From positions 62,001 through 126,000 of the forward strand of contig NJFT01000004.1 in assembly GCA_002221725.1 (NCBI GenBank): 64,000 nucleotides of DNA. Reading direction: 5' to 3'. The DNA comes from Scedosporium boydii. Taxonomy: Eukaryota > Ascomycota > Sordariomycetes > Microascales > Microascaceae. How positions within the stretch are numbered: position 1 is the first letter of the stretch; every line of letters begins with the position of its first letter. The notes under the pieces are model-generated. The model was given only the letters and a program-made list of their open reading frames with translations. It searched no databases and was not told the origin of the DNA. Below, in pieces: positions 1 through 64,000 of the stretch. The position numbers and the translations under genes were made by a program.

Positions 1-1932
1 CCAAACAGCACAAGTTTGTCGATCAGACTAACGTGTGCTGCCTTCCCTCATTTTCACCCATTGCTTTCGACAACCGATTATTCTTGATCGAAGCGTTTCG
101 CCTCGCTTCGTCCCGAGTTTTACAGCAAATCAGCACCTCCCTCGCCAACGGGATTCTCGCTCCTTTAAACGATCGATCCCTCCTCTTGACGGTCTTTATA
201 TTCCTTGGGGTGTTTCGTGAACCCGGAAACCTGAAGTCGACTTGAAGGAAAACGAGCCTTGAGATCAATTTGGACCGTATATTTACAGTTCTCCTTGAGC
301 AAATTGACCGTTCTGTTGCTCGATACATCTGCATCGAACACTTCTGCAACAATTCGCCCCATAGACAGGATACGCAAATTCGGCTTTCCTCTCTGCCAAA
401 ATCCCATTCATTGGTTCATTGCTAGAAGTGAGCCTGAGCGAAAACCACCCGTGACGCCCAATAGCCATACCGAGACACAGAAGCCTCTCTCGCCTCGATT
501 TGGAAGCATAACCTCAGACTCGACGAATCGATATCCTACACATTTAACCTCAACTTATTACTTTTGCCTCGACTTTTTTTTAATACCATTGCTCAGGTAT
601 GCATATCCACGTTTACACATCTCTACACGGGAGCTGGGAGGTGACCCTTGCCCCTCCCCTCCCTTTCACGAAGAATCGGAACCACCTTGCATGCAAGCCC
701 AGATTTCCATCTTCCATCACTACCCGCCCCGCTTAATGTCTTGCCCCCTCTTTCTGTCTCTCTCCTCTCTTACCCCCCCCCCCCCCTTCCCTTCTTTCCC
801 CTCTCCCGCCCTCCACAGGACACTGGCCATGCTCGTCTGGCCAAGCACACCACCTTGATGTATCATCGACCCCTCCTTCGTCTACTCGCAGTCCCCTGTC
901 ATTCCCTGACTGGCCCGGACCCACTCACTCACTAGCACAAGCACCCACCAAGAGCCAGAATCCAGTCCTCACAGAGCTAGCGACCCCCATTCGTCAACCC
1001 CCAAACAACACAGAAGCCTCGACTCCGCACACAAGTCTGAGAGACCAGGTGTCCCAGTTGCCCACTGTTGTCCAGTCCCGAGCACCAAACCACCCTCCTT
1101 ACTCCTCGAGCAACTACTACTTCTACTTGACCCTCCCTCCCGCTCTCTCAACTGCTATTCTTCTGTGACCTCATGTCCATCCCACTGGATCTATATCTTT
1201 CCCAAGGAAACATAAAAACACTCAATCCATTTCTCCTCTCAAGCCAAGTCCTTCCCCTTCAATGGGTGCAAGAATCTGGAAACACATCACTTGTTCCAAC
1301 CTCTTCTTTGGTCGTCCTCTGTCAAGCTTAGTCTTGTTGTACTAATAGTTGCCCAGCCTGGAGCCTCAGCGACACACTCTGCTTATTTTGCCTTATTCAG
1401 TTTCTCCGTTTTCGCTCCTGATCGTTCATAATCCGCAGTTCCTCGCTGCAACCGGATCCAGCCGTGTATTTTTTCGGGGTTTCTCTTCCCTTCTCTTCTC
1501 TTTTCGTGTTTCATTTTCACGATTGTTTCGGCTCTTGCTCCGGCATAGCCTCAAACTTCGATTCTTCTCGTTGCATCCCAATTTCCATCACCTTCGCAGC
1601 CATTCGATCCCTCGCCAAAGAGTGAAAGGCTGCGTATAGCAACGGCGAAGAACGACACACTTGCACCAGTAACATTCTCACTTTCGCCTCCCGACAATTT
1701 TTTGCCTCCCCCCTTGGCGCCGGTAACCGACCAACCAACCATCTTTATCACGCCCCTTGGTTTCCCCTGATCGTGTACTATTTATTTAGTATCACTCTTG
1801 TGAAATCATTATTTCAACCACCCCGTCTTCTCCATTGCCGAACCCTCACCCCTAGCTGGCCTTCCCAACGTCAATCCCTTCAAGCCGGCTTTCCACCCCG
1901 CAAGACTTCGACCTCCATACGACATCACCATC
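1..1932. other. Intergenic / 5' region of the J-domain gene
   Basis: No supportable gene. The stretch is pyrimidine-rich on the + strand from about 640 onward, with a run of 14 C at 773-786 and many CT clusters. This is typical of promoters and long 5' leaders of filamentous fungi, so much of it is probably promoter plus 5' UTR of the gene starting at 1933. Open frames up to 199 codons exist on + (259-858), but they are low in complexity, start in no convincing context and resemble nothing I know. Confidence 0.6.
773..786. repeat. Poly-C tract (14 C)
   Basis: Uninterrupted run of C on the + strand (G-run on the - strand) within a CT-rich upstream region. It is a simple-sequence tract prone to slippage. 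Confidence 0.9.
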
Positions 1933-3714
1933 ATGCCCCCCCCGTTACCTCCTGATCCATACAAGACGTTGGGTGTGTCGAAAACGGCACAGATTCCGGA
2001 GATTCGCACTGCGTACCGGAAACTCGTCCTCACATGCCACCCCGACAAGGTGCAAGACCCCTCCCTCAAGGAGAAGAAACTTGAGGAATTCCAAAAATTG
2101 CAGCAAGCGTATGAGCTTCTCTCAGACGACAAGGAACGGACCAAGTACGATGACCAGGTAAAACTGATGGAACTCCGAAAGGAGATGGGCAAGGCAATGC
2201 CGAACACGTCATCTCCTCGCACGCCCAAGACGTACAACGTGAGCATACGAACTACCGAGCCGCCTAGATCTTCACCATTTGCCCAGTCGCCGCCGAAGCC
2301 TTCCACGAAGCTGTATACCCAATACTCGGCTTCCCCCTCGGATGACTACATTTTTACAGAAAAGGGTACTGGCCGGACCGCTAGGCGTACGCCTAGCTAC
2401 GAAAAGACTCCCGGCAGTGCCCGCAAGGAAAGGGAAAAGGAGAGGGATGAGGATAAGGAGCGGGACCGACCTCGCAGGAGGAAAGAGAGGGAAGAGATGA
2501 AGGAGGACCGTGAGAAGGAGCGCGAACGCGAACGCGAACGCGAACGCGAGCGTGAGCGTGAGCGTGAACGTGAACGTGAACGTGAACGGGAGCGAGAACG
2601 AGAACGAGATCGCGAACGGGAACGGGAACGCGAGCGTGAGCGTGAGCGACGCCCAAGCGAAAAGGAAGGTCGCAAGACCGAGAAGAGGCGCCAAGAAAAG
2701 GAGAAGCGGCAGCAGCGTGGTAGCACGTACGTAGAGGAGTATGATGACGAAGAAGTCAAATCCTCGGAGAAGAAGAAGTCGAGCGGCCGCAAGCACCGTG
2801 AGCGCGAGTCAACTCCCAAGGTAGACGAGAAGATGGATGAGAAGCTGGATTTGGCGTCTCAATACATCAAGGCCCGGTCTTTCGCACCAAACCTCGAGAG
2901 GGCGGCGACGTTCGACGGCACTTTCCGTCACTCCCCTCCCTCGGTGCCGACACCCCCTCCGGCCCGGAGCCCACCCTACGCGCCGCCGCCGCGTCCCACG
3001 GAAGATGATGACGACGATGATGATGATGAGGAAGAGGATCTCGTCCACCGTTCCCGCGCTCCCCCGTCTCGTCGGGGGTCGTACGACTCTCCTCGATCTC
3101 GAGACCGCCCATTCATCCGCAAGCAATCGGTCTCCAGCATCCGAGAGGAAGAGACGCCAATTCTCCTGTCAACCTCACCTCGTGTGGTCATTGCCGAGTC
3201 ACCTCCTCGTGGAATTCCCAAGTCGAGGACGTTCCACGAGGGCATGGGTATGCACCAGCCGATGCCCATCCCGGCCATGAGCAGGGCGTACACATACGCC
3301 GGTGACCCGGTCGATCCGCGTGGCCGAAGCCGATCTAGGCAACAACCCCAACGCATGGTGGAGGTTAGCGAAGAAGAGGATGAGGATGAGGAGCGACATA
3401 CCTATCAGCGAAAGCATAGGAACAGCACCCGACGAGACTCGGGATCCGAAGCCATCGGGATTCCGTACAAGAATAACAAGCCGTACGGATCCGACAGCGG
3501 CCGGAGCCTCGGGCGTGAGTCTTCCTCGTACCGGGACTCACCTGGAAGGGGAAACAAGGTGTACTATGTCAACAGTGCATCGTCGGGTGTCCGACATGTC
3601 GAACCTTATCCCCCCATGTACCATAAAGTCAAGACGAGGAAAGAGTTCACGAGCGAGGATGTCGCCTGGAGTCGTTTCAGCGGATTCCCCTCGGAGGTGG
3701 GCACTGGTTTCTGA
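1933..3714 (+). CDS. J-domain (DnaJ/Hsp40-like) protein with long Arg-Glu repeat tract
   Basis: Single-exon frame of 593 aa. An N-terminal J-domain covers about residues 8-75, with helix II followed by the diagnostic HPD tripeptide at 36-38 and the usual YELLSD-type helix III. J-domains stimulate the ATPase of Hsp70 partners. No Gly/Phe region, zinc finger or DnaJ C-terminal domain is visible, so this is a class C (type III) J-protein. Residues about 155-240 are Arg/Glu/Lys-rich and contain a nearly perfect RE dipeptide repeat (nt 2518-2650). Then come a proline-rich stretch, an Asp/Glu run (about residues 356-366) and a Ser/Arg-rich tail, all probably disordered. The start is chosen because it sits just before the J-domain, after an in-frame leader, and ATG is in an ATC-ATG-C context. 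The RE tract resembles those of nuclear RNA-processing J-proteins, but the partner is unknown. The gene is convergent with the sterol acyltransferase. Confidence 0.85.
   Translation: MPPPLPPDPYKTLGVSKTAQIPEIRTAYRKLVLTCHPDKVQDPSLKEKKLEEFQKLQQAYELLSDDKERTKYDDQVKLMELRKEMGKAMPNTSSPRTPKTYNVSIRTTEPPRSSPFAQSPPKPSTKLYTQYSASPSDDYIFTEKGTGRTARRTPSYEKTPGSARKEREKERDEDKERDRPRRRKEREEMKEDREKERERERERERERERERERERERERERERERDRERERERERERERRPSEKEGRKTEKRRQEKEKRQQRGSTYVEEYDDEEVKSSEKKKSSGRKHRERESTPKVDEKMDEKLDLASQYIKARSFAPNLERAATFDGTFRHSPPSVPTPPPARSPPYAPPPRPTEDDDDDDDDEEEDLVHRSRAPPSRRGSYDSPRSRDRPFIRKQSVSSIREEETPILLSTSPRVVIAESPPRGIPKSRTFHEGMGMHQPMPIPAMSRAYTYAGDPVDPRGRSRSRQQPQRMVEVSEEEDEDEERHTYQRKHRNSTRRDSGSEAIGIPYKNNKPYGSDSGRSLGRESSSYRDSPGRGNKVYYVNSASSGVRHVEPYPPMYHKVKTRKEFTSEDVAWSRFSGFPSEVGTGF
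2518..2650 (+). repeat. Coding hexanucleotide repeat for (Arg-Glu)n
   Basis: Degenerate tandem hexamers of the type CGNGAR encode alternating Arg and Glu for about 45 residues. Synonymous variation (CGC/CGT/CGG/CGA with GAA/GAG) forms blocks: CGC-GAA first, then CGT-GAG, then CGT-GAA, then mixed. This suggests successive expansions rather than one slippage event. The opposite strand reads as Ser-Arg dipeptides in one frame, which I take as a shadow. Confidence 0.9.
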
Positions 3715-5528
3715 TGTTACCAGTTTGCACGTGCTCGACCTCGACCTGTTCCGTGGAAAAAGCCTCCCTCCTCTCCCAACCATCCCAATCCCGCGCAGAC
3801 CGAAACATGTGTTGCGTGTATATTTCGTGTTGTTTTCCCAGCTTGTGTTTTATCTTTTGTTTTCTACCAGCATCATCTGCATCCTGCTCTGCCTTTCATT
3901 TTTTTTCTCATTCATTTTTCTTCTATTTCATGTTCTTTTTATGTGAATGACGGCCATCTTATAACGGAAACTAACAATATGACGATGCTTCATTCTTTTG
4001 GCATACAAACTTATCTTAAACTACATCAAGGTATATTTGGAAATGATAGGGGATACGGGGGATTCTCATATTCCGGTGTCTGGTGATTTTGATTTTCGTT
4101 TGCTGTTTTTTCTGCTTTTTTTTTTCTATTTCTCTTATTTTTCCACTTGTACTCATCATGGAAGGAGTTCTTTTTCTTTTTCTTCTCTCTTTATAGTATC
4201 CCTAGCTTATTGGCAGGGAATATTGGGTTGTTTCTTTTCTCTTTTATTTCAAGGGCTAGCATTATAACTCGAACAAACTCATTGGGACATTCAAGGTGTG
4301 GAACGGTTTTTGGGCAACTTTATTTACGCAAACGGGCACATTTTTTTTTTTTTCTTTTCTCGGGATGAGATATTGAAATGAATGAAATTATTTAGGAGAT
4401 ATAGGAGATTCCCACAGCAGCATTGGGTTTCCGAACAAAGGGGGGAATGAGACCTCGCCCAACAGTCGAGGGGGGGAAACACGGGAAGCAGAGCATCTCT
4501 GTTATTCTTGGACCACAGTCTTTGTTTCTTTTGAAAGAAGAGGAAGCGTGTTGGCTCGGGGAGAGAGGATGGAGAATTCGAGGGAATTCGGGTTTAAAGG
4601 GGTTTCAAATTTCTTTGAATCCTTTCCTTTTTTGCTTCGTGGTTTCTCTCTTGGTTCTTTCGGACTCTTTCTTTTTGAATCTATACGAAACTTTTTGCAT
4701 TCTTTTGCTATGGCTCTGAAACTTTTTCTCTTGACTTGCTTGCTTGTGAAGTTGTGATTGTCTGGTGCTTTGCCCCGTTTGTAGATTTGGGCTGGATTTT
4801 GGAGTCGATGAAATTTGCCCCGTCTTCGGCAGGCGAGAGCTAGGTCAGAGGAAGCAACAGAGGAGGCAACATGTATCCGAGGAAGTGTGTGGATGGGGGA
4901 ACGGTTGGGAATAACCACCCTCTCCTGGTTTCCGTTGTCTTTCTCTGGATAACTTCTAGATGTTGGAGTTTTATGTATATAATAGCGACAAGGCGACTGG
5001 ACGACGATGTATTGTAGCAGTGGGCAGGCAGAACGTAAAAGTCTAGCTTTTGAGGCCATATATATACCGTGAGCTTTTGCTGCCTTTCCCGGGTGGCATG
5101 ACCCGCGATGGTTTCTTGCGGTTTCCAAAGGAACGATAGAAGTTGTCTTAATCGTTTGGGGATATTTGTTTTCTTTTCTCGAATTTGAGCCAAGGACGGA
5201 GAAGCCAGGCGTTCCATAATGAAGTTATAGATGATCTATTTGAGAGATTGAGAGAGGAGTAAAGAAATGGGGGTTTCCTCGGGGTATGCATGTCTATAAG
5301 ATAAAACCAAGAGTAATCAAAAAACGATATGATGTAAAATGAAACGAGCCAAAGTGCCAGTATCTTGATCCCTGAACGCCGAACCCCATTGAAGGGGGTT
5401 ATGAAATTGATGGTGATGAAGAAAAACGAGTCCCATGCCAGCAGGGTGAATCGATTCGAGCCAGACCGAAGTGAACAGAGTTCACGAAGCCTCTTCTTAC
5501 TTTCCCCGTTAAGTCTCCAGCGAGCTCC
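3715..5528. other. Intergenic region between convergent genes
   Basis: It lies between the stop codons of the J-domain gene (+) and the sterol acyltransferase (-). T-rich stretches at 3850-4360 suit a 3' UTR and termination region. No recognisable gene, tRNA or transposon is seen. Short open frames on both strands show no family resemblance. Confidence 0.6.
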
Positions 5529-7537
5529 TCACATCAAGACATAGAGGGAGCAAATCTATAGTCTCCAAGTTAGCCAAAGCCAAAGAAAAGAAAAAAAAAA
5601 AAGAGTCAGAGAGAACTCACCATACTCAACCCTAAAATCATCGAACACCAAAACATGGCATTATTCAAAGTATGCCTATTCTTAACCCACTTCGTCCTCT
5701 GCAAAACCACAATGGGCAACTGCAGCATCTGACAAATGAACCCATACCCCCTCAACTTCTTCGTGATACAAGCCAGCACAATCTCGTGCCCCACGGCCGA
5801 GATCAAGAACGTCATGACCGTCGCCATCGACTTGCCCATCCTCGCGCGACTGGCCGAGTAGACGTGCCTCCGCAGGAAGGAATGCACGGGCACGTTCCAC
5901 TCGCGGGAGAACTCCATCCAATCGGTCGAGTTCCACCAGTCGGAGTAGAAGTGGCGGTCGGCGAAGCGGGTGATTTCTGCGAAGGCGCCGAGGACGTACT
6001 CGAAGATGACGAGGAAGACGAGGAGGAATGTGACCATGAAGGGGAAGAGGAGCCAGGAGATGGTTTCGGCGAGGATGAGGAGGGTCTCGGAGACGGATGG
6101 GGCGGGAGTGGCGGCTGAGGAGGGGTTGAGGCGGTAGGAGGCGTCGGTGAGCACGGGGAGGATGAATTCTTCCGAGACGATGGTTAGGAGGAAGATGGAG
6201 ACGAAGGTGGCGACGAATTTGCTCGAGAGCGCGGTCCAGTCTATTTTGGGCGTGCGCGGGTACTCGAGCTCGTAGCAGAGGGTCGGGCAGAGGAGGTAGT
6301 CGAGATAGTTGGACCAGGTGAGGTTGCGCGGGTATGTGACGTTGCCCATGGGGCTTGTGAGTTCGCCTGCGAGGTCTTCGCGGAGGTTTTCGAGCTCTTC
6401 GTCGGAGCAGCAGGCGGCTTCGTCGATTCTGCTCTTTCCGTTGCCGTTGCCGTTGGTTTTACCGTTGGATTTACCATTCCCGTTGCCGTTGAGCTGGTGG
6501 ACAACGTGGTGCTTCTCGCGGTGGCTGAACGAGGGACGCTTGGGACTCGACAGGGTGCCCTCGGGGTTCTCGGGGCTGGGATACATGTAGACGGGATCCT
6601 TTGACGCCGTCGACGGGTTATCCAGCGCGCGCAACCTCTTCTCCGTCTCGCTCAAATGTCCATTGTAAAAAGCATACGAATGCATCTTCATCAACATGGT
6701 CATGGTATGCAGCAAGAAGAAAACCTGCGCCGTCCACGTCCAATCGAAAAGAAACGGCACAGCAACCCAAAAGGCCAACCACGTAACCTGATACAGACTC
6801 TGAACGGCCATGCCACCGTTCTTCCACGTCCCCAGCGACTCGGCAGGGAACTTCCTCCAAAGACACTGCAGAGGTAACGCAGCGGCCGTCGTAGCCACCA
6901 TGAGGAAATCAGCGAGGGCGAGCTCCTGCAACTTCACGGTAAACAGGGCCCAGATCTGCACGCGCATGGGGTGTCCCGTATCCTTGATGTTGCGCAGCAT
7001 GGTGGTGATGGCGAGGATGCACAGCCCGATCCAGAACAGCGTGTAGAAGCCATGGAAGTCCTTGTAGTCGGAGTTGGGGTCGAAGTGCGAGACGCGCGAC
7101 GTGTAGTCGACGGTGGGGAAGATGCGGCGGCGGAGGCGGCGCTGCTCGGCGCGGGCGAGCTTGCGGGCTGTGAAGAGGTATTGGTCGGAGGGGGGCGCAT
7201 TTTCGGGGAGGGGGGTGCTGGTGCCGCTGCGGTTTTGTCAGTTTTCTGGGTGTTCCTCTTGTCTTTTCCGACGTTCTGGTATATGCAATTGAGGAGAAGG
7301 GAAGAAGAAGAGAAGGGATAGGACACACCTGGGAGTCTCGCTGGGCGAGGGAATCTCGGGTGAATTGCGCAGGTTGCTGCTCACGGACGGCGTCGTGTTG
7401 CCATTGCCATTGCCATTGCCGGGCCCGCGGTTGCTGTTGTGTCGTCGGGCTTTGCGGTGGCGTGAGTTGGGGGTTTTGTCGTCGCGAGCCGTCACGATGG
7501 TGTTTGCGACGGCCGAGCGTGTCGAGGTCGATGCCAT
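5529..7537 (-). CDS. ARE1/ARE2: Sterol O-acyltransferase (ACAT/ARE, MBOAT family)
   Basis: ER membrane enzyme that esterifies sterols with fatty acyl-CoA for storage in lipid droplets. Proposed exons on the minus strand are 7537-7329, 7226-5621 and 5555-5529, giving 613 aa, close to the usual fungal length. Seen: the MKMHSYAFYN block (about 250-259), the MBOAT/ACAT signature FYSDWWN (496-502) and the presumed catalytic His in SAVGHE (about 550), with many hydrophobic spans around them. An Asn/Gly/Lys-rich low-complexity loop lies at about 315-335. The first intron (102 nt, GTGTGT..CAG) joins a disordered Ser/Asn/Gly-rich N-terminus to the core. Without the last intron the frame ends in MVSSL. 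Splicing GTGAGT..TATAG instead gives the family-like ending SMICSLYVLM, so I prefer the 27-nt last exon. The sterol preference and whether it corresponds to ARE1 or ARE2 cannot be told. Confidence 0.9.
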
Positions 7538-9396
7538 GTTGGCGCCGGGGGGACGATTGATTGAATTATTGTGTCGCGGGTCGAAAAAGAAAGGAAAAAA
7601 AGTTTGATCCGGGGTTTAGAAAGGATACCTCGTTAGAGGGAACAGGAAAAAAAAGCAAGGGTTCCCAAGAGTCCACGAAGCGAATTGATGAATTGGGTGA
7701 GATCTGCTATCTCAATCTTCCTGATAAAAAGAGGAGAAGTTCCCTCCTCGCTGAGAAAACGTGTCGTAATCGTGCATGCAAAATGCGACTATAATTCCTC
7801 CGGTCTGGTCTGCCTTGCTGCAGCGGCAGTCAAGGATTCAAGGGTAGATAAAAAGAATATGAAAAGAATCAGCACATGCTTCGAGCAATTGTCAATTCCC
7901 CCATTGGAAGAAGATGGATCGGCGTCGTGGGAAGCTTCCTAGGCATCCGGATACTCCGGGTGTTTATTGTCTGATGGAAGAAGAAAAAGAAGGAGAGGGA
8001 AATACGTGGATCGTGAGTGGATGGAAGGGAGTGGGAGCTTGGGGCTGAGGAGCCGATGACGATGATGATGATGATGTTAGTGGGACAGGCCGGGGTTGGA
8101 TTGCTCCTTCCGTTGGACTTGATGGGATTTCTCGGAGCCTTTTCGACGAATGCTACTATTTGAAGGAGCTTTATGAAGGAGTGGAGTATTCATTCTTGTC
8201 AGAAAATACAGAAAATACTACTTCGTACTTATTCGCTTCGTACTTTTTGTACTCTAATTGTCCACGTTTCTTCCTCTTGTTCCAGGACCTGTTTTGAGGG
8301 CCTTGGTTCAAAGGCAAAATGTCTCCTGGTGGCGCCAGGACGGTGTAGCTTTGCCACATGCGCCGCATCGGGAACGGATCGAACATAAACTAAGAGCTTC
8401 CTCTCACTTTTGTCAATTGCCATCTTCTGATCTACCAGTACTCCCTTGGGCAACGAGACACCGCGCGACGCAATGGCTTTTAGAGGAATGCGCTAAAAAG
8501 GAAGGACAAAGAAAGAAAGCCTCTTGGGAAGGAAGAGGTCTGGACCAGCAGAGCGGTAGATCGAGAGCGCCAATGGCTGGTGTGATCCCAGTGGTTCGTT
8601 TCTGAACTTGATGACGCTTGGAGGAGACAAGGTGACCCTGGTAACCCCCTTCGTACCTGGTGCCGGGGTGAAAGGACAAGGTTCAACCCCGACCGTTTCG
8701 GGGAATATGGATGGGATAGTAAACCATGTCCCTCGAAAGGTGAACAGGAAACCAATCCAAGCACACTGCATTGCATTTTCATGCTCCAAAAGGAAGGCGA
8801 TGCAAACGTTTAGAGAAATGCATTCGCAGATCCCGCGTCTACGAAGTAATTACCTCGGCATCTTTGGTCAATGCCTCGCCTTGCTACTCACATCATGATG
8901 TTATTATGGAGATAGAAACAAGCCAAGAACGGCGATCGGCAAGGCAGCTGCTGCATAAGGCAATTCCCGCATCTTCTCGGAATCAATATCGATTGCGAGA
9001 GAACTACCAAAAAAGACGTACGAAGTATGCGTACTACGTCGGCTTCGTCGGGGTGGGTTACGCGTCGACTTTGCATGTACGATAGGCATCAACATTGTTG
9101 TAGAGCGGGACGTCTTCGCCCTTCTCAAGGCGTCGATTTGGTGGGGAATAGGCTAGCAAGCCCTTGGAGCATCTGAAATGACTTGTTGAGGTCGGCCAAG
9201 ACGAGCTTGGGAGGCGAGGTGCTGGAAATGTAAATCGTGCAATACCTCTTCGAGACACCACTTACACCACGTCTCACAGAATCGTCCACTTCCAGGATAT
9301 ATCCCAAGACATTTTCATCTTCATGCATTTTCTCTACATATTTTTTTTTCTCTACCCGTCTACTCAATTCCTTCCCCGTACCTTAGATACCAAAAT
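7538..9396. other. Intergenic region
   Basis: It separates the start of the acyltransferase (-) from the 3' end of the saccharopine reductase gene (-). No supportable gene is present. It holds two exact TACGAAGTA-type 9-mers (8219-8227 and 9019-9027) and one near match at about 8235-8243. The first few hundred bases are probably the acyltransferase promoter and leader. Confidence 0.6.
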
Positions 9397-11123
9397 CTAA
9401 GATATCGTCTTCTCAATCATGGTAATGCCATACTTCTCCTTCAACTCTTTCATAATAGGATCGTTAATCTTCGAGTTCATAGGCGCAAGCACACCCCTCT
9501 CCGAAAGCGTCCCATCAAGAACCTGCTTAACCGCGACACCGCAGGGAACACCGACCGTCTTCGCCATGGCCGAGTAGCCCTTGGGGTCACCATACTCGCA
9601 GAGCGTAGAAGTGCGTGTCTCGCGACGGCCATCGGCATGCTCGATGACGAACTTGTGCTGCAGCATGACAAAGTCTCGCTCGCCTTCTTCGAACTGCATC
9701 TTCTTCTCGAGCGTAGCGCAGAGCGTATCGAGCGGGTTTCCGCGGGGGATGATCTGCTCGTCTGAGAAGATGCCGATCCATCGGAGACCGCTGAGGATAC
9801 GGGCCTTCTCCTCAGGCGAGTCGAAGGTGGCCTTGGAGACGATGGCGGCCTCGAGGTCAGCCTCGCTGGAGGAAGTCGCGCCGACGATGGTCTTGGTAGC
9901 GTCCTTCCACGCGATGGGCTGGTCGAGGGTGGCCTGGGCCGTGTCGTCGAGGAAGCCGATCTCTACGAGTACGCGGATGAACTGGGGGAAGCCCTGGTAC
10001 CGGAGGGTGCCGCGGATGATGGTCTCGGCCTCGGGGATGTTGTAGCGCTCCTTGTAAGGGGTGGAGTCGCGGTTGGGGTAGGCGACGAAGGCGTAGCCGG
10101 GGTAGATGAAGTAGGGCTTGGCGGTGCCCATGAGGTCCTTGGAGGCGACCTCGACTACCTTGCCGTCCTGGTAGTACTTCGCGGCGTTGCGGAGAGCGAG
10201 GAGCACGCCGCGAGAAGACCACGAGAATTTGTAGCCGAGCGGGTTATCCGAGTCCTCGGGTGCTGGCCTTTAACTCGTTTATCAGTAACTGTTCCTTTCT
10301 TTCGAGAAAACTAGAAACGAATAGGAACGAATAACTCACAGGCCGCCACAGAAGCTTAGGAAGGAGAGGATCTTGCCGCCCTCAGCATGGACCTCCTCGA
10401 TGGTCTTGACAGCATCTAAACTGGTTAGTATTCCATGCTCGATTCATATCCTACAAAAAAGGGTCTCTTACAGAGATGATCAATTCCGGGATCTATAGGG
10501 AGAGTCAGCTACTTCTATTCGCAATGTGGGGGGTGTAGATAGATGCCCCTATAAGAGAGAAAAGGAAAGGAAAAACCTACCCAAACCGATCTCGTTCATG
10601 ACGGTGATGCCAGCATCCTTGCACTGCTGGTCGAGCTCCTGCATGGCGGGCGACACGTAGCTCGTCGTGACGACATGCTTCTTGTTGCGGATGGCCGACT
10701 TGATGACGGTAGCGTGGTGGGTGTAGGGGATCAAGCTGATGACGAGGTCGTGCTTGGCCACCTCGGCGTCGAGGGCCTGCTCGTTGCTGACGTCGACGGA
10801 GGTAGGCGTGGCGTTCTTGACGCCCTCGGAGAGCTTCTTGGCAGACTCGAGGGTCCTGCAGGCTACATTGTGTGTTTCAATTGTGAGTATTGGCGATGGG
10901 AGGGGGAAGGTCAGGGGTGCGGAGGGTCCGGGGATGAGGATGTCGTACCAACGGTGACGTGGACGCCGGCGTCGCTGAGGATGTCAAGAGTGGGACGGGT
11001 GACGAAGCCCGCTCCGAGCATGAGAACTTTCCTGGAGACGCATTTCTTCGTTAGAGCCTTGTTTTCTGGTAGTAGCCTGGTGAGTCTTGTGAATTCAATT
11101 GATGCTTACTTGCCGCTGGCCAT
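9397..11123 (-). CDS. LYS9: Saccharopine dehydrogenase (NADP+, L-glutamate-forming) / saccharopine reductase
   Basis: Penultimate step of fungal lysine synthesis: it condenses alpha-aminoadipate semialdehyde with glutamate and reduces the adduct to saccharopine with NADPH. Six exons close in frame on the minus strand: 11123-11110, 11031-10949, 10862-10581, 10492-10472, 10415-10340 and 10267-9397, giving 448 aa, the normal family length. The N-terminus carries a Rossmann nucleotide-binding motif GAGFVTRP (11-18). The 21-nt exon supplies the family's conserved Asp-Pro-Gly-Ile-Asp-His segment. The last exon carries the C-terminal catalytic domain, including PAPEDSDNPLGYKFSWS. All introns are GT-AG and about 56-89 nt. 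The first exon is only 14 nt (ATG GCC AGC GGC AA), a pattern common for this gene in filamentous fungi as far as I recall. The enzyme should be cytosolic. Identity is secure, and exon ends are inferred by eye. Confidence 0.93.
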
Positions 11124-12541
11124 GTTGGGCAACTTTGACGATGTGCGATATCGGTGGTGGAAGAGGTGGTCTTGAAGAGGGGTGAGAATGAGTCTAAGAG
11201 GGTCAATTGACCAACAAATGAAGCCCGAGATATAGATTTCTCGGCGTGGAAACTACTCCAAGGACTCTTTTTTGCTGTAAGAGTAGAAGTGACGGTCCGG
11301 AGATGGGTACGAAGTAGATCCGGGGTTGGCGTGGTGGGGGTGGATGTTGGGATTTTTTTTCTTCGTCCATCCGTCGTCGAACGCCCTCTCATGTTTTGGC
11401 GGGGTAGTTGGCCCATTGAGGAGGGGCACAATCCATTGTCGGGGTCCCCTGCTTACAAACGCGTCGCCTGTCAGAAGTCGTCAAATCCGCCGCAGACCCC
11501 GAAAGTTCGGGAAGACCCTGAGGGTCTAGCACTATTCACCAGCGAGATCGGACGTGTTAGTCATCGTCAAGTTTCGTCAGGAGCATCGTTCAGTTCGGGG
11601 ATATTCCATTGTCGGGGGAGCTTTATTTGTCTCCAAATTTCACACATCATTGTCCAATGCCAGAAGGACTTTGTAAGTTACAGCGCGTACTTGGAACGAA
11701 GCACCAGTCGAATCAAATCTCCATGGGTAATTGGTTTCTTTAGGGATGGCGAACCAGTCTCCCTGGCGTAACCCGCTGTTCCACCGCATTTAGCATGCTT
11801 TACTCTGTATGGGTGCAACATGCCACCATCATGTTATGTAGAGAATCATTGGAGAACAATGGATTGATGTAGCGTGGTAGTACATTCGTAACTTGCTCCG
11901 GATCGGGTTGCTTGGGCAGAGAGGCATCAAATTGGGACGAAACACAAAATCTTCAATCGCAAAAACTTGCTTTGGAAAGAAAGAAAAGAGGAAGAAGAAA
12001 AAGTCTCGAAAAAGAAAACAATCCATCGAGGATCCCAATGAAAACCCCGAAAGAAACTCATGTCTTACATGAGAAGCTCTAGCTTGAGGGCAAAGTAATA
12101 CATGCGAAGCAGTGTAATTAGTGGAGAGCTACGGGGAAGATGCCATACAATGTGTCACATCAATAATAAATGGCTCTCAGTAATAAGTGAGATTGTGACA
12201 CTGAGATGCGTCTCGTATCTGAATCGCGACAGGTCAACTCAACCCAACACTTTACTACGTTGTATTAGCAGTTAGACTGAGGTGGATACCTTGTCGGCAT
12301 GAGCAGGCTTCTACTGCATATAGCCTCTTTCGGTTCAATCGAGCTTCGTAGGAAGTTGAGTCGAATGGAAGGGGGGAAAAGGCAGAGTGCATGTATCGGT
12401 ATACTCCGTAAGGTTGATTATACGCCTCACCGAGCAGGTAACTGCGCTCAACGCCCTATGCGAAGTATATCCTCAGCCTCCTCTCGTCCCGTCCTTCGGA
12501 AGTTATGTAGTCATGGCCTAGCAAAGCCAGCGATGGGAGTT

Positions 12542-13005
12542 TACTTCGTAGTTTGAGACCATTTCGATGACCCTGCCCATAGCACAACAAGGATCTGTCC
12601 ACCCTAGTCGCTGCATTGCTTGCCCTTGGCAAGGCCTGGCGCGCCTAGGTGATGGTGCGAGCTGCAAGCCATTCGCTAGGATAATGGCCCCCTTGTTGTT
12701 CCTAGTTTCCTTATCCGAGGACATCATGAAAAAAGCCAATCCAGTGGCTAGTCAGTGAGCAACGGGCTCGAATACATACAGTGCATCATCTCAAGACTTC
12801 GTACAAGCACGCTACTTACTAGTCAGACCTTGAATCGTTGGGCGTTGGGGTTTTCAACCAGTCTTGCGAAACGCGGGCCCGCCAGGAACGGGATGGAAAA
12901 AAAAACAAGCGGCTATGGTGTATACCATCCCCAATGGATTGTCGCTCCAGGTACGAAGTATCTCGTCGGAGGCTGCGTGGGAGAATGCAGTGGACGTACT
13001 TCGTA
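12542..13005. repeat. Cluster of TACGAAGTA-type 9-mers
   Basis: Exact copies are at 12542-12550, 12952-12960 and 12997-13005, with a near copy (GACTTCGTA) at 12795-12803. Both orientations are present. The copies at 12952 and 12997 are 36 bp apart (end to start) in opposite orientation. Confidence 0.85.
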
Positions 13006-14289
13006 GTACGCTACCATTTTATGTCTTGTTCACTCATATCAAAGAGCAATTGATGGAGACGAGACATCGATAGTGCAGCGGGTCCATGGAGGCGAAGCTC
13101 ATGGTTGGATGTTTAATCAATGCTTGTTTGGTTTATCCATGCAGCTCTTCCCTGTCGCTTCGATCATGTTAGCGCTCAAACGGCGCTATTTCGTGCACTA
13201 CTCTAGTGCAAGACTGCAGCCAGGAGATGATTTGATGTTAATCTAGTTAAGGTACCACCAACCAGCACTAATGACGATGGGCCTGACCAGGCTCTAATAG
13301 TGCTAGCAACATCCCGGTCTGAATCGGAAAAGGAGGATGCTGATCCAGAGTCATTCATCGTCAATATCAACAGACTCACCCAAGAAAAAAAAAATCCGAA
13401 CCTGAGCAGCCGGAGAAATGATGAAGAAACGCAATTGAAATGTAAAGAGTTGACTGCCGGTCTGTAGTGAAGAAGTACAGCTAGGCAGTATAGCAGCGTA
13501 GCAGCCAGGCATACACTAGCAGTACTGCGAATATCAATCCATGTATCAGTTTCAACAAGCAATAAACTCCGATGTATTCGTACTTTGGGTCTTGGGTTGA
13601 GGTAATTCGATGTTGTCATTTCCACGAGGAAGGGATGCAAAATGCGAAGGGAAGGTACGTCCCTCCCTCCATCCCCGCCAGTGCCATGCGTCTTGCAGAT
13701 TGAACTGAACTGATTTGATCATTCAATTCGATTCGATCCTTTCTTCACCGGTTCCATCCCTCATTGCTCGCTTCACGCATACCAGAGTCCACTTAGTGTC
13801 TCCGCGCTCTAACTCCTCTGTCATCGGCTTAGCCTACAGGTGCTGCCACTCAACCCTTTTTTTTTCGAGCTCGACAGGCTTCTCGACGCGGATCATTACA
13901 ACCCCTTCTTCTCCAATTTCCGAAGCTCTCTCAGGCTCAAGCGCCCATCTCGACCGACCGAGGGTGACTGAGAGTTACTGAGAGTGGGGTGGCATGTCAC
14001 AATAGTACAATCCTCCATCCTCTACCAAATACCGACCCTGCTTCCCCCTCTAATATCCAATAAAGAAGCAGGTTACTTGCACGTACAGCACACAGGTACG
14101 AAGTATAGCAGGGCAACATCAACACGAAGCTCTCCTACTGCTCTATCGGCTCACACCTGCTTTTACCTTGCACCTTGCATCCAGCAGCACGTCCGGAGCT
14201 CAAGCTACAATCCTCGACACCATCCGACTCCAAGCTCTACCTCCCCCGGCATCCTTGTCTTGGCCACTCTAATTTACGAGGCACACATC

Positions 14290-14307
14290 CACACACACAC
14301 ACACACC
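14290..14307. repeat. (CA)n microsatellite
   Basis: About nine CA dinucleotides in intergenic DNA upstream of the glycogenin gene. Confidence 0.9.
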
Positions 14308-14932
14308 TCCTCCTTATCTCCCAGAGCTCGTGGTCCGATCGCTTCCCGCCGCAAGCTCTCCTTTCCTTCGTCCTTAGCAATTTAGCCCTGTCGCCGTTAT
14401 TGCGAGCCTCGTACTTCTTTTGTTTTGATGAACTCTCCCGTTGTCGTCGTGAATCCTACATCATCCAACCTCACGATCCCGCACGTGTCGCCGCATCATA
14501 TCCTTCCCGCCTTCACCCAAGAAGAGGCAAACCTCGAGGCGAAGCGAGGCGAATCGAAACCGTAATGGATTGACAGCTTCAACCACTTTCTTCGTCCGCT
14601 CAATCATTCACCCACAGGGTTATTCTAGCTCTATTCTCTCTTTTCATTCTCCTTTGCATTCTCGATGTACCCAAGCTTGCCGCTGTCCTAAATTACACCT
14701 CCCCTTCTCCCCCTCTCTCCTCCCCCCGACCACCTCCTCATCCTCGCAGCTGCCGGGCCCCCGCATTGCCTTTCTCCCCTCCTCTTTCTCCTCGGGCCGC
14801 CTTCCCCAATTTCTCCTCTCAAGCTGCCATCATCAAGCTGGTTTCCGCGGAGTCGATTTCCTACCTCTGGCGACTTCGAGAGTCGAGCGCGAGTCGGACT
14901 CGCTGAACTGCCAGACTCGCTGAACTGCCACC

Positions 14933-17900
14933 ATGGCGGCTGAAAAGGAACAGGTCTACGCAACGGTTCGTGTCTCCCCCGACCTCTCTCTGTTTTGCTA
15001 CAACGCCGCCAATTGTTGTGTTGTGTCACTGCCTTCTTTTTTTCATCGTGTGTATCAGTGGCGTGTGACTACTAGTAGCTTCAAGTCGGATGCGTCTAGT
15101 GTCATGTCATGCTCCCGATGAAGCTTCTCTGCCAACCCTTAGTAGCCCCTTGCTTTGTTTTTGTGGCTGATGGCTCTCTTCTTCCTTTTTTTTCTGCTTC
15201 TTTTCCGCTTGTGTCTGTCCGTGCTACGTCATTCCAAAATAATGATGCAATGGCGCCCAATTATCGCGGGTTTCGCCCATTTGAGCTAACCGCTTCTAAT
15301 GCTCTGGAAAAATAGCTGCTGCTCAGCGACACATATCTCCCAGGTAATTAGAACCCGTCTCGAACGAACTCTCAATTAGCATTGAAGGAAAGAGATTCTG
15401 ACCTGGGATATTTCTATTTGCATTGGAATAGGTGCTTTAGTGCTTGCGCACTCGCTCATCGACAATGGCACCACGAGGAAGCTTGCCGTCCTCGTGACGG
15501 AGGATACCGTGTCTCCCGAAGCTATCTCTCAGCTCCAGGTTCGTTCTTACTGTTGATTTTATCTTTACTTTTGTTCCTTCTTTTGCCTTCATTTTAGAGT
15601 TTAGCTGCGCGACTAGCTTCGCAATGCCTCGAACTAATACCCGCTCTCGTAGACCGTCTACAACTATGTAATTCCCGTCCCGAGGATACGCAATGCTCAC
15701 CCCAACCTCCATCTCATGAACCGAGCCGACCTCCATTCGGCATTCACCAAAATCGCCCTATGGAAACAGACCCAGTTCTCCAAAATCGTCTACGTCGATG
15801 CCGACGTCGTCGCTTACCGCGCCCCTGACGAGCTCTTCGACATCGACGCCCCCTTCTCCGCCGCCCCGGATATCGGATGGCCCGACATCTTCAACTCCGG
15901 CGTCATGGTCATCGAGCCGAGCGAGGCCGAGTACGAACGTCTCGCTGAACTCGCCAGTCGCGGCGCCTCCTTCGACGGTGCCGACCAAGGTCTCCTGAAC
16001 CAGCACTTTGGCCGAGATTACAACCGTATCAGTTTTACTTACAACGTTACCCCCTCAGCGCATTATCAGTATATACCCGCCTTTAAGCATTTTCAGGATA
16101 GCATTAGCATGGTGCATTTTATCGGCTCGCAAAAGCCTTGGTTTCAGGGTAGGCCTGCCTTTAGTACGAGCGGAGGTGGCGGCGGCGACCTGAGCCCGCA
16201 TGATGGAATGATTGCGAAGTGGTGGTCGGTATATGACCGCCACTACGGGAAAGACACGGTATAATCTTCCCACCCCTTTTTGGCGTTGGCTTGTTGGAAC
16301 TCCCTTGCTAACCAGCTTTCCTTGTTTCTCGCGTGGTCAGGAGCGAACACCTGAAGAGGAGAAGAAATCCGAGCTTGTCAAGTACTTCGTCAAGGGAGAA
16401 TACTGGCCGCCAGGCACCGAACCCCAAGAAGGCCAACCCCAGGCTCCGCAACAGCCCAAGCCCAGTATCAATGAGGCATTCTTTAGGGGATTCCCTCCCC
16501 CTGAAAGGGTGACGGAGGGGGAGACTGGCGAGGGGTATGACGGTGGGCAGCACTACGTTGAACATCGTGAATGGCCGAGTGAACAGTATGAAGAGGGTCC
16601 TGGTGGGTACCCCGAACGTCATGAGCACCACGTACATCGTGAATACCACGAGGAAAGGCATCATGAGTACCATGAGGAGAAACCTTACGAACAACACCAT
16701 GAGGAAAAGCATTACGAACGCCACGAGGAGCAACACCGTGAACACCACGAGGAACACCGCGGTGAGCAACATCATGAGCAACCTCACGAGCAGCCTCATG
16801 AAGAACACCATGAACACCATAAACAGCATGAACAGCATGAACACCACCAACACCACGAACACCACGAACACTATGATCATCACCGCCAGGAGCACCATCA
16901 CGAAGAATACCCACCGCAACCACCTCCCATGGTGACAACATGGGATGCACAATGGTAAGAGAGCGAATTCCCTACCACGCGCATATCCAAGCCCCACGTA
17001 TTCAACCACGTCAACCACGTGAAGCTGATGAGGTCGGCCTTACACTAACATTGAACTCATATAGGCAACCCCCTCCACGCGGAGGTAGGCCCGAGGCAGA
17101 GAGTTTCCCGGATACCAAATACGAGATGTCTCGAGATATCACCCCCTTCGTACCTCCGGAGCGTTACCCCAGCCCTCCACGGGACATGTGGTACAAGGTT
17201 CCCGAGGAGCCCCCGGCGCCGCCCACCGAGAAGCCTCGGCCCATTTTCCCATGGGAGACGCACCAGCCGCCGCCCACTCGGGTGTTTGCCGATTACACAG
17301 CCCCGGAATATACCGAAGAGCCACAGATCGCTTCCCCCGAACCACCTAGATTCGGCGCGTTGCCCGGTGGACCTACCTCGCCCGCCTCCGAGACTGGCCG
17401 CAGTGTCGGCTTCGGCGAGGAGAAGGAGGTGATTCAAGGCACTCTCGAAGAACCTCCTCCTCTAGTTGAGACCCCATCTGCGGTAGAGCGCTACGGCGAG
17501 CCGCATACGCCGCCACCCGAGAGCGCCCCTGGACTAGCACCTCCACTGCCTCTCAAACGTGAAGAGGAACCAAAATTCCAGGCTTCGGACTTTTGGGCGT
17601 CCCCGTCGGCCACCAATGCTTGGGATGAAGTTCCTGGCATCCGCAGATACATTGAGCGAGTCATCGACCAGACCGGCCTCGGTGGACCTCGCCGATACTC
17701 TGGGGCTTCTCGCCGCCAGAGGCAGCTGCAAGCTGCTGTGGAGGCTTCCGAGGGCCGTCGTCGACGTTTCTTCACGGCTACAGACTTCCTCAGCTCAGAG
17801 GACAGGCAAAACCTGTCGCTGACCCCGGTCCCCCTGAGAACGGGCGATAGAGGAGAGGAAGTGGAGCCCGTGGGATTCCCCATACCGCCCAGCGGCGACG

Positions 17901-18871
17901 AAGGAGAGGAAGAGGAAGAGGAAGAGAGAGGAGAAGAAGAAGAACAGACGGGCAAGGCCGGGGCCACTACCGCCACAACCAAGCCGACCGTGAAGCCGCG
18001 GCTCGCCGAGGCCAAGGGTGTGCCCACGCAGTCTGACTGGGTATGTGTGCACGGGCGCCGCTGGGGCCCAGCCGACTGTCTTTGCGACCTGACTAACGTC
18101 CTCCGCGTGCACAAGAACCCCGTGGAGCAGCTCGAGAAACTGGCGCGCTTGCACCGGCTCGACCCCCAGTCCGTTCTCAGGAGGCTGTCGGCTGAGGACC
18201 CTGGCGCGAGGTCGAGGGGGGTACCTGCGCGCTCGCTGCCTCCGAGCTCGGAGGGGGTGCTGCTCCACGCTGAACAACAGCAGCAGCAGCAGCAGCAGCA
18301 ATGGTGGCGGCGTCACTCTCACCAGGAGGGAACGTACCCTGGCCATACTGTGGATGAAGAAGAGAGGCAACGTGAGAGAGCGTACTACGCGTGGAGTAAA
18401 AGTGCTGCTGTCAAGAGCAGAGGAGGAGGTAAAGTGGTGGTCGACACGGGGACCATACACGAGGGAGCACCGATTCTCGCTCCGGTCCCTGTAAAGGCAG
18501 GCTTACCCGCCAGCAAAGCGACGACGACAACGTCCCGCCTGATCCCCGGCCAGATCCCCCCGCTGCTCGAACCATCCGAAGTAGAAGAAGAAGAAGAAGG
18601 AGAAGAGGAGAGACGGGGGACTGAAAAAGAAGGACAGTCGTACCGCACCAACGGCCACCCGCGCTACCGATACGAACAACAAGTCTTCCCCTCTTCCTCC
18701 TCCTCGAGGGGAAAAGATAAAGCTAAGGGGAAAGGGAAAGGGAAAGGAAAGGGTATTCCCGAGCCGAGCTATACGGGGCCCGGAGCGGCGTGGGAACCGG
18801 GGGCGTATATCCCGACGAATGTCAGTGGTGCTTTGCCGCCTGAGGATGAGATGGATGTTCTTGATACTTGA
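14933..18871 (+). CDS. gnn: Glycogenin (glycogen primer, GT8) with very long low-complexity tail
   Basis: Self-glucosylating UDP-glucose transferase that starts glycogen chains for glycogen synthase. Six exons close in frame: 14933-14965, 15316-15343, 15432-15538, 15653-16258, 16341-16954 and 17065-18871, giving 1064 aa. The GT8 domain occupies about residues 8-260. It has the DxD metal/UDP site DAD (105-107), FNSGV (136-140), DQGLLN (167-172), a tyrosine-bearing stretch FTYN...YQY (184-196, candidate glucosylation sites by analogy) and HFIGSQKPW (211-219). The tail begins acidic/Pro-rich, then carries a His/Glu-rich tract (about 349-449), the conserved fungal block WDAQWQPPPRGGRP and PFVPPERYPSP, then PIFPWE...PPPTRVF, which I take as the glycogen-synthase-binding motif. 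A polyglutamine run (about 868-876) and Glu- and Lys/Gly-rich stretches follow. The first intron is 350 nt. Even for fungi the tail is long; exon ends are by eye, and the catalytic identity is secure. Confidence 0.92.
16612..16912 (+). repeat. Coding His/Glu-rich imperfect repeat in glycogenin
   Basis: About 100 codons dominated by His and Glu (HEEH, HEQ, HEH units) built from variants of the nonamer/hexamer CAC-GAR. It probably arose by slippage. A His-rich acidic segment could bind divalent metal, but that is inference only. Confidence 0.85.
18279..18302 (+). repeat. CAG repeat (polyglutamine) in glycogenin tail
   Basis: Run of CAG codons, after an initial CAA CAG, encoding about nine Gln in the disordered tail. 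It is likely to vary in length between strains. Confidence 0.85.
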
Positions 18872-19637
18872 GATGGTAACACTTTACTTATGCGGTTTTT
18901 GAAAGGGGGGAGGAAGAGGAAGTACGGGTTTCTTTTCTGTTTATTTTTGGAATGAGGTTAATTTGTGAGAGGACTTTTTACTTTCATGGTCGTGATGGAA
19001 GAGCTAATGGGTGTTTTTCTTTCGTATGCATGGATGGGGACGATGGAGATGGGCAGTGGGGAAGGAGAGTGTTTCTATATGTATTAGTAGTCAGAGAACG
19101 TTTGAGTAATGGCATCAAAGCAATCGAGCATAACCCCCAAAATTGAATCAATGGTAATGGCATCAAACCTTCCATCTATCGAATATTTTAATTTTGTTTT
19201 CTCTAGACTGGCCTTCTTGGGAACTCGGACTTGGGGATTTCATCTCACTGATAGGCAAGCGAGGATGAGTCGTCAAGGACGCCCCGAAGTACGGGCGAGG
19301 TAATAGAAACGACATCACCATGAAGAAGACGGATCGATGCTAGGTCAACGAGGCTTATACGGGGGAGGAAAAGAAAAGGCCGCCAACGCCATGGATGTAT
19401 TGATGTATACACCGCCAAACTAATAGAAGGGAGGGGGAAAAAAGACAAGGCTAACATAACATACGTTGCAAGGACGAGGATGTGGGGTATTCGTTTGTAT
19501 TTACATCTCTCTTCCGTCTCCCGCGGTGATTCTTCCCTGCCCTCCGGCAGCTTTGATCAAGAAAAGGGACAAAGAAAAAAGAAAAACGAACAAAAAAAAA
19601 ACTTGCTGTAATTCAACACATAACGCTGTTTTGTTGT
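18872..19637. other. Intergenic region between convergent glycogenin and HRD1 genes
   Basis: 766 bp between two stop codons. It is AT-richer than the flanking coding DNA, with A-rich tracts near 19590. No gene or repeat family is recognised, and it is presumably the 3' UTRs and terminators of both genes. Confidence 0.6.
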
Positions 19638-22600
19638 TTATTCCTCCTCGGATCCGTCTTCCACCATCACGCTTTTTCCTTTTCCGTTTCTATCGGCGGA
19701 TCCGTTGCTGCTCGATCCGGCTGAATCCTCGTCTCCGTTGGGCACAGAAGAAGGGGTAGGGCTCTCCTTGTGCTCCTGTTCTCGTTCCTCCTGCTCTTCC
19801 TCCTCCTCCTGCTCCTCCTCCTCCTCCTCCTCCTCCTCCTCCTCCTCCTCCTCGGCTGCCTCGGGAATATCTGGTGTCGAGTTAGACGACAACCGCGCCT
19901 GGTTGGCAAAAAGCTGCGAGGAACCACCCCAGTTGGGCATCACCGGATTCGGCGCCAGGACGGGAGTCTGATGCTCGTCGTCTTCCTCCGCATGAGGCTG
20001 AGGAGACACGGGGACTGTCGAAGCCGCCGCCGCCGCCGCTGCTGCTGCTGCCGCCAGAGCTGCGGCTGTAGTTGCCGCTGGCGGTTGTGGACGCGGGTAA
20101 GCTACACCAGCCCTCGGCACATCATTTTGTTGATGGTGAGGCGCGGCAGAACCATTAATTCCGGGGTGAGACGGGACTGCGGTGCTTGAACCGGACGTGT
20201 AAGCCTGGCTGGAAGAGCCCGCCATGGCTTCGGTCTGTTGTTGATGTTGTTGTTGTTGTTGTTGTTGTTGAGGAGGAGGCGGGGTCGCCGCGTGGGGTAT
20301 GGCAGGGAGGTTCTCCATCCGCTGAAGGGGTAGTAGTGACCAGCCCGGAGGCAGGACAACACCCTCAGGCAGCTCTGTGCTACCGGCGGGAATGGCAGTA
20401 GTGTTAGGTGGCGCTGCGTATCTCGACATCATCGAGCTATTAGCGCGGTAAGGGTACGACGCCAGATGGGGAAAGGAGGGAGGATGGTACTGAGGGAATG
20501 TGTGAGGCGGAACAGCAGGGGGAGGAGGTGGCGTTCGAGAGTGCTGAATAGGGGGCGGTACTTGGGAGGAAGGCGTGTTTGGTTGGGTATAATGAGGGGT
20601 GGAGATGGTCGGATTAGGGACAGGGAGATTTTCGGTGGAGGCGCGGAGATGGCGGAGACGGATGAGTTCGGCGAGCAGGAGCTGAGCAGTTTGGAGCTCA
20701 TGCTGTATGTTCTGGAGGGTTTGGAGCGACGCCAACTCCCGGTTGACAAGGTTGTCGAAGCTTGAAGACAAAACGGTATTGGTCGGAGACGAAGGTTGTA
20801 CGTTCGTCGTAGGAGTGGGAGTGGGAGCGGCATCCTCAGTAGCGGCAGGACCACCACCACCCGGAATGTTCCCATCTAAGAAAGCATCGAGATCCTGCCT
20901 GTTCCGCAGCTCTTGTCTGATGATCTCCAACCTAAACGGTCCAAAGCCGAACACGCGATGTCGCGGAGCTGCCGGCTGAGGAGGCTCGTTTTGAGCGCCG
21001 CCATCAGCCTGGTTGTTGTCCTGCGCACCGCCTTCGCCGCCCTGTCCCGGTTGCCTCTGGAAAGGTGCAGGCACCTGGCGTTGTTGGTCATTCGGTTGCT
21101 GTCCCTGATTTTGCTGCTGTTGCTGTTGGGGTTGTGCAGCCGGGGCAACACGAGGGCGTCGATTTTGGTTCGTAGGTTGGCCGTCAACGACTGGACTCCT
21201 GCAAGTGGGACATACTTGCTGTCGCTCCAGCCAACTCCGAAGACACCCAAAGTGTAGGATATGGCCACAAGGCAGCTTCTTAGGTCGCGTCCGTTCGACA
21301 GCTCCAGGGGTCGGCTCCCAAGGCCGCATTTCCTCGCGGCAGATTATACAAGTGTCTTCCCGATTAAGATCCTCGGCGGTGGCATCGGGATACTTGTTCA
21401 TGCTTTGGATGGCTCGGCGGTATTTCAGTAATGCAGAGAGTCTCTTGAAGAAGGCACTGGCGGTAAGGTAGACATCACGCATAATGTGAACCGGCAGGCC
21501 GTAGAACATTAGAAGGACAGTGAAGAAGGCCATGTAAATGGCCAGCTTGACAAAGTCTACCAGAAATGTTAGTACAAATGTCTAGCGTGACCATCATCAG
21601 ATTTGTACCTACCCGTAAAGAGCTCAAGAGATAAAATCCATTGACCCTTGGACTCCCAGCCAGGAACCTCAATATCCATCTCGTCAATATCATCAGGATT
21701 GGGGATATCGTGCTCCGATATTGTCTGCTCTCTGCCCTCGGCTTCGGCCTCCCGCCGCTGACGCAACATTTCGTCCCTCTGCTCCTGAAGCTCCTTGCGG
21801 CGCTCGGCGAGCCTCGTCTTCGTCTGTTTCGCCACAATCCTCGCATCGACTAGGGCGAGAATGTAGCGGGAATTCGTTCGTAAGGAGGACGCCGTCAGCA
21901 CCGCGAATTCGAAGAGGAACATAACCATCATATTGGGACGGGCCTGTTGGATGACGGTATTAACGCAATACCGGAGCATCCACACGTCGTAAAATGTGCT
22001 CATCAAAAGCGATACGGTCAAACGGGTGTGGAAGAGTCGGGGGTTCGCGGGCGGTTGCTGTTCCAAGATTTCAAGGCGGCCATCTCCTATCCAGCTCCAG
22101 ACCTTGCCAGTCACGAGACCGGTGAACATGACCAGGAACCAAGCTCCTATCTCTTCCCGGAAAATCGTCATCGCTAGACAGGTTTCGGTGATAGCGACCC
22201 AGGCGCGATCGGATAACTGGTCGACTTCGACGGCTCGGAGACGGCCAAAGCAGAGTCGTTGGAGACCGAACATGAATGAACCGTAGAGGATGTAAATGAA
22301 GTTGATAAGAGCCTAGGTTCGAAACGCCGTTCGTTAGCCATCGGAGACACCGGAAAATGTCGGCAAAGGGCTTTTGGATACTCACCAGCAAACAAAAGTT
22401 GCTCTGGGAGAGGTAAACCATGGCGGAGTAGAAGTTGGCACGCTGGTGGAAGGCGGATAGGACGACGGACACGGCGAGGGCCGTTGAAGCCTAGATAACA
22501 CGAGAAATAAAATAAATTAGCCTTGCCAGTTCCTCCATAGGCTCGTCGTGCCATCGGAGGCATTCCATATCAATGTGCCTCATATCAATCGCAGAGAGGG

Positions 22601-22652
22601 GGAAGCACAGCTTCGATGGCGAACTTACCCCCGCGTACCAAGCCAACCGCAT
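19638..22652 (-). CDS. HRD1: ER-associated degradation E3 ubiquitin ligase HRD1 (synoviolin)
   Basis: Multi-spanning ER RING ligase that ubiquitinates misfolded lumenal and membrane proteins. Four exons on the minus strand, 22652-22629, 22490-22386, 22312-21613 and 21556-19638, close to 915 aa. The N-terminal ~310 residues hold the hydrophobic spans, interrupted by a cytosolic coiled, charged stretch ([20 protein letters not shown], about 200-220). The RING-H2 finger covers about residues 346-395 with Cys346, Cys349, Cys373, His375, His378, Cys381, Cys392 and Cys395, all eight ligands present and including the [14 protein letters not shown] core. The C-terminal 500 residues are low-complexity: Gln-, Pro-, Ala- and Glu-runs. 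The very short first exon (MRLAWYAG) fits the known HRD1 N-terminus. Introns are 55-138 nt GT-AG. It is convergent with glycogenin, with no functional link implied. Confidence 0.92.
19797..19854 (-). repeat. GAG/GAA repeat (polyglutamate) in HRD1 tail
   Basis: The + strand reads CCT/CTC triplets repeated; on the coding strand this is a run of about 20 Glu broken by two Gln, near the C-terminus of HRD1. Confidence 0.85.
20247..20271 (-). repeat. CAA repeat (polyglutamine) in HRD1 tail
   Basis: The + strand TTG triplets encode about eight consecutive Gln plus a His-interrupted extension on the coding strand. Confidence 0.85.
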
Positions 22653-25600
22653 CCTTGAGTCGCGCTCCAAGCGAGGGATGTGACTTCTTATCGATGCGTG
22701 TGGGTGTGGAAAATAATCAAAACACCTATGAACCCATTATCATCTTGGGAAAAGGTGATGATGGAATCGTGGGGTGCAGTAGCGACGGGTGCACCGGAGT
22801 TGGAAAGGGCATTTGTCAATGACTTGCTTCGTGGAATGCGTCGAAGCTGGCCTCTTCGATATGCAATATAAGGTCATACATGGTTGGTCGTAGTTGCCAT
22901 GTGTCGATGCTGGCCTCTTGGCGGTTCCTGATTCGCTGAAATATTTGTCACGTGATAAGCTTGTTCGGGACAGCTTGAGGAAGGTCCAACCCATTTGCAT
23001 ATGATCTCAAAACTGCCCATTAACATCAATTGACGGCGGCTCTACGAATGGCGACAATGTCATTACTCCACAAGAGCATCTTGATAGGAGGGCAGATACT
23101 GTCGAGTGGCCCTCATTACTGTGGTTTTCTCTTTCCCATTTTCGACATAAGAAAATGGGAAATCATCAATGCTCTTCGATTGACACGCACTGCGGCAGCT
23201 TCAGGCGGGTAATTCATTCCAACACTCTCCAAGTGCCAAGGATCCAAGTCCGCAGCTGAATGGCCGCTCCCATCTTCGGTAGACGTGACTGATACCTTGG
23301 CCGCAAACTCAAGTCACAGCAGAGAGGTTATCGAATTGTTGCACCGGAGACCAGAGAGAACGAACAGCAGGATGAAGCTTAAGAATCAAATAATCCCAAG
23401 GGCTTAAACGTATTTGACGAGAACGAGACCAAGAAATAAATTCGAACTCTCACCCATAGCTCTTCCAGCTTTGTTAAGCATGACGCTTCCAATGGTGTCA
23501 GAAAGCACCACCAGAAAAACACATTTACAAAGGCTTTGTTTTCTTCGGCCCTTGTGAGGTCGGCAAACTCACCAGGACCCCGATGCCCATCACGTTCGAT
23601 GTCGGGTTCCTGCTCCCCCCATGCTTCGTAAGATCATCCCAAGCAACCACGGTAGGTCGCCAGGCTTGACCCTCGCGAAGAGGTCGGCTCAAACCCCGTC
23701 TATACGTATGTCCTAGAGCACTAGTAGTCAATCAATATACATATACGGGTGTGACGTAGCGCATCATGGACGTGTGCCTACCTTTGTTCGCTGATGTCTC
23801 GTGAAAATCCTTGGGAGGCTCGTCGCAACCGGAACCGGGTGTATCCAATTCTTCCCCCCACACGATGTCCTTTGGGACCGGAGAGGACAGCGGCGGCCAC
23901 CTCTCCCAGTGTAAAGCTGTACGCCCATCTCAGGGGAAACCGGCCCTGGCTAACCACCAGCATCAATTGACTTCGGAATAGAGAGGCGCTTTTTTTAGCG
24001 GGGATACATCCGATTGAAAACTAAAAAGACATGAGAACAGGATTAGGATCCCGAACCCACGATACTGCTCTTCTTCCGCTTCGACTCTGTCTCTGATAAG
24101 CATCATTGATATCCATCCGTTCGGGGAGGAGCCCCCGTGGCAGTTTCAAGTTCAGTAATTGCCATTGTTTTAACGTTGCTTCTTGAATAACCTAGACAGA
24201 TAACTGCTCCCCTAAAATAGTGTTGCGACTAGCCCTACCCCCTCTTACTCTTTCCTGTATTATTCTTTTCTGCCCTTTCCTGCCTCCCCTGGTTGAGAAC
24301 GCCCAATTGGTAAAGAAGGTATGAGTCAAGCAAAAAGCTCTATTGCTCTGGCGTCAAACTGGGACGTGGAGTATGCAATCTCCGGCTGAGGGCTTCGACA
24401 GCCTCAGCTATCACGGCCCTGAAAGTTGTCAGGGATTAAAGCACGCCAAAGGGAATTGTGTAAATGCTGGACGACACAGCTGTTCCGGGCCCCTGAATCT
24501 TGTTATATACGAACAAATCCCCAATGCAGAATGTCCTCGACAAGGAATTACTTTCGGAGCTTAGGGCAAGGAGAATCAGGGTCTCGACATAACGCATTCA
24601 TGTTGGCACTCGGGCGCCCGGACAGGAATCCGCAAAACGGCCCTATCCATGTAGCTCGGACCCAACGCGTAGGCTTGAACTGTTGGCAAAGACGGTGTCG
24701 TTATCTGGGCCATCGATGAAATTAACCCTCGTCCGATCACAGGAAGTTCCCACGGAACATCCTCCATCGTATAGAGATGTAGTGTATTCCATTCGAACCA
24801 AAATCGAATCGGGCATCCTCATATGGAAATGTGCAGCTAGATTTTGAGCGATTCCTGCCATCGGGTCTCTCGCCGAATATTCATCAAGTAGCTTCTGCCT
24901 CGACATGACAGAGAGCCTTCCCTTTCGAGCGATAGAAATAACAACTCTTTCCAACTGGCTGCTGGCACTAGAAAAGAGGGTTCTTAGGATATTGTCAGTA
25001 GCCCATATCTACATGCTGGAGGGTCGTTAGTGAGATCTAGGTTTCGAAATGGATTAGGAATAGTACAGCTAGGAAATAGAATAATAGACATAAATAATAA
25101 AAAAGTAGGTATCGACGGAGAAGTGTTCTTTTGACTAGAAACTAAGGAACTAGTTAATAGGGGAGAATAGAATAAGGGGACCATGGAGATATATTTTCTA
25201 CCTTGAGCACGAGAGGGATGGTGTAAGCGGCTAACAGACGTGAGCCCCAGAGGATGCTCTCTACGCCATCTCCGTTTAACTGTGTCGCAACCCTTCCGCA
25301 GAGCTTCATGCCGAAACCCCCTTTGACGAGCGGTACCTTGAGTGGAGATAATTCTGTTCCAGGCTGAGGAAACCAGTAGGGGAGGCAGCCGTCCCCCAAG
25401 TCGAGGAAAGAGTTGGCTCAACGTCCTGTAAGTGATGGGGAAAGAGAAAATTGAAGGACCGAGTTTGTACTTGACAGCAAAAAACCCCGAATAAATAGTG
25501 AAATTTAGTATTTTTCTTGGGGGGGGGGGGGGGTCCTGGTTAGGTGTTTCTAGGCTTGCATGTGTTAGAGAAACTGCTTTTAGTCTCCTTGAAATCCTGT

Positions 25601-25907
25601 TAGTGAAGGATACCACAATCTTCAATCCATCCCACGGTTTAAATGTGAATTCCGAGGACACAAATAAGCGTGGCGGCAGTGGTGCATTAAATTGAGCCAC
25701 TCTCCACGTTGAGCCTTTGCAATATCGGGAGTTATCCTGGAGAATCTTAGCAGAAGGCTACTGGGATGAGGGAGTCTGTGAGGAGTTTCCTTACTCCGGG
25801 GCCGGTTCTCATCGTCGGCACTCGAGAACAGCTGCTGCGCTTCGACTCCTTGGTCAATTTCGAAACATCTTGATCATTTCCATTTCCCGCTGCTAATTCG
25901 AGAAACA
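22653..25907. other. Intergenic region, possible degenerate sequence
   Basis: It runs from the HRD1 start to the end of the transposase relic. No gene is supported. Open frames on the minus strand (for example 24984-25700, 238 codons) have no recognisable domain, and a run of 15 G at 25519-25533 lies inside one. No TACGAAGTA copy occurs here. Part of it may belong to the transposon remnant or to older mobile DNA, but I found no terminal repeats. Confidence 0.5.
25519..25533. repeat. Poly-G tract (15 G)
   Basis: Uninterrupted G run on the + strand, close to the 3' side of the transposase relic. Confidence 0.9.
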
Positions 25908-27547
25908 TCAGCTTCGAGATCGACTTGATTTTGACGGTCTTCCCCCAAGGCCAGCTTCTCCCGCCGCACCAGCCACTTCCTCCCACGTCCTCTTTTGCGC
26001 CCGTTGAGATCTCAAAAGAGCCTTCCTTTCCCGCTCATATTTCGCAGCCTCTGTCAACGGCGGTGACTCCCTTTCAACGCCGCTGGCGGCTTCTTCCGGC
26101 ACGTCGTTGTCGAGCGGCAGCCCATCCTCCGCGATGATGTCGGGTGAGTTCTTCATGTGGTTCCAAACCGAAAGCTCTGTCGCCTGTATCATCGCCCCAC
26201 GAGCGAACCGTTCAAATGCCCGCTTATATTCCTGCTTAGAGTCGGGATTCCCAACGAGCTCCTCACAAGCCTCTAGAATACGTTCTGCCACTCTTTCCAG
26301 CTTGCCGGGCGTCGTGGGGGTACCGAAGGGGGAAGAATATGGCTCTTCCGCAGCTGCACGTGGTGACTGTGGAGGGGTTCGGGGTTCAATTTTCCGTCGG
26401 ACTTCAGCGAGAACGACTTCTGGGTTCAATGGGCGGATTCCAGTCTTCGTAAACGCAGCTTTCAAAATATCCTCTTTCAGATCTTCTTTCCGTATATCCT
26501 CGATAATTTCAAGGAAGTCGACCTTCGTGATCTTAGTCATCCTGCCACGGAAGTGTTTCATGGGCTCGAATTCTACATAATCTAGTGGCTGGAGGAAATG
26601 GGCCGCGCCTGGTACGAGTCCGAATGGGATGATGTCGTGGTCATAGCAGTATTGGATAAAGTTTACTGTGAGATCGGAGGCGATCCCGTCGAGGAGTAAG
26701 AGCCGCGTTTTCCCGCGGGCCTTGGCCCTGGGATGCTTGTCAAAGTGCTCAAGCCAGCCTAAGCTGAGTTCGTCGTTCAAACAGCCTGTTTCGGATACGC
26801 CCAACGCACTCTGTCCATCCAACTGTTCAACTTCGTACCATTCCGACATGTGCCATTTGCCTGGAAGTACCAGGAACAGGGGAAGAATCTCTCCCACTGC
26901 CGAAATCACTTCAACCAACGTACCTAGTTGACGGTTCATTGGAGTAGCAATCTTTGCACCTCTGTTCTGGCGGGTAACTTCGATCTGGTTCATTGCAGCC
27001 CCAGTAGTTCGGAACCCAATTTCACCCATAGTCCAAATATCGTGCGGTTGGATCCCATGTTCCTCGATGACATCTTTCAGCGACTGAAACCAAGCTTGAA
27101 CATATCCAATATCTTCTTCCGTCATTCGATCATTCGATTAGTAGAGAGGGCCTTGTGCTTCAGTTACAGTTGATACCCATGTCGTTCAATAAAGCGCGTA
27201 ACCCAGTTTGGACCAACCGGAGCAGGCGGAGGTGCATTTAGACCAGCCCGCTGCTTGAGAATGTGATTGGCCGCGTTTCGAATGAAGTCGGGGGCAATAG
27301 ACATATTATGCCGATACAAGAAGTCGATACAGTTGCAAAGAGCTTTTTCTTCTGTATCCGAAAGCTTCTTGTTGACTGGCGCTTTGCGATCTAAGTGTGT
27401 ACCGCGTCACCGCGCCCACGCATAGAGTCGACCATAGGGAACGTGGAACTTCCCCGCGAGCTTCCTCCACGACCATTCTAGATGGGCTGCCCGGAAGCGA
27501 ATAGCTTCTTCTATCCGAATCTCAAAGTCAGGATCAAATCCGTTCAT
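25908..27547 (-). pseudogene. Decayed pogo/Tigger-type transposase (Tc1/mariner superfamily, DDE_1)
   Basis: Read on the minus strand from 27547, the product begins with a psq-like helix-turn-helix (RKLAGKFHVPYGRLYAW) and then a CENP-B-type HTH region ending in GPNWVTRFIERHGY. A DDE_1 endonuclease domain follows in the frame open at 27125-25908. Breaks: TGA near 27408 (after YAWAR), TAA near 27166 (after HGYQL), and a frame change near 27125 where MIE joins the TEEDIGY frame. Both stops are one C-to-T step from CGA and CAA. The first catalytic motif, usually NMDEKGF in this family, reads TMGEIGF, so the first Asp is lost. LLLDGIASDLT and the PLDYVEF region keep the second and third Asp. Together these show a dead element. 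Terminal inverted repeats were not identified, so the element ends are unknown. Confidence 0.85.
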
Positions 27548-28623
27548 TTTCAGGGGTGTTACCACGGAAAACCCACGACCTGATGATTTTGTAAGAGGAT
27601 TGATGTTTTGTTTGCACAGTTGATTCGTTTACATAGCACCCTTAATGGGTAATTGATTACTAAGACCAATTGATGGTACAAACTGGGGCTGTGATCATGA
27701 CGGTTCAGACCGTGTCTCCTGTGCATTTGTTAGAGAAGCTTGGTGTTCTTATAGCGGTTCCTGAGCTATCTGCGCCTCCCGCTTGGTTACCTTCTTGATA
27801 GAGGAAAAACAGCTGTGCTCTTTTGTTCGAAAATTTCTCGGTCAAGCATCGGGAGAATGCCCCCACGTTGAAGAGTGCGGTCGTGATTCAACTCGATAGC
27901 AGATGTGGCGGCCCTGTGGCTGTCTGTGTTCTCACCTTGCCCCGTCCACTGCAAGAAACAAGAGTTGCGGGAACAATGACGCCTTCAACAGAGAGAAAGG
28001 CAATGCGCCGGCTGTCTCACACTACAAAGAGGCCCGCCGGCAGCTCTCTGATCGCCCCTTGAATTCAATTGCCGAGGCCCCTCCCCCCCCGGCCGTGACC
28101 ACCACCTTCGACGCGGCGTAGCCTCAAGAGCCTCCAGCTGCCACTTTATCGCTCTTCTCTCTGTGCACTCGTGATCAACTTTTGTAAAGGTTGTTCAGTC
28201 TCGGAGACAGCGACTCTCTGCTCGCAGCCGCGTTGCGCCCCCAAGGAGTTTTCCTCCTTCCCGGAAGGTCCACTTATTCCCGATCAACTCATATTGATCA
28301 CACTTCGGCCTGCGCTTATTATATAGACTGGACGTAAATTCCCACTTGGTTCTGTTTTCTTTTCCCATTTTCTTCCCTTCTTCTATCTATTATAGACACA
28401 CGCATACCCTGGTAAATATCCTTCTAGACATGGCCATTTTCATTCCCATTTACATCCCGCAAAGGACTTAGAGCAATCTGCACGCTAGAATAATTTTTTT
28501 CTTCCCTCTTTTGTACCATATCCAAGTCCCGGCACAGCGTCGGTCGCTTGCTTCCGGCTTAATAAAAACGCTCCCCGATATCCCGGCGACCTTTCAACAA
28601 CCCCAGCTCCGTCGACAACCACC
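27548..28623. other. Intergenic / upstream region of the CMD-like gene
   Basis: No gene is supported. The left part may include the 5' end of the transposon. The right part (from about 28300) is CT-rich with a TATA-like TTATATAG at about 28318, about 300 bp upstream of the start codon, consistent with a promoter and leader. Confidence 0.5.
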
Positions 28624-29524
28624 ATGGCCACAAAACTCGCCCCCATCATAACTCCAACCCTCCTCTCCACCATCCGGCGCTATCCTAATCTCCCGCGTAA
28701 CACGTGGTACTTCGTAGCCGCCACAACACTATCCATTATCAACCGCCCGGATGAGATTCCCCAAATTTACAAGCATGCACTAGACGAGCCGACAGACTCG
28801 GCCCCGGGTCTTGAGGAACAACTCGCTATCACGCGGAGGATAAGAGAAGCGCTGATCAAGTCTGCTGCAGTGGGTGGTTTACCAAAGGTAAATGGAAGAA
28901 ATAAGGATAAGAAATTTAAGAACCTGTAGTGAGCCCATGAAATTAATCGGGATATAGGCGATCAACGCCCTTTTGGCCCTCAAAACCGTGACACCGCCTG
29001 ATCTCCTTGATGAGCCCATGGCATTCTCCCCAACGCTAAGGCCCGTCGATATCTACGACACCCCGTCCTCTCAGATCCTCAACCGCGGCCAGACCTTTTT
29101 CGACAAGGTCTACGGAAAGGTCTCCAAGCGCGTCATGGGTCAGATGGACCGATCCGGCACGGAGGATCTAGGCTTGACGGCGAGGCTCATGTACGGATAC
29201 GTTTTGAGCAACACGAACGTTCTCTCGTCCGCCGAGACGTCATTTGTTCTCATCTCCGCGTTGATACCCCAAGATGTAAGAATCAGCTTCTCTCGTCGCC
29301 CTTTTCTAGACTTGTTGCAAATTGCTAAACATACTTGTGTCTTTCAGGTCAACCCACAGCTAAAGGGTCACCTCAAGGGCGCTCTGAATGGAGGAGCCAG
29401 TGTCGCCGAGGTCAGGGCTGTGCGGGATGTCGTCATCAAGATTTGCGAGGCTTCGGGTATGAAGAGGCTTTCGGACGATGCTCCCGGCGGTTGGGGCTGG
29501 AGGAGCGAGGTCGCTAGCCTGTGA
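28624..29524 (+). CDS. Carboxymuconolactone decarboxylase / AhpD-like fold protein
   Basis: Three exons, 28624-28887, 28958-29275 and 29348-29524, give 252 aa. The central and C-terminal part (AETSFVLISALIPQD, then LKGHLKGALNGGASVAEVRAVRDVVIKICE) has the helical pattern of the CMD/AhpD-like fold. The Cys-x-x-Cys redox pair typical of AhpD is not visible, so a peroxidase-reductant role is unlikely. The family includes fungal peroxisomal CMD proteins; the C-terminus here ends ASL, not a canonical PTS1, so location is open. The second intron is 72 nt, a multiple of three and stop-free, so retention would insert 24 residues. The GTAAGA donor, TTTCAG acceptor and a GCTAAAC branch-like site favour splicing. 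Exon 1 contains one exact TACTTCGTA at 28708-28716, read as Tyr-Phe-Val. Substrate unknown. Confidence 0.72.
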
Positions 29525-30606
29525 GTTTGAGCTGTCGGCTGATGGTCATCGTCCCTTGACTGTGATCGCTCGTACCCATACACCACACAGGCTGGGATGT
29601 GCTTTATGAAATACACTAGAACTGGGAGGATAGAGAGAGGTGGGGCAGGGTCCCTGGCTTCTTAGGAACTACCAAATACTATGAGTGTTCTATTTCGGCT
29701 GTTTGTCATTTCCACACAGCGTCGGGATCGATTCTAAATCAGATCCGGAATGATCAATGCCTTGATAGTAATTATAATCTGGACGAGTCGCCTACGGGGG
29801 CAGGTCATTACATCAAGCTCACTTTAAGTTGCTATGCTTGCATGATTCGAATGGAAGGTTCTCATGTTTGACTCACTTACAGCTGAGCTATATGACAACA
29901 GAAAGATGCTCCAGGAAACTCAAGTATCAACCTATTGATTGATAATCCTATAGCCAGGCCAACACATCTTCGCCCTTCCCAGAACCACTATTTTCGACAC
30001 GTCTCATTGCCTTGTATCTGAGAAACCTCAGTACATCACCTTGCTCCGTCCACATTGCACTCCCAGGGATTCCCTCAGGGGGGAGATGAGACGAGCCACG
30101 GCCTTGCCCCTAGTAGACCCATTTCGTAAAAGTCCATCTCTGTTTAGGTCATAGACTGTCAAAGGAAATGGTCTTGTAAGAAGTGAATCCAAAATTCCCT
30201 TCGAGGCACCCAGTGTCTGGGGAATCTCTGTAGACAATTCCTTGTATATAGTATTCTTCTTCATGAATCAGATGTTTAAGTTGTGTCGCACTGACAATTT
30301 CGTTCTTGAATAAACATTCCCAAGCCGTTCCCCTTGTTCTAGTGACACACCTTGCGAGCCAAAACGAATGGTTTTTGAGTTTGGACTTTAAAGTCTACAT
30401 GTGAAGTCAAGCTGTGATGGGTTATGATGGAAAACATGCGGCCGGCGATATAAAATGCGACTGTTGGCCGGCCCTCTTGATGATGTTATTCTGCATTGAC
30501 GTTTTAAACACTTGCTAACCGCCTGCTTCACAATACCGTCGTTCCTCGATTCGTCCTCTCTCTTTCCACTTCAACCAGACACAAGAAGCCCATCCTTATC
30601 TCCGCA
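29525..30606. other. Intergenic region with TATA-like promoter of the F-box gene
   Basis: No gene is supported; frames are short and unrecognised. Towards the right, an AT box lies between two GGCCGGC blocks at about 30442-30475, then a CT-rich leader runs to the ATG at 30607. Confidence 0.6.
30450..30457 (+). promoter_or_regulatory. TATA-like box upstream of the F-box gene
   Basis: ATATAAAA about 150 bp before the ATG at 30607, flanked on both sides by GGCCGGC words (about 30442 and 30469). The position fits a core promoter for this gene. No transcription start is known. Confidence 0.4.
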
Positions 30607-31648
30607 ATGTCCGGACAACCTGCCGGTCACGACCTAGATACTGGGAAGATGTCCCTCTATGATCTGTATCAAGCGCTATTCGAAAGGTGTCGACGACCGT
30701 TCTTGCCGGGGCCGCCGCTGGATCGCTTTCCGTTCCCCATGGAGATTGTCCACCTAATCGTCGAGCATCTTGTCCCGGTGGATCGTCTTCGTTTATTATT
30801 AACATGCAAACCGTTCTACCACACATTCTTCTTCCCCCGAACACTCCAGCTGAGTCGAGGCGAGAAGGAGGACTTCCTGCTTGGCCTCGAGCGGGACATA
30901 GCAAGAGTCTACTATTGCGACCACTGCGTTAAACTCCATCCGTGGAGGCCGGAGTGGGCAAGGCAATACGTAAATTACAGACCCTATAATTTTTATTGCC
31001 ACGCTCGACAGGGCATCGAGTTCGGAATATTCGATGTTTGGATATCATACGGCTATGCCCGGCTCGTCATGAATCGTCATTTCTACGGAAAATCCCACGG
31101 TTTGCCCGTTAGTGTACTCGGCAATTACCATCAGTCGTCGGACTCGTATGGCGTTCACGTTTCAAAGCTATCCAAGGCGAGGATCATTAAGGACGAGCTA
31201 TATCTCCGTCGAAGGGCCGAAGCCAAACATCCTTTCGGACGTGAGCCGGCGTTGAAGAGGTATCTTGAGGCGGAGTACTTGCGAGTCTGTCGGCACCTCT
31301 ACGTCGGAACCCAAGATGCAGTGTTATGACGAATCCGGGAAACTGTGCATACCCTACGGGCCTGCGGGCGAGATTATAGTGTTTGAGCAAAGGGGGAGGT
31401 GTGGCGAGTGTCAGACAGAGTACGAGATTCGGATGACGAAACGCTTCTTTACGGGGTGGAATCTCCTCATTCACACATATTCACGGATTTGGAGGTGTCG
31501 GTCAAGTCAAGACCCTGTTTGGCTTCATATGGAAGGGATAGAGAAGGATGTTGAGAGCCTCCCCGAGTTTACGGAGGGCGAGATGTCGATAAAGGATCGA
31601 TGGCTCGCGAGTGAGGAGACACAGACACAATATCGAAAACTTTTCTAG
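30607..31648 (+). pseudogene. F-box protein gene interrupted by a frameshift
   Basis: The first frame (30607-31329, 240 aa) has an F-box at about residues 41-75 (FPMEIVHLIVEHL...LRLLLTCKPF), the segment by which such proteins bind Skp1 in SCF ubiquitin ligases. A CDHC pair follows at 104-107. It stops soon after LRVCRHLYVGTQ. The +1 frame is open through the same place and continues to 31648 with CGEC and WNLLIHTYSRIWR, which looks like the natural C-terminal half of this fungal F-box family (about 345 aa in all). I see no good short intron that would join them: the only GT-AG option removes the conserved YLEAEYLRVC segment. So either one base is gained or lost near 31316-31330, or it is a sequencing error. 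It could also be expressed as a truncated protein. The target is unknown. Confidence 0.6.
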
Positions 31649-34600
31649 GCTTCGACAGGGTATGATGATACTTGATATGCATCGTCTGCTGATTAAATAT
31701 GAAGATGGGCCTTTCTAGTTCTCGACGAGCGGCTACTCGCAAGGGACTTGAGAGCAACAGCAGGTTCATGCCGCAGATCCTTTTCCCTGAGAAGACAGAA
31801 CATACGAGTTCATCGAGCCCATTCCCCATTGTAACCGTACATACCATTCTCCCCCAGGCGAGCACTCATCACGGGATGTAAGCCAAAGGGAAGGGGCAAC
31901 ACAAGCTCCAGCATATCACCAGATGCTTCATATACGAGTCCACGGCAAAAACTTCCAACCGAGCAGCTTAAGCACCAACACTGCGACCAAGTGGCTTAGG
32001 CGGTCGATTGGAGCGCTCAGAAAGTTAGAAAAAAAGCATTTTTCGTAGCTACGTGTCCAGCGGGGAATTGCTTCATTCGAAGTCCGACCAGAGCAGCGCA
32101 TGCGATCTTTTTTGCCTTTTTCCCCCTCATTTCTTCTTTTTTCTTTTGCCTTTGCTACTATACCCTCACTGTCTATCTATCTGTCTTTCTCTCTCTCTCT
32201 CTGCCTCTGCGTGTGCGTTGTGTGGTGCATGGGTGCTCTCGTCGATGAGTTCTAGAACGATGGATGAGAAAACATCTAACACGCCCTCATCCCAATTGAA
32301 TGTCTCCGCTGCCCTCGGTCTGACAGGCGTAGGGCTGAGCTGCAACCTTAAGGCTGAGCTGGGCTTGTTGAATCTGACAATCGTTAGCTCTCAGTGACAT
32401 ACTACACTTCATCTGCTCAACTCGAGCAGTCATAATCCTGATTTCCCTGGACGGTTCTCGGTCTGAACCATCGATGCTGAGCCGCCTTTGGATACGACTT
32501 TGAAGTGATCAATGTCTACCAATCTTTAGATCATTGGGAGTAGAGAGGGGAGAGCATCATCTCGAACGTCAAACTGCCTCTCGTTGTTCGGGGAAATGAA
32601 TGAGACCCATGAGGCGACCTTGTCTTTTCCACTCCTCTTACACATCGTGGGTTATTTCCTTCCCTCGCATTTTCGAGAGCAGCATTCACCTCATCTCGTC
32701 TGATTGCTCCCGAGTCGTCGATACTGCAGTGAGCCCAAAACTTTCCCTACGCTCAAGCCTTTCCCCAGAACGTCACCGGGAGACATTACACACCTTCCCA
32801 AACCAGTTGAAATACCACCGAGTAGGCATCTCATCATCGGGGCACAACCCTCCGTCAACAACCTGCACCTGCACCTCGCCCCCCCCCCCTTTACCAGCAT
32901 GTGCCCCCAGCTCCCATGGTTCTCTCTCCAAATGCATCCATCTAATTGGGTTCCTCAATCCAAACAAGGAAAGAGAGCTCACAAAAAGCGGTATGCATCC
33001 CCCGGAAAGCGCAAAAAGAAAGAAAGAAAAAATCCCGCCATTCTGGACATGGGTCGCAAATGCGGTAAGCTGACACCTGAATAGAGCTAAACCCCCGCCC
33101 TTTTCTTTTTTTTTGCTCACGAATGTTCCCAAAAACCACTGTCTCGGGACCTGGAGACGCCGATGGTTGGTACGACATCGGACGGGGGCGGGCTGGGGTC
33201 GAGGGAACATCGGGGCTGTGAGGGTGCATAAAGGAGGGTGTTATTCAGTGGAAAGGGGAGAGGCACCTGCATGAGAATGGAAGAAAACACAGTAAGAGAA
33301 GCGAAATATTGGCATCAAGAAAGGACAAGTTGCGCCTTTCCCCATCAACGGAGAGGACATCGAAGTGCTGTCGTCGCGTGCTTGGGTGATGCTGGAAACT
33401 GATCGGGGGCCGTTCCCTAAGGAGGACACATCAGATCTATTGATTTCACTAATGGATAAACGTCATCTTTGGTCAATGTTTGTTTTTGAGGCCCTCTCTT
33501 TCATGGGGATTGATCCCTTTTTCGCTCTCCTAACCCACTCGGGTCCTGTTCCCCATCCGAGAGAGGGGGCGTGAAGAGACGAAGTTGGGCACTCCGTCCC
33601 TTGGGCCAGAATTATGAAAGCCTTGAAAGCTGGTCCTGGCAGAGGAAGCCCTCCCGTTCCAAAGGACGGAGGGAATTGGATTTGACTCGGTGGTGTGCAA
33701 GAAAGAGAACATGCAGTGTGCCGCCCTGAGAGCACATCCCGCCTCTACCTCTCCGTCACCTTTCCAAAAAGGGTAACAAGAGTAGAACGGATTGTTTGGT
33801 CTCCTATTCAACGCAAAGAAAAGGGGTTTGGCAAGAAAGATGGTAGTTTCTGGCTCGACCCGAAGGCTTTGTGTAGAACTCGAAATATAATCTTACCACT
33901 CAATACACTTCCGGGTCTGTGGGAGATTTCGGCCTTTGCTATGTGGGCGAGTTAAACTTGGTGATTAACCGGTGACCGGGATATTGACTCTTCGACTCAT
34001 TGGAGACACTCTTCTATCGTTCGATGTTTGGAAATGTAAAATGCTATAAAACCCCGGAAAAGACGAAAAAGCCAGGACCATCTTTCCCCAGAAAACATAC
34101 GATCTCCAAATCTACACGCATACGCCTCCCTTCACGGACAAGGAAACTATCATCTGCCGAGGGAATAAAAAAAAAAAAAAAAGAAGACGTAAGAAACTCA
34201 AACCGAAGACTACCCCGGTCCGACGTCCTTGTACACACACCTACTCTCTCCCCGATATGGGGAATAGCAATCTTGTGGATCATGAACCCATACGCGCCGC
34301 ATCCTAAGCGTCCGTCGTTTCTCTTTCTGCACATAGCTCCGTACAACGCGCCTCTAAGCCTGCATCGCGGTGTTCATCCTCGGGAAAGACAGCCTGCCGG
34401 GCAATGGACACACCCACCCCCTCTCGAACTTGGTCTAAAAACAGTATAGAATCCGCAGGTACATGTCTTCAGATCATATACCAGATGCGATAGGGATATG
34501 TTCCCGTTGCTTTCTGTTCCTCGCCCGGTTTCCACTTCTCCGTAGAGGATAGTGTGTGGCAACCACGGCAAGGGAAAAAAAGAAAAGAGAGCCGGCTACG

Positions 34601-37600
34601 ACTCTTCTGCGCCTTTGTGCAACTCCGTGTTCGTGTCTCGATCAGGTGTTCTCCCCGAGTCCTTTTTCTGCATGTATACAAACTAGGCTGCAAGAGTTGG
34701 GGACATTCGTGATGTACAATCTGCCTAGCCGTCGATACGGACCATGTTCTCGAAGGGAGAAAGGCTCGTCATGAGTCCAGTGAGACGTGCTTGAGGGGAC
34801 GGGATGGGAGACGACGTGAAGTGTGTGTATGAGTATGTCTGTGGCCCAACCCCCCGTCCAGTTTCCCACCTTCCCTTTCCCGCTCGCCGGGCCGCTTGAT
34901 CTGGTCAACTAATAATAATACTCCGTCCTTTGCTTGGCCTTTTGATCTTCTGGTTCATTTGGATTGGTGGTAAGCACCTTCTTCGACTGGGCTGGTGGGG
35001 TGTGCGTGTAAATTGCTTTTTCCATTGCGCAAGCTTTGCCCCTTCTCCTTTTCTGTCTTTCTCTCCAACGATGTCGAGACACCACCCTACAGCCTCTAAC
35101 AAAATCCACATCAGACTGCATACTATTCTGTTTCGAAAGGAAAAAGAACAGTCCAGAGTCCGGACTATACTAGTACGCTAGATATGTATGGGCTAACGCG
35201 GCGGTAAAACCCAGTTTCAGGTGAGGACCCAAACACGCCTTCACGAACTTCGAGCCCAGCGCTAACCAAACGAAAACTTGAAGAGAATCAATCCATAGCG
35301 CTAAGGAGGGACAGTGATTGACTGTCTGCCTTGGTCTAAAAGAGGGTGGCGTCTGCCACCTGGCCTGCAGGAAGATCCGATATCTCCAGACCGGAGGAAT
35401 ATTCTCCTAACATTACACTACACTAGTAAAAATGCGAAAAACAACAGGCTGGAAACTATTCCCACCGGAGTAGAGATCTGCAGACTGTGGCGGTCAAGTG
35501 TCTCAAGGGGGAACAACGCACCACTCCGGGGAACTTTGCTAGAGGCTCCGTGTTAAACTACACTGCACCCGTCATATCTATGTATCGTTGCTCCTTGCGC
35601 CGGAGCAGGACAGAGACGAGTTCCGTAATCTGGGCGCTAGACAGGGAGTTTCCATCCCCGCGGGATGAAGTCAACGATGCGCATTCCAAGTCGGAAACAC
35701 TGCCGGCAGCGGGGGATGTGAGGACATCAATGTAAGCGCTTGTGGATGCCCTCGTGTCTGCACTGAGGATCACTTGTCCAATGAAGCTACCGAGTCCCCT
35801 CGATACGCAAACTAGAAGTGCACTCACATCTTTCGAGATTCTATTTCAGGTTTCTAGTCTTGAATGCAGGGTTACGACATATTTGTTCGTCAACCACGAA
35901 CTAGGTTACCCGTTTCCCGTTCTCCGTGCCTCGAAATAGATCAATATATTGCCAACCCATAGAGAATATAGCAATAACAAGCCGTTCCCCGCCCGCAAGG
36001 CAAAAGACGAACGCCTGCCGGTTGAAATCCCCTTCCCAATCTCACTATCCGCCAGCCCGCGCACTTGCCACCTCGTCTTTACACCCCCCTTGCCCTGATA
36101 GCATCACTTGATAGACCCATTCGTGGGTTTTTCTTTTCTTACCAACTGCCGTATGCAACTGCACAAATCGTCCGACAGGACTCGGCATACAAGCACAACA
36201 AGCACAGAGCATGAACACGGACCAAAGGGTGGCGAAGGGGAAAAACGCACGGTTGTCCATGCTGTCGGTGATGGTTCCTCACTCCTAGGCATTTCGTACG
36301 ATCCCGGTACGAGACGCCACGCCAAGAATTTCTTTTCTTTTTATTAGCATTATTATTATTATTATTTTCTTCTTCTTGGGCCTCGGGGAACTGCAGGTCC
36401 TTGTGTTATATGATCTGCCTTTTATAGAAGCAGCCTTGGCCCGAGTACGAAGTGCAACTGGCGTGATGAGAGAGATGGTGAGACACTCCGAAAACGCATG
36501 GCAGGGACTCGGCAATTGGGGGCTTCGTGATTGGGGGCGGGATGGTTAATTTCGATCTGGGAGCAAGTTCCCGGAAGCTGCCGAGGAAGATTTTTTATTA
36601 GATTATTTTCTTCAAGGATCGCCGGGGTAACTTTCTTTTTTTTTTTTCTTCTCTCGTGATCCGGATCTCGCATTTGTACCTCCAAGTATGATGCAGACTT
36701 GCAGGATTCTGGTGCATTCTGGTGCGACATGTAGAGTGAAGGAGGGGATGTAAATAGCATCATTTTTTGATTACACCAAAGAAAAACAAATCTCCCTCTT
36801 TCCGCAGGTAAGGTGTCCCACTTCGGATAGTGCGGAACGAAGCAGGGGGGCTTAGGGCTTGAGAAAGAGGAGGGAAGACCGAGGTCGAGATGGAGATGGT
36901 GGAAAGATGCGATTTTGATACTGGTTTGACTCGTGATGTTCCTGATGTTCCTGACATCCCGGATGATATCCCACGTCCGGCCGACCCTCAATCCCAGATC
37001 CCAACTCAATATTGTCTCCTCCCTCCTCCCTCCGTCTTCCCATCTCCTCTTCCGAGCCGTCGTCATGAACCAATCGATATTGGCGGACCCAGCACGACGG
37101 TATACAAGCCTCCCGAGGTACCTCAAGAACCAGGGATGTAAAAAGCGAAAGCATAGAAGAAAAGCCAATATCTGCAGTGCCACCAAAAATCTCGGAACGA
37201 TGAAATGAAAATGGCCGTTAGTGGCTTTCTCACATTCCTCCATCATCCGTGGAGTTCCAATATTTGCTATCTAGGGCGAATAAAACGAGGCTGGGACGCC
37301 CAAGCAAGGGGCACGACGTTGGAAGGCCCAACCCGGTCCCAACAACGAGGTCCTTGGACTCCGTGATCACCAGCGCGATGTCACCATGATACCAGAGCCT
37401 AGGACCAAAAGCAAGGCGAAGGCGGCGTTGGTTGGTGATGTGTTCCGGCATTCCGCGCCTTTCCCCTCTCCCAACCTGTCGGGTACAGGGGAGAAACAAG
37501 GACGGAATTATAGCGCAAAGCACCAAATACACACACCCCTTTCCTCAAACCAATATCTGGCATGGGGGGCTACATATCGTTATTACCAGTACCGGATTTC

Positions 37601-37700
37601 TTGGGATATTCCCATGGACAAGGGTTGTAATATTTGGTGGGAGGGGGGGCTATAGTTGTCTGTGTTATAGGATCCAAGATGAGATACCAACGAAGAGGTG
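31649..37700. other. Gene-free stretch, left part
   Basis: Start of the 24.3 kb region without a supportable gene. Simple sequence is scattered: a CT microsatellite at about 32186-32205, an 11-C run at 32879-32889, a 16-A run at 34168-34183 and an ATT repeat near 36345-36366. The longest frame of the whole stretch lies here on the minus strand (36422-37246, 274 codons); it has a hydrophobic N-terminal segment but no recognised domain, and I do not call it a gene. No exact TACGAAGTA copy lies here, only a near match at 36446-36454. Confidence 0.6.
34168..34183. repeat. Poly-A tract (16 A)
   Basis: Uninterrupted A run on the + strand in the gene-free stretch. Confidence 0.9.
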
Positions 37701-37762
37701 CAGAACTGGCGAAATTGAAAAGGGAACTAGCGTACCGTCTCTTGGTCGAGTTACGACATGCG

Positions 37763-37793
37763 TACGAAGTAGTGTACACGATACTACTTCGTG
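37763..37793. repeat. Inverted pair of TACGAAGTA-type words forming a hairpin-capable palindrome
   Basis: Ten-base arms ACGAAGTAGT (37764-37773) and ACTACTTCGT (37783-37792) are perfect reverse complements around a 9-nt loop. The left arm contains an exact 9-mer; the right copy ends TACTTCGTG. Confidence 0.85.
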
Positions 37794-40700
37794 CACTCAT
37801 GACTTCACTGTTTCAAAGAGTGTTCTCTCTTTTGGGTTGGCACGATGGAACTGAGCAGTCAGGACGTTGCACTGCTAAGCGACTAGCACTCTCCCTAGAG
37901 GAAGGGTATGAGAGATGGGGGGAGGGCACGAGGGAATGGGGTTGGAAAGGAACCTGTCGATCCGTGGCTTCAAAGAGTGGGCACCGTAGTAGTGGGCTTC
38001 GTAGTGTCGCACTCTGATCAATTGATGGCTTGCCTGGCAGTTTTTTTCCCATCGTCATCCGGGTTCCCCATGTCCCTGGGTCCCCATCCATCCCGCACGA
38101 CGGATGACACCTGCGTAACAAGCGCTACAACTCTGACGATGTGACTGCCAAGTATCCAATCCCGCCAAAGCACGAAAGCAGCGTAGTGTTGTGTCCACAG
38201 TCCACAAAGCCGGGCAAGTACGAAGTCGCAGCGAGAGTGGAGTTCGTTGGAGTTGTTTCCGCTCCGCAGTGAATGTTTAGCACGGTTTGGAAAGGGCAAA
38301 AAAACGAGTCGGTCATGGGATCGCCATCTCATTGATGAAGATCCGGAGCAAGATGAGCTGAAACCACGTAGCTGATACTACACTACGACTGCTCCATCGC
38401 GAACCAACACGCTGGATTGGATATAGCCGGGGTTTTTGTGATGTTACATTTTCTGAAGAGCAATATCGAGCTCAATGCTATGGGGCATCGTCATCATCGA
38501 GTTTCCAAGTTTTTTTTTGTTTTTTTTTTTTCTCGCAAGTTAGCGAAATTGACACCTGCGAGAGAAATGGAGCCTTTTGCTGGCGCTATTCTCACGGGAC
38601 TGTTTAGGTTCTGAGATTGCTTCAAATACGATCAAGATGGGTCGAGATCTATGATGCGGGATCAATACAGTCCAATGGAAAGAAGATTCCATTGATCCCA
38701 GCGCTGCGGGTAAGATGAGCGGTACAACCAACAATGGGGACATTAACGAAACCCTGAGGTTCAGTTTACTTTTTTTTTTTCTCTGAATTTTAAATATTAT
38801 CTCTGTTCTCTCACGGCATCATACGGTTATACGAAGTACGGGCTTCCCGTTGCTTGGTGCTGCAGGTCGAGGAACAATTACAGTCAGACCGGAGGCGGCG
38901 TATCACTGCGAAGCGATGCGTCTTCGTGCATATAGGAAAAAGGCTTTGTACCTGCCACTCGGGTATCCCGATCATACCCAAGATTCCTTTTGCTTGCATG
39001 GCTGGCTGCGTTTGGGGTTTACTCAACGAACCACTGCAGTAAAATGATCCTGTAAATATGCAAGACGAAAAGGGAGAGTGTGTGTGTTTGTGGAAGAGAG
39101 AAAATAAAGAATCAACCACCGATACCGATTGCTGTTTACCGGCCCTGCATCATCCTCCATTTGGCAAGAAGTGCGAAGCATGCTGGAAGGTTCTCTTGCT
39201 GCCGTCTTCCCCCTTCTTCCCCTTGGCGTTGTATTTGATGCAAGCAGCAGTGAGACGCTCTCCATCTCTGCTCCAAATATTGACAGGCTCAGACCGTAAG
39301 CCTAAGGCTCAACGTCACCGCCAGCCTTCATTCGGTGATCTGAGCATCAAAAGCCACATACCGACAGTTCAAGTAGGAAGGAGAAAGAAAAAAACGAAAA
39401 ATATGATATCTCGCATTTTTGGGCAGTTCCTCCGCCCTCTCGAATCCACAAACTGGGCTGGAAGTCTTATGCACATGCCAGCCATCAAAGACCCAGATGG
39501 CGCTTCCGATCTTTTCTCGCGAGACGCTCCACATCAATTGATTCATGTAAGTAAGATGAGAGGATATGGGGGCCATTCGTTGTTTTTCCATCCACACCCC
39601 CTTGACAAAAACATCTCGTGTCGGGCGTTGGGGATGGAAAGAACTGTTTCGAAGACGTGGCTAGTTCCCATCCAAGAGTTGAGGATTGCGAGCAGGTCCC
39701 CCCGTCTTGAGTCTTCATCCTAACCCATTCTCCGGACCGACTGGCGTTGATTGAACAGCATCGTGGAAGGAAGGGGTCCTTTCGGCCAAATGCACCTCAC
39801 AATATCCTTCCCTCGGCGCTTGTTGCGGCGAATACTAGCGCGCCCTTGCCCTGTCCTGCCCTGTTCCCCGGCAGTAAAAGCCCGTGCCTGCTGGACCCTA
39901 CTGCCTGTAGCCTGCCTGTCCGTAACTGACAAACCTGTCAGTGCTCTCCGATCCGCACTTGACAACAAAGTCGTGTATGCCCGCTACGGTTGGATCGGGC
40001 CTTGCCAACCGCCGATCACCTCTGACGCAAGAAGTTTAATGTTTCTTCCTGCTTCCCCGTCGTCGTCGCGTCCCATCAAGGCGGCCCTTTGGCGGTCCCT
40101 TTCCCTTTTCGCGTCCCCACACCAGCTGGCAATGGAGCACTGAACGAGACCCACCACCAAAGTTGAATCCTCTACTTCGTAATGGAGTGCACCGCGTCCT
40201 TACATCTGATGGCGTGCTTGTGCCTGGCTCCCCATTTTTTTCCCCCCCTTCTGAATTTGTAGTGTACTCCGCGGTGTGGATGTTAACTCAGTAAGTATGC
40301 ATCGCGCAGGGGACGGGGAAGCTCCAATTGATAAGGTTGAAGGAGGGGAGACACTCGCCCACCCACAAAGTCAAGCCACAGACTAAGTTGAGAGCTTGCA
40401 CATCTACCGCCCACACTTGCAGGGCCAGGCCCGGCCAGACCAGGCTACGTGTGCGGTTCTTCAACGCAGAGAAACCCAGAATGTACCTGCAAGCCCCATC
40501 GGTCACTCCGAACCCCAAACGGCAAAACAGACAGCAAATCACCGAACACCAGCCAATCGCGGCCCGGAACTCCCCAGAGTCTCAACTCGACCACGAAAAA
40601 AAGTGCCGATTCACTCGGTCTCTTTTTTTCATTTTCCCCAGGGTTTATTTTCGTGAGAGCTATCAAAGGTACTCTTTTACCGAATATCTTTACTTCATCG

Positions 40701-43700
40701 GTATTTATGTGGGTTTAGCGTTTCTGGTTCTTGGGAAGAGGCACGCTGAGAAGGTTACAATGATGCCGAGTGCTTTGTGTACTGAATGGAATCCCTGACA
40801 AATTTGGGTGGTCTCTACGAAGCAATGAAGCCGCGGTCTCCGTGATACTGTCGCGATTGTAACATCACCCGCTAAAATATTGCGTCAAGCCTCTACGCTC
40901 TATTACCAATAGCACAATCAATATTTAAATTCCGACGGGGAGCACGCAGAGCCCAGCATCAATATTATCCATCGAATGGTAATGGTATCCATGTCCATTA
41001 CTCACATCGGTCGGGGGAAAAGGTTTATAGAGAAAAGAAGAAAAAAAAAAGCAATATGACCAGGGCAAAGTCGGGAGGAGCAACGCATTCACTTCCCCGA
41101 GCCCCAGCGAATCATCGACGCTAAAGGCGGCATTAAAACATTGAAGTCGTCACAGCCCGCAGCATACGAGGTGGCCATTGTCCATCGAGTACAATGGGTA
41201 CGGTACCTGGCATCTCTGAGCAAATAATCTTATCCTGCACCTAGTATTCTTTTACGTACCTTGAATTCAATCCCGTAGTGTACTTTCACACATCAGATAG
41301 TGTCCGGCTTGCTGGGTGGCCTATCAGGAGTCGGCCAAGACTCATTGTCCGAATCAATGCACGCTCTCTTGTTTCCCTTCAGGGGGGCAGGGGGGAAAAA
41401 GCCATGTCGATCTGCAGTCACCGCAAGCCAGACCGCTGCCAGAACCAAGTATGACAGGCAAGAAAGTTTTGCCTTGGCTTGGAGGTCACTCCCGGACCTG
41501 TGCTGGTTTCTTTTCGTGACACCTACGCAGTACGAAGTAGTTGCAGGATTGTTAGTGCCTGGCTAGATTTTACTCCGTGCTTCCAAGTTGGCAGATGAGA
41601 GCCAACATCCGGAGTTTACGCTGGGGATTCACTCTTATGACTCTTTTAAATTCCTTCAACTTGAGGGCATTGCTAGTCGAGTCCTCCCTTCAACACTCTG
41701 GTCCACTGCAACATTGTCAGTCGCAGAGCATTCCAGGATTGGCAGCAGTGCAAAATTTATCAGTGCACCGATGAGCAGTTGCCCGAGACTTCATCTTGGT
41801 CTGTGCCTTGCCGCCTGGTAGGGAAAATTAGGCGAAACCAAAGCGAGAATTTGGTCGAATTGGAATCGGAACCTCTGGTAAAGTCGCTCCAGTGGCCGTA
41901 AGCGGTCGAAAATGCTACGTTGACATTGAGTATATGTGGTTCATCTTAAACACGAAGATTGCTGGACGGCGGAAGATCAGAGCAAGGGAGCGGGATCCCA
42001 AGATGATGGGTAATGCAACCCAACGGATTTCTTGGGACAGCGAAGAAAGCGATATGGAGTGCTCATTGGGGGGAAACGAGGACTGCATGTGGAAGAGGGT
42101 TCCATTGGGGGCAGTGCCGTGTACAAGGTACTTTGAAGTTGCATCCTGTTGCCGACCAATGTGCCTGCCTTTTCCTCGCGGGCGATGTATCTTGGTACTG
42201 TACCTTTTTCCCCTTTGTACTTGTCGGGAAAAGTACCACAAGACTGCCTGTTCTGGCGATTTGGTTCTCCACAGGCTCCACCGACCAATGTACACGACGC
42301 GACGTAGTTCTAGTGTAATACAGTACCATGGCTTTGTGGCGGGTACTGTACACTAGTGCAATTGGGGACTTGGAGAAGTACCTAATACTCGTCACAATAC
42401 TTTGGCTCTCGACGCAGGGGAGGGGTGCAGTTAGCCAGATGGTGATGCGCAATACTTCCGCGTCCCTCCGAGAAATGTTATAGCCCTACAGTGTACAGTG
42501 ATGTGCGTGCTGTGCTGTGCTGCGCTGTGTCTACTGAGGGATTGAGATTGAAGGTGGGTGTCTGTGCAGTGGTGAATAGATCACTCAATTGATTGATGTT
42601 ACGCCATTGATACTTCGTATCTCAAGCATACGACATCGGTGTAAACGATGGAACTCTCACACCTCTGCAAAACGCTCTTAATCAAAACTTCTCACATTTT
42701 CGAAGCACATCACCGATGCGAATTGTGACAGAAACCAGTGGACTCTCCCGTAGTGTCGAAGTGCACGTGCTGTTTCTCAACAATGGAGTATGGATCCGCC
42801 GTCTTGACCCTTGCTAGGGCCATTACATCCATCCTCTGTGCAGTGGTCTCCATCTCCACTCCAAGGCGGGGCCATCGCTAATCTATCCTAGAACAAAGTG
42901 GAATTTATTTCCACTCTAGCGGCAAGAAATAACCCTCCGACGGCACTCGGACGAACGTATTTGTCCTTAGCGAATGCGAGAGCGAACGCAGGTCCAAAAG
43001 CAGACGAAGTACTAACTTATGCACGAGGAGGACATCACGGAATTGCAAAAAACAGCTTCTCAAACTTGATATCCCTGAACCGAACACACAAATCACTCAC
43101 TCGTGTCTCTCTTTCTCCATCAGCCCTACGAGGAAACATCAAAAAAGACTCAGCCACAAACTAGCGCTCGACAACCTTCCATCTTCGTTCTCTACCGCAT
43201 CGTCACATGGCGTAGCCGAGGTGTAAGTAAAGACAAAATAGGAAACATTCGATACTCATCTTAAAAACCCCAAATGGCGGTCTTGTCAATCCGTTCATTG
43301 GATGAACTTTATTCACCGCTCCTGCCACGATGAGTTGGCGCTTCTTCTGTTTTCCCCGCGCCTCAGTTGGCGCATGCGCTTGAGCCATTTAGCAGGTGGG
43401 TCGTAGAAAATCGTGGCTTGGAATGCTGCTAAAAGGTACATCAAATTTAGAGCGTGGGCCTGCACCGAAATGGGTAACCTGGACGTGAGGCCTCCGTTGA
43501 GGGTTGTGGCGCAGTCATCGGGGAGAACCGCGTCGCCGGATACGAAGAATGGAATCAATGTTTTCCAACTGGAGACACCGATCATACGGCAAATGCAAGG
43601 AAGAGAATGACGATGCATCATGACAACACTCATCCACCGAAACGGGCAGGAAAGTCAAATCTGGGGAGAATGGAAATGTGTGGCTTGTGAATAAAAGTTA

Positions 43701-45656
43701 TGGCGGTGTGCTTAACATTAACAGAATCAAGCGCGCTGTCCAAAGAAAGTGATGCTCATCTTACGCCTCGCCATGTTGCGCAGTGCGCACTAAGCTTCAG
43801 CTCGTTCAGCTCAAAAACCTTACTTCGGCCCTATTCGTTCGTTTTTCCCTTACATGATTTTGCTCACATTCTTGATGTAAATGAGAAAATAGCCGCGGTG
43901 AGGCGGGCCGCATAGGGCTAGATGATGACGTTGATCGCTTCGGTGTAGTTTTTGTGTCTTCTTTCTTTTTCATCTGATCTATTGACGCAGTGAGGAGACA
44001 TCGTGATCTCCTTTCCGTCTTGGCGGACGTTGAGGGAAGACTGCGCCTCGCCCACACCCCCATCTAAACTACCTTCTTCACATCATAATGGATATCCTAC
44101 TTCGTATACACAACGCGGGGACTAGTCGCTTCTTTCTCGCCTACGCGGGATGGCTGTGACGGGAAAGCGGCCTCCATCATCCATTGAATTGATTGCCTCT
44201 GGGGAAAATATGGGGCTTGGCTCGGGGTTCACAAATCAGATTGCTGGATGCCGAGCCGCTGGGTCGCCGAACTCGGTATTCCGATTAATTCTTGCACGCA
44301 GCCATCATCGATTCGTGAATTGATGCTCTCGAGTACTTAAGTATCTTCCGAGTGAAACTTGGTACTCATCGCTTTTCTAGAGACGTTTGAGGCCTACCTT
44401 ATTGTAACCGTCGCATTGAGCCTTCCTCGCTCTCCTCTCCTACTTCAGTTTACCGAAACGAAGCATCATGCTAAACCGGCGTATGGGTTTGCTTCTTTAT
44501 CGACCTCGGTCTGCAATTCCGCGAGGTGAACATGGGGTCCGGCGTCTAAAGGAGAGGACCAAACTCGGGCATCCACACCCGCCCGAAGCCTAGATCCGAC
44601 GATGCCCCTATCCACGCGGGATAACCCCTACCATCGCGTGTCACCCCTTCCATGGACGCCCCTAGAAATTCCGCACCTCTGGCATTATGGAGCAAAAACA
44701 TGCTCAACCCGCACGAGCCAGCCACACAGACTTGCAAATTGAACAGTCCTGTCATCATGCAATTAACGCGTTGACCAGTCATGGCTTGAAATGGACATAC
44801 ACCACTTGCGATCTCTCACAACATCCCGCTTCCGTGAGATGTGCATTTTAACTCTTTAGGGAAGTAAGTTTCGAGCCTTGTAAAAATAGGGGTGTTGGAG
44901 CCGGTGTTTTGGGTCTTCTGCAAGCCTAGGGAGCATGTTGTTTTTTTGCTGTTTTATTTTCTTTGCTTAGTGCATCCGACTTTCATCATCCTTCCATCGA
45001 TGAAATGGTTTCGACCGAGGCGGAACGAAATGAAAACAATCGTGCACAAGTAAAAAACCACTGGTCGAAACAAAACGCCGCCTCCCTAGCCCTATAGCCA
45101 CCTCACTTTCAAGCATTGATCTTACATGATTCGAAAAAAGGAGAACTCCTTCGTAAATATGTTCCCACCAATGCCGATTCAACCCCCTCGATAAGGCTGA
45201 AGGCTGAGCACATTGGAACACTAACATTTTCCCGCGTCGATCCGCCCCCAACTGGGGCGCTTCAAACAAGCCGGACAGGATCCTGGCGTGCACGCGCATA
45301 ATAGGGGTTGGACCTTGTGGCCTCTCGGTAAGCCTTTCCGCGAAATGTTATTCGCCCATGACGAAGTGTTTAGGTTTGGTACGCAAGACAAGGGGGAAGA
45401 AAGCGAGATTATCACCAAGCAAAGAGGACCGCTCATAGTAGACTCTCATATGCCGTGAGAAACAACAGAAATCTAGATCTTGGTCCGATTTAAAACATAA
45501 ACTTGCTTTCTGTGGAGGGATCGGAGGGTGTTGAACGAGTCATTTGAGGGCGGCAGGTTAATCTCGCGGCGGGCAATAATACGCCAATACTAAGCCCATC
45601 GCAGTAAGGGTTCGATGAAGGCGAGCAAATCCTGCCAGCCACCACTCACTCCCTTC

Positions 45657-45680
45657 TTTTTTTTTTTTTTTTTTTTTTTT
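45657..45680. repeat. Poly-T tract (24 T)
   Basis: The longest homopolymer seen in the window, in the gene-free stretch. Confidence 0.9.
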
Positions 45681-46372
45681 CTTATTGAGGCGTGTGTACT
45701 CTCCTTCGTCTTGCTTCCACATTGCTTTCGGACCCGATTCCAAATACTTTTTAAACTCGACAAGGGCTTGAACAAGACAAACGCCACGTCTATGCACGGA
45801 GCAAGGAAACACAAGCCATTTTTCACGTCTCTTTTCGTTGGGTGATCTGCCCCAGGAATGGGTTTGCGGAATCGGACCCCATTTTCATTGAGGCTCAATT
45901 AATATTTCTGTCGGTGTGTCGTGTACAACTCCACTCCTTGCAGTATTTAGAGAGTGGGTTGGAAGTTTGCTCGGCTTGTTCCGGAACGAGCGTCCATCTC
46001 CAGAGTGTTTACTTTCTTTCGTCTTCCGGTGTCCGAGGTCATCAATCGGGGGGCCCTCCCTATTGCCTCCCCTCTCGATACTAGGGATAGTTTTGGACCC
46101 AGGATTCTTTAGATTTGAGGGTCAAGAAAGGGTTACGTTCAATGACACCCATTCGCAATCTCACACATCCATCATATCCAAACACGACATGATGGGATGT
46201 GTACGAAGTAGATAGGTAATGATAACAACTTTACTTCGCACTATTGACCATAAGGGTTGTCTGAAGACGTCTTTACCAAGTGAAAGGATCAACCCCTTAG
46301 CCTGTGGAGTGGGGGCCAGGACGGAGCTGGCAAGGGGACCAAGATTGTGTCCTAAACTTTGTACTTTGTACT

Positions 46373-46405
46373 GGGGACGGGGGACGGGGGACGGGGGGGA
46401 GGGGG
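46373..46405 (+). repeat. G-rich tandem repeat, predicted G-quadruplex
   Basis: Five G-runs of 4, 5, 5, 7 and 5 bases separated by AC, AC, AC and A (GGGGGAC-type heptamers). This meets the usual G-quadruplex pattern with loops of only 1-2 nt. Confidence 0.85.
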
Positions 46406-48345
46406 TGTGATCCCGCGGGGACTTAGCGCTATGAAAAATATGGCCTGGCGGCACGCCCCTGATAGGGATATGAGAGCGGTACCCTCCTCTACGAAGTAGG
46501 TGGTATTAGGGTGTGTTGGTGTTGGTGCAGTGCCACGAATGACCAGGACCATGCCGGCATCCCCATGTCATCCCAAGAATGCTACCATGTTGCCTCTAAT
46601 TCGCAGAGGTGAGTGCGCGCTCAATTCCGCATGTCGAGACTGCCAGACTGCCACATGACTCCTCCCCCCCCCCTTGCTTGTCGTGATGCGAGGAGTTTTG
46701 TCGGATGGTCGTGTGTGATTCCACTTGTAGGCTTCATGCTTCTGCAGGGGAAAAATTAAGGAAAAAAATTAGAAAATTAGTGGGGGCCATAAACATTCCC
46801 GTGCTACGGGGCAGGTTGGAAGAGAAACGATGGGTGTGGGTGAGAGTCGGTAATCTCCATTCCGTCAAACACCGCTACCTGTTCCCATGACGGGGGATGG
46901 CGAGAGGGATGTATGAAGTAAACTATTACTCCCCTCAATTCAAAAGAAATGACTAGGACTTGGGACTCTTCTGTAGATGCCTCCATCATGCGCTTAGAGG
47001 CGTCATTGGACAGCCACGAGTAGAACCAATGCCAGGAGACTAATATGTTGATGTCGCCAGATCCAAAGTCGTCGAAGTCTAGTGCCACCATTTGATGCTC
47101 CCTTCCTGTGCACCGCCACGAAAATGCTCTTTTTATAACTTTTAACTATTGGCAAGTGCGTGGAGACAAGTGATGTCTCATGTTCCGCAGCGAGTTGACC
47201 GACCTGAACCACAGGGCGAGATTTGAGGCAACCAATGAACAAGAAAGGGTTACATCCGTTCAAATCTCTGTGAAAGGACCACCATCCGCTGGCGCTGGCT
47301 GGGGTTTCCGTCAGCCACCCCGTGCAGAAACCGCTGAGCCACCGCTATTCCTGAAGGGGATACAAAAGTTGGGATGCAAAAATATTGGTGACCAGAAGGA
47401 GCCTAACATCGAAGAGGGAAAAATGAGACGGGAGAAAAAAAAAAAAGGAAAGAAGGAGAGAAAATACTAGGAAATGAGACGTGTTTCCCTCGTGCGGACC
47501 TCGTGCATGCTCCGTGGTTCTGCAAGGCGTGGAATCGAGAACATTGAAACTGTTATGGAGGCTCATGTTCAATGTTGCTTGTAGGAATAGGAAATAGCAT
47601 CACGACTCAGTCGTGGGGTCTTGCATGGTTGACTTGTACTAACTAGCATTGAGTTCAAGGTTCTGTTCAATGGCGGGGACATAAGCACTAAGCGATCAAA
47701 TCAATTAAATTTCGAGAGAAATCAATAGCTGGGAGCTAAAATGACGCCCGTCAAACAACGACAAGTATGTATTGATTCTTTGGGGATTCACTTTCTCCTC
47801 TGCCGCTGTCTCGCTCGGATCGAGACCAACCCCAAGTAGTTTCATACCCGATTAACAGACGCTGTGTGTGTCTTGGAGGGACCGGGGAATGTCGGGCCTT
47901 TGGCTGTGCATCATCCCCACGAAGACACTTTCTTTTTTTCGTTGTCTCGCAGAACATTGGCAACTTTCATCATCGCGGACTTCGGCCTCATTAGATGAAT
48001 AATATTATGTTCGGGGGAATTATTATTGCACAATTGGGATCGGGAGCGATCGTCGCTAGCAGGATCCTGTGAATGCAACCTCTCAGGCTTCCAAAGCATC
48101 GGAAATAAACCCTTTTCATCCCATCGAAGCCCCCTCAAGCCAGCAGGGCTCGTGCACCACCAAGGAGGTCGCGGCCTCCGCCAGAGAAATTGATGGGTCC
48201 CTCGAAACGTTTCCTCGCTGGCTGTCGCTATTGGATGCGCTCGTTGAATCGTCCAATCGCCGTCCCAGAAAGCCACAAACAAACCCTGCTAGCTATCATG
48301 TAACCTATGAACTATCAAGTATGAAGCAATTATGGGTTCTGAAAG

Positions 48346-48361
48346 TACTTCGTACAGAGTA
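48346..48361. repeat. Overlapping TAC-N3-GTA dyads
   Basis: TACTTCGTA (48346-48354) overlaps TACAGAGTA (48353-48361) by TA, so two dyads with different centres share bases. A further exact copy is at 48458-48466. Confidence 0.85.
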
Positions 48362-48864
48362 CGTAGCATCAATGATTTGTCAGTGGACCGGTAAAACGTG
48401 CTGCCCCGGGAAGAGGAAGACAGGTACCAAGACGGAGTAAGGCATACAAGCCTGTTGTACTTCGTACCCGCCAACAATACCACTGCAGGCAACGGGGCCG
48501 GGGGCAAGCAAGAAACAGCACTGAGAGGGGGACAAAAGAGGTGGTGGGGTCCGGACTTGAAGTTCTTGCATTGATGTCGTTGATGCCGTTCAACGTCCGC
48601 ATATCGACCACTCAGAGGTCTGGAAAAGTGAAGATCAGCGTTGCTGCCACTAATTGGGTGTGAGACACGAAGAATGAGTGGTTGGCCAGTTTATCATCTT
48701 CCTCTTCCATTTAGACGTCTTACACGACTACGGAGGTGTACACAGGTAGTGTTCACTGCAAACTGCCAGAGAACCCCGAAATGGACTGTCTTGCTTCCTT
48801 CTGATTACTACCTTCTGCCGACTTCGACTGGAACCTTCACCTGGCAAAATCAAGTTCACGAATC

Positions 48865-48881
48865 CACACACACACACACAC
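48865..48881. repeat. (CA)n microsatellite
   Basis: About eight CA dinucleotides in the gene-free stretch. Confidence 0.9.
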
Positions 48882-51800
48882 CTCTGTACAACTAACTGTA
48901 TACTACTTGCATAGTAGCATTGCTTTCTCCTATTTTCCACCTCGTGACCGTACCGAGTTGCTTTTTATTCTTGGACTGACAAAGTGGGGGCAAAGCGATG
49001 ATCCTGAGCAAGACGTCGGGTTTAGCCCAAGAATGGTGTATCTGCCCGACTTGTAGTGGAAGAAAGGCATCATCGCCGAGCAGGATACGTTCGTTCCTGT
49101 TGATATTGTTTCTTTTTTTTTTTTGCTGCCGTTGAAATTAACACTGACGGCTCTTAATACCTAATCGAGAGATCGGAAGTCAACCCCTTGCCGCTGGTAG
49201 CCCTACACCGATTTGTCATTTCTTGTCACGATTGGAGACAAACTGCGTAAGTTGAAGAAACGCCTTTTGCGTGTACTTCCAAAATACGTGTGTTTACTAG
49301 GTCGTCGGAAGTAGAACGGGGAGGGCACAAGGCAGCTGGAAATCAGGCTGCTTTTGGCAAATGATCTACATCCTGCTGCAACCTGCATCCGAATACATGG
49401 ACCTACAGGCTTGCACCAGTGCGTTGGAAAAAATTCCCAGCGTCTCTCGTCCTGGTCTTCCCGTCCCTTCTTGTTCTCGGATGCAGCAGGAGAGGGTACT
49501 TCGTAGTGGACTGGTAATGCTGCTTCGTCCTCTCGTCAACGCACTTCGACACTTTCTGGGTACATCCTGCGTCCAAGGTCTATTGGGTCTAAAATTAAGG
49601 TTCTTGACACCATACTCGATCCTTGAAAGAACACAGGAACATGAGAAGATAAGAGCCCGCCAACACTCAACTGGGTCATCTGTTACATTGCCGTTGGACT
49701 ATTTACTGGTAGTCCTAAAACCGTTCAAGTGCAGGTTAAACTAGTGAAATCAATCCTCCCTTGGGAAAGGAGTTGTCAGTATCATCACGAAGATCCAAGA
49801 TGCGCCTGATTATCATGATCGTGGACGGACCGCCCGTCTCTTGCGCCAGATCCAAACTAAGACCATAGGAGGCACCACAAGCGCCGCCAGGGGCGTGTGT
49901 TCAAAGCTTTCAAACATTTTTACCCTAAAAAAGTGAAGTCTGGGGCGGCGGCGGTGACGAGCTTAAGCCCCCGTTCCCATGATGCCCCACGATATTTCTG
50001 ACCTGTCACATATATCCCACGTCAGTCACCGACTTCAAAGCTTAGAGACCGGGTCGCGCCAGATTTCTCTTAGTCTACTTGTGGATTGATAGGTTTTCGG
50101 TTTCTGAGACCCCTCCCTTCTACAAGTACGTAGTTGAAAATTGTTCGGCGAGGTGGGAAAGGCGGGGAGACGCCCACGGAGGAGACCAAAGGGTGTCGAT
50201 TTCGCTGCCCAACTGGTGAATGGCCAAACAACACTACCGAGCACGCCAGCGCTACAAATCGAAACTGTTTTTGCCCACCTGTTAGACGCTAAAAAAAAAG
50301 CCGTGTAAGATGCTTTTATCTTTCTTCCTTCCACCCCCTTCGTGCAGGGGCACATGTTCTTGCTTCGGACTTCATAGTGCAAGACACTGCAGATGAAAAG
50401 TGTATGCTTCTGTTTAGGCTTTGTGGAGATTACACTACGATTTGGAATCTGGGTCGAGATGGACTGTCGTCTCGTTAAAAGGCGGGGAAGGAATGTGCGC
50501 TACGATTGTTGACAGTCTGCAGGCTTCATGAAGGGCATCTAACATTCCCCTGGTTGCCTTGAAGGTGACGGTCCCTGTAAAGTGCTGTTACAACGGACCA
50601 GCCTAACTTTTGACCGATGGGCAACCATCCTCGCTCGGCATGCTCGAAGCAGGAAATTGAACGAACAGAATAAACGCGGATATTCTGTACAAGGCAGGTC
50701 CAGAGCCACACACGACGGACGTAGCATCCTAGTCAACTGCTGGCTGCCAGGCTCTGCTAATAATTGAAAAACGTAGAGGCAGTCAAGTGTGGCTCAGGAT
50801 GTATCGGGTACAGTACTTCGCACCAAAAAGGCGATGTGAGGGGGACACACAGACGACAGCTCGCGGGGAATCACAGTCTCCAGAAATCAATCGAAAGGGC
50901 TGTGCTCCAACATGGATCGGGGCAGATGATGGCGGCTTTGGCTTCATGATTGGTTCCCCTGTTTCCGTCAAGAGATGAAAGCCACTAAAACCTGAGCCGG
51001 CTTGTTTGGCAGGACAGGGGTGAGTGGAGAGATAGAGAGGGACTGAGAAAATGTGCTCACTTGCCCCCACTGTCCCGTAGTTCAGGCGCATGGACCGTCT
51101 TCGTCTGGAGGACCGCCCAGGTCACGACTTGGTCTTCCAAGCACCGGCTCTAAGACTCCCTGGATGTCGGCCGTTGGGCGGTGGCAACCGTTGGGGCAGA
51201 ACTACCGCTCGCGCTGATACAGAAGGCGCTTAAAAGCATATTTCTCCAAGCTGCGAGAGGCCGCATGGTGGCTGGATAAATTGGATATTACGAAGTATAC
51301 GACCTCATGGAGAATGCAAGCTCTGAGGATCAATCCGGAGTTACCAAACTCAAAGAAAAATGATCTGCAAACCCGGGAATAGGCCGAGCAAGCAAGAAAG
51401 GGTAGTATCTGCGAGCTCAAATGGCGTAGGAACCACTGCATAATCCTACGTAAAGTTTTAGGTGTGGAGTGAACGGGAGCATACGTCAAAAGTATTGTGT
51501 GCTTCTCGATGGAACAGCACCGGGGAGAGTCAAGGGGTATGAGTAGATCTCTCCTCTTTCTTGCAAAGGTCGATCACCATCTATCTGCCAAGAGCTCGCC
51601 GCCCGGGGGTGGAGGATGGGAGGGGCCGGCAATCGGTGTTTCTGGCTGTCATATTTTTTTTTCTTTGTCGATCGGAAAGGCAGGAAACGAAATTTCGAGA
51701 TAGCTCCATCGAACTCCGGAACTAGACGACGATGCCTACCAGGTTCACGAGCAAACCAAAAGTGGGCGGGAGGATCTACACTACAGTACCACTTTTCGTG

Positions 51801-54472
51801 TGCTAGGCTACGTAGGCTACGACGTAGGCTTGTCCAGGGTCCCTCCCCGGAGTGGCTTCGGCGAGCGGATCAATAGACCAGGGGGGTTGCTTCCGGAGAA
51901 CGGGAAGACGAAAGTAAAGCGGAAAGTCAGAATCCCGAGCGAGATATGCGAGTTGTGCACCCATCTTGACATCTAGACCTAGAGCACGGAAGGAGGTCTA
52001 AAATAGCAAACTTTTTTTCCTTTTCTCTCTTTTTTCCCTTCCCCTTTCAATGTTGCATCAGCCATGGAGCTAGGTTCCTGGGAAAAAAGAGGGAAAAAAG
52101 AGGCTTGTGGAGGTCTTTGGAATCTCGTGTTGTTTAAAATGACCACTTGTGGCTTTGTCACGTACTCTGTATTGGTTGTCCCGGCTTCATTTCCCATCTC
52201 TGGCGTTTGGTTGGACCGTTAAAGGATATTAGCGGCACCGGAAACTTGGAGCGGACAGGGATGGATGCTGGCCGATGATAGGGCTAGCTGAGCCTGGGCT
52301 CCCGTTGTTCCAATTGCCTTTGGGATGGTCCCGGTCCAGAATGTTGACGTTTGGAAGAGAGCCCACTCTAAAGTACCGATGAAGATGGTATCTGGCATCG
52401 AGCACGGAGATAATTTGAGGGATTCTTGTGCTCTGTTCGTATTTCTGTTGATTTCTAAGTTTCACGATAAAAAGAGAGTCGGTCCGTCTGACGAGGTTTA
52501 TGTCCGTCCAAGGCTCAATGCTTGCCAGTGAGGTTGATAGTGCGTATAACCTTGTGAAGGTTAAAGCCTCGGGTCGAGCCTATGCGTTTGTTGACAAGGA
52601 AGCATCAAATCGGCTTGGGGTTTGATGAACTGCCTGGACATATTAGCAACCTTTCACGGTAGGTGAGAGTCACTACTGTAGGTACAGAGAGGAACTTACA
52701 GCAAGCAGCCGCGGCAACGTCTCAACCAGGTACAGTACATGAAAAAGCCGGGGGCACGTGGGTAGCCCACACCAAGTTGGTGCAGAACTCCGCGAAGGAT
52801 CAAGAAGCAGGACTCCTCCGCAGATTAGGACTTCGCACTAGGACAATACTACTCCTGCATTCTACCTTTGCACACTGCGAAGTACCGCCAAGCAAGATGT
52901 GGTCCTCATTCAAACATCGGACTCCCATGGGGACGAGGAATCTTGCCCAGAGACTCGGATATAAGTGCCCTCACGGACATTGTTGGGGTGCAGCTAAACC
53001 CAGGCGTCGAGGCTCGAGCAAGGTTTTTCGATCATCTCCCGAACGCCGAGCCGGGGAACAAGGGCATCAAGGTCGAAGAACCGAGATACCCAAAAACTAA
53101 AAACCCAAGAACGACTAATAACCGGTTCCAATATTGTGTGATTGCCGTGATTGCATTCACAAGGGCAACGTAGAGTCTAGAATCCATGATCCCTTCAAAA
53201 TGTACGCGCTATCGTCTCCGCTGAATTCCTCATCACCACGATGTACTGTCTGTAAAGATTCACGCCTGTTATCGCAATGCCGGATTGCTTTGGCGAGATT
53301 TATTGGAAATCGTGGAATTATGCCGCTCCCTCCCTTCGTCAAGGACGCCGTTCCTGGCTGTCGGTCTGCGCGCCATGGGCCAGGCCTTCGATTGTGTGCT
53401 TGTGTGTCACACCCATCTTCGTTTTCTCCCTATGACGCCCCCTTTCCGCCAACATTAGAGGTCCTATTATATATCCCGTCCATGTTATAGATAGCAAAGA
53501 AGTATGCCGTGCCACAAGGGCGATCCAAGGCTCCGTGTGAAAGGGACGGGATCCGCGGTGCTACGCCAAAGTCTTTACGATGCACTTCGTAATTAACACT
53601 GCTGGGTTCTTGGCTGTTTACGTCAATATTTGTAACTGCTTTTCTTTTTCCCATCACCCAGACACTCGGAACACGGGGGCGGAAGAGGATCGGACTCTCG
53701 CGGCAGGTTTCCGATCGTAATATTAGACAAGATTCAACATATTTCATGGGCATCGAGAGAGCGAGGGTCGTATTGTCGTTCCTCTTTCCTTTCTGTGCAA
53801 AGTCGTACCGGGTTTTCCCATTATTTACTCACAAGGACGGGTATCAAGAGGGTTCCATTGGCAGAGAGAGCTGACGGGAATGGATTTTTTTCTTGCCATA
53901 CCCGGTTTTTAGCCTTCAAGGTCCTCCCGGCAATTGTCGTGTAGTGATAATATCCCTGGAGGCAAGGTAGTGTAAAAAAGCAACATTGAAGAGATTCCGA
54001 AATTTTTCTCGTTGGACATTTCCAAGCTACACACTAATCATGGTCCACTTCTCACTTGTCTGAGATTCCCGTTTCCACTCTTTGATTGTTCCTGCGAGAT
54101 CCTGATGAGAAGGGAAGGGGTAGAGGACAGGGGTAGCGAAGAATTGACAAGGGGAGAAGAGCAGCCAATGGATTTACGGAGCTACAGTAATACTGAGGAC
54201 ATGGGGCATGGGGCATGGGGCATGGGCAGGCGGCGAAGTATCAATTGATGGGTCACAGTGGTGGCTCTGGTGGGTGAATTCCGTGGTGGGCCTTGGAGAT
54301 AGATACGTACTCAGTACACAGGTGATCAATATGATTTAAAAGTGTGGAATGCTATGTACAGAACTTGCTCGGCAGACTTGGTATCTCCACTAATGTGTAA
54401 TCAGAAATCTGCAGATCTAGGAAGGAGTTTAAAATGGTGTAGGATCAAGAGATGGTGAGCATGCCGAATCAT

Positions 54473-54865
54473 TACGAAGTAACGATAGATCCTTTGATCC
54501 TTAGACTCTGCTAAGATGTTGAAAGTGCGACTTAGACTGGGCATACACTAAGCGTCAAGTCTGATGTCGAGTCAACCCGAGTCCTCATCTGCGCCTGCTC
54601 CATGATGAGTGGGACACAAGCAGTCCCCAACTCCCGTACGAAGTACTTCATTCGACAATGTACGGGACACTGAAGGCTTGTACCCGAGAGCCCGAGAGTT
54701 GGAAGGTTCAATGTTGGTACACTGCGCAATATTGGCGCATGCTTTTTCCCTCTCTCGTCCCCCAGTCTCCATCAATGTTCCTTCCCAAGAGCCAAAAGGA
54801 GAGTGGAGTAGGAAATAGTGCACGTACTTCGTACTGCTCAGAGTATCAGGGGGCGTGTACAGTAC
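54473..54865. repeat. Cluster of TACGAAGTA-type words next to GTACAGTAC
   Basis: Exact 9-mers are at 54473-54481, 54637-54645 and 54825-54833. GTACAGTAC follows at 54857-54865. The last two 9-mers extend to four-base arms (GTAC-N3-GTAC). Confidence 0.85.
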
Positions 54866-55975
54866 ATCCCCTGTGTTCATCTCTTCGTGTTGTCTGGTCT
54901 GAAAGTATCCTGTACTGTTCGCTGTACCCTACCTCAGTCCCACAGACAGCAGAGAGAAAGGTCTACCTGGTTAATCCACCCCTCCCCTGTAATTTCCCTC
55001 GCACGCCCCTCCTCCATCGCACTGCACTCTCAATCCCACATCCACACACCCCCGTCTCCCAAATATCAGTGGACAAGACATCTTCCCCCATGTCCCTTGT
55101 CTCAGCATCGCACCCCCCTCCCAGACCCCCCCAGCGACAATCCCTGTCTGTCACCAAACTCTGGCTCTGTGTACCGCCTTCGCCCTACTGCCAGGCTACG
55201 AGCACGACCTAACTGAATTAGAGGCCCTAAAATAAGGTGCGAGTCTGGGACATCAGAGCCTGCAGGAGCTCCGCCTCTTCACGAGATGTACAGGCTTTGC
55301 TTGCAGAAACGGGGTTTTTGGTTTTTGGGAGTCTGCTCCCAAAGGTATATATGAATCTCCAAGGCCCCCAATGTCAAACCCGTGCATCTTCTGGGAGAAG
55401 ATTATCACTCCTCGTTCAAGCCATTCGTTCCCATCTTGCTATCTTATATACATCGCCATCATCCCTCTCTTCTCTCTCTGACCTCCCCGTTCCTTTCGTT
55501 CATTAAATCTTCACCATACAATCCACGCTCGCCATTGCTGGGACTTGGATATTAATACGCCTTCTCTCGTTTTGGATCCCGCTTACACACAAAACGCTAG
55601 AAGTTCCCGTCATTGCTGGCATGGTCAACTAGAAGGTGAGATCTTTCTTTCGTGCCCAACACAATAGCTCAGCTACATGCGGGCCGACTCTGCCTAGCCC
55701 GACTCTCGAGCCAATCTGGCACCGACTGGCTATGGTTGCTTGTCTTGGAAAAAGACGGAATCAAAATGAGAATCCACTAACACGACGCCATTCGGAAAAA
55801 GCAGTCTTTGGCTCAAGACCCCGGTTTAGGCCGTCACTTCTCTTCTCATACAAAACTCCCGAGACCCCAATCCCTCCTCCAAACCACCATTGACCTTCTC
55901 CCATTCCTCAAGTCTTGTTCTTGAGGACCTCTACTCTCTCCGCCACACACAAACGACGCCCGCGCATTCACCGCA

Positions 55976-58366
55976 ATGATCTCGATAGAACAGTCCTTCA
56001 ACATGTTCAACAGGCATATGGGCGGTGGCAACGATGATAACGATTACGCGCGATATCCCGACCCTCCCCAGGCTCTCTTTTCTTCCGGCGCGCCAGTGGA
56101 CATGGGCTTGACGCCGGATGCGTATGCACCCTTCACCGCCACCACCGCGCAAGAGATGTTCCCCACGACGATGGCCTATGACCCCTCCTCCCTCTACGCC
56201 GAGACCCCCAGCTACCTCTACAACGGCCGCTCTTCCCCCGGCCACTTCGACGACGGCGATATGAGGGCCGGCTCGTCGAACCTGTCAACCACTTCTGCTC
56301 CCTCCGCCGCATCCTCCGCCGTCGGCTCCCCGCAGTCGAACCACGGCCAACTCGCACCCATCCCCGAGTGGGCGCCGCAGACTCTCAGCGTGTCGCCGAA
56401 CATTGTTGGCCACAACGATTACTTCCCCGGGGGCTCTGAGTACTCTACATTTCCCACAGGTATGGAGGAATATACTTCTCCCTTCGACTTTAGCAACGGC
56501 ACCAAACCTCCCGGGTTTGTTGGTGAGTTGCCTTATTTATTTTTCTTCTCCCTCGGCTGTGTTTTGTTCAGAATGGCTGTGTTGGGCACTTTTCTCCCCT
56601 GTACTAGCTTTCTTGAGAACAAGTGTGCTGCAATTCTCTCGTTTCCTCCAGTTAAGTCGCTGCCGGTAGTGGCGGAAAGTATTTCTCTTGTCCCCCGCTT
56701 GTAAACAAGCAAGTGTTGGGACGGAAGGGGAATAGTTTGGGGATAGGCGCCCTCTTGTCTCCACTCCGGTTTTGCTCGCCGAAAGTGGTGATTGATGGAG
56801 AGCCAACCCAGCTCGGTCTTCCCCTTTCTCCGCTCTCGATATCTAGCACTTTTCGCACTGCTCTTTTCCCCTTAGCCATTTATTTTTTCCCTGTATTTTC
56901 TCTTGACACAATCTACAGTCCTCTTGTCTCGATCTCCCACTAACTGAACTTCCTTGCTCCTTGCAGATCCTTCTCTTATCCACCCGGATATTAGCCGCCC
57001 GATTCAAATGACCTTTGACGGCCCCTTCCAGACTCCCACCACTGCCTACCCTACTTCCCCCGCGCTCTCCCACGGTGCTTCCTCTCCGCAGCCCATGCTC
57101 AGGAACGGAAGCCAGTCCCCGTTCCTGCACGGAGGGTTCCAACAGCCCTTCAGCCCCTATCAGACCCCCATGGATTCGACCAATTCACGAAGGCCCAGCC
57201 ACCCCTTCGTTTCCCCTAACTACTCCGAAACCACCGCGTTCAGCAGCGATGAGTCCAAGGAGAAGTCGAGGTGCCCACACCCCGATTGCGGCAAGGCCTT
57301 CAAGGACCTGAAAGCCCACATGCTCACCCACCAGAATGAGAGGCCTGAAAAGTGCCCCATCCAGACGTGCGACTACCACATCAAGGGCTTCTCAAGGAAG
57401 TACGATCGCAACAGGCACACCCTCACCCACTACAAGGGCACCATGGTCTGTGGTTTCTGCCCTGGTTCTGGTTCTGCGGCGGAGAAGTCGTTTAATCGCG
57501 CCGACGTCTTCAAGAGGCATTTGACGGCCGTGCACGGTGTTGAGCAGACTCCTCCCAACAGCCGCAAGAAGGCGCCCTCTACCGTCTCGGCAGGCCCCAA
57601 GAGGCTGTCTGGCTACCCGCCTGACGCTACCGGAAAATGTAGCACTTGCTCGCAGACCTTTGGCAATGCCCAAGACTTCTACGAGCATCTCGACGACTGC
57701 GTGCTCCGCATTGTGCAGCAGGAGGATCCTGCTGAGGCTGTCAACGCCAAGAGGCTCGCCGAGGTGGAAAACGACCGCGAGGTCATGCAGACTCTCGAGA
57801 AGAACAACCTACCGCTCTCTATGTCTCCTGCTGCCGGTGTCGAGGATGGCGAGGAAGACGAGGATGATGAGATGCATCACGACGACGATGAGGAGGACGA
57901 GGATGGCTCCGCCAGGAGGAACGGCACCTCGAGGCGCAGGTCGGGTGGCAACCCCGCTAACGGTGTGCAAAAGTCCCGAGGAATGACGCACTCTCGGGGT
58001 GGTGTCCTTCTCAACACCCGCCGCGGCCGCAAGAACCGCCGCGACTACCCCTCATCCTGGGGCTTTGACAAGGGCCAGATGACGATGAAGAAGCGCGTCA
58101 TGGCTGTCTTCGAAGGCCCCCGCCGTCTCGCCAAGGACGACATGATGCTGTCGACCGAGCACGAGGTCCGTGTCAGGTTGTCGGATGGGGACTCTTACGT
58201 TACGGACCTCGATGTGCAAACGCTCAAGAGGGCCGAGGGTTTCCTCCACGCCACTGATGAGGAGAAGGGACCTTGGATTTCGGACGACCCTACCGAGGCC
58301 GAGCTCAAGCAGATGAGGGAGATGCTCGAGATTAACAGGACAGCGCCCACCACCGCTCCTGCGTAA
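55976..58366 (+). CDS. C2H2 zinc-finger protein, probable transcription factor
   Basis: Two exons, 55976-56522 and 56967-58366, give 648 aa. The first ~280 residues are Ser/Pro/Gly-rich and probably disordered. Zinc fingers follow: Cys285-Cys290-His300-His304 (short finger), a second starting at Cys312 with His333 and His337 and a longer spacer, a third C-x2-C with His367 and His372, and a C-C-H-C cluster at about 407-427. An acidic Glu/Asp/His-rich stretch (about 467-490) precedes an Arg-rich segment and a conserved-looking C-terminal block (RKNRRDYPSSWGFDKGQM, then KKRVMAVFEGPRRLAKDDMML). It is presumably a nuclear DNA-binding regulator; I recognise the fungal family type but no named member. 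The single intron is long (444 nt); retaining it would give a 242-aa product without fingers. It sits alone beside a 24 kb gene-free upstream stretch. Confidence 0.85.
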
Positions 58367-59220
58367 GGGAGACATGGGGTATAATACGGGCTGTTTTCTA
58401 CTTTTTTTTTGGATTATCCTATTTGGCGTCTTTGGAGCTTTAGAGGGCGAAGCATGCGTCGGGCGCAAATTACTAGGATGGGGTCAAACTCGACACTCCA
58501 TCCTTGACACAAAAGGGAAAAGAGGAGATGGAGAGAAGGAAGAAAGGTTATGACTTTGATTTTGCTTGTTTTTTTTCTGTTCAAACGGGCACAACATTTT
58601 GTCTGTTTGCCAAAACGCCGCAAGATGGCGTTTATCGATACCCCGAATTTCTTCATATCTCTTGAAATATTTCTTGTCCCTTTTTTTTCCCGCGTCGAAG
58701 CTCCTCCAGATACATATTCTCTTGTTTTTTGACGACCGCTTTTCTTTTACTCCCTTCCCGATTTCCTATTTTAATTTTTGGGGTCTTCCTCCCCCTTCCA
58801 CATTTGGAGGAGGAGGGGACGGGGAAGACTTCCACCTGTCTATAGCTATTGGAATTGGGGGCGGCGGGGGCTTTTCGTTTTCGAGGGGGGAGTTTTTCTT
58901 AATGATGTTAATGAACCTGAACCTGTTTGGAATGATATGAAATAGTATACAAAATCTGAAAGATTTGGCTCTCTTGTACATGTATGGCATTTTTTTCTGT
59001 CTCGCTTTTTCCGGGAGGCAAGTGGTAGTGGAGCGACATCGAATCGGGATGCGGTGTAGGGTACGATAGATTGAAGCTGTGAATAGACAATTGATTGATG
59101 AATTATACGAGTCGATCCCTGCAACTGGCCTTTTTGGCCTTATTACTGGTTGTTAAGGCAGTAAACGAACGGCCTATCCTAAGTGGCGGGACAGGTTTGG
59201 TGGTGTAAGTGTGACATTGG

Positions 59221-59240
59221 AGAGAGAGAGAGAGAGAGAG
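59221..59240. repeat. (AG)10 microsatellite
   Basis: Ten perfect AG units in intergenic DNA. Confidence 0.9.
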
Positions 59241-60575
59241 CCGACGTGGCACGTCACAGAGAGGGTTGGATTGTCATTAACGGGGAGGAATTATTAGGCG
59301 CAGCTCACTCCCCCCCTCCAACCTCTGGGACCAGGACATCAAAGGGCATATGAGGCCGGTAATAGGTCGAATCTTACTCTTACAACGGCTAAGCGATGAT
59401 GCAGGGCGAAGTCTACTGTTCTCTCCTTGCCCCTCCCTTGTTGGGGAAGAAGAATGGTCAGCATCCTACCAGTGGATTGGGAAATGATCTCCATCACATT
59501 GGGAGTGGGATTCCTGGTGGTCTTCAGAGTCGTTTGGTGTTGCTCTCCACTGTCTCGGGTCATCTTAAGAGGGGGGGGCACACCAACCCTCCTCGACGAC
59601 CAGGCTGGTTGGGTGACGTTCCTGTGTGGAAAGAGATGAGGTGTGCTTTATACTTCGTAGACCTTGACGTTAATAGAGAGTGAGAAGGAGGGGCGTCTTT
59701 TTTTCCCGCGGGACGAGGCGAGGTTAGGGGGCTGGGGAGATCTACGGAGTGTTTGAAAGTCGAAGTGAGATGGAGGGTTGTGTTTCTATTTTGGTGTCCC
59801 CCGCTTCTGTTCGGGAGGGGGGCGGTTCCATTGTCTTTGAGGGAAGGGAGACGGAGTTGGGTTGGTGGGGTGGTAGTCTCGGGGGCGGAGGCGTTCCGGG
59901 GACGGGCCCAAGTTTTTTGTATACATTGATCATCGACTGTTGAAGCAAGGAGTGGGAGGGGAGACAAATTTCGCTGTGATGGTTTCTGAGGCCATAATCA
60001 AGCCACCTTTGCGCAGTTTCCAACACTTTAGGTGTTGGAGTCTGCAGAGCGGCTTCTGGATTTCCCTGGGACAGGGCGTGCAACAATGAACCAGGTGTTT
60101 GGTGATGATTTGGGAGGGTGGATTATGTAAATGGAGAGAGTGATGCCAGTAAAGAGGTCATCTGGGCTCTGCGAGCATGCTCCTCGTTGGGCCAAGGGAG
60201 GGAAAAAGAAAGGTATTTAAATGTCCAGGGCTGGTTTCGAACTAACAACTCTCCAAGTCGCCCTCCTCCCCTCAACATCTCCCGTCTGGAGATCTCACAA
60301 CCTCTGCAGGGCAAGCAGACGAGGATGGTCTCACAGAAAAGAAGCAAAAGAAAATTCTCAAATATAATAAAAAAAAGAATTCCCACTTCTCCCGCCCCGA
60401 TTCCCAATTTCCCTTGTCCAATTCCCGCTTTCTCATTTCCTCCACGTCTCATGGTTTGACCAGACCGGGTTCCACGCCGGCGCCTTGCGGAAGTAGTTTA
60501 TAAGCAGTACATCACCGCTCGACCACTTTGAGCTTCCGTGAGACGTTGAGAATCGAGACCGAGATTCTGATATAT

Positions 60576-60597
60576 CACACACACACACACACACACA
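60576..60597. repeat. (CA)11 microsatellite
   Basis: About eleven CA units in intergenic DNA. Confidence 0.9.
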
Positions 60598-61126
60598 AAC
60601 CGCCAACCTCAAGGCTGAGGAGGTGCGTTCCCTGATGAGTACCGAGTAGAACGCATTCAATTAAGCTCCGTAGGCCTCCCAGACGACATCTAGATTTCTT
60701 ACAATAAATTTGAATATTGTAGACAGAGGTTGGGAAAAGCCTTGCGAGTTTGGTAAAGAGCTACTCTTCCTTCTAGAATGATATTCCTCTGAATGCACCT
60801 CTCAGTACGTACTTCATTATCTCGAGCTTCTTGATAATGAGGATGACTAAAACTACCCCGCCACAGCTTTGGGCCATTCAATAATTTTCATATTCAAATT
60901 GTGCAGACACATGAAGAATCGAGTCGATGAAGAATGCAGGGACGATTCGAATTGGACGTCATTGATCACATCTCCATTATCATCATTCTCATCACACACA
61001 TCCGCCGGGATTGAATATTCCCCCTCCATCGATTGATCCCCACCATCTCCCCCAGCCCCAACACACGAGCAAACAAAAACACAGCTCACTTACACTCTCC
61101 TCTCTCCCTCCCTCCCTCCCCAAACC

Positions 61127-62190
61127 ATGACATCCACAAACCTCACCAACCGCCTCACCCCCGAAACCCCCGACTCCACCCCCGAAGACTTCCTCTCCTC
61201 CTCCCTCGCCGTAATCTTCCCCGACGCCGTCGCCAACCAGCACGGCGACGCCCACACCGCCCTCCTCTACACCTCCCCTCTCCTCCCCAAGCCCCTCCGC
61301 ATCCAACTCGCCGACCCTCCGGCCGAGGCCGAGCGTCAGCTCTTCGGCCACTACCTCTGGAACGCGAGTCTCCTTGCCGCCGAGTTCATAGAGGCCGGGA
61401 CAGCGGGCGTTTCTTCTTCGACGGAGCAGCGGGGCAGCGCTGCCCTCACGCGAGCTCTGGAGGAGGGGATTTTCAACGTCAGGGACAAGTGTGTCGTTGA
61501 ACTCGGCGCGGGGACGGCTTTGCCTTCCATGATGGCTGCGTTGTTGGGTGCGAAGTCTGTTGCTGTGACGGATTATCCGTCGGATGCGTTGCTGGCGACG
61601 TTGAGGGGGAATGTGGAGCGGAATGTGAGGAGGGAAAACGGGCCGAAGGGAGGCGAGGCGGCGTTTTGCGAGGATGTGGTCGTGGGTGGACATGCGTGGG
61701 GGGAGACGACGGATGAGTTTGCGGCGGGGAGGAAGCACGATTTTGATGTTGTTATAGCGGCGGATTGTCTCGTAGGTTTCTTCTTTTCCATTTATCCCTT
61801 CTTCTCATCTCTCCGTGTCTATTTACCCCCCTTGAATCCTCTCGTAAAACCCATTGTGATGAAAACACATACTAACCCAAGAGCCCAAAGTGGATGCCCT
61901 GGCAACACGCAAACCTCCAAACCTCCATCTCCCACTTCCTCAAACCCGCCTCCCTCAACCCCGACGCCCGCGCCTGGGTAATAGCGGGCTTCCACACGGG
62001 GCGCTCTCAGATGCGCGGCTTCTTCGACGTCGCCGCGCTCGCAGAGAAGGGGCTCGAGATCGAGCGCTTGTGGGAGGTGGACTGTCTCGGCGTCGAGAGG
62101 GAGTGGGTTTGGGAGAGGGAGGGGGAGGATGCTGGGAATAGGAGGCGGTGGTTGGCTGTGGGGATTCTGAAGAGTGTTGCGGGGAGTTGA
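61127..62190 (+). CDS. EFM7: EFM7-type protein N-terminal/lysine methyltransferase (nicotinamide N-methyltransferase-like)
   Basis: Two exons, 61127-61771 and 61891-62190, give 314 aa. It is a seven-beta-strand SAM-dependent methyltransferase: HYLWNAS (75-81) precedes motif I VELGAGTALP (124-133), an acidic residue at the end of strand 2 (VTDYP, Asp149) and FDVVIAADCLWM (206-217). That motif is completed exactly by the splice at Cys-Leu|Trp-Met, which supports the intron (GTAGGT..AAAG, 119 nt). Yeast EFM7 (formerly NNT1) methylates the N-terminal glycine and the next lysine of eEF1A; the same role is inferred from family resemblance. It is about 50 residues longer than the yeast protein by my recollection, mostly through low-complexity inserts. 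Cytosolic. Convergent with the next gene, with 304 bp between the stop codons. Confidence 0.82.
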
Positions 62191-62494
62191 AAGGGGGGAA
62201 GAGGATGAAGGGGGGGATAGAGCATGAATAGTAATAGAGGTAGAAAATAAGGTGTGTGTGTATGAGCGTGGCCTTTTTTTTATGATAATGACATATAGAC
62301 GTTGGATGGGATGTATGGCTACATATAAACTTATCCTGCTTGATATACATGATACCCTCCTTCCCTGTCTTCCTCGCCGGCCTCCCCAGAAGCCACGAGA
62401 ACAGCATCCTACGCTCGCTGTCTACAAATATACAGACGTACAAATACTCCATACGCCAAAGAACCACATCACCATTGCCCCCTTCTCCCCTTCT
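62191..62494. other. Short intergenic region between convergent genes
   Basis: 304 bp between the stop codons of the EFM7-like gene (+) and the Vps39-family gene (-). No feature is seen beyond presumed 3' UTRs. Confidence 0.6.
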
Positions 62495-64000
62495 TCACCC
62501 CTCCTCCTCCCCTCCCTCGACCGTCGCCCCCATCTCACCAACCTTTTGAAAATACTCCCCCCCAACCCTCAAATTCTCAACCGCACTCAACCCCCTCACA
62601 ACCCCCGTCAAATTCCTCTCCCTCGCCAACCTCTTCAGCGCACCCTCCAAAAACCCCGCGAGCAGCCTCACGCTCCACCCGTCGGGGACCACCTCGAGCA
62701 CGTCGACGACGTCGAACCAGGGGCCGAACCGCGAGAGGAGGGTGGAGGTCTGCTCGACGCGGTCGCTTAGGTGGTCGATTTGGAGGAATTCGAGGAGGAG
62801 GGCTTTGAAGAGGCGGCGTTGTTCTTGGAGCGGAAGGGGTGACTTTTTTTGGTCTTGTTGGTTGGACATGTCGGCGGTTTGCTTTTGGCGTTGCTGCTGC
62901 TCTCCAAAGAGACTCGATCCGCCCCAAAGACAATATCGAATGGCGGCATCATAATCCCCCAGCTTGTGCACCAGCAACCTCAGCGCATTCTCATGCTTCC
63001 CCTCCCGCCCATCGAGGATAATAATCTCCGGAACCAACAACTCGTCCGGCACGGCCGCGATGCGCCTCCTCGTCGCCGCAACATCATACGTCCTCACATC
63101 GCTCAGCAGCTGTAAAAGCCTCAACCTCGACAGCGAAACCTCATCGTCCTCGGCCGTGTTGTCGGCGAGGAACTGCCCGTAGGGAGGTTTAGGCGGCGGC
63201 TGCAGCGCGCGGTACGCCTCGTACGTAGCGGCGAACATCTCTCGACGCTCGGGCGAAGACCGCAGAGCTTCGACCGCGATGTCGAGGTAGTAGGAGATGA
63301 GCTCGTCGACGTACTCGTCGTTACCCTTGGCGAAGACGAGGTGCTCAAGGTAGTACTTGACGGCGGCGGGGGCTTCATCGCGGAGGATGGCCACGGCGTG
63401 GGCGGGTTCGAAGCGCGGCGCGCGGCCTTTGTCCTCGGCGAAGACCTGCGCACCGAGTTTGGGGTCGCGGTTGGCGAGCCAAACGCCGTAGGTTCGCACG
63501 AGGGACTTGTTGCTGATCTTGGTGAGGTAGTCGCGCACGCGCTGCTCGCCGTCGCGGAATTCGCCGCCATCGTCGGGTTCGCCTTCGATGATGCGCCGCC
63601 AGGTCTCTAGGACTTCGGCGGCCATCTTGCGACTCTGGTAGAGGCGGCTTAGGACGAATAGCCGTCTGTACGACTCGAGGAGGTCGACGGCCCGGTCGAA
63701 GCAGTCGACGCCCTTGTCCACGAGGTCGTAGAGCTCGGCCCGCACCGAACCCTCCTTTCTCGACGTTACGCCCTTGGGCGAATGCTGGTCGATCTCGAGG
63801 AGGACAAGAAGGAGTGAGGCGTCAACCGTCCGGAAGACATCGTGCTCGTCAGCAATGCTCCCGAAGCCCTTCTTTACTCTCCAACCGGCGAGGAATCTGC
63901 GCAGGAACTGAAGAACCCGGCCGTCTAGCGCGCCCACGGGGATCGGCGACGCGCACACCTTTTCGTTCTGCAGATACCGCGCCGCTGACTCCCTTACGCC
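62495..64000 (-). CDS. Vps39/TGFBRAP1-family tethering subunit, C-terminal part (likely CORVET Vps3)
   Basis: Partial gene: the frame is open through the right edge, and 501 residues of the C-terminal part are visible. Markers: an ARYLQNEK segment at the edge, a VDASLLLVLLE helix, a repeat-rich alpha-solenoid (YGVWLANRDPKLGAQVFAED, VKYYLEHLVFAKGNDEYVDELISYYLDIAVEAL) and a final domain with DYDAAIRYCLW and a RFGPWFDVVDVLEVVPDGWSV-like stretch. These match the Vps39_1/Vps39_2 domains shared by HOPS subunit Vps39 and CORVET subunit Vps3/TGFBRAP1, which tether endosomes and vacuoles through Rab GTPases. I lean to Vps3 from the spacing and the ARYLQ segment, but the N-terminal CNH domain lies outside the window, so the choice is not secure. 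A Gln-rich low-complexity insert (EQQQRQKQ) lies between the two domains. Confidence 0.75.
   Translation of the reverse strand, partial: GVRESAARYLQNEKVCASPIPVGALDGRVLQFLRRFLAGWRVKKGFGSIADEHDVFRTVDASLLLVLLEIDQHSPKGVTSRKEGSVRAELYDLVDKGVDCFDRAVDLLESYRRLFVLSRLYQSRKMAAEVLETWRRIIEGEPDDGGEFRDGEQRVRDYLTKISNKSLVRTYGVWLANRDPKLGAQVFAEDKGRAPRFEPAHAVAILRDEAPAAVKYYLEHLVFAKGNDEYVDELISYYLDIAVEALRSSPERREMFAATYEAYRALQPPPKPPYGQFLADNTAEDDEVSLSRLRLLQLLSDVRTYDVAATRRRIAAVPDELLVPEIIILDGREGKHENALRLLVHKLGDYDAAIRYCLWGGSSLFGEQQQRQKQTADMSNQQDQKKSPLPLQEQRRLFKALLLEFLQIDHLSDRVEQTSTLLSRFGPWFDVVDVLEVVPDGWSVRLLAGFLEGALKRLARERNLTGVVRGLSAVENLRVGGEYFQKVGEMGATVEGGEEEG

Follow-up and report, generated by a model that had tools for sequence, protein, structure and literature searches.

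As far as the sections of the reports considered here go, the known motif nearest to the word described in this study is GTACTCCGTAC, the top SomA ChIP-seq motif of Aspergillus fumigatus, which was found in 119 of 476 peaks (PMC7667024) and is backed by EMSA with a mutant probe (PMC7667024, PMC10900910). SomA on yeast FLO11 was tied to a different consensus, TTTGC (PMC4631450); Som1 proteins are described as carrying a LisH domain (PMC3228794). A related word, CTACGGAGTA, lies above the 99.99th k-mer percentile in A. fumigatus Af293 and doubles there as the direct repeat of the Starship Tardis; in the same sections, the authors suggest a transcription-factor site overlapping a C6 zinc-cluster motif (PMC12153272). 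Furthermore, TACGGAGTA is given as one of six UvCGBP1 ChIP-seq motifs of Ustilaginoidea virens (PMC8344781). Among the literature matches listed, neither titles nor abstract openings pointed to the GAA form as a motif; the portions of PMC11537487 and PMC6414702 concerned contain nothing on the word, the match being a primer in each, and the parts of PMC12430421 examined do not contain it.

The window, which is the whole analysed stretch of 64,000 nucleotides from Scedosporium boydii, contains 25 exact copies of TACGAAGTA, 13 in forward and 12 in reverse orientation. The sequence-only reading had reported about 24 copies occurring in both orientations; all 24 that it listed are in place, while one at 8840 on the plus strand was overlooked. 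The copy-free stretches at 14.2-28.7 kb and 28.8-37.7 kb are likewise as described. In the following list, all words are exact matches, and the gene is predicted from ORFs and HMM exons.

8219..8227, minus strand, TACGAAGTA copy
8840..8848, plus strand, TACGAAGTA copy, the overlooked one
9019..9027, plus strand, TACGAAGTA copy
11308..11316, plus strand, TACGAAGTA copy
12402..12410, minus strand, TACGGAGTA, Aspergillus-type variant with a GAA copy 140 bp away (contig C4:74402-74410)
12542..12550, minus strand, TACGAAGTA copy
12952..12960, plus strand, TACGAAGTA copy
12997..13005, minus strand, TACGAAGTA copy, 45 bp from the 12952 copy and opposite in orientation
14097..14105, plus strand, TACGAAGTA copy
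28708..28716, minus strand, TACGAAGTA copy within coding sequence, the plus strand reading Y-F-V
37763..37771, plus strand, TACGAAGTA copy
38830..38838, plus strand, TACGAAGTA copy
40173..40181, minus strand, TACGAAGTA copy
41531..41539, plus strand, TACGAAGTA copy, overlapping TACGCAGTA at 41524 via a common TA
42611..42619, minus strand, TACGAAGTA copy
44098..44106, minus strand, TACGAAGTA copy
46202..46210, plus strand, TACGAAGTA copy
46490..46498, plus strand, TACGAAGTA copy
48346..48354, minus strand, TACGAAGTA copy
48458..48466, minus strand, TACGAAGTA copy
49497..49505, minus strand, TACGAAGTA copy
51289..51297, plus strand, TACGAAGTA copy
54473..54481, plus strand, TACGAAGTA copy
54637..54645, plus strand, TACGAAGTA copy
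54825..54833, minus strand, TACGAAGTA copy
55952..58366, plus strand, C2H2 zinc-finger transcription-factor gene, 3′ of the motif-rich desert
59651..59659, minus strand, TACGAAGTA copy

The motif-rich desert is 18.6 kb in length. The C2H2 gene shares 90% identity with Lomentospora jhhlp_001826, and the gene next to it has a nearby gene number in both Lomentospora and Cephalotrichum.

The over-representation claimed for the word is borne out. Dinucleotide shuffles of the window yielded a mean of 0.22 copies and a maximum of 2, none out of 100 reaching 25, and the whole assembly of 42.9 Mb holds 6,384 copies versus 426 of the reversed-word control, which is a 15-fold excess. This amounts to about one copy per 6.7 kb, the density in the window being 2.6 times the genome mean. 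Comparison with a Markov background, which had been proposed as a check, clearly favours the finding in the sample made up of the window and 200 kb of contig C1; the total of 56 (25 + 31) observed there compares with 0.8, 1.6, and 5.7 expected at orders 1, 3, and 5, respectively.

The unit is a sharp TAC-GAA-GTA. When TAC...GTA pairs are sorted by spacer lengths from 0 to 8, 107 are found at 3 bp versus 32-42 at every other spacer, and the main contributors to TAC-N3-GTA are the centres GAA (56) and, next in order, GGA (11). Genome-wide, the extended form GTACGAAGTAC occurs 1,489 times versus 22 in the control. The GGA form is also enriched, both as a 9-mer (1,040 vs. 297) and as an 11-mer (213 vs. 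31), and constitutes a minority beside the GAA main word. In near-miss words, the outer positions accept G or C more than the core accepts changes. The excess of single-mismatch variants relative to that of exact copies is about 0.8 genome-wide and about 1.2 in the sample, and these variants show a transition bias, both of which are also expected from neutral gain and decay. Beyond one base on either side, where the preceding base is preferably G and the following one G or C, the flanks are near random, which agrees with the earlier statement that flanks differ and copies do not belong to a longer repeat; a longer repeat or MITE end was rejected on these grounds.

Copies tend to cluster. Words of the type TACKWMGTA lie 0-30 bp apart in 233 pairs versus 5 in the control; helical phasing of neighbouring sites was not significant (Rayleigh P 0.14; 50 of the 233 pairs), and nothing convincing emerged as a partner word within 100 bp of the copies. 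On contig C1, TACGGAGTA is found near TACGAAGTA in 3 of 17 cases within 100 bp (P 0.019), in 6 of 17 within 500 bp (P 0.046), and in 6 of 17 within 1 kb (P 0.18), so that co-location is weak overall.

Location relative to genes was assessed on 294 kb (C1:1-200000, C4:52001-136000, and C60:1-10000) containing 60 copies, 25 of which come from the window, itself picked for its richness in the word; L032-L034 (30 kb, chosen as site-rich) and L001-L008 were omitted from the counts. Gene boundaries were drawn by a simple coding HMM made for the analysis, which misses at least an exon around 28.6-28.9 kb and an F-box-like ORF at 30.6-31.3 kb, and the copy at 28708 was therefore counted as lying in a gap. 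Among the 60 copies, one is known to lie in coding sequence, the HMM alone calling none. That only the 28708 copy is coding, as proposed earlier, holds as far as tested; its Y-F-V exon is 80% identical to the Lomentospora orthologue. The proposed check on coding density had a divided outcome, since the word is depleted in coding DNA of the sample when measured against all sequence but not when measured against other TACNNNGTA words (1/60 vs. 3/48; Fisher P 0.32). As those words are likewise scarce in coding DNA, the depletion is less special than it looks, and it was dropped as a word-specific sign.

Convergent gaps make up 21% of the intergenic DNA of the sample and hold 3 of the 60 copies, which is 3 in 40.6 kb versus 57 in 148.4 kb of other gaps (length-stratified permutation P 0.004). 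The 57 of 60 copies that lie 5′ of an adjacent gene start, compared with 78.5% of random intergenic positions (P 0.0004; HMM gene ends), are the complement of this count and not independent of it. Convergent shares average 0.24 in a control set of 235 7-mers, each occurring 50-110 times in intergenic DNA, and a share of 0.05 or less is reached by only one, a piece of another over-represented word; the lowest ranks are mostly occupied by fragments of TACGAAGTA and of the over-represented ATCAATTGA. Convergent gaps are somewhat short of other TACNNNGTA words, too (6/45), and ten CpG-containing 7-mers have a mean share of 0.14; the location bias may thus be generic in part.

Different origins of this pattern have to be weighed. 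The word might, instead of a classical transcription-factor site, be a genome-organising mark, bound by an architectural, insulator, or replication protein that needs untranscribed DNA; in that case, it would be scarce at gene ends and in convergent gaps because transcribed DNA is avoided. Such a role would be in line with a single intergenic gap of 26.4 kb holding 15 copies, with the few copies within 500 bp of gene ends (4 in 30.6 kb at 5′ ends and 1 in 28.1 kb at 3′ ends), and with the lack of orientation bias relative to the gene that follows (25 copies in its direction, 32 against it). It is nevertheless considered unlikely; the four convergent gaps exceeding 4 kb are also poor in copies (23.0 kb with 2, which share a gap), and the nearest known motif is reported, in the sections considered, as a transcription-factor promoter site. 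The data neither favour nor contradict the chromatin or replication mark suggested by the sequence-only reading. It is quite improbable that the copies represent a short selfish or insertion-derived element, be it a transposon footprint or a TA-flanked micro-insert (TA-CGAAG-TA), even though TA stands at both ends, coding copies are rare, and the available part of the A. fumigatus account has a related word as a Starship direct repeat. The flanks have no common sequence beyond one base per side, the word is sharp, whereas excision footprints usually vary, and avoidance of convergent gaps would be unexpected for an excision scar; this suggestion of the sequence-only reading is not supported.

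In DNA, C-GAA-G forms a mini-hairpin of very high stability, and TAC and GTA are complementary arms around the GAA loop, from which a mutational or structural product with arms completed by snap-back copying might be envisaged. However, a clear excess among the 16 complementary arm pairs around CGAAG is limited to TA/TA (56 vs. 11.6); the remaining 15 sum to 33 versus about 48 expected. One position further out, the flanking bases are no more complementary than expected (17 of 56 vs. 16.6). With TA/TA arms alone being enriched, a hairpin origin was rejected as very improbable. A compositional or microsatellite artefact is hardly credible. It could draw on the head-to-tail overlap of some copies at a period of 7 bp, overlapping pairs of the wider TACKNMGTA family numbering 335 genome-wide vs. 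12 in the control, although the TA shared by such pairs alone makes them about 16 times easier to form. These pairs are few relative to 6,384 copies, no such array was detected in the window by TRF, and the excess over Markov orders 1-5 and over the reversed word argues against it; on the TRF and Markov results, tandem repeat and composition were rejected.

A sharp unit without a longer flank that is rare in coding DNA and in convergent gaps is better explained by cis-regulatory protein binding than by a mobile element, a hairpin, or composition. TACGAAGTA, with its core GTAC-GAA-GTAC, is probably both a site recognised by an abundant regulator that binds DNA sequence-specifically and the form taken by the TAC-N3-GTA regulatory word in this member of the Microascaceae. 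The binding-site suggestion made earlier gains support from the one-spacer TAC-N3-GTA core, convergent avoidance, clustering, and the near-identical A. fumigatus motif known from ChIP-seq and EMSA. The regulator would bind in non-coding DNA 5′ of genes, where the word would act as a cis-regulatory element in transcriptional regulation, alone or in short-range clusters and in either orientation, and selection would account for the persistence of copies. As to the putative binder, a SomA/Som1 orthologue is tentatively put forward as leading candidate, a C6 zinc-cluster or some other factor being about as likely. A LisH search for such an orthologue, in which four candidates were scored, gave one match, which looks Gid8-like by eye; no Som1 orthologue was found among the four. 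A single exact 9-mer provides a strong and cheap handle on a putative global regulator in a little-studied fungal family.

Cyanobacterial HIP1 and bacterial uptake sequences are further examples of one short exact word present in thousands of copies; they are common in coding DNA, whereas TACGAAGTA is rare there in the sample. With CTACGGAGTA, as far as its description was available, the present word shares an extreme genome-wide excess, here 15-fold over the reversed word, and differs in one base (GAA instead of GGA), so that core identity is not given; it still lends context to this unexplained Aspergillus k-mer and Starship insertion site. In S. boydii, DUF3435 pieces were found on contigs C21, C102, and C199. 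Ustilaginoidea virens is also a Sordariomycete, and its UvCGBP1 motif, in the portion of the report considered, has the TAC-N3-GTA core in common with the word but a GGA centre. The SomA motif comes closest. On the basis of the sections at hand, 10 of 11 bases are identical within a GTAC-N3-GTAC architecture, which is enriched here with spacer 3 only, and both words lie upstream of genes including regulator genes, the convergent share of TACGAAGTA being below that of nearly all control 7-mers. The central base pair differs, with TTC/GAA in the main word here and TCC/GGA, which is the minority form here, in A. fumigatus; the scale differs as well (6,384 9-mer cores vs. 476 shared ChIP peaks). 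More speculatively, TAC-N3-GTA may be a regulatory or architectural word common to filamentous ascomycetes, the centre of which was switched (GGA in Aspergillus, GAA here), with thousands of sites turned over along with the specificity of one global protein. Should the difference between GGA and GAA prove to be a true switch between lineages, sequenced genomes would allow the co-evolution of a transcription factor with its thousands of sites to be traced directly. TACGAAGTA itself is taken as a novel, perhaps lineage-restricted variant of a regulatory word that A. fumigatus has, with a GGA centre, as its SomA motif.

The 9-mer TACGAAGTA, a TAC-GAA-GTA word, is found 25 times in the window by exact match, with 13 copies in forward and 12 in reverse orientation. 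The 24 positions listed in the sequence-only reading are all correct, while the list itself is incomplete, lacking the copy at 8840. In 100 dinucleotide-keeping shuffles of the window, the word appeared on average 0.22 times and at most twice. The whole assembly (42.9 Mb, 442 contigs), of which the window forms C4:62001-126000, contains 6,384 copies versus 426 of the reversed word, the density being 391 per Mb in the window versus a genome mean of 149. The over-representation claimed earlier also withstands Markov models: for the window plus 200 kb of contig C1, orders 1, 3, and 5 expect 0.8, 1.6, and 5.7 copies, respectively, versus 56 seen (25 + 31). Order 6 expects 17.9, and order 7, which includes 8-mers of the word itself, 49.6. 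The excess is real, strong, and beyond ordinary composition.

The excess of TAC...GTA pairs is confined to a 3-bp spacer (107 versus 32-42 for every other spacer from 0 to 8). Within these pairs, the centre is GAA/TTC in 56, GGA/TCC in 11, and AAA/TTT in 7 cases, with all others at 4 or fewer. Genome-wide, the general pattern TACNNNGTA has 15,050 sites, including 6,384 with GAA and 1,040 with GGA centre; the other 30 centre classes average, by arithmetic, about 254 apiece. Flank information is clear at the immediately adjacent bases alone (5′ G in 30/56, 3′ C or G in 38/56), and the 11-mers GTACGAAGTAC (GAA centre) and GTACGGAGTAC (GGA centre) count 1,489 versus 22 and 213 versus 31 reversed copies genome-wide, respectively. 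Near-miss words are over-abundant in the non-coding DNA of the sample (102 versus 30.6 expected), tolerating G or C best at both outer positions, with transitions (excess 46) exceeding transversions (excess 25) overall; single-mismatch words number 15,273 genome-wide versus 10,513 in the reversed control. Such an excess could come from binding that is graded by sequence and equally from older copies decaying.

Pairs of TACKWMGTA words 0-30 bp apart number 233 genome-wide versus 5 in the control, and overlapping pairs sharing TA 335 versus 12. Among 50 listed overlapping pairs, GAA and GGA words are mixed, in tandem and inverted orders. Since two shared letters make overlap about 16 times easier by chance, no strong conclusion is drawn from the 7-bp period; among the 50 listed of the 233 close pairs, phasing at 10.5 bp was not seen. 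On C1, the tendency of GGA words to lie near GAA words reaches only weak significance. Four copies of the GGA-centred counterpart TACGGAGTA lie within 610 bp at C1:187051-187660, in a gap devoid of TACGAAGTA.

Placement relative to genes was analyzed in 294 kb containing 60 copies, 25 of them from the window, which had been chosen as word-rich. The gene finder, a 3-periodic Markov model trained on long ORFs, called 101.0 kb coding and put none of the 60 copies there. It overlooks the exon in which the copy at 28708 sits; the translation of this exon shares 80% identity with its orthologue in Lomentospora and 66% with that in Cephalotrichum, confirming the earlier assignment of this copy to coding sequence. 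With at least 1 of 60 copies coding, the word stays far under the coding fraction of the sample, called at 34% (binomial P about 3e-10), and the 29% coding share of 9-mers of like composition. The claimed scarcity in coding DNA thereby stands, but not its specificity: the remaining TACNNNGTA words are likewise scarce there (3/48; GGA 1/12; reversed word 1/5), and 1/60 and 3/48 do not differ significantly (P 0.32), which weakens the argument from coding depletion.

Between predicted genes, 3 copies fall in 40.6 kb of convergent, 19 in 54.5 kb of divergent, and 38 in 93.9 kb of tandem gaps (P 0.004 on permuting gap types within length classes). For 235 control 7-mers, each with 50-110 intergenic occurrences, the mean convergent share is 0.24, and only CAATTGA is at or below 0.05, the level of TACGAAGTA. 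Most of the lowest ranks are taken by fragments of TACGAAGTA and of ATCAATTGA, itself in excess, and the 12 lowest also include TACACTA, a third word present more often than expected. The argument from convergent gaps is strengthened by this control and that from coding DNA is weakened, which together do not shift the balance between the explanations. Part of the bias may be generic, since ten CpG-containing 7-mers of middling GC, some being fragments of TACGAAGTA, average 0.14, and other TACNNNGTA words lie in convergent gaps in 6/45 cases. Restating the convergent-gap count the other way, 57/60 copies are upstream of an adjacent gene start versus 78.5% of random intergenic positions. The median distance to the downstream gene start is 2.1 kb, copies are sparsest less than 500 bp from gene ends, and no orientation preference relative to the gene was seen (25 same, 32 opposite).

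In 190.6 kb of non-coding sample (window, C1, C4, and C60 stretches), ATCAATTGA (22 versus 1.6 expected) and GTAGTGTA/TACACTAC (27 versus 2.8) are over-represented as well. Both may be other regulatory sites, as their fragments are among the 12 of 235 7-mers rarest between convergent genes. A repeat of another kind, 20 copies of the hexamer GAACGT at window 2524-2645, lies within a DnaJ-domain ORF (1933-3714) and encodes an Arg-Glu repeat.

The cluster of copies at 37-55 kb falls inside the first of the following features:
Window 29,520-55,951: gap of about 26 kb between a carboxymuconolactone-decarboxylase-like (CMD-like) gene and a C2H2 transcription-factor gene
Window 30.6-31.3 kb: F-box-like ORF within this gap
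The best named match of both flanking genes is in Lomentospora prolificans (C2H2 90%, CMD-like 74%; Microascaceae, Microascales, Sordariomycetes), that of the sterol O-acyltransferase gene of the window in Cephalotrichum gorgonifer (75%). Locus tags of the counterparts of the flanking pair are consecutive in Lomentospora (CMD-like jhhlp_001827, C2H2 001826) and near-consecutive in Cephalotrichum (DNG_01840, 01838). Clustered regulatory sites would be expected in large upstream gaps of regulator genes. Elsewhere, a DDE_1 transposase-like ORF of 405 aa occupies window 25908-27125, and DUF3435, the Starship captain family, is matched at C21:2906-3899, C102:60655-61335, and C199:54995-55420, with stop codons in two of the three.

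A snap-back or hairpin origin would predict enrichment of any complementary arms around CGAAG; only TA/TA clearly is enriched, and the next flanking pair is without covariation. A mobile element would predict common flanks, of which none were found, and a composition artefact is excluded by the 6,384 versus 426 reversed copies and by Markov orders 1-5. With these set aside, recognition of TACGAAGTA by a putative protein is the explanation that remains; because of the upstream bias, a transcription factor is favoured over an architectural factor. Most likely, TACGAAGTA is a hyper-abundant cis-regulatory word.

Related words are described in several reports. In A. fumigatus, the leading SomA ChIP-seq motif is GTACTCCGTAC (119/476 peaks), and EMSA, including a mutant probe, is reported as well (PMC7667024); the motif is reported for meaB, too (PMC10900910). 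In Af293, CTACGGAGTA exceeds the 99.99th k-mer percentile, matches the Starship Tardis direct repeat, and is proposed to be bound by a transcription factor, with overlap to a C6 zinc-cluster motif noted (PMC12153272). In Ustilaginoidea virens, TACGGAGTA is one of six UvCGBP1 ChIP-seq motifs (PMC8344781). SomA is a candidate binder of TACGAAGTA, though an unproven one, because an earlier paper connects SomA with yeast TTTGC sites (PMC4631450) and the sole match among four scored candidates of a LisH protein search looks Gid8-like. The GAA form may be lineage-specific. Among the papers listed by full-text searches of an openly licensed library, none was seen to describe this form as a motif. TACGAAGTA shares its architecture with the Aspergillus SomA motif/CTACGGAGTA and with TACGGAGTA, but differs in the central base pair. 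Judged by sequence, it falls outside the SomA motif in the strict sense, a word that works like it being the best reading, and is most likely a new variant beside a word already glimpsed in Aspergillus.
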